Source: Aphrocallistes beatrix
Lineage: Eukaryota > Porifera > Hexactinellida > Sceptrulophora > Aphrocallistidae
NCBI GenBank assembly: GCA_963281255.1
Contig: OY725488.1
Location: 10,513,524 to 10,577,523, forward strand
Direction of reading: 5' to 3'
DNA length: 64,000 nt
Under the pieces are notes generated by a model, which ran no database searches, was not told the DNA's origin, and saw nothing but the letters and a program-made list of their open reading frames with translations. The position numbers and the translations under genes were made by a program. Positions 1 through 64,000 of the stretch are shown piece after piece; the first letter of the stretch is position 1; each line of letters opens with the position of its first letter.

Positions 1-1
1 G

Positions 2-2065
2 TGTTTGTGTGTTGAGGACTGGTATCGAGGAGAGGGAGAGAGTGTGAGTGAGAGTTGTGGACAGAGTCCTTCTGCAGTTGTGAATCTCCGTGTTGAGAGA
101 GGAGACAAGATTGTATCTCGAGTTGTGTGGGATGAACCTTTATTTTTGGGGAATCGAAGTGAGAATGAGTTGAGGTACAATGTGAGTTGTTATCCGAGTT
201 TAACTCCCTCGAGTGAGAAGAGTGTCAGAGATCTGAGAGAGACTGAGTTAGTGTTGATCAGTGGAGATGTTGAAGACAGTACAGAGTATGTGTTTGTAGT
301 GACGTCATGGAACTCAGTGAGTTGTGTGTCTGGTGTGTTTAACAGAGCTAATGTGACAGTGTTGTCTTCTTTCCCAACTCTACTCAACATTAGTTACAAC
401 GAGACTACTGGTTATCTCCAATGGAGCTATGAACTATATGGGAAGAGGGATTATGTGTTTGAAATAAGCTATACTACTACTGTGTCATCAATCTCTAATC
501 GAACAGTATCTCAATTGCTGAATTCCAATGAGTGTAACTGTTCCACTGATTATCTATGTACCTGTCTCCTATCTTCTCCTGATCTAAACTCTACGCACAA
601 TGTAGTGTTTCGTTTATTAGTAAACATTTCCGCGAATTTATTAGGCACTAATCTCAATTTTCTACATTCATTCACTCCATCTTCATCAAATTCTACTCTC
701 TCCACATCACTAACTACACCATCCATCTCGACTCCTGCTCCATTTAATCCGCTTATTATTATTGGCGTTGTTGGATTCGTTATTCTCTTTTTGATTATTA
801 TTTTCCTCATTTTGATTATCGGATTCATGATTCGACGTCGAAAATCCGTTCACTCTAAATTCTCACATCAGAAATTTGATAACACTGCACTAAGAGGAAC
901 AAATCATTCTGATCCAATTCCAGAAAAATTATATCAAGATCCTAATACTATGTATCAAGATCTCAACGAAGCTGTGAGGTCACTCACGAAAGAGTTAAAT
1001 CCTAGTAACATAAAAAAAGAGAGAGTTATCGGGGAAGGGGAATTTGGAGAGGTTTGTAAGGGAACTCTTCAAGTTAACTATCGAACAGTGCAAGTAGCGA
1101 TTAAAACTCTGAAACCTAATTACAGTGAGAAGAGCAAGCAAGACTTCTTCAAAGAAGCCTCCGCCATGGCACAGTTCAGTCATGAGAACGTGATCTATCT
1201 GTACGGAGTCACTCTCACTAAACCTATCATGATCGTAACTCCCTTCATGGAGAATGGTTCATTGGACAAGTTCCTTATTTGTAATAAGGGAAACATGCAG
1301 GTGATTGACTTAGGTAAAATTTGTCATGGCGTTGCTAGGGGCATGTGCTATCTGACACGAATCGGATTCGTTCACCGAGATCTGGCAGCTCGAAATGTTC
1401 TCATTGATTCCAATCTCACTGCTAAGATCGCTGACTTTGGTTTGTCTCGTGAGACAGAGGAAGATATCTACAACGTGAAGACAGGTGGAAAGATTCCTGT
1501 TCGCTGGACTGCTCCTGAAGCTATTCTGTTTCGCAAGTTTAACATGGCATCAGATGTGTGGAGCTTTGGTGTGTTAATGTGGGAGGTGATGACTTCTGGA
1601 GATGTCCCATACGTCGACAAGGACAATTTCAAACTTCTGCAAGATATCCAATCAGGATATCGTCTGAAACAGCCAAGTGACTGTCCAAACCAACTCTACC
1701 AACTCATGCTCAAGTGCTGGGACGCTGTGCCTGAAGTCAGACCTACATTCTCGGACCTGGAGACTGAGATATCTTCTATGGTCGAGTACAACTTCCTTCC
1801 CAAGCCTGGTCGTCCTTCTAGGTCCACAGTGCAGAGTCCCCTCAACTTCACATCCGTGGATGAATGGTTGAAACATCTGAACTTGGAGAGGTACAGTGTT
1901 AACTTCAAATTGCATGGCTACACGATGATCTCCTCTGTCTGGCACATGTCTGAGCATGATATCATGGCCATTGACATTCTGCCCGCTGGTCACAGGAACA
2001 AGATAATGAAGAGTATCCATGAAGCGAATAACAAACTTTCCCCTTCTTACTCAGTACTTGTTTAA
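2..2065 (+). CDS. Eph-type receptor tyrosine kinase, gene 1 (5' end outside window)
   Basis: This is the 3' part of a membrane receptor tyrosine kinase. The window opens inside the EGF-like cysteine-rich region (CVEDWYRGEGE), in frame from base 2. Numbering from the codon at base 5: FN3 domain 1 at about 21-118, FN3 domain 2 at 120-222, a Ser/Thr-rich stalk, a TM helix at about 251-276 followed by MIRRRK, then the kinase. Visible kinase signs are the glycine loop GEGEFG, the lysine of VAIK (about 367), HRDLAARN (about 457) and DFG (about 477). A SAM domain (VDEWLKHLNLERY onward) ends the protein, closing with YSVLV. Juxtamembrane LYQDPNTMYQDLNEAV matches the conserved tyrosine pair of Eph receptors. 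All catalytic residues are present and the reading frame is intact to the stop. Its 3' flank is shared with genes 2 and 5. Assignment to Eph rests on the order kinase-SAM-PDZ motif and on the full-length paralogues in the window. Confidence 0.93.
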   Translation, partial: CLCVEDWYRGEGESVSESCGQSPSAVVNLRVERGDKIVSRVVWDEPLFLGNRSENELRYNVSCYPSLTPSSEKSVRDLRETELVLISGDVEDSTEYVFVVTSWNSVSCVSGVFNRANVTVLSSFPTLLNISYNETTGYLQWSYELYGKRDYVFEISYTTTVSSISNRTVSQLLNSNECNCSTDYLCTCLLSSPDLNSTHNVVFRLLVNISANLLGTNLNFLHSFTPSSSNSTLSTSLTTPSISTPAPFNPLIIIGVVGFVILFLIIIFLILIIGFMIRRRKSVHSKFSHQKFDNTALRGTNHSDPIPEKLYQDPNTMYQDLNEAVRSLTKELNPSNIKKERVIGEGEFGEVCKGTLQVNYRTVQVAIKTLKPNYSEKSKQDFFKEASAMAQFSHENVIYLYGVTLTKPIMIVTPFMENGSLDKFLICNKGNMQVIDLGKICHGVARGMCYLTRIGFVHRDLAARNVLIDSNLTAKIADFGLSRETEEDIYNVKTGGKIPVRWTAPEAILFRKFNMASDVWSFGVLMWEVMTSGDVPYVDKDNFKLLQDIQSGYRLKQPSDCPNQLYQLMLKCWDAVPEVRPTFSDLETEISSMVEYNFLPKPGRPSRSTVQSPLNFTSVDEWLKHLNLERYSVNFKLHGYTMISSVWHMSEHDIMAIDILPAGHRNKIMKSIHEANNKLSPSYSVLV

Positions 2066-2688
2066 CTCTTGCGTTTAGAGGTCTAATTTTAATTGTATAT
2101 TAGACTGAGGGCACTAGCTATTATATGTACATATGGATTCTTAGTTTAATTTTAAGATTTCATCCCTTCTTTTTACTTGCTCTTTATACATTATGATTTG
2201 ATAGTTGATCTAGTATATTTGTGTGAATATATCTATAAAAGTTTTTGGTAGCATTTGGTAAGAAGACATAAAATGACAGTCGACAAACTGATAGTGCTGC
2301 TCCATTAAGCGACTCATAAGAGACAAAATGTGATATTTGAAACCTGCATAATGAATACAATATGTAATCATGGAGACTTCGGTGATTAATTTTCATAATA
2401 TTCAGTAATGCTATAATTGTGTTAGAAGCATTGTTTCCATGTCAATCATTCAGACTTCAAGTTTAGGAACTATGACTTTTGCCTGCATTGAGTTAGATAT
2501 CATCTCTTGGTGAAAAATTAAAGCTAACTGTAATATTAGAACCCTGAAATTTCAGTGGTGAGCAGGTTTGATTTTCAAACAATTTTTCATTTCAGACATT
2601 TCAAATCTAGGGTGTGATTCTAACTTGAAATTTCTGTGAGGCTCAATTGTTGTTTTATGTTTGTTTAGTTTTCAGATACAGTTGATCT
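2066..2688 (+). other. Duplicated 3' flank of a kinase-type Eph gene
   Basis: No gene seen. This AT-rich stretch recurs almost base for base behind gene 2 (14477-15097) and behind gene 5 (from 41987, interrupted by a MITE), so it belongs to the duplicated gene unit. It probably holds the 3' UTR and polyadenylation signals. The shared sequence starts directly after the stop codon with CTCTTGCGTTTAGAGG. Confidence 0.75.
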
Positions 2689-2752
2689 CGGTTAAGACGT
2701 ACCCTTCGGAAAAGAATTATCAGTACATACTATCCGTAAGTACGTGTACCTA
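2689..2752. mobile_element. Left end of a pogo/Tigger-like MITE, split by mariner
   Basis: Begins CAGTTGATCTCGG after a TA. The equivalent element behind gene 2 begins CAGTAGATCTCGG and has a matching inverted end ACCGAGTTTACTG at 19425. The mariner copy starting at 2753 sits inside it at a TA site. The right end is missing in this copy. Confidence 0.6.
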
Positions 2753-3838
2753 CGAGGGTGAATCAAAAAGTTTATAGAATCACATATAAGGATTTAATAA
2801 AGCAAAATTAGAATAGCATTATTTTTCAACATAATCTCCCTTAATGTCAATGCACATGAGCCATCGGTGCTCGAGAGACTGAATTCCAGCAGAATAAGAC
2901 TCTTCTGACTGACCTTCAGACCACCCCTCCAATGTACCTTTTCTCTTTATCGTCGACAACGCGGTGTCCACGAAGGTGCTTCTTTAGATAATGAAACAGG
3001 TGAAAGTCACTAGAAGTCAGATCTGGGCTGTGAGGTGGATGGTTGAGATGTTGAAAGTCGCAATCGTGAATCCTGGCTTGCGAAACTCTGGCCTTGTGGA
3101 CTGGCGTATTTTCATGCAGAAACAGCACTCTTTGCGTCAGCTTCCCTCGGCGTTTGTCCTTAATGGCTCGGTTCAGCTGAGTAATCAGATCAGTATAGTA
3201 CTTTCCTATTATTGTAGAGCATCTGTCAAAGAAATCTATCAGAATGACTCCTTGCTGTCCCAAAAAACGGAGCCCATGATCTTGCCAGCGGATGGTTGTG
3301 TATAGAGGTGGAGAATCCGTGTGTTTCCATTGGATGGACTCTTGTTTGGTCTCTGGATCCCAAAGATGAATCCGGGTTTCATCTCCAGTCACCAACTGTC
3401 TCTTGAAAATAGCTGAATTGCGAGAATAGAGCTCCAACAGCTGACTGGAGGTCACCCGGTGGAGGCGATCATATGGCCGAAGGTTTCGAGGAACCCATCG
3501 TGCAGACACCTTGGATATCTGCAGATGGTCGTGAATGATGGCACTTACGCTACTATACGACACCCCGATCTCCATAACCAACTGTATGATCTTGAAACGC
3601 CTGTCCTGCAAGATCTTCTCTTCCACAAGAGCGATGGTTGTTGGAGTGATGAACTCTGACGGCCTCCCTGACCTTGGGTCATCCTCGTGGGACCTGCGAC
3701 CATCCTTGAACTCAGCTGCCCATTTTGTAACAGTCGAGTACTTCGGGGTATGTTCCTTGAACACGTTGAACATTCTGGAGTGGATATCCTTCGCCGAGTT
3801 ACCAAAAACAATCTTAAAAACAATCTTCACAAGAAACA
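2753..3838 (-). mobile_element. Mariner element, copy 1, one end lost
   Basis: The terminal repeat CGAGGGTGAATCAAAAAG starts at 2753 after a TA. The transposase reads on the minus strand from the right. The transposase 5' end and the other terminal repeat are missing: the sequence jumps straight into the flank that in the second copy lies beyond 19500. The element sits at the same place relative to gene 1 as copy 2 does to gene 2, so it was inserted before the two gene units were duplicated. Confidence 0.88.
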
Positions 3839-3839
3839 T
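2819..3839 (-). pseudogene. Mariner transposase (DDE family), decayed
   Basis: A Tc1/mariner superfamily transposase, which cuts and pastes its element at TA sites. The open stretch 2916-3839 shows GNSAKDIHSRMFNVFKEH and HEDDPRSGRPS (N-terminal helix-turn-helix region), then TGDET (first catalytic Asp), LHENTPVH (second; here Glu replaces the Asp that copy 2 keeps) and SPDLTSSDFHLF (third). The last 30 or so residues, ending GDYVEK, lie in another frame at 2819-2930, so there is a frameshift near the C-terminus. The first residues are replaced because the 5' end was lost. About 345 residues would be usual for mariner. The Asp-to-Glu change, the frameshift and the missing end make it inactive. 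Confidence 0.9.
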
Positions 3840-4040
3840 AGTATCTCATTAATAGACCTGTTTAAATTTATTCATTAGATTTGAATGTCAATACAGTCGA
3901 CTCCGCTTAATAGAGTCACATCGGTTGGAAGACATTCTTTAAGCAAAAAAAAACATTTATTCATGTATCAGCAATTTGCAAACTACATTTCCGATTCAAA
4001 TCGGAGTCAAACCATGCATTTTCGCAATAGCAGAGATAAG
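3839..4040. other. Shared flank with a partial MITE end
   Basis: Matches 19505-20060 with deletions. Near 3895-3955 it carries a single end of the MITE family beginning CAGTCGACTCCGCTTAATAG, whose complete copies lie at 45676-45869 and 60211-60398. Confidence 0.6.
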
Positions 4041-4644
4041 TAGGGTTTTTAATCCCGGGATTCCCGATCCCGGAATCCCGGGATCCCGGCTTGTTTTAGC
4101 CCGGGATTCATTTTTCAATCCCGGGACTGATGATTAATGCAGTTTATACGTATATCAGACATTTGTTGTAATGTCTATTGGTTTGTAAATACAGGGTTTC
4201 CCATAATTGGATGAAATAGTGATTCAATATATATAACACACTTTGATCAATATACTATACAAAGTTGTGATACTAATAATATGGTCAAATTGAACTTGCA
4301 AGGACCTTTCTGATGTATTATAAAAGTGTTTGTATGTGACTCTTACACTTCAAATTTACAATATCTATATGATGGCTGAGAAAATCGTTTGCAAAATTTT
4401 GTAGGTGCACCCATTTGGAAATATTTCAAGCGTTCTCTATGTGGGAAATTAGCTCAGTGAATTCATGTAGTAAACAATTTCCGTAATTCAAAAATAGTCT
4501 CGTTATATGCACGTTATATAATACAATTACTAGCATACCAATTCTTGAAAATTACTAATCCCGGGATTCCGGGATCCCGGGATTCAGAATTTGTCAATCC
4601 CGAAATCCCGGGATTGGAATTTTAGACCGGGATTAAAAACCCTA
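4041..4644. mobile_element. hAT-type MITE, 8-bp target duplication
   Basis: The inverted ends are TAGGGTTTTTAATCCCGG and its complement. They are flanked by the exact 8-bp duplication GAGATAAG (4033-4040 and 4645-4652). Both ends are rich in ATCCCGGGAT palindromes. There is no coding capacity. A second copy with its core inverted lies at 43439-44024 with its own 8-bp duplication. A related end lies beside a BED zinc-finger ORF at 37649-38021, the likely autonomous relative. Confidence 0.85.
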
Positions 4645-6059
4645 GAGATAAGGCAATAAAAAATAGTAGGTACAGAATGATTCTTGTTTTTTTCGTAGTC
4701 TATTTGAATTTCCATAATTGCAAATGCAAGAGACTAATTGATTGGATTTTAATTTTAGCTGATACACAACTACATTATATTCCACCTAGAGAGGCATTAA
4801 TAGTGCTGCGTTACTCAATACTTGTGGTTAGATCTGTACCATGTACGATCATTATACTTAATTTACTACAGATAAATTTGATCTCATAGTACAGCAAAGA
4901 AAGGAAAGATCAAAATTTCCTTTTTTTGAATGTTAATAGTTCAATCTATGAACGTAGATCAGTTTACAATGGAACCTACAATAATAGGCAAACAACTTAG
5001 CTGTACAATTTCGATTTACATTGTTTGAATCGGGTATGTTTGCTTTATCTGCATCTATTTACACTTGAAGGTATGAATCCATTATGCATAGGCATAGTAG
5101 GCTCTGGTAGGGTTTTTAGGGCCATTTCCCTCTCCGGAAGTCTATTATCTTCAATTAGCTATAATATAATTCCTCTAAAAGCACTACCAATCTTCATTCC
5201 GAGCCTACACCCACTGTTAATGGGTTCATACATTAATTTAAGGTTAATCGTATGAGTAGAGAAGATTGTTATGTGGTGTTCGCTAGAAAAAAGTTAGTTT
5301 CTTGTCAGAAACTTAGATGGGTACAACCAATTCATCGAACACTAACATTCTAAATATAGATATTTGTACACTTTTTGAGGAATTTTGAAAAATATACTAG
5401 AGACTAGCTTTCCAAAGATTGACATGGGATTTTCAGGGGTGTCGATTTCGAATATGATAAATTCAGATTAATATGATAATTTTTTCTTACTCTTTTGTAC
5501 AATTGATACATAATGTAAACAAATCTCAAAAATATGCTAGAAATTATGTACATAACTTTCAACCTTTTACATTTGTTATTAGGTGTGTAGATTACCACAA
5601 CGCACTTTCTACAATTTAATAACCTTGCACATACTTGAAAGTAATTGAAACAAAAAAATTCAATCTTTCAGGATCAGGTTCTAATAGTAACTAGCCTAGT
5701 TACAATATCCAATTTTTACATCTTAATTTTTTCCATTTTTCGCTATGACAGTATTCACCAAGCCTTAATGACCAGGTGACCCAGAGAGAATTGCAATCGG
5801 AATTAAATAATCCATTTTTGCTGTAACTTGATTATTTCTAGTACACATTTTGCATCGATTACTGATGCAATTGACTAATCGGAATAAATATTTTTAGCTG
5901 ATATACCAAGTAGTAGTATATTCTACCTAGGAGTCATTAATAGTGCTGTGTTACTCAATACTTTGATATTTGCCATGAATTGGTTGCATGGGGATAATCT
6001 TGAGATATTTGTACATACTCCGAATAATACCCGGTCTTTACCTATCGTTATCATTCTAA
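4645..6059. other. Copy of the Eph 5'-flank block without an Eph gene
   Basis: No gene seen. This AT-rich block (TTACTCAATAC, then TTTGATCTCATAGTACAGCA, AAAATTTCC, GATCAGTTTACAATGGAAC, GGTAGGGTT) recurs with the same order upstream of genes 2, 3, 5 and 7 (for example 9500-9927, 28260-28800, 36900-37450, 52600-53250) and at 20160-21250. It marks duplicated gene units, some of which have lost their gene. Confidence 0.65.
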
Positions 6060-6175
6060 CAAGCGCGCTTCGCTTGCTTGCGCTGCGCGGCTTGCGGACA
6101 CTGCGTGTCCGCAGAGTCTCCCTGCGGCGCCTGAAGTTGCTCAATCTAACTTATTTTGGGAATGTTTACTAATAT

Positions 6176-6562
6176 GAATATTGTAAACAAAAGTATACGA
6201 TTAATTTATCATTTCGATCTGAAAATATGATATTCGAAAACTACACCACTGAAAACACCATGTCAACCGTTGGAATCTAGTCTCTAGCCTATTTTTGTAA
6301 TTTGTTTACTTTATGTATCTATTGTAAACAAAAGTAAACAAATAATTTATCATATCGATCTGAAAATATGATATTCGAAATCTACACCCCTAAAAACCCC
6401 ATGTCAACCGTTGGAATCTAGTCTCTAGCCTATTTTTGTAATTTGTTTACTTTATGTATCTATTGTAAACAAATAATTTATCATATACATCTGAAAATAT
6501 GATATTCGAAATCTACACCCCTGAAAACCCCAAGTCACCCGTTGGAAGCTAGTCTCTAGCAT
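6176..6562. repeat. Tandem repeat, about 140-bp unit, nearly 3 copies
   Basis: Units share ATTGTAAACAAAAGTAAAC, AATTTATCAT, GATATTCGAAATCTACACC and GTTGGAATCTAGTCTCTAGC. The third copy is shortened. The array lies inside the Helitron-like element. Confidence 0.75.
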
Positions 6563-6595
6563 TATTTTCAAAATTCATCAAATGGTGTGAAAATA

Positions 6596-7361
6596 CTTAG
6601 GGCATTCAAAAAGTTCTCATCTCATATCTGTATCTCAAATGATAGTGAAAATAGGATATTTCCGATTTGTCCATTGTATTCCTTAGGGGATCAGCTTCCA
6701 ATTTATATATTGGTTTATTTTAAAAGGACAATTATTGTGGTTCCTACATTAGATTTTTTGTGCATCGGTTTAGGGTAGTGTCGAAAAGTTGGAATCTCCC
6801 CATTGAAAATGGCTTAAAACTAAATTTGGAGAATAAAAGTTGTGAAAATCGTAGAATAAGGTCATTAAAAGGTTAAATAATTAAGAACCAATGTGAAAAA
6901 GTAAACGGGAGGTGTTCAATAGTATTGCTCGTGTTGAAAAAATATCATGCTACTTTTAGTGGATTTTTTGTCAATTTTCGCCACTCAAAAAGTGGGACAA
7001 AAATGGTAGTAAACCACTTCAAAACATAGTATTCCCTCAGCCTCAAACTATAATACTTCAGAAAATTCAATCTATATGTTAGTTGATGCGTAGAATTCGA
7101 TGGAGGGATCAGTTTTAATCTAAATTTGCTCAGAACTGAAATATATCAAAGGGAACCCGAAAAATCACGTTCAAAGGGACTACCTTAAACCGATGTACAA
7201 AAATATAATGTAGGAACCACAACAATTGTCCTTGTAAAATAAACCAATATACAAATTGGAAGCTGATCCCCTAAGGAATACAATAGACAAATAGAAAATA
7301 TCCTATTTTCACTATCATTTGAGATACAGATTTGGGATGAGAACTTTTTGAATGCCCTAAG
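6596..7361. mobile_element. Foldback MITE with about 190-bp inverted arms
   Basis: The ends CTTAGGGCATTCAAAAAG and the complement are flanked by TA on both sides. The left arm at 6596-6785 and the right arm at 7180-7361 match over almost their whole length, with a loop of about 400 bp between them. The TA duplication suggests mobilisation by a Tc1/mariner or pogo-type transposase. Confidence 0.75.
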
Positions 7362-7720
7362 TATGTATTTAAAGGTGTGAAAATATGCACATAATCTTTT
7401 TTATAGCCATACACTATAATACATTTAAGATATCAAACATAAGTTGTGGCTTTGAAGTATTAATAACAATGACGATCTATTTATTGTAGTGTCGTACTTG
7501 TACAATGATTTCTATTGTAATAGTGTAGTCATTTATTTTGTATAGAAAAGGTGCGAAAAATTGTTTTCCATTTTTTTTGCAGAGGTGTGAAAATTTCGCT
7601 TAGATCTTAGAACTTAATCGTAGGTATATCATTTGACACCTACATGCAAATTTTCACACCTCTACGACTTCCCAATTCTTCAATCAATTCGGACAAACAC
7701 ACAAAAAAAAATATATAAGA

Positions 7721-8361
7721 TGTGTTTTGATAACTAATTAGAGTTTATGCCCGATTTAAGTCCTTCAAAAGTTAAAAATAATGACCTGATCAACTAACTA
7801 CACAGTACATTGCGACTCTCATTTCTGATAATTCGGATAAGCATGAATATTCAATTATTTATACCATATTAGTGGAGCCACAGCCAAGAGACTCTCACAT
7901 ACCTAAAATCAGCTTTCTGTGTCTAGTACTTCTTCAATCAATTCGTGGCCACCGAGCCTCATAAGTCTCTCCATACTCATTATTAACGCTACATGCCGTA
8001 TTATATGCGGGTTGGACACTCCTTCTCCGAGCTCGCTTAAGCAATTGCAGGCTTAATGTTTTTTTTCTAGGAACACTCCGAAACGAGTATTAGTCACAAT
8101 TACTCCCAGACTAGGCCGACGAAGCGGCAGCTGGCCCCCATCACCAACCAAGATATTCATCTTCCAATAATTCCACCCCCACCTCTCATTTCGATCCTTC
8201 AATACTCATCCGCAAGCTAACTTATTATAGCACCGCGTTACTACCTGTTTGCATCGAATATGATCAACGCTTCGGGACACACACACCAATACTCTTCGAA
8301 CATTGCGCCCACTTAGGATGCATCTACCTTATTCATCACCCATAAATACCCCTAAACTGGT
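7721..8361. other. Spacer block shared with 20440-20880
   Basis: No gene seen. The sequence is paralogous to 20440-20880 and is part of a duplicated spacer between Eph genes. Confidence 0.6.
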
Positions 8362-8859
8362 CTACGTGCATACTTACCAACCCTCCAGGGATCCAGGGAT
8401 TTAATGAAAAATCCAGGAATTTTGAGCTTTTAACTAGCCTATAATCATTTCCATTATTGTAATATAGTTTATAGCATTTATTGAATAATTTTAGGTTCCT
8501 CATTATTTAGCAAGTCTTCAGGAATCCAGGAAAATTTCCTGTATCACGAATTTCGAAAAATGTTCTAGAATTTTAATCAAGTGTGATTATTTAACATGTT
8601 AGATGACATTATATACGATGTACCTTTCCCTAAATCACTTGTCCATTTCGAAATATTTAATTACATATATTCAGCCTTTATTTAAAATCCAGAGAATTCC
8701 CTGGATTATCCAGGTATTTCCCTGGATCGAGAATTTCGAAATTTAAGTATATTGATTAATGCTAATTTAGTCATTAAAATTAAAAATATGACAACATCCA
8801 GGGATTTACCATTGAAATCCAGGGAAATTTTCAAAAGCGGTTGGTAAGTATGTACGTGG
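8362..8859. mobile_element. MITE with about 21-bp inverted ends
   Basis: The left end CTACGTGCATACTTACCAAC and the right end GGTTGGTAAGTATGTACGTG are inverted repeats. Internally it carries many copies of ATCCAGGGA and its complement. The paralogous spacer near 20880 lacks it. No clear target duplication was found. Confidence 0.6.
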
Positions 8860-9045
8860 GCCAAACCGGTGCCATCAAACGAGTCCTGCGTCAGCCAAAA
8901 TCCCACCACCGCATTTGGCAGCACTGACGCCCCTGACCTACTGTGATCTCTCAACTTAACTCTCTCTCTCTTTCCGTATATATATATCACTTAATAGAGC
9001 TCACAGAGTCAATCGACTGACATTTTTATCTACTAATACCAAGTG

Positions 9046-9493
9046 CAGTCGAACCTGCTATATCAGCCACTCTATATAATCGGTCACTTGTCTATAGCGG
9101 TCACCAATGAACAGTCCCGTCCGAAATTCCATAATATTGACCCTGTGTATAGCGGTCACCTGCCCAACGCGGCCAGCGGCCACCCATTTACAGTCCCTTA
9201 TTGACCCTAAAACTGTGTATAACGGCCATTATCTGTCTATAATGGTCACTACCTGTCTAGAACGACCATCACCTTTTTTTACCTTTTTATGTGTTTATGA
9301 CAGGACCTGTTACGAATGATAAACAAGTTTCGTTATATTACTTCAAGTAATAGACTTCTAAAAACTTGATATTCATTTCACTACGTTGATACCTTTTGGG
9401 GATTAAGACAATCACCTGTATATAACGGCCACCTGTGTATAACGGCCAATTTTGTCTAGTCCCTTGGGTGTCCGTTATATGCAGGTTCTACTG
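9046..9493. mobile_element. Pogo/Tigger-like MITE
   Basis: Begins CAGTCGAACCTGCTATAT and ends GCAGGTTCTACTG. The interior is full of TATAACGG/CCGTTATA motifs (TGTGTATAACGGCCA). The same family lies at 44861-45287 in the opposite orientation. The paralogous site near 20930 is empty. Confidence 0.7.
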
Positions 9494-9927
9494 TGTATTC
9501 TATCAAGTAGCTAGCCGCCTGCTAGGCAATAACTCATAGTACCGTGTTACTCAATACAATATACGTATGTACGTACCGTGTACAGCTATAATACTTCATT
9601 TACTACAGGGAAATTTGATCTCATAGTACAGCATAAGAAAAACAAGATTAAAATTTCCTTTTTTTGGGATTAATAGTTCAATCTATAAACGTGCTAGATC
9701 AGTTTACAATTGAAACTATGGTAATAATAGGTAGACAAGTTAGGCTGTACTATTCTCATTTTAATAATTCACATTGTTTGAATCGCTCTTGTCTGCTTCA
9801 TCAATATCTACTTATTATTGTCAATGACTAATCCATTATGTATAGGCATAATAAGCACTGGTAGGGTTGTTAAGGTCATGGTTCTACCAATAATTTGTCA
9901 AAAGCTAGTATCTCTCATTAACTATAA
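9494..9927. other. Eph 5'-flank block upstream of gene 2
   Basis: No gene seen. It is a copy of the repeated 5'-flank block (TACCGTGTTACTCAATAC ... GGTAGGGTTGTTAAGG), truncated where the next Helitron-like element begins. Confidence 0.6.
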
Positions 9928-11173
9928 CAAGTGCGCTTCGCTGTCTGATGTCGCCAGAGGCGCCCTTTGGGCACCTAGGTTCACATTGATTAATTATAAG
10001 ATAAATACAGGGCCGTAGTCACCAGGTGTGAAATGGTCTAGTATAGGTGATAATTACGTTATAATTAATTATGATGAGTCAACATTTTCTATACACTATA
10101 TATGGCTTCACTCTCACAATAGAAATCATTATACGACACTACAATGCATTGTCATTGTTATTAAGACTTCAAAGCCAAAACTTATGTTTGATATCAAGGT
10201 TATGTGCATATTTTCACACATTTGACGAATTTTGAAAAATATGGTAGAAACTAGCTTCCATGGAGCTCATTATCATGTATAGTGATAAAAAGGAAGATAT
10301 GTGCCACTAGGTGGCAGTGATTGATATTTGAAAACGCTGGCAATGAATAATAGATATCCTACAATAACTAATCTGAATGCGGAGATTTCGAATTTAAAAC
10401 CCGATTAGTTGTATCATGTCACGTTTCGGAGTTTTAATCTTCATGAATAGACCCATTTTAGTATTAAGTTCACGTAGGATAATGAAGTGTGCAAATACTT
10501 TTGTCGGGTAGTGTATATACGTACATACTAGGGCATTTCAAAAGAAAAGAAATTATGGGATTAGTGTGCTCTCGTATCTTCCTGTTTTTCTTTTATGATT
10601 TTGAATCACTCGAAAATTTTGAACGTTCTATCGCAATTGAAAATGATGGTTTACCAGTTCTCTATTTCTCTATTGTATATTTTATTAAGAATATTGAGAC
10701 TTCCTGTTCGGGTCTTAATATTTGGTACAGAGCTTACTATATCTAATAGAACGCTGGTGTTATGCTATAAATGAGATTTCACACCATTCTGAGTCATTAT
10801 TTTTGAAATATGGCAGATTAAGTATTCCTATATGATTATAAAAGGCTAATAATTGATTGGTTCTCACATAAACCAATGAATTTCAATCACAAATAGTACT
10901 TTTGATTGTATGCATAATTCACTGCTATTCCAATGTATTTGCAATATAAAATAATCGAATTTGATTGGTCAGCAAATTTTGTCACCTATCTCGGCGAGGT
11001 GTGAACATTTTGCTTAGATCTTCGAAATTAATCCTACATTCATCATTTGACGCTACATGCCAATTTTCGTATCTCTACGACTTGCCAATTCTTCAATCAA
11101 TTCGGACAAACAAACAAACAAACAAACAAACAAACAAACAAACAAACAAATCCTAGTGTTTTAATATATAAGA
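9928..11173 (-). mobile_element. Helitron-like non-autonomous element upstream of gene 2
   Basis: The minus-strand start TCTTATATATTAAAACAC and the GC-rich end AGCGAAGCGCACTTG are flanked by A and T. It ends about 265 bp before the gene 2 start codon. A (CAAA)n run (11110-11150) lies near the 5' end. No coding capacity seen. Confidence 0.6.
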
Positions 11174-11438
11174 TATGATACTACGGAGAAATAGAGATCT
11201 CTTGAACAGTTATTTCCAGTAGTGATTAAATACTTGAGCAATGCAGCATCATTAAATGAAATCAGAAAGCAACGAGAGCGAACTCCTACTACAATAAATT
11301 ATTTTCTTGGGAAATCTAGGGATAATTATGCGCGGCTTATTGAAGCTAACATGAACGGGCTATCAACGTTACCATATATGTAGATAAATTAAAAAAGATT
11401 TTCTTGTTAAATAATTTGATTGTATTAAATGATATAGC
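11174..11438 (+). promoter_or_regulatory. Proximal upstream region of gene 2, conserved 5' leader
   Basis: The last 35 bases before the ATG (TTTGATTGTATTAAATGATA then TAGC) are almost the same in front of genes 3, 4 and 7, which also have TAATATA just upstream. The conservation directly against the start codon suggests a core promoter with a short 5' UTR, but no transcription start can be read from sequence. Confidence 0.45.
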
Positions 11439-14400
11439 ATGACAACTGACATAAAACTGATGAAACATCTTGCAGTATATCTGTCTATACTAATGATGGT
11501 ATCTCAGCATTTAATTCAATCTTCAAATGGACAGTCATGTGACACAATGTTACCTTCTAACTCTCAAACTATTTTGGATTCAAACACTTATCATACTACT
11601 GATACAAATGGAATACATGCAAATGAAATTCCTGGATGGATGCGAATTGATGTAGATGGGATTACATATGATCCACCAGATAGACTGAAATGGGTTCCTA
11701 TCTTAAATACTGGTCAATGTGGTCCAAAGTATCGATCTTGTCTTCTAGGAACTGTTAATATTGCAGATTCTACAGAAATGAACTGGATTGTAACAAATTA
11801 CATTGAGACTGAAGGTAATGTTATTCATATTCGAGTTATGTGTACACTTCTTACAGGAACAGGATTTGCTACAGATTGTAGAGATGCATTCCAAATATTC
11901 TACTACGAGTCTGATCAGAGTATAACAATAACAAATTCTCTTCTCAGTCAGTTCCTACCAGCTGATAGCAATAAGACAGTTAGCGAAGTTGTTAGTGCTG
12001 AATTCACCAAATCCAAGAAAGGATTCTACATCGGATTCTTTAACAACGTTCCATGTCCTGAATTGACTGAATTCCTCTTCTACTACTTTGAATGTCCAGC
12101 TACAAACACTTCTGATCTGTATTCCCTCCCTGCTACTCCAGTCCCTAATCCAACTGATGAACTCGTTCAAGTGAACATCTCTTGTCCTTTTGGTTCTCTC
12201 CATCGAGACCCTCTCCGTCTGGTAGCAGAATGCTACTGGGACGGCACGTGGATACTTCCTGCTGAGAGTGTGTGTGAGTGTGAGGCTGGCTATTATCTGT
12301 CTGTGAGTAACGCTAACAGTAGTATGCCTTGTGTGATGTGTCGTGTTGACACTTACAAAGGTGAGACAGGAAATAGTGAGGAGTGTTGTGTGTGTTCTTT
12401 TCGAAGCAGCACACGTGGCATGGAAGGAAGCAGTGAGTGCTTGTGTGATGAGGACTGGTATCGAGGAGAGGGAGAGAGTGTGAGTGTGAGTGTGAGTGAG
12501 AGTTGTGGACAGAGTCCTTCTGCAGTTGTGGATCTCCGTGTTGAGAGAGGAGACAGGATTGTATCTCGAGTTGTGTGGAATGAACCTTTGTATTTGGGAT
12601 ATCGAAGTGAGAATGAGTTGAGGTACAATGTGAGTTATTATCCGAGTTTAACTCCCTCGAGTGAGAAGAGTGTCAGAGATCTGAGAGAGACTGAGTTAGT
12701 GTTGAACAGTGGAGATGTTGAAGACAGTGCAGAGTATGTGTTTGTAGTGACGTCATGGAACTCAGTGAGTTGTGTGTCTGGTGTGTTTAACAGAGCTAAT
12801 GTGACAGTGTTGTCTTCTTTCCCAACTCTACTCAACATTATTTACGACGAGACTACTGATTATCTTCAATGGAGCTATGAACTGTATGGGAAGAGGAATT
12901 ATGTGTTTGAAATAAGTTATACTACTACTGTGTCATCAATATATAATCGAACCGTATCTCAACAACTAAACTCTGATCATTGCGAATGTTCCACTAATGT
13001 TCTATGTACCTGTATCCTATCTACTCCTGATCTAGACTCTATGCACAATGTTGCATTTCGTTTACTGGTGAATGTTTCAGGAGATCTAATCGGTACTAAT
13101 CTCAAATTTTCCCACGCATTTATTCAATCTTCAACAAATTCCACTCTCTCCACATCACTATTTCCCGAAATATTGTTTGTTATTATTGGCGTTGTTGGTA
13201 TCGTTATTGCCTTTTTGATGATTATTTTCATCATTTTGATCATCGGATTCATGATTCGACGTCGAAAATCCGTTCGCTCTAAATTCTCACATCAAAAACT
13301 TGAGAACACTGCACTAAAAGGAACAAATCATTCTGATCCAATCCCTGAAAAACTATACCAAGATCCTAATACTATGTATCAAGATCTCAACGAAGCTGTG
13401 AGGTCACTCACGAAAGAATTAAATCATAGTAACATAAAAATAGAGAGAGTTATCGGGGAAGGGGAATTTGGAGAGGTTTGTAAAGGAACTCTTCAAGTTA
13501 ACTATCGGACAGTTCAAGTTGCGATTAAAACTCTGAAACCGAATTGCAGTGAGAAGAGCAAGCAAGACTTCTTCAAAGAAGCCTCCGCCATGAGAACGTG
13601 ATCTATCTGTACGGAGTCACTCTCACTAAACCTATCATGATCGTAACTCCCTTCATGGAGAATGGCTCATTGGACAAGTTCCTTATTTGCAATAAGGGGA
13701 ACATGCAGGTGATTGACTTAGGCAGAATTTGTCATGGCGTTGCTAGAGGAATGTGTTATCTGTCACGAATCGGCTTCGTTCACCGAGATCTGGCAGCTCG
13801 AAATGTCCTCATTGATACTGATCTCACTGCTAAGATCGCTGATTTCGGTTTATCTCGTGAGACAGAAGAAGATATCTACAACGTGAAGACAGGTGGAAAG
13901 ATTCCCGTACGCTGGACTGCTCCTGAAGCTATTCTGTTTCGCAAGTTTAACATGGCATCAGATGTGTGGAGCTTTGGTGTCCTAATGTGGGAGGTGATGA
14001 CTTCTGGAGATGTCCCATATGTCGACAAGGACAATTTCAAACTTCTGCAAGATATCCAACAAGGCTATCGTCTGGAACAGCCAAGTGACTGTCCAAACCA
14101 ACTCTACCAACTCATGCTCAAGTGCTGGGACTCTGTGCCTGAAGTCAGACCTACATTCTCAGAGCTGGAGACTGAGATATCTGCTATGGTCGAGTTCAAC
14201 TTCCTTCCCAAGCCTAAAGGTCGTCCTTCTAGGTCCACTGTGCAAAGTCCCCTCAACTTCACATCCGTGGATGAATGGCTGAAACATCTGAACTTGGAGA
14301 GGTACAGTGATAACTTCAAATCGCATGGCTACACGATGATCTCCTCTGTCTGGCACATGTCTGAGCATGATATCATGGCCATTGACATTCTGCCCGCTGG

Positions 14401-14476
14401 TCACAGGAACAAGATAATGAAGAGTATCCATGAAGCGAATAACAAACTTTCCCCTTCTTACTCAGTACTTGTTTAA
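11439..14476 (+). pseudogene. Eph-type receptor tyrosine kinase, gene 2, frameshifted in the kinase
   Basis: A full Eph layout: signal peptide (about 1-31), Eph-like ligand-binding domain (NWIVTNYIETEGN ... CRDAFQIFYYESD ... KKGFYIGFFNNVPCPE), sushi/EGF-like region (CECEAGYYL ... CLCDEDWYR), two FN3 domains, TM helix (about 580-605), JM tyrosines, GEGEFG and VAIK. The frame then closes at 13601. Compared with gene 5, 16 bases are missing after GCCTCCGCCATG (13592), which removes AQFSH in the helix C region. The missing piece lies between two CATG repeats, a typical short-repeat deletion. From 13598 the rest of the kinase (HRDLAARN, DFG), SAM and the YSVLV end are open and undamaged. Everything else is intact, so this is either a very young pseudogene, an allele, or an assembly error. 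Upstream of the break it would give a membrane receptor with a dead, truncated kinase. Confidence 0.9.
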
Positions 14477-15097
14477 CTCTTGCGTTTAGAGGTCTAATTT
14501 TAATTGGATACTAGACTTTGTACTCTAATTATTGTGTGTTCAGATAGATGTTTATTTTATATTTAGGATTTCATCCCTTCTTTTTACTACTTTTTATACA
14601 TTATGATTTGATGCTTGATCAGATATTTTGTGCAAATATTTCTTTTAAGCTTTTGATAGTAGTATTTGAAAAGAAGACATAAAATGTCAGTCGACAAACT
14701 GATAGTGCAGCTCCATTAAGCGACTCATAAGAGACAAAATGTGATGATTTTAAAACTTGCAAAATGAATACAATATAGTAGTAATCATGGAGACTTCGGT
14801 GATTAATTTTCATAATATTTAGTAATGCTATAATTGCGTTAGAAGCATTGTTTCCATGACAATCAGTCAGACTTGAAGTTTAGGAACTATGACTTTTGCC
14901 GCATTGAGTTAGATATAATCGCTATTGATGAGAAATTAAAGCTAACTGTAATATTAGAACCCTGAAATTTCATTTGCAAGTTTTGATTTTCAAACAATTT
15001 TTTTCAGCCAACCATATTTCAAATTTAGGGTGTGATTCTAACTTGAAATTTCTGTGAGGCTCTATTTGTTGCTTTATGTTTGTTTAGTTTTCAGATA
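14477..15097 (+). other. Duplicated 3' flank of gene 2
   Basis: Paralogous to 2066-2688 and to 41987-42900. No gene seen. Confidence 0.75.
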
Positions 15098-15199
15098 CAG
15101 TAGATCTCGGATAAGACTAGTACATACTATCCGTAAGTACGTGTACGTACGAGGGTGAATTAACAAAATTGTAGAATCACATATAAGGATTTAATAAAG

Positions 15200-16200
15200 C
15201 AAAATAAGAATCATTATTTTTCATCATAATCTCTATTAATGTCCCATGAGCCATCGGTGCTCGAGAGACTGAATTCCAGCTGAATAAGACTCTTCTGACT
15301 AACCCTCAAACCACCCCTCCACTGCACCTGTTGGCTGATTATCGTCGGCAAAGCGGTGTCCACGAAGGTGCTTCTTTAGATGACGAAACAGGTGAAAGTC
15401 ACTAGGAGCCAGATCTGAGCTGTAGGGTTGATGGTTGAGCTGTTGAAAGTCGCAATCGTGAATCCTGGCCTGCGCAACTCTGGCCTTGTGGACGGGCGTA
15501 TTGTCATGCAGAAGCAGCACTCTTTGCGTCAGCTTCCCTCGGCATTTGTCCTCGATGGCTCGGCGCAGCTTTGTAATCTGATCAGCATAGTACTTTCCTG
15601 TGATTGTAGAGCCTCTGACCAAGTAATCTATCAGAATGACTCCCTTGCTGTCCCAAAAAACGAAGGCCATGATCTTCCCAGCAGACGGTTGTGTATGGAG
15701 GTAGAGAGCCCTTGTGTTTTCATTGCATGGACTCTTGTTTGGTCTCTGGATCCCAAAGATGAATCTGGGTTTCATCTCCAGTCACCAACTGTCTCTTGAA
15801 AGCAGCTGAATTGCGAGAATAGAGCTCCAACAGCTCCTGACTGGAGGTCACCCGGTGGAGGCGATCATCTGACCGAAGGTTTCGAGGAACCCAGCGTGCA
15901 GACACCTTGAACATCTGCATATGGTCGTGAATGATGGTACTTACGCTACCATACGACACCCCGATTTCCATAGCCAACTGTATGATCTTGAAACGCCTGT
16001 CCTGCAAGATCTTCTCCTCCACAAGAGCGATGGTTGTTGGAGTGATGGACTCTGACGGCCTCCCTGACCTTGGATCATCCTCGAGGGAGCTGCGACCACG
16101 CTTAAACGCCTATTTTGCAACAGTCGAGTACTTCAGGGCATGTTCCTTGAATACGTTGAGTATTCTGGAGTAGATATCTTTCGCCGAGTTACCCTCCATG
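15200..16200 (-). pseudogene. Mariner transposase, copy 2, frameshifted
   Basis: Minus-strand transposase in at least three frames: N-terminal part around 16110-16200 (EGNSAKDIYSRILNVFKEH), middle at 15720-16022 (EEKILQDRRFKIIQLAMEIG ... VTGDETQIHLWDPETKQESMQ) and C-terminal part at 15299-15775. The catalytic residues are TGDET, LHDNTPVH and SDLAPSDFHLF, with 34 residues between the second and third Asp, the D34D spacing of true mariners. The C-terminal tail follows at 15200-15300. It retains the second Asp that copy 1 has lost, but frameshifts make it inactive. Confidence 0.88.
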
Positions 16201-17576
16201 ACCAAAAATTTTATCATCACTCTATGTTCAATATTCGATTTTTCCACATTAAGGCACAACATCTTACTTTCAATTCTATTATTATAGATAGTATATGACA
16301 TAACAAAACATAATTTGCAGAGAAATATCAGTTCAATGTTTAGCAATAAAGGTTGAGTCATAGCATTCTAATACACTAAGGCAATGGCGCAGACCTTTTT
16401 TTCTGGACCATGGATTGGTTAAACGAGCTAAGTGAATTTATCACTAATTATCAATTTAACATTTATTCGCTTTCTATTTGTCCACCACACTTACTAAAGT
16501 CATATCATTGAGCCCAAAAGGTTAGGTACTTAATAAATGAGTGTTTATAATCATAATATTAATTGCAAACAAACAAATACATTCGAAATAGATTCATAGC
16601 ACAGCACAGCAAGACTAACAATTAGACACTAAGTAGGAATAATCATTGTTGAAATGGTGAATTACATAAATTAAAATTAGTAAACTGAGGGATGTTATGA
16701 AGAGAAGATAATATTCTGAGATTAAGGAAGATCAAAACGTTGTTATTCAGTTAGACATCACTTCTCTTTCTTCATCCTTTATCCAGTCTTGTCACACCAT
16801 TCCTAAGAAAGAGAAGAATTATTATGCTTCAAAACAACACAATTCTCTCACACATATCAACCCATTTGACACATCAACTATGATTAAAATTAATACTAGT
16901 AATTTAGTATGAGTTGAACCGGGATAAAACTGTTTTCGAAGAACTTGAGAGTTAGCAATTTGATGAAAGTTTTATGGATAATACAAGTAGTAACGCAGTC
17001 AATAACAGCAATATATGGATACATAAGTGACTCCTGTCTAATAAATCTATGATAATTTATTGAGAGCCCTTATCAGTTGTTAAATAGCTTAGATGCTTTG
17101 TATAAGAGAAAACTGCACACCCAGCCACGTTATTTAGGTATTCAATTTGTGAATTATTATATACATTTCACTAAAATCCCTGCAAACTATTCAAATATTC
17201 TTTAAGAGCTATGACTACTGTTAATAGTAAAGTTGTTTCAGCTCTAAAAATACCTTCAGTGGGGATGCGGGCAGGCGTTATATCATGACCAGTATCTCAT
17301 TATTTTATAATATAATCAAGGCTGATAATTCGATATATAATTGGCTACAAACATTTAATTCACGCATTGAAGTATCAATAACATCAATATATTTTGAAAT
17401 GCTGGTATATCGACTGTATAACTTATATTGATGCGGGTGAGGAGATAAAACACGGTCCTAATTAAAAGTCCTATACTAGGATTATTGGATTGTTGTTTAA
17501 TCGAAAAAAATGTGAGATGATTGGATAATTGAAGTCGACGTTCACTATCCAAAATTTGACAATAAGAAATATTATA

Positions 17577-17760
17577 CAGTCAGGGTCGCTTATTGTGAAC
17601 CAACAGGGGACCAAAAATCTGTTCATAATAGAGATACTTCATATTAAGCGAACTTGATTCAATACAAATCCTATCTAAAAAATGGAATTGGGACCAGGAG
17701 GTTAGTTCATAATAAATGAATGTTAATATTAAGCGGGTTCATAATATACGACCTTGACTG
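17577..17760. mobile_element. 184-bp pogo-like MITE
   Basis: Ends CAGTCAGGGTCGCTTATTG and ACGACCTTGACTG at TA sites. The copy at 32081-32264 has exactly the same length. Confidence 0.8.
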
Positions 17761-18045
17761 TATTTTGAACTAGATATCTGACAATATAAGCTGAAATGAT
17801 GTTTTATTCATTTTTAATGGATCATTTTGCATTCAAGCCTGTACTAAATATAGGTTTCTGAAATAATTATCTTAAAAAAAATAAAAAATAGTTATTGGAC
17901 ACATGAGCTATACAGGCGTTTCGTAGGTCGAGCGTCGAGGTCGCTAAGCTAAGAAAGAAGATGTGAAAATGAACTAACTAATAACTTATCTACCTTTTCT
18001 TCGTTGTCAGTTATGCTCTTAGTAGAGTAGGCAGATTCCGATTGG

Positions 18046-18415
18046 CGGACATTTCGTATACGGACATTTCGTATACGGACAATTCGTATACGGACATTTC
18101 GAATAACGGACATTTCGCATAACGGACATTTCGTATAATGGACATTTCGTATAATGGACATTTCGTATACGGAAATTTCGTACAGTGGACAATTAGTCTA
18201 AATAGAATCGAATGTCACTCGACCCCCCCACACGCCAGACAAAATGCCCAAATTCACTGCCCATTTCAGTGTTCACAACTGAAAATGCTCACTTTCACTT
18301 TGCTCTTACAACGTTTCTTACACAAAATGCCTACATTTCCGCTCTTTTGGCAGCATTATACGAAATATCCGTATACGAAATGTCCATATACGAAATGTCC
18401 GTATACGAAGTGTCC
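18046..18415. repeat. 15-16-bp tandem array with an inverted partner
   Basis: About nine units of CGGACATTTCGTATA run from 18046 to 18191. The reverse complement units lie at 18356-18415 with 165 bp between. The outer edges (GATTCCGATTGGCGGAC and GTCCGATTACCGCAGATTCC) also pair, so the whole may be a small inverted-repeat element inside the P-type transposon. Confidence 0.75.
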
Positions 18416-18747
18416 GATTACCGCAGATTCCATCAGCAATCGTTTAGTGTGGTCCAAAGATAGTCTCTTAGGCTTGGAATTCCATTCAGAAAGATAGGAA
18501 GGGTGATCGTAGAATATACTGGATATTGAAGTTTTCTTTAGAGCTATTCTATCCTGGAAAGTGTAACAGTACGAAGCCCGTCATTGTAGGTAATGGTTCT
18601 CTCGATGTCATCTGGTTTGAAATAATGTATACATATCTAAACGGTGTGTAGAAGTGTAAATGTGACAATCAGTTAATGCGTATAACACATAAATTATAGA
18701 AACTTACATTAGCGTGTTGGCTTCCTAGTCTTTCAGTAGGCGTGGAA

Positions 18748-18840
18748 TTACCCTAAACGATTCTTTGGGAAATGAAAAGCAGAGGGATATTCTGCTTCAC
18801 TTTTATAGTTGGACTTGCAGCCAGGAGCAACACAGGACAT
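18748..18840 (-). pseudogene. THAP zinc-finger exon remnant of P-type transposase
   Basis: From the ATG at 18840 the minus strand reads MSCVAPGCKSNYKSEAEYPS then AFHFPK, the first half of a THAP domain (C-x4-C, then the hydrophobic FHFPK), the DNA-binding domain of P-element transposases. Directly after it the homologous text FRVIPR continues in another frame and meets a stop. The exon at 63797 is its open relative. Confidence 0.75.
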
Positions 18841-19425
18841 GTCGTTCCAGAAGAGTAATAAAGATGGATGCTTATGTGGAGTGTTTCGGATCAACTTTGA
18901 GTCGTGTATAGGAAAAGACAGTGATTTGTAAAACTTTACAACAAGGTAGCAAATAAATATATAATTCATGTGGTTGATGTTAAAACAAAACAAGTAAGTA
19001 GTATGTTAATATATAAGTAATATGGTTGCTTAAAATTAGTTTAACCACAAATTCTCTACTGTGCCATCCTCGAACCAATTTGAAGAAAATCGATGTAGAA
19101 TTAATGAAAAGGATTATATGATATATGAAGTTATATACCAGCATAATCCAACCATTTTCAGAAAAATTCACTTACTCGTTTAACCAATCCATGGTCCAGA
19201 AAAAAAGGTCTGCGCCATTGCCTTAGTGTATTAGAATGCTATGGTTGAGTGAATAGCACTTAAGTAGTAGTTATGTGATTCTACGAACTGTTTGATTCAC
19301 CCTCGTTCTAGCCGAGTTTGTACTATGCATAGAAATTTATATCATAAATGGATTCTGGTTCAGAGAAATGAGTGCGTACTAAACCGAAGAATATATTATC
19401 CGAGTACGTACTAACCGAGTTTACT

Positions 19426-20070
19426 GTATTTACATTATTTTGATGAATATTACTTGTAGTTTTGATTTGTTGCTTTTACGAGTATTCATAAAAGTGAAAA
19501 CATGCTTCACACGAAACATAGTATCTCATTAATGGACCTGTTTAATCTGTTCACCTTTGGTTGGATCAGTAGTTACAGATCATATGGAAACCAATTGTTG
19601 CACAAGTCGCTGTTAATATTTTTTAAAAATCAATGCTGATTGATAAATACGATTATCTTTACCCGTTATAATCAGGGGCGTATTTTTAAGTCTAAAGTGA
19701 GGGAAGGGATTTATCTTGATTCAATCTCTATCGATTCTCAAACAAATAACGTTTACATATGTGATTACGGAAATGAACTTGTGCAAGTCTTTACCAAAGT
19801 ATTTCAATTCCTTTTCCAGTATGAAGAAGAGATGAATGAACCTTTTGGTATTTGCATTAGTGGAAATAAGGTCTATATTACACAAAGTTGGTGTAATCGA
19901 TTGAATGTGTGTCCATTGAAGGGAATTTATTCATTAGATTTGAATATCAATACAGTCGACTCCGCTTAATAGAGTCGCATCGGTTGGAAGACATTCTTTA
20001 AGCAAAAACATTTATTCATGTAATCGGAGTCAAATCATGTATTTTCGCAATAGCAGAGATAGGGCAATAA
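19426..20070. other. Spacer with duplicated flank
   Basis: Outer parts match 3839-4040. The stretch between holds the NHL fragment listed separately and a single MITE end (CAGTCGACTCCGCTTAATAG near 19955). Confidence 0.55.
19640..19925 (+). pseudogene. NHL-repeat gene fragment
   Basis: The open frame reads GIYLDSISIDSQTNNVYICD, GNELVQVF, then MNEPFGICISGNKVYITQSW and NRLNVCPLKG: two consecutive NHL-type beta-propeller blades (N-N-V-Y-I-C-D-Y-G...V-Q-V-F; P-x-G-I-C-I). It has no start in a sensible context, no partner domain (RING/B-box) and runs into repeat sequence after 19925. It is a stray fragment of a host NHL gene, probably carried in with a duplicated spacer. Confidence 0.6.
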
Positions 20071-21258
20071 AAAATAGTAGGTATAGAATGGTTCTTGTTT
20101 TTTTCGTAGTTTGTTTGAATTTCCATAATTGCTAATGCAAGAGACTAATTGATTGGATTTTAATTTTAACTGATACATAACTACATTATATTTCACCTAG
20201 AGAGGCATTAAAAGTGCTGCGTTACTCAAGTAGTTAGATCTGTACCATGTATACAATTATTATACTTAATTTTTTTTTAGCTGATATACCAAGTATTTTC
20301 TACCTAGGAGTCATTAATAGTGCTGTGTTACTCAATACTTTGATATACACCATGAACTGGTGGCTTGGGGATAATCTTGAGATATTTGTACATACTCCGA
20401 ATAATACCCGGTCTTTACCCAACGTTATCATTCTAATGTGTTTTGATGACTAATTAGAGTTGATGCCCGATTTGTGTCCCTCAAGTTGAAATAATGATCC
20501 GATCAACTAACTACACGGTACATTGCAACTCCCGTTCCTGATAAGTCGGATAAGTATGAATATTCAATTATTTATACCATGTTAGTGGAGCCACAGCCAA
20601 GAGATTCCCACATCCTAAAATCAACTTTCTGTGTCTAACAGTTTCTTCAATCAATTCGTGGCCACCGAACCTCATAAGGCTCTCCATACTCATTATTAAC
20701 GCTACATGCCGCATTATATGCAGGCTGAACACTCCCTCTCCGAGCTCGCTTAATCAATTTTCTTTCTTAGGAGCACTCCGAATCGACCGGTATTTGCTAC
20801 AATTACTCCCAGACTAGACAAAGCGGCAACTGGTCCCCATCACCAACCAAGGTATTAACCTTCCAATAATTTCACCCCATATATATATATGTATTTTTTT
20901 CACTGAATGGAGCTTTTATATAATACCAAGTATATACTACCAAGGAGCTAGGCAATAATTCATAGTACCGTGTTACTCAATGCAATATTCGTATGCAACA
21001 TGTACAGCTATAATACTTCATTTACTACAGAGAAATTTGATCTCAACTATGGTAATAATAGGCAGACAAGTTAGGCTGTACTATTCTCATTTTAATAATT
21101 CATATTGTTTGAATCCCTCTTGTTTGCTTCATCAATATCTACTTATTCTTGTCAATGACTAGTCCATTATGGATAAGCATAATAAGCATTGGTAAGGTTG
21201 TTAAGGTAATGGTTCTACCAATCACTTGTCAAAAGCTAGCATTCCCCATTAGCTATAA
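20071..21258. other. Second copy of the spacer / Eph 5'-flank block
   Basis: No gene seen. It matches 4660-6059 plus 7721-9045 and 9494-9927 but lacks the Helitron-like element and two MITEs found there, so it serves as the empty-site reference for those insertions. A short unrelated piece lies beyond it inside the next element. Confidence 0.65.
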
Positions 21259-22203
21259 CAAGTGCGCTTCGCTGGCGGATACTTTATGTCGCCAGAGGCG
21301 CCCTTTGGGTACCTAGCTTCACATTGATTAACCCACGCTTGCCACAGGAATGTGTTGCGTCATTTCCGGTTTAAGCAATTTTCAATGGGGAAGCCATACA
21401 AGTTTGGTGTTACTACTATAAATAGAAAAATCCCAAATGCTTTCAAGGGTTATTAATTATAAGATAGATACAGGGCAGTAGTCACCAGATGTGAAGTGGT
21501 TTACTTGTAGTATAGGTGATAATGGCGTTATACTTTCATGATCTGTCAACATTTTCTATACAATGTATATGGCTTCACTCTCACAATATAAATCATTATA
21601 CGACACTACAATATATCGTCATTGTTATTAAGACTTCAAAGCCACAAATTTTGTTTAATATCTTAATTTTAGTATAGTGTATAACAATAAAAAGGTTATG
21701 TGCATATTTTCACACATTTACAAACATATTTTTACACCATTTTACGAATGGGATGAGTGTGCTCTCGTATCTTCGTGTTTTTCTTTGATAATTTTGAATC
21801 GCTCGAAAATTATAAACGTTCTATCGCTATTGGAAATAACGGTTTACTAATTCTCTATTTCTCTTTTGTATTCTTTATTAAGGATATTGAGACTTAAAGG
21901 CTCTCCTGTTCTGGCCTTACTATTTGGTACAGAGCTTATTTTATTTAATAGAACCCTTGTATTATGCTATAAAAGAAATTTCATACCATTCTGAGTCATA
22001 ATTTTTGAAATATGACAGATTGAATATTCCTACATGATGGTCCAATTGAGATATTTCATATCCCATATTTGGAAAAAGATGAATCAGAATGGTAGGAAAT
22101 TTCATTTGCATAGGAGAAATAAAAACAAACAAAATAAGCTCTGTACCAGAATTAAGACTAGAACAGGACAGCCGTTAGGTCTCAATATCATTAATATATA
22201 ATA
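21259..22203 (-). mobile_element. Helitron-like element, worn
   Basis: The GC-rich end (AGCGAAGCGCACTTG on the minus strand) is clear at 21259. The other end is degenerate near 22203. The interior is related to 9928-11173 (CTCTCGTATCTTC, TTTGAATCGCTCGAAAATT). Confidence 0.5.
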
Positions 22204-22980
22204 CTATAGAGAAATAGAGATCTCTTGAACAGTTTCCCCAGTAGTGATAGAACACTTGTGCAATGCAACATCATCAAATGAAATGAATTATGAACTATTA
22301 TGAATTTTGGTCCGGGGAGCCTATTTTTTCAGGAAATTTTGGTCTGCCCTAACCAATATTTCAATGAAAAATGCATCACCATTTGGAAAGGATGTCAAGC
22401 ACCAGTGGCGCTGCGGTAGCTGTTATTAGGTCTAGTTATTATAGTTGGAATAGGTAGGCACTCAATAGGAAGAGAGTTCAGATTTTAGAGAGCAGAAGAA
22501 ATAAAATACACTTAGATTAGAGATTAGCTAAATATGTATCAGGGTTTCCGTGGGAATGAAATTTCAATTTACATTCCCATCCCATTCCCATAGAATTCCT
22601 GTGGGAATCCCCATAGGAATCCTATGGGGATCCCCACCGGGGGAAAAATCATTCCCATTCCCACAGCAACCCTGGTCTATTGGGACATGCCAGTATTTTA
22701 GTTAAAACCGGGTATATCCTGCAGCTGTCCCGTCCTATCCCGGATATTAGTAACAACCATTGTTAAAATGTTGGTATGACTAGAATGAGTTACTTCTTAG
22801 TATCATACTGTGATATAACAAATCCATAACAATATAAGTAGTATTAGTATGCAATTGGAGATAAGTATATTCAGGAATTTTGAACGCCTGAGTATTGTCC
22901 ATCTAATGTATTGAATACTAAATATGAATTGTCAGTCCAACAACTTGGTTGTTCGACAATTGAAAAGTATCAAAAAATCG
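22204..22980. other. Intergenic, one MITE, otherwise nothing recognised
   Basis: Apart from the small MITE at 22540-22674, no coding region or known repeat was recognised. Confidence 0.5.
22540..22674. mobile_element. Small hAT-like MITE
   Basis: The ends CAGGGTTTCCGTGGGAATG and CATTCCCACAGCAACCCTG are inverted. The interior is short GGGAAT/ATTCCC palindromes. A relative is at 57061-57239. No clear 8-bp duplication. Confidence 0.6.
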
Positions 22981-22989
22981 AGGATGTCA

Positions 22990-23640
22990 AATGATTGATA
23001 GAATCTAATTTTCCATGAAAGAATTAGTCTCCCGGACCAATTTTCCATGAAAAAAATGGTCCCCCGGACCAATATTCCCTGAAAAAAATGGTCCCCCCGG
23101 ACCAAATTCCATGGAAAATTGGTCCATAGAAGGACCAAAATTTTCAGGGGAGGACCAATTTTCCATGAAAAAATTGGTCCCCCGGACCAAAATTTTCGTG
23201 ACAGTTCTACTATTGCGTCCCGCCATTTCCCGCAAACTTCAACGCTGCGCCCGCTTTTATCATGGCTCAAGTTGGCATTATTCATGTTTAAAAAAATGTA
23301 TGTCGGTAGACCGATGGTGCAGTTGACTTGGCATGTGAGATATGAATTTGTAATACATCGGGACTACTAATTTTTTGAAAAATCAAATTTCGCAGCTTAC
23401 GGAGATACATACATATGGACGGATGTAGTACACCGTCCTTGCCATAGGGGAATTTTTCTGCAGAAACTGTACTAAAAATGGTCTTCCGGACTAGATTTGA
23501 CAGCTAAAACTGGTCCGGGTGACCAAATTTAGCTAGGGGGGCCAAATTTAGCCAGGGGGACCAATTTTGACTGCAAAAACTGATCCCCCGGACCAATTTT
23601 GGCCTGACAAGCCTACCCTCATCTATATCAGTGCCGTCGG
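22990..23640. repeat. GGACCAA-rich palindromic repeat region
   Basis: Many alternating direct and inverted copies of GGACCAATTTTCCATG and AAAATTGGTCCCCCGGACCA between 23000 and 23195, with a second, diverged cluster at 23480-23610. Between them (23215-23285) is a partial copy of the MITE family seen at 27036-27244. The pairs can fold into several alternative hairpins. No gene. Confidence 0.7.
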
Positions 23641-24200
23641 AGGCTCCTCAAATTGTTGCTGCCAAGGCCGCCTTGCCTACCCATTAACCTCCCCCAGCCG
23701 CACCTCTGCATACCTACTAGCCATCCCAGGCCTAGCCGCTAACCTTCCCAGACCTACTCATCAGATGCTTCGTCAAAAGTGGGGAGGCCATGGCCGCCCT
23801 ATGTCTGAAAGCCTTGTCCATAACTACTCTGGGGACGTTTAATTTGTCCCAGGACCTTGCTAACTATATATGTGTTCCTTTTTATTCCAAAATTTCTTTT
23901 ATTATTACTCGATTTTCATTCTCGTAATTCGCATGCGATATCCGCATGCGGATAAGCCTTATCCGTATGCGGATGAACCTATGCGGATGAACGTTTTTAA
24001 TAGCTCCTAATTCTGCAGTAAGTTAAATTTTAGTAATTTTTAAATAAAATGCTACCAATTCCTATAAATTTGATAATTTTATTTTAGGATACGGAGACAT
24101 CAGTAAACAAAGCAATACTCGAGCCATCCATCAATTCTATTCGCGAGTAATATTAGTATCGATAAGTTATTTACTTTGTCTGAAGTTAAATTGGGTACTT
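23641..24200. other. No recognised feature
   Basis: Short open frames only. A palindromic GCATGCGGATA cluster lies at 23930-23990. Confidence 0.4.
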
Positions 24201-24219
24201 AAATTATATTCTTAGAATC

Positions 24220-25630
24220 CTATGATGATATGGATGCCTTAACTTTGGGAGCGACAGAAGAGACATTTGACAGCCAAGAACACCTACTATCTGAGACAGA
24301 AAAAGAAATATTAGACAACAAAGTTAACGACATCAAACCTCAAGTATTAACATCACTTCTCAACAACACCTACTTATCAGATCTTCACGAAACCCTTGCA
24401 CTAAAGCTCAATCACTAACATCACTCACTACACTATATGATCACCACCCATCAATTACCATCAATTACATAACTAAGGAATATATTGCCATCACTGTCAC
24501 TCGATGGTATAATGAATATCGTAATTCCCATTCTAGCAAAGTCAACTCGAGAAAAGAAGGGATTACGATTACCCTCTCGCAGTTCTATTCCCTGTAGTGA
24601 TTGAGTTGATCTTCCCGAAAGAACCAGAAATTATTACCATCAAATCAACACCATCATCACTATCTGAACACCTCACCAGTGCTACTGAAGACTCATTACA
24701 ATCTATAAAATTCCCTAAATGGGAGGACGAATACAACAACATCCTGCAACTTAACACCTGCCCAGTCGACAACATAGTTGCACTTCTAAGTTTAAATCAG
24801 GACAAAATCATCAATTCACTGAAAATAATCGGAACAACACCATCAACCTGCAAATTCCATCAAATCTATTCTCTTGTCGCCAGTAAGAAATTTGATGATC
24901 TGTGAGAGTACATTGCTTCACATATTGGACTAAAAATTATCTACCAGTCGCTGGTTAAATGCTACATCTCCACATTTAAATGCCACCAATGCTCAAACAC
25001 CTTCAACACCACATGTATGCTAGGTACCATAGGGAGCGTCATCACCAGGCCCGGATTATCCATGAGGCAATGAAGGCAGTTGCCTCCGGCCCCCGATTTT
25101 TACCGGCCCTGAAAACTGGCATCATTGATCGTCCTGAGGGAAATATTACTCAATATTATTACTCAAGGAGCCCCATTTTTATTAATTGCCTCCAGCCCAA
25201 ATGCCCCTTAATCCGGGCCTGGTCATCACCAACTTAGAGTCTTCAGTTAGTCGCAAACTCCTCCCAAGTAAATGCAAATCTTGTGGGTCAACTAATTCCA
25301 TCTTCGAAAGACAATCTGGCCAATTCAAATCAATTCCTACTCTACTTACAATTGAAATCGGACATCTCCCTAACATCGACAAGCAACTTGCAATATCATA
25401 TATCGATAAACATTTTACCATCGGCCATAACCATCAAACACTGCACTATCAACTAGTCGGCTTCTCCATCTTACTCCGAAATCACTTCTATTCTATTATG
25501 TACGACAACGAAAAATTCTATAGATATGACGGGATTAGGACGCCAACAACTGAGGCATGGGACTGTGACAACTTCCCTGGGACACTCAATACTGTATTCT
25601 ACCTCTTGCACTCTTCTGACTAATTCTTTT
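24220..25630 (+). pseudogene. Fragments resembling a C19 ubiquitin-peptidase fold, probably from a mobile element
   Basis: Three open pieces on the + strand (24230-24418, 24597-24905, 25225-25623) appear to belong together. The last shows a CxxC pair (CKSCG), a strand-rich stretch (IPTLLTIEIGHLPNID) and then QLVGFSILLRNHFYSIMYDN followed by FYRYDG, the layout of the histidine box of USP-type peptidases. Another CxxC (CHQC) lies just before the hAT insertion at 25046. A catalytic Cys box could not be identified. The host gene or element family is not recognised. The region looks broken. It could be the coding part of an uncharacterised transposon or a decayed host deubiquitinase-like gene. Confidence 0.4.
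25046..25221. mobile_element. 176-bp hAT-type MITE
   Basis: The ends CAGGCCCGGATTA and TAATCCGGGCCTG are perfect inverted repeats flanked by the 8-bp duplication GTCATCAC (25038-25045 and 25222-25229). It sits inside the C19-like fragment. Confidence 0.88.
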
Positions 25631-26162
25631 TCTTCGTCCGAAAGCGCTCAAAGGCAAGGTACGTCGAACCTTGTTGGAACCTCTGCTCGAGGTTATTCAG
25701 GCAACGCAATCTCTATCATGGTGAGCCCAGATAAGAACACGTGACCTGCCACAGCAAATCCCAAGTGGCGGAACAAAGTAACACTTCACCACCAGACATC
25801 CATCTCAAGTGTATTGTGGGAGAGGCAACGCAACTGACGAGTCCAAGCCGGGACGAAACACAAAAATTGGAACAGAATAGCAAGTGAGTTTTATATATTA
25901 TCTAATTTATATATATATATATATACTATATACTTATTATTTAATTGTCTGAGTAAGTTGTTTAATTAGTTTGAGGCTTATGTCTGGTGTCAACGGTGGG
26001 TGTCTAAATGTTATTCTACGTCATATATGCTGTCATAATCCGAATTAAAATGTACTCTGTACAAAGTTTTGACTGACTAAAGTGATTAATTCAGCTTAGA
26101 TTAAATATTCCTTATCAATCCATACATAGCGGGATTATCTTGGATGCATATTTGAGATAATA
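25631..26162. other. No recognised feature
   Basis: A (TA)n run near 25908-25932. Nothing else recognised. Confidence 0.4.
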
Positions 26163-26291
26163 TAGTCGACTCGACTCTCGTCAGTACGAACACAGATAAG
26201 GCGTAACCTGGATAAATACTAAGTAGTACACTTTTAAATAATCTCTATACTGTAGTGCACATAAAGCGTACGTACTAACGAGGGTCGACAG
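26163..26291. mobile_element. Short pogo-like MITE
   Basis: The ends AGTCGACTCGACTCTCGT and ACGAGGGTCGACAGT are imperfect inverted repeats with CGTACTAACG near the right end. About 130 bp. Confidence 0.55.
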
Positions 26292-26726
26292 TAATTGAAT
26301 AACAATTAGAACCAATCGTTATATTGAGACACTTGCAATTGATCGAATGATTGGGTTGACTGAATAAGGGCGAATAATCTGCAAAACTGGATTAAGGAAG
26401 TGAATAACAAGTTATATATACTTGTTCCTTAAAAATGCCTCAACCGGCTAGTTTTTAAAATATTCGATACCAAAAAACCCTAAAATTACCTTGGTTCCTA
26501 ATAATCATGCCCAATGCCCCTAGCATTATTCTTATTCTTTATTTCACAAAATAAACACCATTCTTCCTCGCGATCCGAATTCAGTTGATCAATTCTCAAG
26601 TCAATTCAGTTTCTACTGTTGATCTATTGCAAACCTCCCGAATTCGATCAATTGCAAGCCATCGTTATGTTGTCTGTTATTTTGACTCGACTACATACTC
26701 TCACTACTATTAAAACATCCGTACAA
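26292..26726. other. No recognised feature
   Basis: AT-rich, no gene or known repeat seen. Confidence 0.4.
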
Positions 26727-26866
26727 TCGACTTTCGGTTCACTCGATTCTCGGTTCACTCGACTTTCGGTTCGCTCGATTCTCGGTTCACTCGACTTTCG
26801 GTTCACTCGATTCTCGGTTCACTCGACTTTCGGTTCACTCCACTCTCGGTACATTCGACTATCTTA
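26727..26866. repeat. 16-bp minisatellite in a 32-bp alternating pattern
   Basis: Eight or more units alternate between TCGACTTTCGGTTCAC and TCGATTCTCGGTTCAC, giving a 32-bp higher-order unit. The array decays to the right (TCCACTCTCGGTACAT) into looser TCGACTGTC motifs up to about 27010. The open frame through it is a by-product of the period. Confidence 0.85.
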
Positions 26867-27035
26867 AATTGGATGGTCGTACATTTGACTGTCATAAATC
26901 CGGCTATCGTACTTTCGACTGCCGGCATACGACTGTCACATATTCAAAAAACGATACCCTCGACTGACGGAACACTCAATCGACAGTACACTCGATTAGC
27001 GGCGATACATTCGAAAACATTCGACACATCGCATG

Positions 27036-27244
27036 CATGCCAACCTGACCCATGATAAAAGCGGCACGCAGCGTTGAATTTCGCGGGACATGACGGGACG
27101 CAATAGAAAAGTATTATGCAGAGAATTAAAAAAAACGGGACATAATGGGGACATTTCATGTAAAAACTGGACACGTATCAAAATTAGCTCAGGAGAAGAG
27201 TGAAAAAGCGGGACGTCCCGCAAACAACGGGACGGTTGGCATGT
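27036..27244. mobile_element. About 209-bp MITE (ATGCCAACCTG family)
   Basis: The ends CATGCCAACCTGACCCATG and ACGGTTGGCATG are inverted. The interior has GCGGGAC repeats. A full relative lies at 59295-59502 and a partial one at 23215-23285. Confidence 0.7.
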
Positions 27245-28005
27245 ATGCTATTGACATGTCTGAAGAGATGTCTGTAATGTCTGTAAGTAGGGATGCCAAT
27301 CCAACCCAGTTGATGATACGCGGACGAAAGTATTCTGATTATTTCCAATCAAATGGTGTTAAAACTGGTACACCTTTGATATTATTCTGGGAATAAACTT
27401 TTATATAAGGCTCCCCCATTTTTGATTGATTGGATCGGCATCCGAACTTTATGGGTGGGAAAGGGAAATCTTACTTCTAACATCAAGTCACTAGTATTGC
27501 ATTCACATCGATCTGCTGTAAACCAATTCTACCTGGAGAGGAACGGGATGGCTATTAGGGGAGGTGGAGGCCATCACAGCTAAACAACTAGTTGCTAGTA
27601 CTGTCCACACATCGCTCTGTTTATACCTACACTACCTGAAGAGGGACATGATGCACACAGACTCATAGTCTAGTTATATATTTATGTATGATTTATGATT
27701 GATTGCTATTAAATGGAGTATATCAGGAAATTTAATTACATATATTAATGACTCCTTGCTTCATTTTAACATTGTAAATAATTAATGAGCTAGAAACATA
27801 ATATCGCAAATGAGTTACCTAATTAAGATAATACTTATAAATGCTTCCAGTCCATGACCCCTAATTGCACCGTTGCCTTCCAGCGACAATCATTGTTCAG
27901 GTTAGAAAGTATGAATACTGCCCCAAAGAAATACGGCCACTCTAGTCTTGGTGCCAATGTTTGGAAATTTTAAAGCCTAAAAGATTGGAGATAGAACATG
28001 TACGT
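27245..28005. other. No recognised feature
   Basis: No gene or known repeat recognised. Confidence 0.4.
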
Positions 28006-28215
28006 GGTGCGGGTCAAAATCCCACGGCTAATTATATGTATTATAGATTATAATGTTTAGAGTGGGTCACAATTCCATGGCTAATATTCTACAATGTTAT
28101 TTAGAGTGGGTCACAATCCCATGGCTAATATTCTACAATGTTATTTGGTGCGGGTCAAAATCCCACGGCTAATATTCTACAATGTTATTTGGTGCGGGTC
28201 AAAATCCCATGAAAC
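28006..28215. repeat. 44-bp tandem repeat, about 4 copies
   Basis: Units read GTGCGGGTCAAAATCCCACG then GCTAATATTCTACAATGTTA. Two middle units carry GAGTGGGTCACAATCCCATG instead. The first unit has a longer spacer. Confidence 0.85.
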
Positions 28216-29238
28216 AGGCCTTTCTTTGAGATTTTCCTGTTTTACACTGTTTGCTAATGCAATTGACTAATTGAATGAAGCTTTATCTATATAATCCCAA
28301 GTATATTCTACCAAGGAGTCATTAATAATGCCGTGTTGCTCAATACGATATACCTATGTACCATGTATAGCAACAATACTTCATTTTACTGCAGAGAAAT
28401 TTGATCTCATAGTACAGCATAAGAAAGACAAATTAAAATTTCCTTTTTTAAATTATAGTTTAATCCATAAACGTAGATCAGTTTACAATAGAACCTAAAG
28501 GCAGACAAGTTAGGCTGTACTATTCTCATTTTAACAATTAATATTGTTTAAATTGCTTTTGTTTGCTTCATCAATATCTACTTTTAGACTTGTCAGTAAC
28601 TAATCCACTATTATAGGCATAATATGTACTGGGAAGGTTGTTATGGGTTATGGTCCTACCAATCCTTTGTCAAAAGCTAGTATCTCCCATTATTTATGGT
28701 ACAGTTTGTCTCAAAATACCTATCAGTCATCATCCCGAGTCTACTCCTCAGTTATGTCTCTAGATTTCTTCAAAGAGTCCATGCACTAATCAGGTTAATG
28801 TCAATGGATGCACATGAATAGAAAGTTATTGATGTATGTAGTTGATACATTAAAGTTATTTTTCCAGTTAGAAGCTTAGATAGGCTAGGTTTAGGTTGCG
28901 CGAGATCCCAATACTCATCAGTGTACAACCAATTTTTCGAGCACTTTTTTCAAAATATTTAAACAGATGTGGAATCAGGTCCACTGCTCAACATGATTCT
29001 ATGTCTGAATCCGTATTTGAGATTGTTAATCACTAAACTGAACTGTTATTACCGCATTATGCCTAATGACCAGATCTATACTACAGGATCAATAGGTCTG
29101 GACTGAGTGGACTAGAGAGAAGCATGGATAATTAAAGCTAAACCTGAAAAGGCAACGAATCCGATCTTGTAGATAAATTAATTTTTTCTTCTTAATGTAA
29201 TTTGATGCATTTTTCTTAATATAGCTTGATTGTCTTAG
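28216..29238 (+). promoter_or_regulatory. Eph 5'-flank block of gene 3
   Basis: A full-length copy of the repeated block, running to the gene 3 start without an inserted element. It is the cleanest sample of the ancestral upstream region. It ends with TAATATAGCTTGATTGTCTT just before the start codon, matching gene 7. No gene seen. Confidence 0.5.
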
Positions 29239-31925
29239 ATGATACAACATGATTACTGTATTAAACTGATGGAATATCTTGCAATATATCTGTATATACT
29301 AATGATGTTGTCTCAACATTACATTCAACCATCCAATGCACAGTCATGTAACACAATGTTACCTGCTAACTCTCAAACAATTTTGGATTCTAAGACTTAT
29401 CATACTATTAATGGAGCTGGACAAATCGTACCATTTGATATTCCTGGATGGATGTATATCGATGTAGACGGAACTATATATAATATGCAAGAAAGATTTG
29501 GATGGAATACTCTTTTAAATACTGATGTATGTGGTCCAGAGTATCAAGCTTGTCCTCAAGTAAGTACAGGGTGACACATAAGTTCTGTTACAAACTTCAT
29601 TAGGTATAAAATTTCTTATATTCAAACGATCTTAGTTATTATGGTCCTTAGAGATTGTAATTCGAATATTTTCAATGATTTTAAAAGATTTTTCGATTCT
29701 ATGACTTAGAAATGTGTTTTGTATGGTGATTTTTCAGAAAAAAAAATGTGTCCTGGCACGCAGCGAAAATCGTGAATCAGGGCCCACTGCTTCTGTAAAA
29801 AATGTCTTCATAATCGATGTCCCATGACGATTTAGCGCCAGGTACCTTTCATTCGCCATAGAAATATTTCATAAATCCACTGAATTCGTTATCAGAAACT
29901 AGAAAAAGTTATTCAGTCGCAGTTCAAATCAGGTACATTTTGCAAAATTCCCCAAAATGGCACTTTTTTTCACATCACAAAATGATCTAATCAAATTGGT
30001 CTTCAAAATGCACTGATCTGAACATCTTATATCTCTACAAATTTAGAGTGTTCGAGGAAAATGTGTGAGCTAATTTTTCCTAGAATTTAAAGACTCTGGG
30101 AAGATAACTTGAAAAGCAGTGGGCCTTGATTCACGATTTTCGCTGCGTGCTAGGACACATTTTTTTTCCCAAAACTCACCATACAAAACACATTTCTAAG
30201 TCATAGAATCGAAAAATCTTTTAAAATCATTGAAAATATTCGAATAACAATCTCTAAGGACCATAATAACTAAGATCGTTTGAGTATAAGAAATTTTATA
30301 CCTAATGAAGCTTGTAACAGAACTTATGTGTCACCCTGTAGTACTATTGTAGATTCTAGTGTAGAAATGAACTGGATTGTAACAAGTTATTACGAGACTG
30401 AAGGTAATGTTATTCATATTCGAGTTATGTGTACTGCAATTAGAGAATCAGAATTCCCTACAGATTGTAGAGATGCATTCCAAATATTTTACTACGAGTC
30501 TGATCAGAGTATGACAATAACCAGTTCTCTTCTCAGTCAGTTCCTACCAGCTGATAGTAATAAGACAGTTAGTGGAGTTGTTAGTTCTAAATTCACCAAA
30601 TCCAAGAAAGATTCTACATCGGATTCTTTAACAACATTCCATGTCCTGAGTTGACTGAATTCCTCTTCTACTACTTTGAATGTCCAGCAATAAACACTTC
30701 AGATCTGTACTCTCTACCAGCTACACTAGCTCCTAACTCCACTGAGGTATTCGTCCTTGTGGACATCTCTTGTCCAACTAACTCCAACTAACTCTCCATC
30801 GAAACCCGCTCCGTCTGGTAGCAGAATGCTACTGGGACGGCACATGGATACTTCCTGCTGAGAATGTGTGTGAGTGTGAGGCTGGCTATTATCTGTCTGT
30901 GAGTAATGCTAACAGTAGTATGCCTTGTGTGATGTGTCGTGTTGACACGTACAAAGGTGAGACAGGCAATAGTGAGGAGTGTAGTGTGTGTCCTTTTCGT
31001 AGCAGCACACGTGGCATGGAAGGAAGCAGTGAGTGCTTGTGTGATGAGGACTGGTATCGAGGAGAGGGAGAGATTGTGAGTGAGAGTTGTGGACAGAGTC
31101 CTTCTGCAGTTGTGAATCTCCGTGTTGAGAGAGGAGACAGGATTGTATCTCGAGTTGTGTGGAATGAACCTTTGTATTTTGAGAATCGAAGTGAGAATGA
31201 GTTGAAGTACAATGTGAGTTATTATCCGAGTTTAACTCCCTCGAGTGAGAAGAGTGTCAGAGATCTGAGAGAGACTGAGTTAGTGTTGAGCAGTGGAGAT
31301 GTTGAAGACAGTACAGAGTATGTGTTTGTAGTGACGTCATGGAACTCAGTAAGTTGTGTGTCTGGTGTGTTTAACAGAGCTAATGTGACAGTGTTGTCTT
31401 CTTTCCCAACTCTACTCAACATTAGTTACAACGAGACTACTGGTTATCTCCAATGGAGCTATGAACTGTATGGGAAGGGGGATTATGTGTTTGAAATAAA
31501 CTACACTACTAATGTGTCATCAATCTCTAATCGAACAGTATCTCAACAACTAAACTCTGATGAGTGTGAATGTTCTACTAATGTTCTCTGCACCTGTATC
31601 CTATCCACTCCTGATCTTGACTCAACGCACAATGTAGCGTTTCGTTTATTAGTAAATGTATCAAGCAATTTAATTGGCACTAATCTCAATTTTTTACATT
31701 CATTTACTCCATTTTCAAGATCTACACTCGCACCATCATTCACGCCTTCAATTTCAATACAAACAATGCCATCTTCTGGATATTCGCCTTGTTAATATTG
31801 GAAGTGTTGAGTTTCGTTTGGTTTGTTTATTCTTTTATTTATGTCTGTATTTCTATCTCTCCTAATTTGGATTCAGAAAAAATATTTCAAGAAATCTGAA
31901 GGTTCTGCCTTTGTAAAATTTTGAC
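29239..31925 (+). pseudogene. Eph-type receptor, kinase-less form, gene 3, broken
   Basis: The ectodomain pieces are all recognisable: signal peptide and start of the ligand-binding domain (29239-29566), the rest of that domain (30341-30700), cysteine-rich region and both FN3 domains (30866-31795). Breaks: one base missing just after the ancestral ATG (29250), which only an upstream ATG at 29239 keeps readable; a 772-bp MITE; one base lost near 30608; a net gain of 8 bases from a repeated CAACTAACTC near 30780-30795; and one base lost at the TM segment (31790), which closes the frame at SSGYSPC. Downstream text to 31925 still resembles the TM and tail of genes 4 and 6, so this belonged to the kinase-less class. 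It cannot make a receptor. Confidence 0.9.
29567..30338. mobile_element. 772-bp palindromic MITE with TA duplication
   Basis: The ends CAGGGTGACACATAAGTTCT and its complement lie between TA dinucleotides (29565-29566 and 30339-30340). Taking out the element and one TA gives CCTCAAGTAAGTAGTACTAT, collinear with gene 4. The two arms match for over 200 bp. A partial second copy lies at 50070-50349. TA targeting points to a Tc1/mariner-type transposase. Confidence 0.9.
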
Positions 31926-32353
31926 AGATTTTAACATTTATTTCAAAGATTTTTGTGAAGCTCTTTTTGTTGTTTTGTGTTTGTTTAGATTTTAGATGTT
32001 TGCACAATTTTTCATTTAAATATTAGCTTTGATTTGGTGTTTTTAAAACGGTCAAATTTCACTGCACAAGAAGCATATTGCAGTCAAGGTCGCTTATTGT
32101 GAACCACCTGGGGAACAAAAAATCTGTTCATAATAGAGATAATTCCTATAAAGTGAACTTGAATCAATAGAGATTCTATTTTAAAATAAAATTGGGATCA
32201 GGAGGTTAGTTCATAATAAACGAATGTTCATATTAAGCGGGTTCATAATAAGTGAATTTGACTGTACTTCATTAATGAACTTATTTCGCACACTATTATA
32301 AGTAAGTTGAATACTAATCTTCTATTCTTATTACATCATCAAGTTTAAATGTA
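31926..32353. other. 3' flank of gene 3 with one MITE
   Basis: The first 60 bases match the 3' flanks of genes 4 and 6 (TTTATTTCA, GAAGCTCTTTT). A MITE follows at 32081-32264. No gene. Confidence 0.5.
32081..32264. mobile_element. 184-bp pogo-like MITE
   Basis: Ends CAGTCAAGGTCGCTTATTG and AGTGAATTTGACTG. Same family and same length as 17577-17760. Confidence 0.8.
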
Positions 32354-33436
32354 TCTTATATATTAAACGCTAGGATTTTTTGTTTGTTCTTTTTTGTGTT
32401 TGTCCGAATTGATTGAAGAATTGGCAAGTCGTAGAGCAGGGTTGGGTTCAATTATAATTGTAATTAATTAATTACAATTAATTACGTTTTGTACATAATT
32501 GTAATTGTAATTGTAATTGATCATTGGAAAATTTTGTAATTGTAATTGTAATTGTAATTCGAAAAAATTGCCATAATTGTAATTGTAATTGAAGTACATA
32601 ATTGTAATTACGTCTAAATTATACCTAAAGGCTAAAGCCACGCTTACAATTCCTATACATGTGTTAATTCTTTACATCATTGTTTTGATATCGTTGTGTT
32701 CGGTGTTTCTCGGGAATCGGTAAGTGTAAGTTGACAACTTTACGTGTAAGCATCTGGATTCTCTCTTTCTCATGGTTCCTGTGCACTATAAGTATGTTCA
32801 CCAAAGATATGCACGCATCATTTTTGTAATTGTAATTGCAATTGTAATTGTGAATATCTTCTCAATTATAATTATAATTGTAATTATAATTAGAAACTAA
32901 AGTTGCTTGTAATTGTAATTATAATTATAATTGTAAATTCGAATTAGTTGTAATTGTAATTGTAATTGTAATTGAATATAAAAATATGATTGAACCCAAC
33001 CCTGTCGTAGAGATATGAGAATTGGCATGTAGGTGTCAAATGATATGACTACGATTGAGATCTAAGGGAAATGTTCACACCTCTGCAAAAAAATTTCACA
33101 CCTTTTCTATACAATATATGATTACACTATTACAATAGAATGCATTGTACGACATTACAATAGATTGTCATTGTTATGAATACTTCAAAGCCATAACCTA
33201 TGTTTGATATCCTAATTTTATTATAGCGTATAGCAATATAAAAGGTTATGTGCATATTTTCACACCTTTTAATACATATTTTGATAGCATTTGACGAATT
33301 TTGAGAAATTATGCTAGAGACTGGCTTCCAACGGTTGACATAGAGTTTTCAGGAGATTTCGAATATTACATTTTCAGATCAATATGATAAATTATTTGAT
33401 TACTTTTGTTTACATTAGATACATAAAGTAAACATC
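32354..33436 (+). mobile_element. Helitron-like element, 3' end missing, split by a hAT MITE
   Basis: Starts TCTTATATATTAAACGCTAG after an A and continues TTGTCCGAATTGATTGAAG as in the other copies. The typical GC-rich 3' hairpin is absent, so it is truncated somewhere before the gene 4 upstream region. The end given is approximate. Confidence 0.55.
32437..33004. mobile_element. hAT-type MITE rich in TAATTG
   Basis: The ends CAGGGTTGGGTTCAAT and ATTGAACCCAACCCTG are flanked by the exact 8-bp duplication TCGTAGAG (32429-32436 and 33005-33012). The interior is mostly GTAATT/AATTAC runs that can fold on themselves. Confidence 0.9.
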
Positions 33437-33677
33437 GAACGCTAACATTCTAAATATAAACGGATCTAGAATCATGTCCACTGTTTAGAACCCGACCTAA
33501 ACAAGGATCTACATTTAATTCTGTATTCGAGACTGCTATACAATGAACTATCATTAGTGGATATTATTGTGTAAGTCAAGACTTCCTGGGGAGGCGTGAT
33601 TGATTTAAGGTCAATTTGGACCCACTATGAATCTGACTTTTTTTCTAATATAACTTTATTGTATTAGATGATCTAGC
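33437..33677 (+). promoter_or_regulatory. Proximal upstream region of gene 4
   Basis: Holds the ACGCTAACATTCTAAATATA and AACCCGACC motifs of the duplicated 5' flank and ends TAATATAACTTTATTGTATT then AGATGATCTAGC before the ATG, the conserved leader. Confidence 0.45.
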
Positions 33678-35579
33678 ATGATTACTGACATGAAACTGAT
33701 GGAATATCTTGCAGTATATCTGTCTATACTAATTATGTTGTCTCAGCATTTCATTCAAAATTCTAATGGACAGTCATGTAACACAATGTTACCAGCTAAC
33801 ACTCAAACAATATTGGATTCTAAAACTTATCATACAATTTCAGCTGGACAAATACAACCATTCAATATTCCTGGATGGATATGTATCGATGTAGACGGTA
33901 CTATATATGATCCACCAGATAGACTGAGATGGGAACCTGTCTTAACTACTGGTCAATGTGGTCCAGCGTATCTTTCTTGTCCTCAAAGAATGAATACTAT
34001 TGTAGATTCTAATAAAGAAATGAACTGGGTTGTGACTGACTATTACGAAACTGAAGGTAATGTTATTCATATTCGAGTTTTTTGTACCGGACTTTCAGCT
34101 TCAGAATTCCCTACAGATTGTAGAGATGCATTCCAAATATTCTACTACGAGTCTGATCAGAATATGACAATAACCAATTCTCTTCTCAGTCAGTTCCTAC
34201 CAGCTGATAGCAATAAGACAGTTAGTGGAGTTGTTAGTACTGAATTTACAAAATCCAAGAGAGGATTCTACATCGGATTCTTTAACAACATTCCATGTCC
34301 TGATTTAACTGAATTCCTCTTCTATTACTTTGAATGTCCAGCTATGAACACTTCTGATCTGTACTCTCTACCAGCTACACTAGCTCCTAACTCCACTGAG
34401 GTATTCGTCCGTGTGAACATCTCTTGTCCAACTAACTCTCTCCATCGAGACCCGCTGGGTCTGGTAGCAGAATGCTACTGGGACGGCACGTGGATACTTC
34501 CTGCTGAGAGTGTGTGTGAGTGTGAGGCTGGCTATTATCTGTCTGTGAGTAACGCTAACAGTAGTATGCCTTGTGTGATGTGTCGTGTTGACACGTACAA
34601 AAGTGAGACAGGCAATAGTGAGGAGTGTAGTGTGTGTCCTTTTCGTAGCAGCACGCGTGGAATGGAAGGAAGCAGTGAGTGCTTGTGTGATGAGGACTGG
34701 TATCGAGGAAAAGGAGAGAGTGTGAGTGAGAGCTGTGGACAGAGTCCTTCTGCAGTTGTGAATCTCCGTGTTGAGAGAGGAGACAGGATTGTATCTCGAG
34801 TTGTGTGGAATAAACCTTTGTTTTTGGGGAATCGAAGTGAGAATGAGTTGAGGTACAATGTGAGTTATTATCCGAGTTTAACTCCCTCGAGTGAGAAGAG
34901 TGTCAGAGATCTGGGAGAGACTGCGTTAGTGTTTAGCAGTGGAGATGTTGAAGACAGTACAGAGTATGTGTTTGTAGTGACGTCATGGAACTCAGTGAGT
35001 TGTGTGTCAGGTGTGTTTAACAGAGCTAATGTGACAGTGTTGTCTTCTTTCCCAACTCTACTCAACATTAGTTACAACGAGACTACTGGTTATCTTCAAT
35101 GGAGCTATGAACTGTATGGGAAGAGGGATTATGTGTTTGAAATAAGCTATACTACTACTGTGTCATCAATCTCTAATCGAATCGTATCGCAATTGCTGAA
35201 TTCCAATGAGTGTAACTGTTCCACTGAATATATATGTACCTGTATCCTATCCACTCCTGATCTAGACTCAACGTACAATGTAGCGTTTCGTTTATTAGTA
35301 AACCTTTCACAGAATTTAACAGGTATTAATCTCAATTTTTCGCATTCATTTATTCAATCTTCAAGATCTACACTCTTGCCATCATTCACGCCTTCAATTT
35401 CAATGCAAAGAATGCCATATTCTGGATATTCTCTGTTGCTAATATTGCAAGTTTTGATTGGAGTTTCGTTTGGTTTGTTTATCCTTTTATTTGTGTTTGT
35501 ATTTATATCTCTCCTAATTTGGATTCAGATCAAATGTTCCAAGAAATCTGATGGTTTTGCTTTTAAAATTTTTGATTGA
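33678..35579 (+). CDS. Kinase-less Eph-type receptor, gene 4
   Basis: A 633-aa type I membrane protein with the ectodomain of an Eph receptor but no kinase or SAM. Signal peptide about 1-31 (MKLMEYLAVYLSILIMLSQH). Eph-like ligand-binding domain about 33-222 (EMNWVVTDYYETEGN; CRDAFQIFYYESD; RGFYIGFFNNIPCP). Sushi/EGF-like cysteines 250-340. FN3 domains about 356-455 and 457-556. Ser/Thr stalk with SFTPS, TM helix about 585-616 (GVSFGLFILLFVFVFISLL), then 17-18 cytoplasmic residues ending KSDGFAFKIFD. The TM differs from that of the kinase-bearing genes, so this is not simply a premature stop. The ligand-binding domain differs from that of downstream gene 5 at only about ten positions. The likely role is binding the same ligand without forward kinase signalling (decoy, or partner in mixed clusters); this role is inferred. 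The start is chosen by alignment with genes 5 and 7. Confidence 0.92.
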   Translation: MITDMKLMEYLAVYLSILIMLSQHFIQNSNGQSCNTMLPANTQTILDSKTYHTISAGQIQPFNIPGWICIDVDGTIYDPPDRLRWEPVLTTGQCGPAYLSCPQRMNTIVDSNKEMNWVVTDYYETEGNVIHIRVFCTGLSASEFPTDCRDAFQIFYYESDQNMTITNSLLSQFLPADSNKTVSGVVSTEFTKSKRGFYIGFFNNIPCPDLTEFLFYYFECPAMNTSDLYSLPATLAPNSTEVFVRVNISCPTNSLHRDPLGLVAECYWDGTWILPAESVCECEAGYYLSVSNANSSMPCVMCRVDTYKSETGNSEECSVCPFRSSTRGMEGSSECLCDEDWYRGKGESVSESCGQSPSAVVNLRVERGDRIVSRVVWNKPLFLGNRSENELRYNVSYYPSLTPSSEKSVRDLGETALVFSSGDVEDSTEYVFVVTSWNSVSCVSGVFNRANVTVLSSFPTLLNISYNETTGYLQWSYELYGKRDYVFEISYTTTVSSISNRIVSQLLNSNECNCSTEYICTCILSTPDLDSTYNVAFRLLVNLSQNLTGINLNFSHSFIQSSRSTLLPSFTPSISMQRMPYSGYSLLLILQVLIGVSFGLFILLFVFVFISLLIWIQIKCSKKSDGFAFKIFD

Positions 35580-36357
35580 TTTTAACATTTATTTCAGAGA
35601 TTTCTGTGAAGCTCTTTTCGTTGTTTTATGTTTGTTTAGATCTTAGATATTTGCACTATCTGCATTTTGATGAATACTAGTTTTGCAATGGGTTTTTTTT
35701 GTTTGTCCAGATTTGATTGAGGAACTGGGAGATGCTAGAAATGTGAAATTTGGCACACAGGTAAATAATAATGAGTCTACGATTAAAGATCTAAGCGAAA
35801 TGTTGCCGAGATAGGTGACAAATTGTGCTGACCAATGAAATTCGTTTCTTTTATGATGCAAATACATTAGGATCAAACAGTAGTTATTATGCATACAATC
35901 AAAAGGACTATTTGTGATTGAAATTCATTGGTTCATGTGAGAACCAATCAATTATCAGACTTTTATAATGCGATTATTATATTTCATACAAATGATTGAA
36001 TACAGCTATTTGAGTCTATAATTTGATTGTTAAAAGTTATTTTATGGTCGAATTGATTGATCATAGCATGTAACACACTTTAATTGTTGTTAACGACATG
36101 AACTGGAATTGGTTGATTCAAATTGACCTTCCATTAAGGATTAGTTGACTTAATACGAAGTAAATTCTATTTATCACGAAATTTTCTGTTACGGTTCTGA
36201 TTTCATTAAAGTAACTACAGACAAATGACAATTCAGCATACTTAGTTGAGAACAAGAAAGTGACGTATTGTTTCTCTAATATGCCCAAGCACCCACTGGA
36301 CAACTCTGCGGACACGCAGTGTTCGCAAGCCGCGCAGCGAAAAACGATGCACGCTTG
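35580..36357 (+). mobile_element. 3' flank of gene 4 and Helitron-like element
   Basis: From about 35690 to 36357 a worn Helitron-like element runs in + orientation: GTTTGTCCAGATTTGATTG near the 5' end and the GC-rich end GCGGACACGCAGTGTTCGC ... CACGCTTG followed by T. The first 100 bases are the gene 4 3' flank, shared with gene 6. Confidence 0.55.
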
Positions 36358-37648
36358 TAGTTTATTAATACGTAATCCTACTTGAAACATTAGTTGAATA
36401 TAAGTACAAGTACTTAATTCTTATTTCATCATCATGCTCAAATGTATTCATTATTAATATGAAAAAGGATTAAAATTCTGAAGAATTTTGGAATAAATTC
36501 AGTGATGATTTCTCTCTTATTTAAGACTAAATCAGGATTTTCTATTGAACCGAATTGTTCCAAATTTGAACCATATAGTATATATTATATCATGGAGATT
36601 GAAGCCTGTGTATAAATAAATATTTAAAAATGTTCACATCTTTTCATAGGTAAAAATATATTAACCAATCTGAATCCAGAGATTTAAAGCTAAAATAAAC
36701 TATAAGACTTAAATATTCCTGAACTGGTAATTTTTTTTTCTAATAAGGATCCATATATTTTTCCACTAAATGAAATGAGAAATTGCGAGAAATGTCTACA
36801 AAAAATATTTATTCATGAATCAGCAATTTAGGAACTCCATTTCCGATTCAAATCAGTTAAATCATGCATTTTTCGCCGTAGCCGAGATAGAGTCATTAAC
36901 AGTACATGAATGATTAATGTTTTTTTTCTTGAGATCATTTATATTTCCAATTTCTGCTAATGCAAATGACTAATTGAATGGAATTTTAATTTTAGCTAAT
37001 TCACAACTATATTCCACCTAGGAGTCATTAATAATGCTGTGTTACTCAATACTTAGATATGTACCATGCACAATTGCTATCTTAATTTACTACAGAGAAA
37101 TTTGATCTCATAGTACAGCATAAGAAATAAAAGATCAAAATTTCCTTTTTTTAAAATTAGTAGTTCAATCTATAAGCGTAGATCAGTTTACAATGGAACC
37201 TACTACAATAGGCAGACAAGTTACCTGTATTATTCTCATTTTAACAATTCACATTGTTTAAATCGCCCAAGTCAACTTCAGTTTATACTTCCACTTGAAG
37301 ACACCAATCTATTATGCACAAGCATAATAGGCTCTGGTAGGGTTGTTAGGGCCATGAGCCTACAAATAATTTGTGGAAGGCTATTATCTTCCATTATCCA
37401 TAATATGATTCGTCCAAAAACCTGTCAATCATCATTCCGAGTCTACGCCCCGGTTAACAGGGTTGAATCCAGGCCTGAATTTCAGGGGAGGGGAAATGAG
37501 GTCCAAAATATTATCATGGGACCTGAGGGCTAACTGAGGGGGGAAGCTGCATTTGTCCGAATTGTTGAGTTGTCGTTTGTCCGAATGGATTTTTGTAAGT
37601 TCTGCATTTGTCCGAATGGAATTTTGTATGTTCTGCATTTGTCCGAAT
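36358..37648. other. Eph 5'-flank block upstream of gene 5
   Basis: No gene. From 36806 on it carries the repeated block, interrupted at about 37450 by unrelated sequence that includes a short tandem repeat of TTTGTCCGAATGGATTTTTG (37550-37649). Confidence 0.6.
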
Positions 37649-38060
37649 TAGGGCTTACAATCCCGTTCATATTTTTTAATCCCGGGATTTCGGGATTGAC
37701 ATTTTATCTAATTTCGGGATCCCGGGATTCCGAGATTGAAGTTTTTTTCCAAACCCGGGATCCCGGAATTAATTAGATTTTCGTACGTTTACTTTGAGGA
37801 TCGCTTTCAAGAATTTCGAAATTCCTACGCTTTGCCTGTATATCAATTTGATGTATTGATTTGAGATGTCCGTATAATCCCTTCGTAGACCCACCAACGC
37901 ATTTTAACACTTTTTTGCACACTTTGCATTGTGCAAATTTGCCACATAAGGATCGAAGAAAATGATTCCAGATCTCGACGCCATCAAAAATTTTAAATAC
38001 GGGGGTATTGCATTCTGCCATTTAGAGAGTATATTACGAAAAATGTATCTTATATACTAT
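37649..38060 (-). mobile_element. hAT transposon fragment with BED zinc finger
   Basis: The left end TAGGGCTTACAATCCCG and the following ATCCCGGGAT-rich 110 bp resemble the ends of the hAT MITEs at 4041 and 43439. It encloses the BED-finger ORF at 37773-38021. The other end was not found, so the right limit is approximate. Confidence 0.65.
37773..38021 (-). CDS. BED-type zinc finger protein fragment (hAT transposase N-terminus)
   Basis: An 82-aa minus-strand frame. WNHFLRSLCGKFAQCKVCKK followed by TKGLYGHLKSIH is a BED finger: aromatic WxxF start, C-x2-C, then H-x4-H. BED fingers of this kind open hAT transposases, where they bind the element ends. The catalytic hATC region is missing; the frame stops at SKRTKI and directly meets the terminal repeat, so this is an internally deleted copy. 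It may still express a DNA-binding peptide. Confidence 0.75.
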   Translation of the reverse strand: MAECNTPVFKIFDGVEIWNHFLRSLCGKFAQCKVCKKVLKCVGGSTKGLYGHLKSIHQIDIQAKRRNFEILESDPQSKRTKI

Positions 38061-38097
38061 TAGGGAAACCTATTTATAATCTACCTCACCGGAATCA

Positions 38098-38669
38098 TCC
38101 TTACTATTAAAACTCGATTGATGTTTGTTTGTTTGTGCATATATATACGTATATATCTATCTATCTGTAACGAATTGATTGAAGAAACTGCCAGGGACAG
38201 AAAGCTGATTTTTGGCATGTGAGAGTCTTTTGGCTATGGCTCCACTAAGTTCTGAGCTCAGAGCAAAATGTCGACTCATCATGGAATTATGACATCATTG
38301 TCACATTTTGAAAAGTTAAGCAATACAGTTATTCGAGCATAACTCAGCAATTATAGGAGATAGAAAGCTGAAATTTTAATAGAATCTGTATACTAACATA
38401 CCTCACATTTGATGCAACTATCATCAAAAAATGATGACTCATCACTTTGCTATTACGTCATCACTACATACGTCATCATTACAAAATTTAAAAAATTGAC
38501 AAATTGGGTGTTTTTTCGAGTGATATCGATTTTAAAACTAAGACGGACATATTTAGAGGTGATATCTTCCTTATAATTAACCAATGTCACCTCCAGGCGA
38601 CCGAAGGGAGCCTCTGGCGGACACAAAATGTCCGCCAGCCTCGCAGCGCAAGCAAGCGAAGCGCGCTTG
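38098..38669 (+). mobile_element. Helitron-like element upstream of gene 5
   Basis: Begins TCCTTACTATTAAAACTCG after an A and ends in the hairpin-bearing AGCGAAGCGCGCTTG before a T. A hairpin GGCGGACACAAAATGTCCGCC lies at 38616-38636. It is an inverted relative of 44354-45325. It ends about 270 bp before the gene 5 start codon. Confidence 0.7.
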
Positions 38670-38941
38670 TTATTATTAAATCATGTTATTGCTCAACACT
38701 GAATCCATATGAAAGTTGTAAAGAATTTATTGGTGAACATGAATCTGAATCTGAATCTGTATTTTAGATTGTTACTCACTAAACTATTATTAGAGAAATA
38801 CTAGGCCAGTACTTCCTATAGGAAATCACAAATGATTTAAGTCCAACTTACAAACTCGCTACAATTACGAACCCGTTCTTATATAAATTAATTATTTTTC
38901 AATTCTTCTTGCTATAGTTTGAGTATATTCAATTATTTAGA

Positions 38942-41900
38942 ATGATTACTGACATGAAACTGATGGAATATCTTGCAGTATATCTGTATATACTAATTAT
39001 GTTGTCTCAGCATTTCATTCAAACTTCTAATGGACAGTCATGTAACACAATGTTACCTGCCAACTCTAAAACAATATTGGATTCTAAAACTTATCATACA
39101 ATTTCAGCTGGACAAATACAACCATTCAATATTCCTGGATGGATAGAAATCGATGTAGACGGTACTATATATGATCCACCAGATAGACTGAGATGGGAAC
39201 CTGTCTTAACTACTGGTCAATGTGGTCCAGCGTATCTTTCTTGTCCTCAAAGAATGAATACTATTGTAAATTCTACTAAAGAAATGAACTGGGTTGTGAC
39301 TGACTATTACGAAACTGAAGGTAATGTTATTCATATTCGAGTTTTTTGTACCGGACTTTCAGCTTCAGAATTCCCTACAGATTGTAGAGATGCATTCCAA
39401 ATATTCTACTACGAGTCTGATCAGAATATGACAATAACCAATTCTCTTCTCAGTCAGTTCCTACCAGCTGATAGCAATAAGACAGTTAGTGGAGTTGTTA
39501 GTACTGAATTCACAAAATCCAAGAAAGGTTTTTTCATTGGATTCTTTAACCACATTCCATGTCCTGAATTGACTGAATTCCTTTTCTACTACTTTGAATG
39601 TCCAGCTACAAACACTTCAGATCTGTACTCTCTACCAGCTACACTAGCTCCTAACTCCACTGAGGTATTCGTCCGTGTCAACATCTCTTGTCCAACTAAC
39701 TCTCTCCATCGAGACCCGCTGGGTCTGGTAGCAGAATGCTACTGGGACGGCACGTGGATACTTCCTGCTGAGAGTGTGTGTGAGTGTGAGGCTGGCTATT
39801 ATCTGTCTGTGAGTAACGCTAACAGTAGTATGCCTTGTGTGATGTGTCGTGTTGACACGTACAAAGGTGAAACAGGCAATAGTGAGGAGTGCAGTGTGTG
39901 TCCTTTTCGTAGCAGCACGCGTGGAATGGAAGGAAGCAGTGAGTGCTTGTGTGATGAGGACTGGTATCGAGGAGAGGGAGAGAGTGTGAGTGAGAATTGT
40001 GGACAGAGTCCTTCTGCAGTTGTGAATCTCCGTGTTGAGAGAGGAGACAGGATTGTATCTCGAGTTGTGTGGAATGAACCTTTGTTTTTGGGATATCGAA
40101 GTGAGAATGAGTTGAAGTATAATGTGAGTTATTATCCGAGTTTAACTCCATCGAGTAAGAAGAGTGTCAGAGATCTGAGAGAGACTGAGTTAGTGTTGAT
40201 CAGTGGAGATGTTGAAGACAGTACAGAGTATGTGTTTGTAGTGACGTCATGGAACTCAGTGAGTTGTGTGTCAGGTGTGTTTAACAGAGCTAATGTGACA
40301 GTGTTGTCTTCTTTCCCAACTCTACTCAACATTAGTTACAACGAGACTACTGGTTATCTCCAATGGAGCTATGAACTGTATGGGAAGAGGGATTATGTGT
40401 TTGAAATAAACTACACTACTACTGTGTCATCAATCTCTAATCGAACAGTATCTCAACAACTAAACTCTGATGAATGTGAATGTTCTACTAATGTTCTATG
40501 TACCTGTATCTTATCTACTCCTGATCTAGACTCTATGGACAATGTGATATTTCGTTTACTGGTGAATGTTTCAGGAGATCTAATCGGTACTAATCTCAAA
40601 TTTTCCCACGCATTTATTCAATCTTCAACAAATTCCACTCTCTCCGCTACACTATTTCCCGAAATATTGTTTATTATTATTGGCGTTGTTGGTATCGTTA
40701 TTGCCTTTTTGATAATTATTTTCATCATTTTGATTATCGGATTCATGATTCGACGTCGAAAATCCGTTCGCTCTAAATTCTCACACCAAAAATTTGAAAA
40801 CACTGCTCTAAAAGGAACAAATCATTCTGATCCAATCCCTGAAAAGATATATCAAGATCCTAATACTATGTATCAAGACCTCAACGAAGCTGTGAGGTCA
40901 CTCACGAAAGAGTTGAATCATAGTAACATAAAAATAGAGAGAGTTATCGGGGAAGGGGAATTTGGAGAGGTGTGTAAAGGAACTCTTCAAGTTAATCACC
41001 GGACAGTTAAAGTTGCGATTAAAACTCTGAAACCGAATTGCAGTGAGAAGAGCAAGCAAGATTTCTTCAAAGAAGCCTCTGCCATGGCACAGTTCAGTCA
41101 TGAGAACGTGATCTATCTGTACGGAGTCACTCTCACTAAACCTATCATGATCGTGACTCCCTTCATGGAGAATGGCTCATTGGACAAGTTCCTCATTTGT
41201 AACAAGGGAAACATGCAGGTGATTGACTTAGGCAGAATTTGTCACGGTGTTGCTAGGGGAATGTGTTATCTGTCACGAATCGGATTCGTTCACCGAGATC
41301 TGGCAGCTCGAAATGTTCTCATTGATTCTAATATGGCAGCTAAGATCGCTGACTTTGGTTTGTCTCGTACGACAGAAGAAGATATCTACAACGTGAAGAC
41401 AGGTGGAAAGATTCCTGTTCGCTGGACAGCTCCTGAAGCTATTCTGTTTCGCAAGTTTAACATGGCATCAGATGTGTGGAGCTTTGGGGTGTTAATGTGG
41501 GAGGTGATGACTTCTGGAGATGTCCCATATGTCGACAAGGACAATTTCAAACTTCTGCAAGATATCCAACAAGGCTATCGTCTGGAACAGCCAAGTGACT
41601 GTCCAAACCAACTCTACCAACTCATGCTCAAGTGCTGGGACTCTGTGCCTGAAGTCAGACCTACATTCTCAGAGCTGGAGACTGAGATAACTGCTATGGT
41701 CGAGTTCAACTTCCTTCTCAAGCCTAAAGGTCGTCCTTCTAGGTCCACTGTGCAGAGTCCACTCAACTTCACATCCGTGGATGAATGGTTGAAACATCTG
41801 AACTTGGAGAGGTACAGTGTTAACTTCAAATCGCATGGGTACACGATGATCTCCTCTGTCTGGCACATGTCTGAGCATGATATCATGGCCATTGACATTC

Positions 41901-41986
41901 TGCCCGCTGGTCACAGGAACAAGATAATGAAGAGTATCCATGAAGCGAATAACAAACTTTCCCCTTCTTACTCAGTACTTGTTTAA
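38942..41986 (+). CDS. Eph-type receptor tyrosine kinase, gene 5, full length
   Basis: A 1014-aa receptor, intact and without introns. Signal peptide 1-32, Eph-like ligand-binding domain about 33-221, sushi/EGF-like region about 248-340, FN3 domains about 355-455 and 457-556, TM about 577-602 (VVGIVIAFLIIIFIILIIG), JM tyrosines Y637 and Y644 in KIYQDPNTMYQDLNEAV, kinase about 668-920 with GEGEFG, K694, HRD 784-786, DFG 804-806 and activation-loop tyrosine Y816, SAM about 942-1007, and a C-terminal YSVLV that fits a hydrophobic (class II) PDZ ligand. Ligand binding should trigger phosphorylation of the JM and loop tyrosines as in other Eph receptors. Differences from its paralogues in the loop (SRTTEED rather than SRETEED; DSNMAAKIADFG) are mild. 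It pairs with kinase-less gene 4 through a near-identical ligand-binding domain. Confidence 0.96.
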   Translation: MITDMKLMEYLAVYLYILIMLSQHFIQTSNGQSCNTMLPANSKTILDSKTYHTISAGQIQPFNIPGWIEIDVDGTIYDPPDRLRWEPVLTTGQCGPAYLSCPQRMNTIVNSTKEMNWVVTDYYETEGNVIHIRVFCTGLSASEFPTDCRDAFQIFYYESDQNMTITNSLLSQFLPADSNKTVSGVVSTEFTKSKKGFFIGFFNHIPCPELTEFLFYYFECPATNTSDLYSLPATLAPNSTEVFVRVNISCPTNSLHRDPLGLVAECYWDGTWILPAESVCECEAGYYLSVSNANSSMPCVMCRVDTYKGETGNSEECSVCPFRSSTRGMEGSSECLCDEDWYRGEGESVSENCGQSPSAVVNLRVERGDRIVSRVVWNEPLFLGYRSENELKYNVSYYPSLTPSSKKSVRDLRETELVLISGDVEDSTEYVFVVTSWNSVSCVSGVFNRANVTVLSSFPTLLNISYNETTGYLQWSYELYGKRDYVFEINYTTTVSSISNRTVSQQLNSDECECSTNVLCTCILSTPDLDSMDNVIFRLLVNVSGDLIGTNLKFSHAFIQSSTNSTLSATLFPEILFIIIGVVGIVIAFLIIIFIILIIGFMIRRRKSVRSKFSHQKFENTALKGTNHSDPIPEKIYQDPNTMYQDLNEAVRSLTKELNHSNIKIERVIGEGEFGEVCKGTLQVNHRTVKVAIKTLKPNCSEKSKQDFFKEASAMAQFSHENVIYLYGVTLTKPIMIVTPFMENGSLDKFLICNKGNMQVIDLGRICHGVARGMCYLSRIGFVHRDLAARNVLIDSNMAAKIADFGLSRTTEEDIYNVKTGGKIPVRWTAPEAILFRKFNMASDVWSFGVLMWEVMTSGDVPYVDKDNFKLLQDIQQGYRLEQPSDCPNQLYQLMLKCWDSVPEVRPTFSELETEITAMVEFNFLLKPKGRPSRSTVQSPLNFTSVDEWLKHLNLERYSVNFKSHGYTMISSVWHMSEHDIMAIDILPAGHRNKIMKSIHEANNKLSPSYSVLV

Positions 41987-43438
41987 CTCTTGCGTTTAGA
42001 GGCCTAATTTTAATTGTATATTAGACTTAGGGCACTAGCTATTATATGTACATATGGATTCTTAGTTTAATTTTAAGATTTCATACCTTCTTTTTACTTG
42101 CTCTTTATACATTATGATTTGATAGTTGATCTAGTATATTTGTGTGAATATATCTATAAAAGTTTTTGGTAGTATTTGGGAAGAAGACATAAAATGTCAG
42201 TCGAAAAACTGATAATGTTGCTCCATTAAGTGACTCATAAGAGACAAAATGTGATATTTGAAACCTGCATAATGAATACAATATAGTATTAAGGGAGACC
42301 TCGTTTGTTAATTTACATAATATTTAGTACACTACCCCCTCGATAATCCGAACGCTTTATTTTTAAAGTCCGAACACATATAATATCATTCGCCTCTATG
42401 CTTTGAATAAACCGTTTATAAACTTATATCTATCAATAAAATAGAGAAACCTCTTTAAATATGCAATCATACGAAATAATATCCTTAATTTTCTAACAAT
42501 ACAAATTTATTATATTTAATGCCCGCCCTATTAAATTAGTGTTATTTCACTAATCGGAACAAATTCACTAATCCGAACGATTATATTGATCTTTGGAACA
42601 GAGTTGTTCGGATTAGCGAGGGTGTACTGTAATGCTATAATTGAATTAGAAGCATTCTTTCCATGTCAATCAGTCAGACTTCAAGTTTAGGAACTATGAT
42701 TTTTTTAATGTGCATTGAGTTAGATATAATCTCTATTGGTGAGAATTTAAAGCCAACTGTAAAATCAGAACCCTGAAATTTCATTGTCCAGCGGAGTATG
42801 GATTTTTAAACAATTTTTCATTTCAACTTATCACATTTCAAATATATAGCATGATTCTAATTTGAAACTTCTGTAATGCTCTATTTGTTGTTTTATACTC
42901 GTTTCGATTTCAGATATGTGTTTGCATTGATGATGCGAACCGTTTTTTATAGAACAAAATAAATCAATGACTTAATTTATAAACAAGTTCACATTAACCT
43001 CTGTAATATTAAGCATGATTCATTGTGCCATGCTAACATCCTAAATACCAACAGAGTTCCTACACTTGCACCGTAATTTAAAGTAAGGGAGCTGCATTCA
43101 ATCCATTACCCACAAACATCCTTGTTCATTCTGTTAGAGTTAAGTATTTGTTTTACTCTTGATTAATTGTTCAGTTTACACTTCGTTACTAAGATACAAC
43201 TGTCCGACCACCCAACTAGTTAGATCAGTATCTGTCACGCCGTAACAGGTCCGGCCGGATCATCCACGGCAGCCGTGGATGGTCCCCCCTATTAATATTA
43301 CATGAAATGTGCTCTCGTAACATTGTAGTATTTGCATTTTTACTTTAGTATATTGTCTCAATCAATCTATTTGGCAATACATTAAATAGGGGTAGGCCCA
43401 ACCAATATTTGGTGACAATAATTTATGAAGCTTAGAAC
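41987..43438 (+). other. 3' flank of gene 5 with one MITE
   Basis: Matches the 3' flanks of genes 1 and 2 to about 42900, but has no mariner there. Beyond 42920 the sequence is unique; nothing recognised. Confidence 0.65.
42330..42629. mobile_element. 300-bp pogo/Tigger-like MITE
   Basis: The ends CACTACCCCCTCGATAATCC and GGATTAGCGAGGGTGTACTG lie between TA dinucleotides. The paralogous 3' flanks of genes 1 and 2 read ATATTCAGTAATGC / ATATTTAGTAATGC, the empty site with one TA. Confidence 0.9.
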
Positions 43439-44024
43439 TAGGGTTTTTAATCCCGGTCTAAAATTCCAATCCCGGGATTTCGGGATTGACAAATTCTGAA
43501 TCCCGGGATCCCGGAATCCCGGGATTAGTAATTTTCAAGAATTGGTATGCTAGTAATTGTATTATATAACGTGCATATAACGAGACTATTTTTGAATTAC
43601 GGAAATTGTTTACTACATGAATTCACTGAGCTAATTTCCCACATAGAGAACGCTTGAAATATTTCCAAATGGGTGCACCTACAAAATTTTGCAAACGATT
43701 TTCTCAGCCATCATATAGATATTGTAAATTTGAAGTGTAAGAGTCACATACAAACACTTTTATAATACATCAGAAAGGTCCTTGCAAGTTCAATTTGACC
43801 ATATTATTAGTATCACAACTTTGTATAGTATATTGATCAAAGTGTGTTATATATATTGAATCACTATTTCATCCAATTATGGGAAACCCTGTATTTACAA
43901 ACCAATAGACATTACAACAAATGTGTGATATACGTATAAACTGCATTAATCATCAGTCCCGGGATTGAAAAATGAATCCCGGGATTCAATCCCGGGCTAA
44001 AACAAGCCGGGATTAAAAACCCTA
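43439..44024. mobile_element. hAT-type MITE, second copy
   Basis: Ends TAGGGTTTTTAATCCCGG and complement, with the exact 8-bp duplication CTTAGAAC (43431-43438 and 44025-44032). Its core is inverted relative to the copy at 4041-4644 but is otherwise nearly the same sequence, which implies fairly recent movement. Confidence 0.9.
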
Positions 44025-44128
44025 CTTAGAACCTTAATAGAGAGAAATAATAATATAACACTTCACTCATACATCATTCAATATCGTTCTCTGATTCAAT
44101 AATTAAGTCTAGTAGGTATGTATATAAA

Positions 44129-44209
44129 AATCCTTATTTGGTTACTGATTCTGAAGACAGAATCATTGTCATATCTCTCAATCCCGATAACTGTATCCAG
44201 CTATTCTGA
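44129..44209 (+). pseudogene. Possible NHL-blade fragment
   Basis: A 26-residue frame, NPYLVTDSEDRIIVISLNPD then NCIQLF, resembles one NHL blade (V-T-D-x-x-x-x-R-I-I-V). It is too short to be sure. Confidence 0.25.
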
Positions 44210-44353
44210 TTATTTACAAACTTTGACTATAAATTCTAATGTAGTTCAACTTTTATTGTTACTTGTTTGTGTTTACTTTGTATGATAAACATATAATATA
44301 AGATGAATTTACGTAGATGCATGTGATGAGTTTCTCATAATAATTAATGAGTA

Positions 44354-45325
44354 CAAGCGCGCTTCGGTTGCTTGCGCTGCACGGCTGGCGGACACTTTGT
44401 GTCCGCCAGAGGCTCCCTTTTGGTCGCCTGGGGTCACATTGGTTAATTATAAGGGAAATAACATCTCTAAATACGTCTGTCCTACTGTTCTAATCGAAAT
44501 CGCACGAAAAATCACCAAATTTATCAATTTTTAAAATTTTGATGAGTAATGATGACGTCATGACAAAGTGATGAGTCATCATTTTTTGATGATAGTTGAA
44601 TAATATGTGAGGTATGTTAGTATACAGATTTTATCAAAATTTCAGCCTTCTATCCCTTATAATGGCTGAGCTATGCTCGAATAACGCTGTTGCTTAACTT
44701 TAAAAAATGTGACAATGACGTTATAATTCCATGATGAGTCGACATTTTCGTCTGAGCTCAGAACTTAGTGGAGCCATAGCCAAAAGACTCTCACATGCCA
44801 AAAATCAGCTTTCTGCGCCCGGCAGTTTCAATCAATTCGTTACAGAGATATATATATATACAGTGGAACCTGTATATAACGGCCACCCAAGGGACTGGAC
44901 AAAATTGGCCGTTATACACAGGTGATTGTCTTAATCCCCAAAAAGTATCAACATAGTGCAATAAATATAAGTTTTTAGAAATCCATTGCTTGAAGTAATT
45001 ACATGAAACATGTTTATCGTTCGTAACAGATCCTGTAATAAACACATAAAAATGTGAAAAAGGTGATGACCGTTGTAGACAGGTAGTGGTCGTTGTAGAC
45101 AGTTGATGGCCGTTATACACAGTTTTAGGGTCAGTAGGGACTACGAACGGGTGGCCGCTGGCCGCGTTGAGCAGGTGACCGCTATACACAGGTTCAATAT
45201 TATGAAATTTCGGACGGGACTGTTCATTGGTGACCGCTATAGACAGGTGACCGTTATATAGAGTGGCCGTTATAGCAGGTTCGACTGTATATAAATAAAT
45301 ATTAATCGAGTTTTAATAGTAAGGA
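44354..45325 (-). mobile_element. Helitron-like element, split by a pogo-like MITE
   Basis: The plus strand begins CAAGCGCGCTTCGGTTGC after A and ends AATCGAGTTTTAATAGTAAG then GA before T, the mirror of 38098-38669. Without the MITE at 44861-45287 it is about 545 bp, close to its partner. Confidence 0.7.
44861..45287. mobile_element. 427-bp pogo/Tigger-like MITE
   Basis: Ends CAGTGGAACCTGTATATAAC and AGCAGGTTCGACTG between TA sites. Interior ACGGCC/GGCCGT repeats. Same family as 9046-9493. Confidence 0.8.
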
Positions 45326-45675
45326 TATACTACCTACTAAATGTTAATGTTTATAAGCGCTTGCACCAGTATCATAGGAGCTAACGCCTAGTAATTTTAA
45401 ACCTCAACTATGTACGAATTAACCGGCAAAAAGAAGATTTCCTTTCGTACTCCCAAGCTCTTGTTTCTGAAATTGAGCATAGACATTAATTCTATTTCTA
45501 AGTTCGTCAGTAGCACATTGATGGGATGATTTAGCATTTGAATCCTACATACATTTTTTTGAGATTTTTTCAAATTTACGATGTAAAATACTTTATTTTC
45601 CTATAATTTTGCCTCCCAAAATGGCGATTTGTAACGATTCTACATTTCAGCATCCATCAGATTTGAATGTCAATA

Positions 45676-45869
45676 CAGTCTATTCCGCTTAATAGAGTCA
45701 CATGTCACAAGGTTAGAGGACATTTTGCCCAGATTAAGCAGAGAACTCTATCAACCGAAAATATTTTGTATTAGCTTCTATGTGTGAGAGCTATTCCAGT
45801 CCTGCCAAAAGCGGTCCGATTATGCGGTTAACCCGATTAAACAGTGACTCTATTAAGCGGAATCGACTG
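45676..45869. mobile_element. 194-bp pogo-like MITE
   Basis: Ends CAGTCTATTCCGCTTAATAG and CTATTAAGCGGAATCGACTG between TA dinucleotides. Same family as 60211-60398. Confidence 0.85.
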
Positions 45870-46659
45870 TACTTTCGAATTCATGACAGTGTTTATTTGA
45901 TAAACTTAATCGAGAGATAACTACAGAGATTTATTCAAATGATCAAATAATTGATCTATTTTGAACGAAGTAATGTGATTTTCCATTCGAAAGTTCGTGA
46001 GACTAAAAGATCGCTGTCATTGTTAGAATTCTAGAATGCAAAGGATATTTTCTTTTTACATAGATTAGTTCAACCTATCTTATACGTGCTAGATCAGTTT
46101 ACATTATAATCGTATATGATAATAGGCATGGATTGTTCTACACTATTTCCATCTCAATATTTCATATATTGAATAAATCATTCTTGTTTGCTGACACTAC
46201 CATCTATCTACAATTTTGTGATCTGAACCTTGAGCGTTATTGGACTGCGCCATGTTAATAAGGACAGAGTTGGAATCGGATTCGGGTTTTAGAGTGGATG
46301 ACGTCCAACAGGTTCGAAATGAATTTAAAATATATCATAGCCATTGTGAGTATATAGAATATAGTCGGATACGGGTCAGATTAGGATCGTCAGGTTTTGA
46401 ACAAGATTCCAACTCTGGTTTAGACAAATGGCAAATGGTTTACGTGAATGAAGTTATTTGATATAGGAAGTCCGCAAGATTAAGAAAGTTGGATTACTAA
46501 AAGGAGTTTAGGATTCCTGAAATTCTAATTTTATATCATTTACCTATTTGTACAGTACTACATTGTACCAACATAAATATATCGATACTTTCAAATATAT
46601 TCAATAATATGCAATATACGCCATCTATACGTATTATTTTTCCACCAGTTCATAGGACT
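45870..46659. other. Spacer with worn Eph 5'-flank block
   Basis: Worn copy of the block (GTGCTAGATCAGTTTACATT, GGCATGGATTGTTCTACACT). The short frames here are not convincing genes. Confidence 0.5.
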
Positions 46660-47118
46660 GTTGCGTGATATCTTGAGATCGTAGTATTAAGTAACCATGG
46701 ATGATTTAGTACCGTGCTATCTTGAGATCGTAATATTTTGAGATATCGTAGCATTCTGAGATTTTGTTTGGCTTACTCAAATGGCCTTGTGGTTCAATCG
46801 GTTTCATTGTGCCACTAAATTGTAGCACACGACACAATTTACTATGGTAGAACCCCATATGGACAATAAATTATTAAAATATAATTGATCCATGGTCCAT
46901 ATGTGGTTCTACCATAGTAAATTGTGTCGCATGCCACTAAATTGTGTCGCGCACCACAATTTAGTGGCACAATGAAACCGATTGAACCACAATGCCATTT
47001 GAGTAAGCCAAACAAAATCTCAGAATGCTACGATATCCCAAATATTACGATCTCAAGATATCACGGTACTAAATCATCCATGGTTACTTAATACTAGGAT
47101 CTCAAGATATCACGCAAC
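46660..47118. mobile_element. 459-bp foldback element, 6-bp duplication
   Basis: Ends GTTGCGTGATATCTTGAGAT and complement, flanked by AGGACT (46654-46659 and 47119-47124). The two arms (about 215 bp each) match nearly to the centre, leaving a short loop around 46870. No coding. Confidence 0.8.
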
Positions 47119-47591
47119 AGGACTAAAAACTTCTAGAATGGAACGAGGTTTATACTCCAATAAAATCTAAACTGTTTTCTAAGTCCAGAAATGCATCTAT
47201 TGTAGTTTTCTTGAAAATTATACGAAATGTGCATTAGAACATACATTAGGAACTGGATTTATGGTTTATATGCCTATATAGCGATACGTACATGCTAGAG
47301 TGGAAAAATATTCTAGATTGTAACACGATTGATTTGGCAATTTGAGCTAACTTAGTTCTGCTGATTTGTTCCGAGTAGCGGGAAACTAAAGTAGATTTAC
47401 TCTAATTGAGCCTACCATGCTTATTTACAGATGAATGTCTAAGTCTGACAACCATATCTATCTTTAATTAGTTTATATAATCAAACAGGGGGAAATATAT
47501 ATACTATATTCGCACCCATTTACGTTTATACATTACATATAATTGTATTATCAATCATTTTTTATAATAAATGATTATATTTTATGATAGC
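47119..47591 (+). promoter_or_regulatory. Upstream region of gene 6
   Basis: AT-rich and unlike the other Eph upstream regions except for ATGATAGC directly before the ATG. No gene seen. Confidence 0.35.
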
Positions 47592-49538
47592 ATGATTACA
47601 AACATAAAACTAAACCTGACGAAATATCTCGCAGTATATTTGTATATACTAATGATGTTGTCTCAGCATTTAATTCAACTTTCTAATGGACAGATATGTA
47701 ACACAATGTTACCTGCTAACTCTCAAACAATCTTGGATTCTAAAACTTATTATAATATTGATAACACTGGACACCCACAACCATTTCTAATTTCTGGATG
47801 GATGCTTATCGATGAAGACGGAATTATATATAATACACCAGAAAGATTTCGATGGCAAGCTCTTTTAAATAGTCGTGTATGTGGTCCAGAATATCGTGCT
47901 TGTGTTCTAGGAACTGTTAATATTGTAAATTCTAGTCAAGAAATGAACTGGATTGTAACAAGTTATTACGAGAATGAAGGTAATGTTATTCATATCCGAG
48001 TTATGTGTACACTTCTTACAGGAACAGGATTCGCTACAGATTGTAGAGACGCATTCCAAATATTCTATTACGAGTCTGATCTGAGTATGACAATAACCAA
48101 TTCTCTTCTCAGTCAGTTCCTACCAGCTGATAGCAATAAGACAGTTAGTGGGGTTGTTAGTGCTGAACTCACAAAATCCAAGAGAGGATTCTACATCGGA
48201 TTCTTTAACAACATTCCATGTCCTGAATTGACTGAAATCCTCTTCTACTACTTTGAGTGTCCAGCTACAAACACTTCAGATCTGTACTCTCTACCAGCTA
48301 CACTAGCTCCTAACTCCACTGAGGTATTCGTCCGTGTGAATATCTCTTGTCCAACTAACTCTCTCCATCGAGACCCGCTCCGTCTGGTAGCAGAATGCTA
48401 CTGGGACGGCACGTGGATACTTCCTGCTGAGAATGTGTGTGAGTGTGAGGCTGGCTATTATCTGTCTGTGAGTAATGCTAACAGTAGTATGCCTTGTGTG
48501 ATGTGTCATGTTGACACGTACAAAGGTGAGACAGGCAATAGTGAGGAGTGTAGTGTGTGTCCTTTTCGTAGCAGCACACGTGGCATGGAAGGAAGCAATG
48601 AGTGCTTGTGTGATGAGGACTGGTATCGAGGAGAAGGAGAGAGTGTGAGTGAGAGTTGTGGACAGAGTCCTTCTGCAGTTGTGAATCTCCGTGTTGAGAG
48701 AGGAGACAGGATTGTATCTCGAATTGTGTGGGATAAACCTTTGTATTTGGGATATCGAAGTGAGAATGAGTTGAGGTACAATGTGAGTTATTATCCGAGT
48801 TTAAATCTCTCGAGTGAGAAGAGTGTGAGAGATCTGAGAGAGACTGAGTTAGTGTTGAGCAGTGGAAATGTTGAAGACAGTACAGAGTATGTGTTTGTAG
48901 TGACGTCATGGAACTCAGTGAGTTGTTTGTCTGGTGTGTTTAACAGAGCTAATGTGACAGTGTTGTCTTCTTTCCCAACTCTACTCAACATTAGTTACAA
49001 CGAGACTACTGGTTATCTGCAATGGAGCTATGAACTGTATGGGAAGAGGGATTATGTGTTTGAAATAAGCTATACTACCACCATGTCATCAATCCCTAAT
49101 CGAACCGTATCTCAACAACTAAACTTTGATAAGTGTGAATGTTCCACTAACATCCTATGTACTTGTATACTATATACTCCTGACCTAAACTATACGCACA
49201 TTGTATTATTTCGTTTACTGGTAAATATTTCAGGAGATTTAATTGTAACTAATCTCAATTTCTTTCATTCATTTACTCCATCTTCAAGATCTACACTCGC
49301 ACCATCATTCACGCCATTGTTCACACCATCATTCACACCATCATTCACGCCATCATTTTCAATGCAAACAATTCCATCTTCTGGATATTCGCTTTTGCTA
49401 GTATTGCAAGTGTTGGTTGGCGTTTCGTTCGGTTTGTTTATCCTTTTATTTGTGTTTGTATTTCTTTCTCTCCTAATTTGGATTCAGAAGAAATGTTTTA
49501 AGAATTCTGAAGTTATTGCTTTTGAAAAATTTTACTGA
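47592..49538 (+). CDS. Kinase-less Eph-type receptor, gene 6
   Basis: A 648-aa membrane protein with the same plan as gene 4. The start at 47592 (MITNIKLN) aligns with the other genes; an in-frame ATG at 47571 would only add seven residues before the signal peptide. Signal peptide about 1-33, Eph-like ligand-binding domain about 35-225, sushi/EGF-like region, two FN3 domains, a Ser/Thr/Pro stalk with a short repeat (SFTP four times; DNA 49305-49355), TM about 600-631 (VGVSFGLFILLFVFVFLSLL) and a 17-residue tail ending EVIAFEKFY. The ligand-binding domain differs from that of neighbouring gene 7 at about six positions only. The frame is intact and there is no trace of a kinase downstream. The role as decoy or co-receptor is inferred. 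Confidence 0.92.
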   Translation: MITNIKLNLTKYLAVYLYILMMLSQHLIQLSNGQICNTMLPANSQTILDSKTYYNIDNTGHPQPFLISGWMLIDEDGIIYNTPERFRWQALLNSRVCGPEYRACVLGTVNIVNSSQEMNWIVTSYYENEGNVIHIRVMCTLLTGTGFATDCRDAFQIFYYESDLSMTITNSLLSQFLPADSNKTVSGVVSAELTKSKRGFYIGFFNNIPCPELTEILFYYFECPATNTSDLYSLPATLAPNSTEVFVRVNISCPTNSLHRDPLRLVAECYWDGTWILPAENVCECEAGYYLSVSNANSSMPCVMCHVDTYKGETGNSEECSVCPFRSSTRGMEGSNECLCDEDWYRGEGESVSESCGQSPSAVVNLRVERGDRIVSRIVWDKPLYLGYRSENELRYNVSYYPSLNLSSEKSVRDLRETELVLSSGNVEDSTEYVFVVTSWNSVSCLSGVFNRANVTVLSSFPTLLNISYNETTGYLQWSYELYGKRDYVFEISYTTTMSSIPNRTVSQQLNFDKCECSTNILCTCILYTPDLNYTHIVLFRLLVNISGDLIVTNLNFFHSFTPSSRSTLAPSFTPLFTPSFTPSFTPSFSMQTIPSSGYSLLLVLQVLVGVSFGLFILLFVFVFLSLLIWIQKKCFKNSEVIAFEKFY

Positions 49539-50069
49539 TTTTATCATTTATTTCAGAGATTTGTGTGATGCTCTATTTTTTTTGTTTAGATTTTAGACTT
49601 TTGCACAATTTTGCATTTTCATGAGTATTAGTTTTTTTTTTAAAATACCTAAACAGCCAAAATTTACTTCAAAAGTAACACAGCAGTTCATTAATGAGCC
49701 TACTTCACACATTATTAAGTGGGGTGGAATCTTTAACTCTTATTATTATCCTAATATTTTACTTACTCTTTATCGTTAAGAAATTCCGAGTTTACAATCA
49801 CATTCCATCGTTTTTTTATTATTCGCGGTTTGTTATTAGTTTGGTTTATTCTTATTCTTTTGATTTGCAAAGAAATACGTAGTAAGAAAAAAACGGTTTC
49901 AAGTAAAATCTTAACCCACACAAATTTGCGAAATTTGCACATTCCACACAAACTTATTTACACTCTTATAAACTAATAATATACTCTGTCTGGATAAAGG
50001 TATTTGAACGGATTGTCAAATTCCATTAATTAGATTCAATCTGTCAATTCCTGGGAGGAAATGTTTCTA
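49539..50069. other. 3' flank of gene 6
   Basis: The first part is shared with genes 3 and 4 (TTTATCATTTATTTCAGAG). No gene seen beyond it. Confidence 0.5.
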
Positions 50070-50349
50070 CAGGGTGACAGTTCTGATACGAGCTCAAACA
50101 GTCTTAGTTATTATGGTCTTTAGAGATTGTTATTCGAATACTTTCAACGATTTAAAAATATTTTTCGAGTCTGAGACCTAGAACTGTGTTTTGTATGGTG
50201 GAGTTTGGTGAATAAAAAATGTGTTCTGCCACGCAGCGAAAATCGCAAATCAGGTCCCGCTGCTTCTGTATAAATTGTCTAACATAATCGATGTTCCATG
50301 ACAATTTAACACCAGATACCTTTCATTCACCATAGAAATCTTTCACGAA
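50070..50349. mobile_element. Half of the palindromic TA-type MITE
   Basis: Starts CAGGGTGACA after TA and follows the left arm of the element in gene 3 (29567) to about 50349, where it joins a piece of a pogo-like MITE (CTCGTTAATACGAAC). The second arm is missing. Confidence 0.75.
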
Positions 50350-51323
50350 TCCATTGACTCTCGTTAATACGAACACCAGGAGACCAATGAAATTTGTTCA
50401 TATTATCCGGGATCCGTATTAATCGGAGTGATTGGAATGTATATTTATTTGTGGGGATAAATAATTTGTTGGTCTTGTCCTGAGTTACGAAAATTTCACA
50501 AGTCTATTATATTCGTAATGCTCCATAAGTGAAACAAGGTTTGATAAAATACAAAGATGGAATAATTAACTCAATACTTACATATTGACTGGATTTGATT
50601 ATTTAAGTATAATAATATTTAGCAATGTGAACTTTGTGTATTCAAATTGAGCTTACATTCAGGATTAGTTGACTTAATACGAAGTAAATTATATTCATCA
50701 CGAAACAAAAATTCTTCTACAGTTCTGATTTCAGAAATGTAACCGTAGATAAATACAATCCAGCGTACTTAGTATAAAACAAGAAAGCGACGTATTGATT
50801 CTCTAATATCCGCAAGCTCCCACTGGGTAAATCTGCAGACACGCAGTGTTTGCAAGCCGCGCAGCGCAAGCAAGCGAAGCTCGCTTGTATTAATTAAAAT
50901 GATTTCCAAATGCAATACATACAAACTGTATATAACCGCACCCCAAACCAGAGATACCAACTCTCATGGAATCACTGAGTTTACAAATATATTACGGTAG
51001 CATGGTCTCACGGACAATTACCCAATCTTAAGAATTTTCTTATTTTAGCCCCAAATTATTACCATTTTATATTTTGACACGAATTTATGAATGGACAAAT
51101 AAAAGCTGGGTGGATACTATTTATGAACTTCATTTGCCTGGACCATTTTAGGGTTTCAATTTCAAGATATAAATTCTAAAAATAAATTTTTATTCACATA
51201 TTTCAGATCAATTTAAAATTTGAATCGTTACTCAAAAGGCAAATTCTAATGTAAGTGCGTGTACCACTGTTGGGGCTCCTGCCATGTTTGGCAATCGTTC
51301 AGGATTTCGGGCACGAGTGAAAG
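50350..51323. other. Spacer with two transposon fragments
   Basis: 50350-50430 is one end of the pogo-like MITE family seen whole at 57811-57967. 50636-50887 is the 3' part of a Helitron-like element ending GCGAAGCTCGCTTG before T. The rest is unrecognised. Confidence 0.55.
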
Positions 51324-51450
51324 TAGGGGCGTAGCCAGTGGCGCCGACAAGGGCCTGCGAGGCTACGGTCCGTCTTAACTGGGCCTGCAGAAACATTTTC
51401 TGGGTCTGCAGGATATTTAGTGGGCCTGCAGGCCTATTGGCTATGCCTAT
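51324..51450. mobile_element. 127-bp hAT-type MITE
   Basis: Ends TAGGGGCGTAGCCAGTGG and CCTATTGGCTATGCCTA, flanked by GAGTGAAAG on both sides (51315-51323, 51451-51459). It is GC-richer than its surroundings. Confidence 0.8.
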
Positions 51451-51459
51451 GAGTGAAAG

Positions 51460-51550
51460 CAGTCAATCCTGATACTAAGCATATCCACTGCATGATACAC
51501 AGATATGCTCTGGCATCTAAGACGCTACCATCTGAGCTAAAAGCCCCCTT
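51460..51550 (-). repeat. tRNA-like start, possibly a SINE or tRNA relic
   Basis: The minus strand reads GGGGGCTTTTAGCTCAGATG then GTAGCG, with a perfect RNA polymerase III A box (TAGCTCAGATGG). No B box at the expected distance and no matching acceptor 3' strand nearby, so it is not a working tRNA gene. Confidence 0.35.
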
Positions 51551-51658
51551 GACGATGTAATCAATATGGTCAATTTCATCAAGTCAAGCACTCTCAATAC
51601 TGGTCTATTTTCACCGATTATTATGCCAAGCTAGATTTGAATCGAGGATACCTGGACT

Positions 51659-51985
51659 TTTCCTTTCGCCTCAGGGGGCACGCAGTTCGTAAAAGGTTGA
51701 GAACCCCTGGTGTAAATCATTGGATTCGAAAAAATACCTTATCATCCAACCTGTTATATCAATAAATGGATGAAATGGAAATAAATTTGATTTAATTTGT
51801 TCCGAATAAATTATCAATGAAAAAACAACCTTGAATATATTGTTAAGTTCTCCAATCTGATATTGCGAAGCCTTTACCCGAAAGTTCTTCTTGGCGTGAC
51901 AGGTCTTCTTCGACTCGAGAACGTACTTTGGATACACATTGTGTGTAAGAAAGTCTGAGATTGCACTGTACTCGTCTGCGTTCAT
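51659..51985 (-). other. Mobile-element coding fragment next to a hAT end
   Basis: The minus-strand frame from 51985 (MNADEYSAISDFLTHNVYPK) resembles the N-terminal lead-in of integrase-type proteins of mobile elements, but the match is from memory and weak. Its far end overlaps a hAT-Charlie-like terminus (CCAGGGGTTCTCAACCTTTT). The fragment looks broken; the family is not settled. Confidence 0.25.
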
Positions 51986-52371
51986 CTTCGCGAATTACAA
52001 TGCTGCTACTTCATACAATATGTAGTGAAAAATTCTGCTTTGAAAAGGTCTGTTTCTGAATTCTGCTTTGGGTAGTTGGTACATTAAAGAATCAACAATT
52101 TATGTTATCAACTAAAAATTCAATAATGCAGAATATCCCTATTGCAGTAAGAAAAGTGAGTTAGAATCACACGGTAGTAGAATATCCCTGGTCTAGTAAT
52201 ACTAATGAGTTCAAATCACACGGTGAGTTAAAAACGCACGAAACAGCGCTCTTTGGACAACACGGCTCCAAATTTATCAACGAACTTGCACAAACGAATA
52301 ATATATAATATATCCCTGTATTTTGTTGAATTTCCAAATTAAATGAAAAATTATAATAAATGCTTACATAA
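51986..52371. other. No recognised feature
   Basis: AT-rich, no gene seen. Confidence 0.4.
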
Positions 52372-53666
52372 GAATATTTTTTCATGGATCAGCAATTGTG
52401 GAACTCCTTTCCCGGCTGCAATCGCAGTTTTAAATCATACATTTTTGCCGTAGCCGAGATAGAGCAATTAACATATTTATGAATGATTAATAACCTTTGT
52501 TCCTGGCTATATCTGTTTCCCGATATTAGCTAATACAATCGACTAAATTAATGAAACTTTATTTTTTAGCTGATACAAGTAACAACTCCTATATTCTATA
52601 TAGAGAGTCATTAATATTACTCTTATACTCAATACGTAGATAAGTACTATATACAGTTACAATACTTCATTTATTACAGAGAAATTTGATCTCATAGTTC
52701 AGCATAAAAAGGATAAGACCAAAATTTCCTTTCTCTGAATTAGTAGTTCAATCTATAAACTTGCTATAGCAGGTTAAAATATAACCTACCAAAATAGGCA
52801 GACAAGTTAGGTTGTATTATTCTCATTTTAACATTTCACATTGTTCAAATCACTTTGTTTTTTCAGGGCATGCTTAATTTCCTGGACGGGACGGCATCCC
52901 GTTCCGGAAATTAGGTATCTAAACCCGTACCGTCCCGGAAATTAGGTACCTTTTCTGTCCCGTCCCGGAGATTAGACATCTTGACTCGTCCTGTCCTGGA
53001 AATTAGGTACCTGATGGTTCCGTCCCGTCCTGGAAATTAGGCATCTTAACTCGTCCCGTCCCGTCCCGGAAATTAGGCATGCCCAATCATTATGTATAAG
53101 TATAGTAGGCTCTGGTAGGGTTGGTAAAGCTACTGCCTTACAGATAATTCGTCGAAGGCGACTATTTCCCTTTATCCACAATACGATTTGTCACAAAAAA
53201 ACTACAAATCCTCATCCTGAGTCTACTTTCCTGTTATGGGTCTGTAGGTTTTATCAATGAGTTCTTACAATAAATCAAGGTTAATGGCAGTGGATTCATA
53301 TGAATAGGGAAATTAATTTGTGTATTCGCTAGATGAAGGTGTGGATTCCTTCTAGAAGCTTAGATGAGGTAGGCTCAGTTCGCACAAGAACCCAATACCT
53401 GTCAAGGTACATGTCCTTTGAACACTAACATTTTAATAAATAACCGGATTTGGAATCAGGCCAACTATTCAGAACCTGACCCGAATCTAAATCCGCATTC
53501 AAGTTTGTTATCTTCGACACTGAACAGCTATGGATTAGCAAAATACACATAGCATAGGTCAAGACTAGCGAGAATGAGTTAAGCCAAATTTGCAGCCACT
53601 TCTAGTATGTAAATTGAATACTTTTAATTCTTCTTAATATAGCTTGATTGTACTAAATGATATAGC
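52372..53666 (+). promoter_or_regulatory. Eph 5'-flank block of gene 7
   Basis: Nearly complete copy of the repeated block, split by a hAT MITE at 52864-53085. Ends TAATATAGCTTGATTGTACT then AAATGATATAGC before the ATG, the best-preserved conserved leader. Confidence 0.5.
52864..53085. mobile_element. hAT-like MITE with internal tandem units
   Basis: Ends CAGGGCATGCTTAATTTCC and GGAAATTAGGCATGCCC are inverted. The interior is five or six copies of CCGTCCCGGAAATTAGGTAC. It sits inside the 5' flank of gene 7, about 580 bp from the start codon. Confidence 0.7.
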
Positions 53667-56600
53667 ATGATTACTAGCATGAAACTGATGGAATGTCTCG
53701 CAGTATATTTGCCAATACTAGTGATGTTGCCCCAACATTTAGTTCAACCCGCTAATGGACAGATATGCAACACAATGTTACCTGCTAACTCGCAAACAAT
53801 CTTGGATTCTAATACTTATCATAATATTGATAACACTGGACACCCACAACCATTTCTAATTTCTGGATGGATGCTTATCGATGAAGACGGAATTATATAT
53901 AATACACCAGAAAGATTTCGATGGCAAGCTCTTTTAAATAGTCGTGTATGTGGTCCAGAATATCGTGCTTGTGTTCTAGGAACTGTTAATATTGTAAATT
54001 CTAGTCAAGAAATGAACTGGGTTGTTACAAGTTATTACGAGAATGAAGGTAATGTTATTCATATTCGAGTTATGTGTACACTTCTTACAGGAACAGGATT
54101 CGCTACAGATTGTAGAGACGCATTCCAAATATTCTATTACGAGTCTGACCAGAGTATGACAATAACCAATTCTCTTCTCAGTCAGTTCCTACCAGCTGAT
54201 AGCAATAAGACAGTTAGTGGGGTTGTTAGTGCAGAATTCACAAAATCCAAGAGAGGATTCTACATCGGATTCTTTAACAACATTCCATGTCCTGAATTGA
54301 CTGAAATCCTCTTCTACTACTTTGAATGTCCAGCTACAAACACTTCAGATCTGTACTCTCTACCAGCTACACTAGCTCCTAACTCCACTCAGGTATTCGT
54401 CCGTGTGAACATCTCTTGTCCAACTAACTCTCTCCATCGAGACCCGCTCCGTCTGGTAGCAGAATGCTACTGGGACGGCACGTGGATACTTCCTGCTGAG
54501 AGTGTGTGTGAGTGTGAGGTTGGCTATTATCTGTCTGTGAGTAATGCTAACAGTAGTATGCCTTGTGTGATGTGTCATGTTGACACGTACAAAGGTGAGA
54601 CAGGAAATAGTGAGGAGTGTAGTGTGTGTCCTTTTCGCAGCAGCACACGTGGCATGGAAGGAAGCAGTGAGTGCTTGTGTGATGAGGACTGGTATCGAGG
54701 AGAGGGAGAGAGTGTGAGTGAGAGTTGTGGACAGAGTCCTTCTGCAGTTGTGAATCTCCGTGTTGAGAGAGGAGACAGGATTGTATCTCGAGTTGTGTGG
54801 GCTGAACCTTTGTATTTTGGGAATCGAAGTGAGAATGAGTTGAGGTACAATGTAAGTTATTATCCGAGTTTAACTCCCTCGAGTGAGAAGAGTGCCAGAG
54901 ATCTGGGAGAAACTGCGTTAGTGTTGAGCAGTGGAGACGTTGAAGACAGTACAGAGTATGTGTTTGTAGTGACGTCATGGAATTCAGTGAGTTGTGTGTC
55001 TGGTGTGTTTAACAGAGCTAATTTGACAGCGTTGTCTTCTTTCCCAACTCTACTCAACACTAGTTACAACGAGACTACTGGTTATCTTCAATGGAGCTAT
55101 GAACTGCATGGGAAGAGGGAGTATGTGTTTGAAATAAGCTATACTACTACTGTGTCATCAATCTCTAATCGAACTGTATCACAACAACTAAACTCTGATG
55201 AGTGCGAATGTTCCACTAATGTTCTATGTACCTGTCTTTTATCTACTCCTGACCTTAACTCAGCGCACAATGTAGCGTTTCGTTTATTAGTAAATATTTC
55301 AAGCAATTTAATAGGCACTAATCTCAATTTTTCACATTCATTTACTCCACCTTCAAGATCTACACTCACACCATCATTCACGCCATCTACAAATTCTACT
55401 CCATCCCCATCACTAACTGCATCATCCATCCCGACTTCCGCAGCATTTTATCCGTTTGTTATTATTGGCGTTGTTGGTGTCGTTATTGCCCTTTTGATTG
55501 TTATTATTTTGATTTTGATTATCGGATTCATGATTCGACGTCGAAAATCCGTTCGCTCTAAATTCTCACACCAAAAATTTGATAACACTGCACTAAAAGG
55601 AACAAATCATTCTGATTCAATCCCTGAAAAACTATATCAAGATCCTAATACTATGTATCAAGACCTCAACGAAGCTGTGAGGTCACTCACGAAAGAGTTG
55701 AATCCTAGTAACATAAAAAAAGAGAGAACTATTGGGGAAGGGGAATTTGGAGAGGTTTGTAAAGGAACTCTTCAGGTCAATTACCGGACAGTTCAAGTTG
55801 CGATTAAAACTCTGAAACCGAATTGCAGTGAGAAGAGCAAGCAAGACTTCTTCAAAGAAGCCTCCGCCATGGCTCAGTTCAGTCATGAGAACGTGATCTA
55901 TCTGTACGGAGTCACTCTCACTAAACCTATCATGATCGTAACTCCATTCATGGAGAATGGTTCATTGGACAAGTTCCTTATTTGCAATAAAGGAAACATG
56001 CTTGTGATTGACTTGGGTAAAATTTGTCACGGTATTGCTAGAGGCATGTGTTATCTGACACGAATCGGCTTCGTTCACCGAGATCTGGCAGCTCGAAATG
56101 TGCTCATTGATACTGATCTCACAGCTAAGATCGCTGACTTTGGTTTGTCTCGTGAGACAGAGGAAGATATCTACAACGTGAAGACAGGTGGTAAGATTCC
56201 TGTTCGCTGGACTGCTCCTGAAGCTATTCTGTATCGCAAGTTTAACATGGCATCAGATGTGTGGAGCTTTGGAGTGCTAATGTGGGAAGTGATGACTTCT
56301 GGAGATGTCCCATATGTCGACAAGGACAATTTCAAACTTCTGCAAGATATCCAACAAGGCTATCGTCTGGAACAGCCAAGTGACTGTCCAAACCAACTCT
56401 ACCAACTCATGCTCAAGTGCTGGGACTCTGTGCCTGAAGTCAGACCTACATTCTCAGAGCTGGAGACTGAGATATCTGCTATGGTTGAGAACAACTTCCT
56501 TCCCAAGCCTAAAGGTCGTCCTTCTAGGTCCACTGTGCAGAGTCCCCTCAACTTCACATCCGTGGATGAATGGTTGAAACATCTGAACTTGGAGAGGTAC

Positions 56601-56771
56601 ACTGTTAACTTTAAATCGCATGGCTACACGATGATCTCCTCTGTCTGGCACATGTCTGAGCATGATATCATGGCCATTGACATTCTGCCCGCTGGTCACA
56701 GGAACAAGATAATGAAGAGTATCCATGAAGCGAATAACAAACTTTCTCGCACTTATTCAGTGCATGTTTGA
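53667..56771 (+). CDS. Eph-type receptor tyrosine kinase, gene 7, full length
   Basis: A 1034-aa receptor, intact. Signal peptide 1-32; Eph-like ligand-binding domain about 33-222; sushi/EGF-like region about 249-346 (CECEVGYYL ... CPFRSSTRGMEGSSECLCDE); FN3 domains about 357-456 and 458-558; Ser/Thr/Pro stalk 559-596; TM 597-622; JM tyrosines Y657 and Y664; kinase about 688-940 with GEGEFG 690-695, K714, Glu of helix C near 731, HRD 804-806, DFG 824-826 and Y836 in the loop; SAM about 962-1027; C-terminus YSVHV, again a hydrophobic PDZ-type end. The stalk joins the SRSTL-PSFTPS text of kinase-less genes to the NSTPSPSLT text of kinase genes. Its ligand-binding domain is almost that of kinase-less gene 6. 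Unlike genes 1, 2 and 5 its 3' flank is unique. Confidence 0.96.
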   Translation: MITSMKLMECLAVYLPILVMLPQHLVQPANGQICNTMLPANSQTILDSNTYHNIDNTGHPQPFLISGWMLIDEDGIIYNTPERFRWQALLNSRVCGPEYRACVLGTVNIVNSSQEMNWVVTSYYENEGNVIHIRVMCTLLTGTGFATDCRDAFQIFYYESDQSMTITNSLLSQFLPADSNKTVSGVVSAEFTKSKRGFYIGFFNNIPCPELTEILFYYFECPATNTSDLYSLPATLAPNSTQVFVRVNISCPTNSLHRDPLRLVAECYWDGTWILPAESVCECEVGYYLSVSNANSSMPCVMCHVDTYKGETGNSEECSVCPFRSSTRGMEGSSECLCDEDWYRGEGESVSESCGQSPSAVVNLRVERGDRIVSRVVWAEPLYFGNRSENELRYNVSYYPSLTPSSEKSARDLGETALVLSSGDVEDSTEYVFVVTSWNSVSCVSGVFNRANLTALSSFPTLLNTSYNETTGYLQWSYELHGKREYVFEISYTTTVSSISNRTVSQQLNSDECECSTNVLCTCLLSTPDLNSAHNVAFRLLVNISSNLIGTNLNFSHSFTPPSRSTLTPSFTPSTNSTPSPSLTASSIPTSAAFYPFVIIGVVGVVIALLIVIILILIIGFMIRRRKSVRSKFSHQKFDNTALKGTNHSDSIPEKLYQDPNTMYQDLNEAVRSLTKELNPSNIKKERTIGEGEFGEVCKGTLQVNYRTVQVAIKTLKPNCSEKSKQDFFKEASAMAQFSHENVIYLYGVTLTKPIMIVTPFMENGSLDKFLICNKGNMLVIDLGKICHGIARGMCYLTRIGFVHRDLAARNVLIDTDLTAKIADFGLSRETEEDIYNVKTGGKIPVRWTAPEAILYRKFNMASDVWSFGVLMWEVMTSGDVPYVDKDNFKLLQDIQQGYRLEQPSDCPNQLYQLMLKCWDSVPEVRPTFSELETEISAMVENNFLPKPKGRPSRSTVQSPLNFTSVDEWLKHLNLERYTVNFKSHGYTMISSVWHMSEHDIMAIDILPAGHRNKIMKSIHEANNKLSRTYSVHV

Positions 56772-57324
56772 CCCATTTTGTTACTATTTTGTATATTAGG
56801 CCTGCTTTATGCTCTAACTCTGTATATATAGATGTGTGTTTAGGATCTAAGTTTGAACTTTGCTATTTTACTTTTCCTCATTACTTTATTCAGAGTATAG
56901 CTATATAGCTCTCAAAATTTTATCGAGATGTAAGTTAGAAGATTTAACCGAAAATGATTTGATTAATTTATGTCAGCAGATACTTGACCAGTTTATGATA
57001 TTCTACTACTGTAAGTTCTCCCGTTCTCTCAGCCTTATTTGGACCAGGAATGTTGCTAACCAGGATTGCCGTGGGATGGGAATTCCTATAGGAATATTCA
57101 CAGATTCCCATATGGGATGGAAATGAGAATGACTTTAATCCTATGGGTATTCCCACATGTGGGAATCTGTGGGTTTTCCTGGGGTTTCTGTGGGAATTGG
57201 ATGAGAATGAGATTGGAATTCCATTCCCACGGCAACCCTACTAACTCATTCCTTGTTAAGTTTTTTGGGCGGGGAAGCCATTATTTTCCGGTGTATATAC
57301 TATAAATAGATGTATCCCAATGAT
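56772..57324. other. 3' flank of gene 7 with one MITE
   Basis: Not shared with the other 3' flanks. 57061-57239 is a hAT-like MITE (CAGGATTGCCGTGGG ... CCCACGGCAACCCT). Confidence 0.55.
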
Positions 57325-57694
57325 CATAGGCGACGATCCTGGGAGGCAGGGGGGGGCGATTTCCCCCCAATAATTTCTAGAGGGGGCGAAGGTGTCTTTT
57401 TGCCCCCCCCATAATATCTAAAGGAAGTGAGTACTTTTTGCCCCAATATGTATTATCTACACCAACTACTTAGGAAAAGTGAAGTAGTAATGTTAAGTAA
57501 TGCACACTATTATTATATTATTGGTGTTCACTATAGACATTTATTATATGGTTTCAAGAAATTAATCGTGCTATAAACATTAATAAACTCATATGTTACT
57601 TGATATATTATAATGGTAGTGAATTAATTATGTTAATCTTTGATGATGAAAAAAAATCTCGCCCCCCAATAATTTACTCAAATCGCCGCCTATG
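57325..57694. mobile_element. 370-bp hAT-type MITE
   Basis: Ends CATAGGCGACGAT and ATCGCCGCCTATG, flanked by the exact 8-bp duplication CCAATGAT (57317-57324, 57695-57702). Carries runs of G and C near both ends. Confidence 0.88.
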
Positions 57695-57810
57695 CCAATG
57701 ATAAGTAGGGCTTAGCTAATTGACCACTTTCTAAACGGTCTATATCAAATATTAAATCCTCTTACATCTCCATATTCAACAAACTGTTTCTTACTGCTAA
57801 TCCCTACATA

Positions 57811-57967
57811 CAGTAGAACCCGTTAATACGAACTCTAGGGCACGTTCGCAATTCGTTCGTATTATCCGGAATTCGTATTGACATCTTCCCAGTTACATGT
57901 ATCTTTGTCTGTCGTCGATAAAATATATGTTTGTATCATCCGTCTTCGTATTAACGAGGTTCTACTG
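57811..57967. mobile_element. 157-bp pogo-like MITE
   Basis: Ends CAGTAGAACCCGTTAATACG and CGTATTAACGAGGTTCTACTG (minus one base). Related piece at 50350-50430. Confidence 0.75.
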
Positions 57968-58717
57968 CGCTTAGATTCAGAGTTTAAATCGGGTCGATAT
58001 TTCACAACCTGACCCAGCTGAACCCGAATCTCTTAATGAACTTAAACCCGACTATTTTCTATCTAGTATTACACAGATATTGATTCATAACTAGAGATTA
58101 TGAATTGTCACTCACTAAAACACTCGTTGGTAGTGAAATATACACACTGTAAGTCTGCATTTCCTTCGGGATCCGAGTGCAATCTAAACCGACCCCGAAT
58201 GCGACCCGAATAACCCAAACCCGATTCCAACTCTGCTTTAATTACATTCAAGCGTTGCTCCTACCATTCCATCCTCAGTGCACCGTTTATGAGCGGGGAT
58301 ATATTAACTATATGCTGGGAGTGTTTGTTGGGACAATGTCTATCATTTGTAGGCTAATAAGCAAGCGGAGAATTTGATAATTTAATGTCAATTTCTGAAG
58401 GAATTCCTAACTAATTCTATGATCGGTCGAGATATAGATTTTCTATAAGATATTATTCCTGTAAAAGACTATAAATATCAGGTTGAGATAGTGGTCATCT
58501 AGGATGTACCGTTCCACTTCATGGGATATCACTATTAGAATTATTATGTATCAAAATGTTCGCCACCCCGAATTCCCCCGCTTAAAGAGATTCTACTTGG
58601 TTCAAGAATCTATTCCCTTAATTATCGTTTATAATTATTTAATATTCTGTTCATTTTCTCTAATCATCCACTTCTCATTTCTTTAATCGGACCAATTGTT
58701 TTATCCTGTTGCATTAT
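57968..58717. other. Worn Eph 5'-flank remnant, otherwise nothing recognised
   Basis: 58000-58240 resembles the far-upstream part of the gene 7 flank (AACCTGACC, AACCCGAATCT), suggesting a decayed gene unit that may belong to the SAM remnant at 61110. No gene. Confidence 0.45.
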
Positions 58718-58864
58718 CAGGGCCGGCGCCACTGGTACGGTTTTAACCGAACCACATTTCAAATGTGGTCCCAGGTTGGTCATGTCAAACCGGACAACTT
58801 TTCTAAAGTGGTCCGGTTGGTTAAGTAAAACCTGACCACTTCTAAAACCGTGGCGCCGGCGCTG
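58718..58864. mobile_element. 147-bp hAT-like MITE
   Basis: Ends CAGGGCCGGCGCCACTGG and GTGGCGCCGGCGCTG are inverted. Interior CCGGACCACTT/AAGTGGTCCGG palindromes. Target duplication imperfect. Confidence 0.7.
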
Positions 58865-59294
58865 AAATTATTCAGTAAGTATTAGCTTAATTTTCCCTCT
58901 TTTTGTAATTCTAGTCAAAAAGCTATTGCTTGAGTTTTTGATTATAAAATTGAATGATTTTATTTTAATTATCCACGATATTATGTCTGCAAGCATACAA
59001 TGCTAATTATGTTAGTGCATACTCTTTTAGTTCTTCCTATGCTAAGAAATATGATAGCTTTACTTGATAGAACTAAAATTCTAGAATCTCTTTTTATGAA
59101 TTATGAAGTAGATCTGGAAGACTAGTATCAATGAAAACGAATGAGGAAATGGAAAGAGGGATAGTCTAACTGAACTCCATTTCAATATTTCTTATTGTTT
59201 ATATTGCTTTGTCTGGAGAATCCAAGTATTCGAACAGAGATATATAAAGCTAAGTACTGCGATCTCAGGCGTTTCAAGGAATCCAGTCTCATAT
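58865..59294. other. No recognised feature
   Basis: AT-rich, no gene seen. Confidence 0.4.
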
Positions 59295-59502
59295 ATGCCA
59301 ACCTGAGCCATGATAGAAAGCAGGATGCAGCGTTGAATTTCGCGGGACATGGCGGGATGCAATATAATAATACTATACATAGAGTCCAAAAAATCTGGAC
59401 ATGATGGGGAAATTTCATGTAAAAGCGGGGCAGTCGAGAAAATTAGTTCAATAGAAGAGTGAAAAATCGGGAAATCCCGCCAAAAACGGGACAGTTGGCA
59501 CG
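59295..59502. mobile_element. MITE (ATGCCAACCTG family)
   Basis: Starts ATGCCAACCTGAGCCATGAT and ends CAGTTGGCACG. Interior collinear with 27036-27244 (GAATTTCGCGGGACATG). Confidence 0.7.
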
Positions 59503-60210
59503 TATGCAGTCTGTCAAGGAGGCTTTTGTGGTGATGATAAGGATCATGAACTGACATCTGCTTTGATTGACCAGGTCTATGGATATAAGTAGTAACTAGA
59601 TGAACTTGTGCAGCTAAAGATTTAAAGGACTCAATTCATGCGGAGATGTTCCATCTTTTACTAGCTAAAGCTAGATTCTCTAATCCATACTTGTAATTTG
59701 AAATCTGCAATATAGTGCAGCTGGGACATATTCACTAAACTTAAACAATTCTAAACTACCTTGAGTAAGTTTTTTCATAATTTTTCAAAACTTAACAATT
59801 TTGACATATAATGGCATTATTAATGGCAAAATTTAGTTCGAAAAACTGAAATTCCAATTTGAAAAGGAGATTATGACGTCTTAATTCCGTATTGAGTCAA
59901 CATTTTGTATAAGACTCGAACATGATCGAGCCAGTACATATACTCCGGTGTGACAAAAATCAGCTTTCTGCTTCTTCAATTAATCCATTACACACACTGC
60001 ATAGTTAAAAGTATTGGGACATCACATTGCTTTGCATCATAAATAATACTAAAACGGTTCTATCCATGGAGGCCAATTTATTAAAAATTCACGACAGCTA
60101 CTGAAAATCAAATCAAATTCGAAGTCTTCACATTCGAGTTACTCAGTTTTCTATTCATCAATTATGCCTAGAGTAGAGAGCAATTAATATCTACTTGTTC
60201 CAAATATATA
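59503..60210. other. Spacer with Helitron-like remnant
   Basis: 59870-60000 resembles the interior of 38098-38669 (GAGTCAACATTTTGT, AAAATCAGCTTTCTG). Otherwise nothing recognised. Confidence 0.4.
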
Positions 60211-60398
60211 CAGTCGACTCCGCTTAATAGGGCCACATCGGTCAGAGGACATTTTGCCCCGATTAAGCGGAGGACCCTATTAACCGAAAATATTTTGTAT
60301 TAGCTTCTATGCATGAGAGCTATTCCGGTCCTACCAAAAGTGGCCCGATTAAGCGGCTGACCCGATTAAACAGTGGCCCTATTAAGCGGAGTCGACTG
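60211..60398. mobile_element. 188-bp pogo-like MITE
   Basis: Ends CAGTCGACTCCGCTTAATAG and CTATTAAGCGGAGTCGACTG are perfect inverted repeats between TA dinucleotides. Best-preserved member of the family. Confidence 0.88.
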
Positions 60399-60827
60399 TA
60401 TATAGTAATAACAAGTAGCAATAACAAGGTGACACAGGTGCTAGTAATTACGCTTTGGCAAGGATTGTCTATAGTAAGCTTCTAGATTGATTCATTCGAG
60501 TGTGTATAGCATTTTGAAATGATGTAGATTTCATTAACTCTGGTGGTTTTAATTGATTAGTGTCCATGGATAGACCCATTTATTATTACTTTTGATGCAA
60601 AGTAATATTGAGTTCAATACTTTTGGCCAGGCAGTGGATGTATGCAATACAGGTATATGCATGAATCGAGTTTAATAGTCTTGGATAGGAATATACTTGA
60701 ATGCAAAACATATAGGAGTATTTATTCTTTACTGTCAATATATTCTAATTAGTTATCCACTGTATTAATAACCTACTATACTTACAGTACTAGGGATTAT
60801 AGCTATTTCAATACATATAACTAGATA

Positions 60828-61018
60828 CAACGAGACTGTATATTTTGATCAGAAAATAAGTAGAATTTGATCAGAAAACCAATGTAGAATTTTGATCAGA
60901 ATATGGAATTTCAATACTAATTAACACAAATCCTACATTTCTGATCAAATTTCTACATTGGTTTTCTGATCAAAATTCAACATATTTCCTGATCAAAATA
61001 TACTTGCACATTCTCGAT
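60828..61018. repeat. Inverted-repeat element with TGATCA motifs
   Basis: The arms TATATTTTGATCAGAAAATA and its complement, with further ATTTTGATCAGA repeats inside, can fold into a hairpin of about 190 bp. No clear target duplication. Confidence 0.6.
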
Positions 61019-61109
61019 ACAACTACTTTCTCTAAATCGAAATCTGATCCCGTGAATAAACGAATAGCTATTTATCAGCACAGAAATAATATAATAATAT
61101 TTTCACGCT

Positions 61110-61475
61110 TTGACAGTGGCGTCCGGATCAATTCTACTAACCCCATGCTCAAGTTTGGGAGTCTCTACCAGAAGAAGAAATGCCTACATTCTCAAAATTG
61201 AAAGCAAAAATATCCATTACCATGATTGAAAAAAACTTCTCACCAAACCTAAAAGGTCCCACCACTAAGTTAGTTGGACATCAATTTAACATCAGTAGAT
61301 TAATTATTGAAGTTCTCAACTTGGAGAGGCATGTTCAAATCCTATGACTATACTACTATATCAGATCTCCTCTATCAGGCACATCTGAACATGATGTCAT
61401 AGCTATCACTATCATTTCTGCTTGTCACAGGAAAATTAATGATGAATATTCATGAAGAAATAACAAGCCTCAGAG
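61110..61475 (+). pseudogene. Decayed Eph gene end (kinase tail and SAM)
   Basis: Base by base this follows the 3' end of the kinase-type Eph genes: ATGCTCAAG, CCTACATTCTCA, AAACCTAAAAGGTCC, CTCAACTTGGAGAGG, GATCTCCTCT and CATGAAGAAATAACAA correspond to the text at 56405-56760 of gene 7. Many substitutions and small indels break every frame. It is the oldest unit in the array; most of its upstream part is gone. Confidence 0.8.
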
Positions 61476-63552
61476 AGTGTGGACCTATTTGATCTATACA
61501 CGTACTCTCTGTGAACAGCCACTGAATATTGAATGACCACACCGGTCATTCGAAATTCAGTGGATGGTCATGTTATTTTGTGTAATCTTTGCAGGGAAGT
61601 AGTTTCTTAGAATAACCACTACACTCGTCAATCATTAGAAACCTTGTATCCTGGATAGGGAAAAAGACACCAAACTTGAGAAGTTGTAAAGAATCTCAAA
61701 AATGACGATCACAATTATGAAATTTGCTATCATTGATTTTATTTTTGAGATTTTTCAGATGATTTTGAAAACGAGGATTGATAAGATCATCCATAGAAAT
61801 CTCCCTGATATCTCGAGTTAGAAGAAACCTCCTCCTCGCAAAGTAACAGAGTACTACCAATGCCAATAAGTAGAAATGCTAGACTAGCGCATGATAATAC
61901 ATCGTCAATATTGTATTATCATTCCTTAGACCAATGATTATATTTCGATATTGTAGATTATTCTCCACTGTTGAATTCATTGATATTTTATATTGAATTG
62001 TATTAATGTACATTTCTATTTACTTCTCTCGACACTCAAGATATTGATCTTTCACTTTAGTTAGCATTTTATTTTATTTCACTTGATGCCATCTTTTACT
62101 CTATAAAATTTCTTAGAAAATATTTAATCGCCTTTACGACTGATTCTCCTAGCCACGAGTTTCTCCAACACAATCCTGAAAGAAGAATTGCCTGGTGTTA
62201 GCATGTCTAATTTACATCTAAGGTTCATAGAAAGTACTAGGGTTACATCATACCCACTATGCACCTGCCTCTGTAAGATATTCACGTTGTATGATGTTTT
62301 CTCAATGTCTTCCATAATGTGATCTCTATTTACATAATTTATGATAATTCTATTTGTGGCCTCTTTTTTCTTTTATGGTATTTCATTGGTTACTTGTTTA
62401 ATTCTTAATTATTTATAACAAACCCATTTCGTTCACTTGCGATATACAAATTATAGGCAGTTTTTTAAGATTTGTGCGTAAAACTATGGACATATTATTC
62501 ATACCTTTAAATACGATTTTTCAAAGATATGAAGACATCATTCTTTTAATTGCTAGCACTATTAGAAAATAATATATATGGTATGTGTATGAGTTGTTAC
62601 TTCGGAGTGTCATATTAAATATAGTTTATTGTAGAAATGTCATGCGAATATTTGCTATTGTGGGAGTAAATCCATATAAAATGCATTAGAAAGTGCGAAG
62701 GTTTATTTCATTCATTTTTTGCAGAGGGATGAAAATTTCACTGATTGATAATTGTAAAACGTTGTGAACATATAAAATTAGAAATACTCCACTTTGACTA
62801 ATTCGGACTGTTTATTCTGAATCTCAATTAATTGCATCCCATACTGTTTAGAAGTATTATTATTCTTCATGAATTGACACATTCAGTACTATTTGTTTAT
62901 GAAATAGTGAAGTGGTCAAATACTTTGTTTGGGTAATATATAAATCAAGATCAAATCAATTATAGCTTAACTCCCCTACAAGCTGAGTAGTCATTGGTAG
63001 TGCAGCCATTTTATAAAGATGGAGATAAGCTGTTATACCTTTCTACACATTTTCCCATCTCTATCTTGCCATCCTTAATGATAAATCATAAATTCTCTTT
63101 GAATTCGAAAGTGTTGCTGTATTCCTGCAATTAATGATTATTCTAGTCAATGACTAGCTTGCTAATGTTGTTAGCTTGTGTGTTTACGTAGGAACTGAGA
63201 GAGTAGACTAAATCTTTTGAATATTTGAGTTGATAAATTCGCATGTCAAGATATGAACAGATGTCCACCATTTAACTATGATAAGTTGGTATTCATGCAT
63301 TACTCATTGATTCATAATTAATTAAAGCCGATAGAGTAGAAACAACAAATATTTCGGATAATGTTGGATTTACACTTTCTGTGGTCTTCCCGTAGATTTA
63401 GCGAATATAACCGTTCTATTCCATTTGATACGTTTAGTGGTCTAGGGAAGCCCAATTTTCATAGAGAAAATACCTTTTTATAAAGTGTTAAGAATAGAGT
63501 TTAATGAAGCTAAGAATATGAAGAAAAACAAACAAACTGGAATGACTAAAGC
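61476..63552. other. Spacer with no recognised gene
   Basis: AT-rich. A minus-strand frame of 63 codons at 62124-62315 has no recognisable motif. No repeat of this window was recognised here. Confidence 0.45.
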
Positions 63553-64000
63553 CATAGCATTCTAATACACTAAGGCACTGGCACTGCCTTGAATTTGGGT
63601 TACCATGGATATGTTAATGCCGTACTGAATACTCGAATTTGATTGGCTAGATTTTAGGCGCCAAATTTTGCACTATGATACTGTATAGTATAAATACATT
63701 ACACTATGCATATTTGTTTACTAACTTTTTTCTTTTATTCAATCAATTATAATTGTTGACTTATTACTTGAATACTCATTTATTACTGAAAAGAAGATGA
63801 CTTGTGTGTTGCCAGGATGTAATTCTAATTACAAGAGCCAGGAGCATCGTTCGCCAACCTTTTCATTCCCCAATGATAAAGAGATGTGTGAGAGGTGGTT
63901 TAGGACTATCCCTAGAGCGAAAGAGGATTATGAGAGAAATGCCAAACTACTGGTTAGTTAATTCATTCAATTTCAATTATTTCAATATTTATTTCTACTT
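63553..64000 (+). mobile_element. P-element-like transposon, left end (continues past window)
   Basis: Starts CATAGCATTCTAATACACTA then AGGCA, the same terminal repeat as the degenerate element at 16359-19242. An open THAP exon follows 220 bp in, as expected for a P-type transposase gene. A TATA-like TATAGTATAAATA lies at 63684-63696. Confidence 0.8.
63797..63952 (+). CDS. THAP zinc-finger exon 1 of a P-element-like transposase
   Basis: ATG at 63797 reads MTCVLPGCNSNYKSQEHRSP then TFSFPN and ERWFRTIPR: the first part of a THAP domain (C-x4-C, then the Phe-Pro and Trp that pack its core). THAP domains bind the ends of P elements. The second Cys/His pair is not in this exon. The frame would stop at 63961, but a splice donor-like CTGGTTAGT at 63950-63958 offers a natural exon end, so the domain should continue in an exon outside the window. 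Unlike the copy at 18748-18840 there is no break in the visible part, so this element may be the younger, perhaps autonomous, member. Confidence 0.75.

Follow-up and report, generated by a model that had tools for sequence, protein, structure and literature searches.

Eph receptors in which a ligand-binding domain (LBD) occurs without a kinase have been reported from sponges, cnidarians and ctenophores, and in sponges the tree of the LBDs conflicts with that of the kinases (Krishnan et al. 2019, PMC6485061). The available part of that account describes neither tandem pairs of short and kinase-bearing genes nor matching of their LBDs, and the word 'tandem' is absent from its main text. In vertebrates, kinase-dead EphA10 and EphB6 and splice forms lacking the kinase have been linked to association with other Ephs or to altered activity, as outlined in PMC6993872. 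Among paired receptors, CD300A and CD300C are described as sharing a binding head while differing in their signalling tails, with adjacent genes and with gene conversion limited to the extracellular domain (PMC12447643). At the Brassica S locus, the receptor kinase SRK is linked to the kinase-less SLG, which has a similar recognition domain; this domain varies between units, and the ligand gene SCR is linked as well, according to the portion of PMC10316313 that treats the locus.

The sponge locus described here resembles each of these systems in part. Its kinase-less genes 4S and 6S resemble the known non-bilaterian forms. They share the lack of kinase output with EphA10 and EphB6, but those receptors keep a kinase domain, and vertebrate short isoforms arise by splicing of a single gene, whereas the sponge forms are separate genes with a different transmembrane (TM) segment and tail. 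As in CD300A and CD300C, a common head is joined to different tails in adjacent genes and conversion appears limited to the ectodomain; the CD300 proteins, however, have an Ig fold with activating or inhibitory tails, whereas here an Eph LBD is combined with either a kinase tail or one without a recognized motif, and two pairs with different heads lie side by side. Recognition domains differ between the pairs as they do between Brassica units, but the latter are alleles built on a plant S-domain, whereas the sponge units are tandem genes built on an Eph LBD. In contrast to the linkage of SCR, no ephrin ligand domain was found among the 20 ORFs or ORF pieces of the window that were compared with Pfam.

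A tandem array of Eph-like genes

The window is a stretch of 64,000 nucleotides from the hexactinellid sponge Aphrocallistes beatrix (assembly GCA_963281255.1, contig OY725488.1, positions 10,513,524 to 10,577,523). It contains seven tandem Eph-like genes, four with a kinase (1K, 2K, 5K and 7K) and three without (3S, 4S and 6S), all on the + strand. Gene 4S (33678..35579) is an intact single frame encoding a signal region, an Eph LBD (33777..34322), a Cys-rich part, two FN3-like parts, its own TM segment, seen as a TM peak, and a short tail (about 18 residues); its Pfam matches to Ephrin_lbd and Ephrin_rec_like both lie below the curated cut-off. Gene 5K (38942..41986; LBD 39041..39586), also an intact single frame, has the same ectodomain plan, followed by a K-type TM segment, juxtamembrane tyrosines, a tyrosine kinase with its catalytic motifs present, a SAM domain and the C-terminus SVLV, with kinase, SAM and EphA2_TM above the Pfam cut-off. 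The intact ORFs of 6S (47592..49538; LBD 47697..48245) and 7K (53667..56771; LBD 53766..54314) follow the plans of 4S and 5K, respectively, 7K ending in SVHV. The coordinates agree with the first-pass annotation, and the kinase-less gene indeed lies directly upstream on the same strand in both pairs.

Tyrosine kinase followed by SAM, as in Eph receptors, is clearly recognizable in 5K and 7K (Pfam kinase E values of 8.7e-94 and 6.2e-93; SAM_2, 1.4e-12 and 2.8e-13), and Eph kinases make up 43 of the best 60 PDB matches of 5K, at ranks 2–44. EphA2_TM scores of 37.2 bits (5K) and 39.0 bits (7K), against a cut-off of 28.9, identify an Eph-type TM and juxtamembrane region. Neither kinase nor SAM is matched by Pfam in 4S or 6S. 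For the LBD, Ephrin_lbd scores in these four genes (18.3–23.8 bits) fall below the curated cut-off of 27, which only 2K exceeds (28.0 bits); a profile built from five LBDs retrieves the EphA4 LBD at 2e-4, and its 37 matches are exclusively Eph chains save for weak AlfC matches with E values of about 1. By eye, the four cysteines of both Eph disulphides seem to be present in the LBDs. The FN3-like parts gave no FN3 match in Pfam and none in the PDB, and AlphaFold2 models of the LBD and an FN3-like part (mean pLDDT 38.4 and 34.1) were too poor and were discarded. Pattern searches for close relatives of the 5K ectodomain returned two matches in viral contigs and six in prokaryote genome contigs, none of them confirmed.

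The S-type TM segment and tail are unrelated to those of the K type. This rules out that the S genes are truncated kinase genes. The short tail has a similar form in 4S and 6S and contains no recognized motif. Nor do S and K appear to be splice-made isoforms: they are separate ORFs that differ in 5' flank, second FN3-like part (FN3-2), TM segment and tail.

Ligand-binding domains match within pairs

The LBDs of 4S and 5K differ at 9 of 179 residues and those of 6S and 7K at 5 of 180, close to the ten and six residues estimated in the first-pass annotation. Between pairs, 48–52 of 179 residues differ, and 34–35 of these fall among the 79 residues of the N-terminal half, bearing out the wide divergence noted for that half. 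Grouping of the S genes apart from the K genes in an LBD tree had been named as the outcome contrary to pairing; in our tree 4S joins 5K and 6S joins 7K, each with 100% support, the tree comprising the Eph genes of this one window. The matched, adjacent S/K pairs thus stand, with LBDs nearly identical and tails different, as in paired receptors. What the earlier reading missed is that the match is limited to the LBD and the adjoining ectodomain.

This limit is apparent from the conflicting histories along the genes. In quartet analyses of genes 4–7 (fixed-topology likelihoods, the lnL differences carrying no p-values), the LBD prefers the pairwise grouping 45|67 by 122.8 lnL units, whereas the TM and juxtamembrane part prefers 46|57 by 82.6 units. 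Informative sites number 182, of which 93 support 45|67, 76 support 46|57 and 13 support 47|56; they include unbroken runs of 83 and 56 sites, and when the order of sites was shuffled 10,000 times, the number of runs was never as low nor any run as long. In the FN3-2 tree, 5K joins 2K with a support of 97. Synonymous divergence (dS) in the N-terminal half of the LBD is 0.045 and 0.039 within the pairs and 0.23–0.29 between them, whereas for FN3-2 it reaches 0.488 and 0.349 within the same pairs; the within-pair contrast between amino acids 34–147 and FN3-2 gives Fisher p values, on rounded counts, of 8e-8 and 2.5e-4. In the 60 nt upstream of the ATG, the members differ at 22 of 51 sites in the first pair and at 23 of 55 in the second, as against 7 of 420 and 8 of 423 over nt 120–539. 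The matched tract begins near the ATG in 4/5 and near nt 86 in 6/7. At amino acids 148–212, towards the C-terminus of the LBD, 4S is no closer to 5K (synonymous divergence 0.140) than to 6S (0.136), and the 4/5 tract therefore ends inside the LBD.

Since the LBD and adjoining ectodomain are matched while the 5' flank, FN3-2, TM segment and tail have other histories, gene conversion is indicated. Low within-pair LBD divergence together with the opposite groupings of LBD and TM segment is best explained if an LBD cassette was recently copied by gene conversion between the members of each pair, whose S and K lineages are older. Ectodomain likeness through gene conversion, a feature of paired receptors, would thus also apply here.

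Divergence and constraint

Between pairs, dN/dS at amino acids 50–106 is 1.39–1.52, compared with 0.24–0.44 in three later segments; it is 0.97–1.26 over amino acids 34–112, and comparisons with 2K give 0.93–1.14 over amino acids 50–106. The amino-acid excess in the LBD falls short of significance, with pN above pS in 82.7–87.0% of codon bootstraps, and positive selection is not demonstrated. The kinase is constrained (dN/dS 0.13–0.20), and the S tail weakly so (about 0.54). Taken by themselves, the published interface segments show no significant enrichment of between-pair differences (p 0.087), and with the G–H loop added they do (p 0.007); the J–K equivalent carries 0 fixed between-pair differences at 18 positions.

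Alternative explanations and a probable role

An origin of the pairs in the assembly, through misjoined near-identical copies or two haplotypes laid in tandem, can be considered highly improbable. Near-identical tandem copies are difficult to assemble, but the window contains no N, the members of each pair differ at several LBD residues, and the tracts begin at different points in the two pairs. Tandem haplotypes in particular are ruled out, because the two S–K spacers, only partly alignable and at 76–82% identity, are too different to be alleles of one unit. It is just as hard to credit that the S genes form the upstream part of a single transcription unit spliced to a kinase exon. An acceptor-like TTTCAG does follow the stop codon in 4S and 6S; however, the S genes possess their own TM segment and tail, no kinase-like stretch was detected between the S stop and the next gene (tblastn, E 1e-5), and 5K and 7K each consist of one complete frame. 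That conversion between tandem neighbours is neutral, so that the pairs match without any functional matching of ligand specificity, appears unlikely. The Cys-rich part and first FN3-like part have been homogenized across genes 4–7 regardless of type (dS 0.07–0.12), the pairs number only two, and dN/dS in the LBD does not significantly exceed 1, all as such neutrality would have it. Yet amino acids 34–147 escaped the homogenization of their neighbour (between-pair dS 0.23–0.49; p 0.0006–0.004), and both matched S genes are intact, whereas neither of the broken genes whose LBD falls within the window has a match (four genes altogether).

We consider it probable that old K and S types coexist, that LBDs were recently converted within pairs, and that S serves K as a membrane partner for the same ligand; within this combination, conversion is read from the sequence itself, and S proteins would most likely be membrane-anchored partners binding the ligand of their kinase neighbour. 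Under such a scheme, the array comprises two old gene types, K (with its TM segment, juxtamembrane tyrosines, kinase and SAM) and S (with its own TM segment and short tail), and gene conversion, or ectopic recombination to the same effect, has recently copied the LBD between the S and K genes of each adjacent pair. Both members would then carry one recognition surface, distinct from that of the other pair. Anchored in the membrane, S may bind the same ephrin-like ligand as its neighbour and, by competing for it or by joining mixed receptor clusters, lower or redirect K output; a matched S LBD could preserve this relation when K specificity shifts. Weighing against the combination of conversion and partnership, matched pairs take in only two of the three S genes and two of the four K genes, 3S and 2K being unmatched and broken, and only two pairs from one sequence are at hand. 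The non-significant amino-acid excess in the LBD, the end of the 4/5 tract inside this domain, the lack of fixed between-pair differences in the J–K equivalent and the weak constraint on the S tail count against it as well.

The S forms might instead be adhesion molecules or co-receptors that do not dampen signalling, with contact through the same ligand leading to sticking or to a signal of their own. Adhesion has been suggested for kinase-less non-bilaterian Ephs in the same account (PMC6485061), and the tail is alike in 4S and 6S, but this tail lacks an identified motif and its constraint is weak; we regard this role as possible, if doubtful. By analogy with SRK and SLG, LBD types could also be polymorphic, each pair forming a recognition unit and individuals differing in their units, a proposal that we think improbable. 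In such a locus, conversion and mosaic exchange would turn over the LBDs, with Eph–ephrin contact serving self/non-self or partner recognition in a nerveless animal. SLG and SRK are alike within a haplotype, and SLG is secreted, whereas 4S and 6S carry a TM segment.

If the favoured combination of conversion and partnership is correct, the paired-receptor principle of a common head, kept matched by gene conversion, on different tails would extend beyond vertebrate immunity to the Eph family, and probably to an early-branching animal. LBD exchange between adjacent genes is a candidate mechanism for the published conflict between LBD and kinase trees in sponge Ephs, and the two pairs offer concrete genes on which the role of kinase-less Ephs may be tested.

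Other copies in the window

The remaining genes are incomplete or broken. In the kinase-less copy 3S (29210..31921, +), the unmatched LBD is interrupted by a palindromic insertion (29565–30340), and there are frameshifts too. The kinase copy 2K (11439..14476, +), its LBD also unmatched, is frameshifted early in the kinase, at about 13590. A runs test for mosaic LBDs was not significant, as few runs occurring in 795 (2K) and 1,008 (3S) of 10,000 shuffles; by max-chi-square, the second statistic tried for LBD mosaicism, the counts were 2 and 391 of 10,000, and therefore only 2K is called mosaic. The kinase copy 1K (1..2065, +) is cut by the window start, which leaves its LBD outside, and its kinase frame is open. 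At 61123..61494 (+) lies a decayed fragment with internal stops that resembles the C-terminal kinase/SAM part at 36–38% identity.

Ligand-binding domains are matched within receptor pairs

Seven Eph-like genes lie in tandem in the window, all on the + strand, and are numbered along it with K for those encoding a tyrosine kinase and S for short, kinase-less ones (1K, 2K, 3S, 4S, 5K, 6S and 7K). The K genes carry the kinase and a SAM domain, and the intact S genes have neither. The Eph domains are diverged yet recognisable, as would be expected in an early-branching animal, probably a sponge. Each of 4S, 5K, 6S and 7K has one uninterrupted reading frame; 1K is truncated by the window start, 2K has a frameshift in the early part of its kinase, and 3S is disrupted by frameshifts and by a palindromic insertion (29565-30340; arms of 181 nt, 97% complementary) inside its predicted ligand-binding domain (LBD). 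Sequence resembling this element also occurs near 50093-50366. The kinases are under constraint (dN/dS 0.13-0.20 among 1K, 5K and 7K). A degraded stretch with internal stops (61123-61494) resembles the C-terminal kinase/SAM part; because its identity to 5K and 7K is only 36-38%, it is taken to be a relative older than the array genes.

In the pairs 4S/5K and 6S/7K, with S directly upstream of K, matched recognition heads are carried on unlike tails. The first-pass annotation had counted about ten and about six LBD differences within these pairs and wide divergence between them in the N-terminal half; alignment bears this out, with 9/179 residues (aa 34-212, 5K numbering) differing in 4S/5K and 5/180 in 6S/7K, against 48-52/179 between pairs (34-35/79 in the N-terminal half, 13-18/100 in the C-terminal half). 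Beyond approximately aa 564, the S and K genes show no sequence relationship: in two bins covering the transmembrane (TM) region, mismatches within pairs amount to 58/115 and 60/115 sites, compared with 14/115 for 4S versus 6S and 9/120 for 5K versus 7K. Both 4S and 6S show a strong TM peak followed by a tail of ~18 residues, constraint on TM and tail being weak (dN/dS ~0.54). Tblastn searches with the four intact genes (E 1e-5) detected nothing kinase-like in the interval from an S stop codon to the following gene. TTTCAG follows the stop codon in both, so a small 3' intron is possible.

The four intact genes have conflicting histories along their length. Among 182 informative quartet sites, 93 group 4S with 5K and 6S with 7K (45|67), 76 group by type (46|57) and 13 support 47|56. 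These sites are blocked rather than intermixed, an unbroken 83-site 45|67 run spanning the LBD and a 56-site 46|57 run the TM region; none of 10,000 site-order shuffles produced so small a number of runs (18 observed) or so long a run. Two FN3-like parts follow the Cys-rich part and are labelled FN3-1 and FN3-2; neither gave an FN3 match in Pfam or a match in the PDB. Under fixed topologies, likelihood preferred 45|67 in the LBD (by 122.8) and the Cys-rich+FN3-1 part (13.4), 47|56 by only 3.3 in FN3-2, and 46|57 in the TM/juxtamembrane part (82.6). Support for 4S+5K and 6S+7K was 100 and 100 in the LBD tree and 60 and 47 in the Cys-rich+FN3-1 tree; the FN3-2 tree joined 2K+5K at 97. The whole analysis covers one sequence and two pairs.

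Extent of the copied tract

Synonymous divergence within pairs (Nei-Gojobori dS) varies along the gene. For 4S/5K it is 0.045 in the N-terminal LBD (aa 34-112), 0 in aa 113-147, 0.140 in aa 148-212, 0.074 in Cys-rich+FN3-1 and 0.488 in FN3-2; the corresponding values for 6S/7K are 0.039, 0.096, 0.052, 0.070 and 0.349. Recent duplication of whole genes would predict that the upstream flank and FN3-2 are similar too, yet both have diverged within pairs (flank mismatches in the 60 nt before the ATG, 22/51 and 23/55 sites); what was copied is therefore the LBD part. The 4S/5K tract starts near the ATG and is nearly clean up to nt 570, and that of 6S/7K starts at about nt 86, close to where the signal region ends. 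Over aa 148-212, the distance from 4S to 5K (dS 0.140) is no smaller than that from 4S to 6S (0.136), and the 4S/5K tract thus ends within the LBD.

The two S-K spacers have three collinear stretches in common (76-82% identity), as might be expected had an S-K unit been duplicated long ago; this argument is weak because parts of these stretches recur elsewhere in the window. The 2K LBD (11538-12080) is 4/5-like at 29/41 diagnostic sites up to aa 102 and at 6/32 beyond, the remainder being 6/7-like. It looks mosaic by maximum chi-square (2/10000 shuffles); an earlier runs test had given no significant result (795/10000). In 7K, the stalk just N-terminal of the TM (55340-55390) is S-like, with 91% identity between 3S and 7K over a 100-column bin, and changes to K-type TM right after, so that the S/K boundary itself has moved in this gene.

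Divergence between pairs at the ligand-binding domain

Cys-rich+FN3-1 is homogenised across genes 4-7 (dS 0.07-0.12), and the adjoining LBD retains a between-pair dS of 0.23-0.49 in aa 34-147 (Fisher's test on rounded counts, p 0.0006-0.004). Between-pair dN/dS is 1.39-1.52 in aa 50-106 and 0.24-0.44 in aa 113-147, 148-460 and 461-565 (four comparisons); it is 0.97-1.26 over the wider aa 34-112, and for aa 50-106 of 2K it is 1.14 against 5K and 0.93 against 7K. Given this escape from homogenisation and the raised ratio in aa 50-106, the LBD matching may reflect more than idle copying. The ratios do not prove positive selection, pN exceeding pS in only 82.7-87.0% of codon bootstraps.

Within the LBD, 44/183 columns are fixed differently between pairs. 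With correspondence to EphA2 set by eye from Trp and Cys, they account for 14/28 columns between the residues equated with W52 and C70 (D-E region), 4/8 in the segment equated with 35-41, 6/13 in the G-H loop and 0/18 in the segment equated with 151-168. Enrichment had p 0.087 for the interface segments listed in section 6 of Krishnan et al. (PMC6485061) and 0.007 after we added the G-H loop. A concentration of pair-fixed differences at the ligand interface is suggestive only.

Relation to known receptor systems

Pair members would be expected to have a common ligand; S may be a membrane-anchored protein that competes with K or joins it in clusters, or may instead serve in adhesion. In Brassica, SLG is similar to the SRK of its own haplotype. 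SRK, SLG and SCR are described as linked (PMC10316313), and gene conversion is reported to keep the extracellular parts of the paired receptors CD300A and CD300C alike (PMC12447643). Vertebrate Ephs with a dead kinase are reported to signal via other Ephs, and isoforms that lack the kinase to show altered activity (PMC6993872). Kinase-less Eph architectures are already published for sponges, cnidarians and ctenophores, with a proposed adhesion role, and discordance between the LBD tree and the kinase tree is reported for sponge Ephs (PMC6485061). Among the titles listed from the open-licence literature, a set that excludes most subscription papers, none concerned tandem pairs of short and kinase Eph genes whose LBDs match.

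Other features of the window

A tRNA-Met predicted by ARAGORN (23113-23197, - strand) is doubtful because Rfam gave no match at its gathering scores and the site overlaps a tandem repeat. The start of a THAP-domain protein (63797-63961; Pfam THAP, 2.3e-07) lies in a frame heading to the window end. The downstream flanks of genes 1 and 2 are alike as far as ~3803/16193, and in this common flank sit two - strand Transposase_1 ORFs, at 2916-3845 (with a Mos1-type HTH) and 15299-16109.
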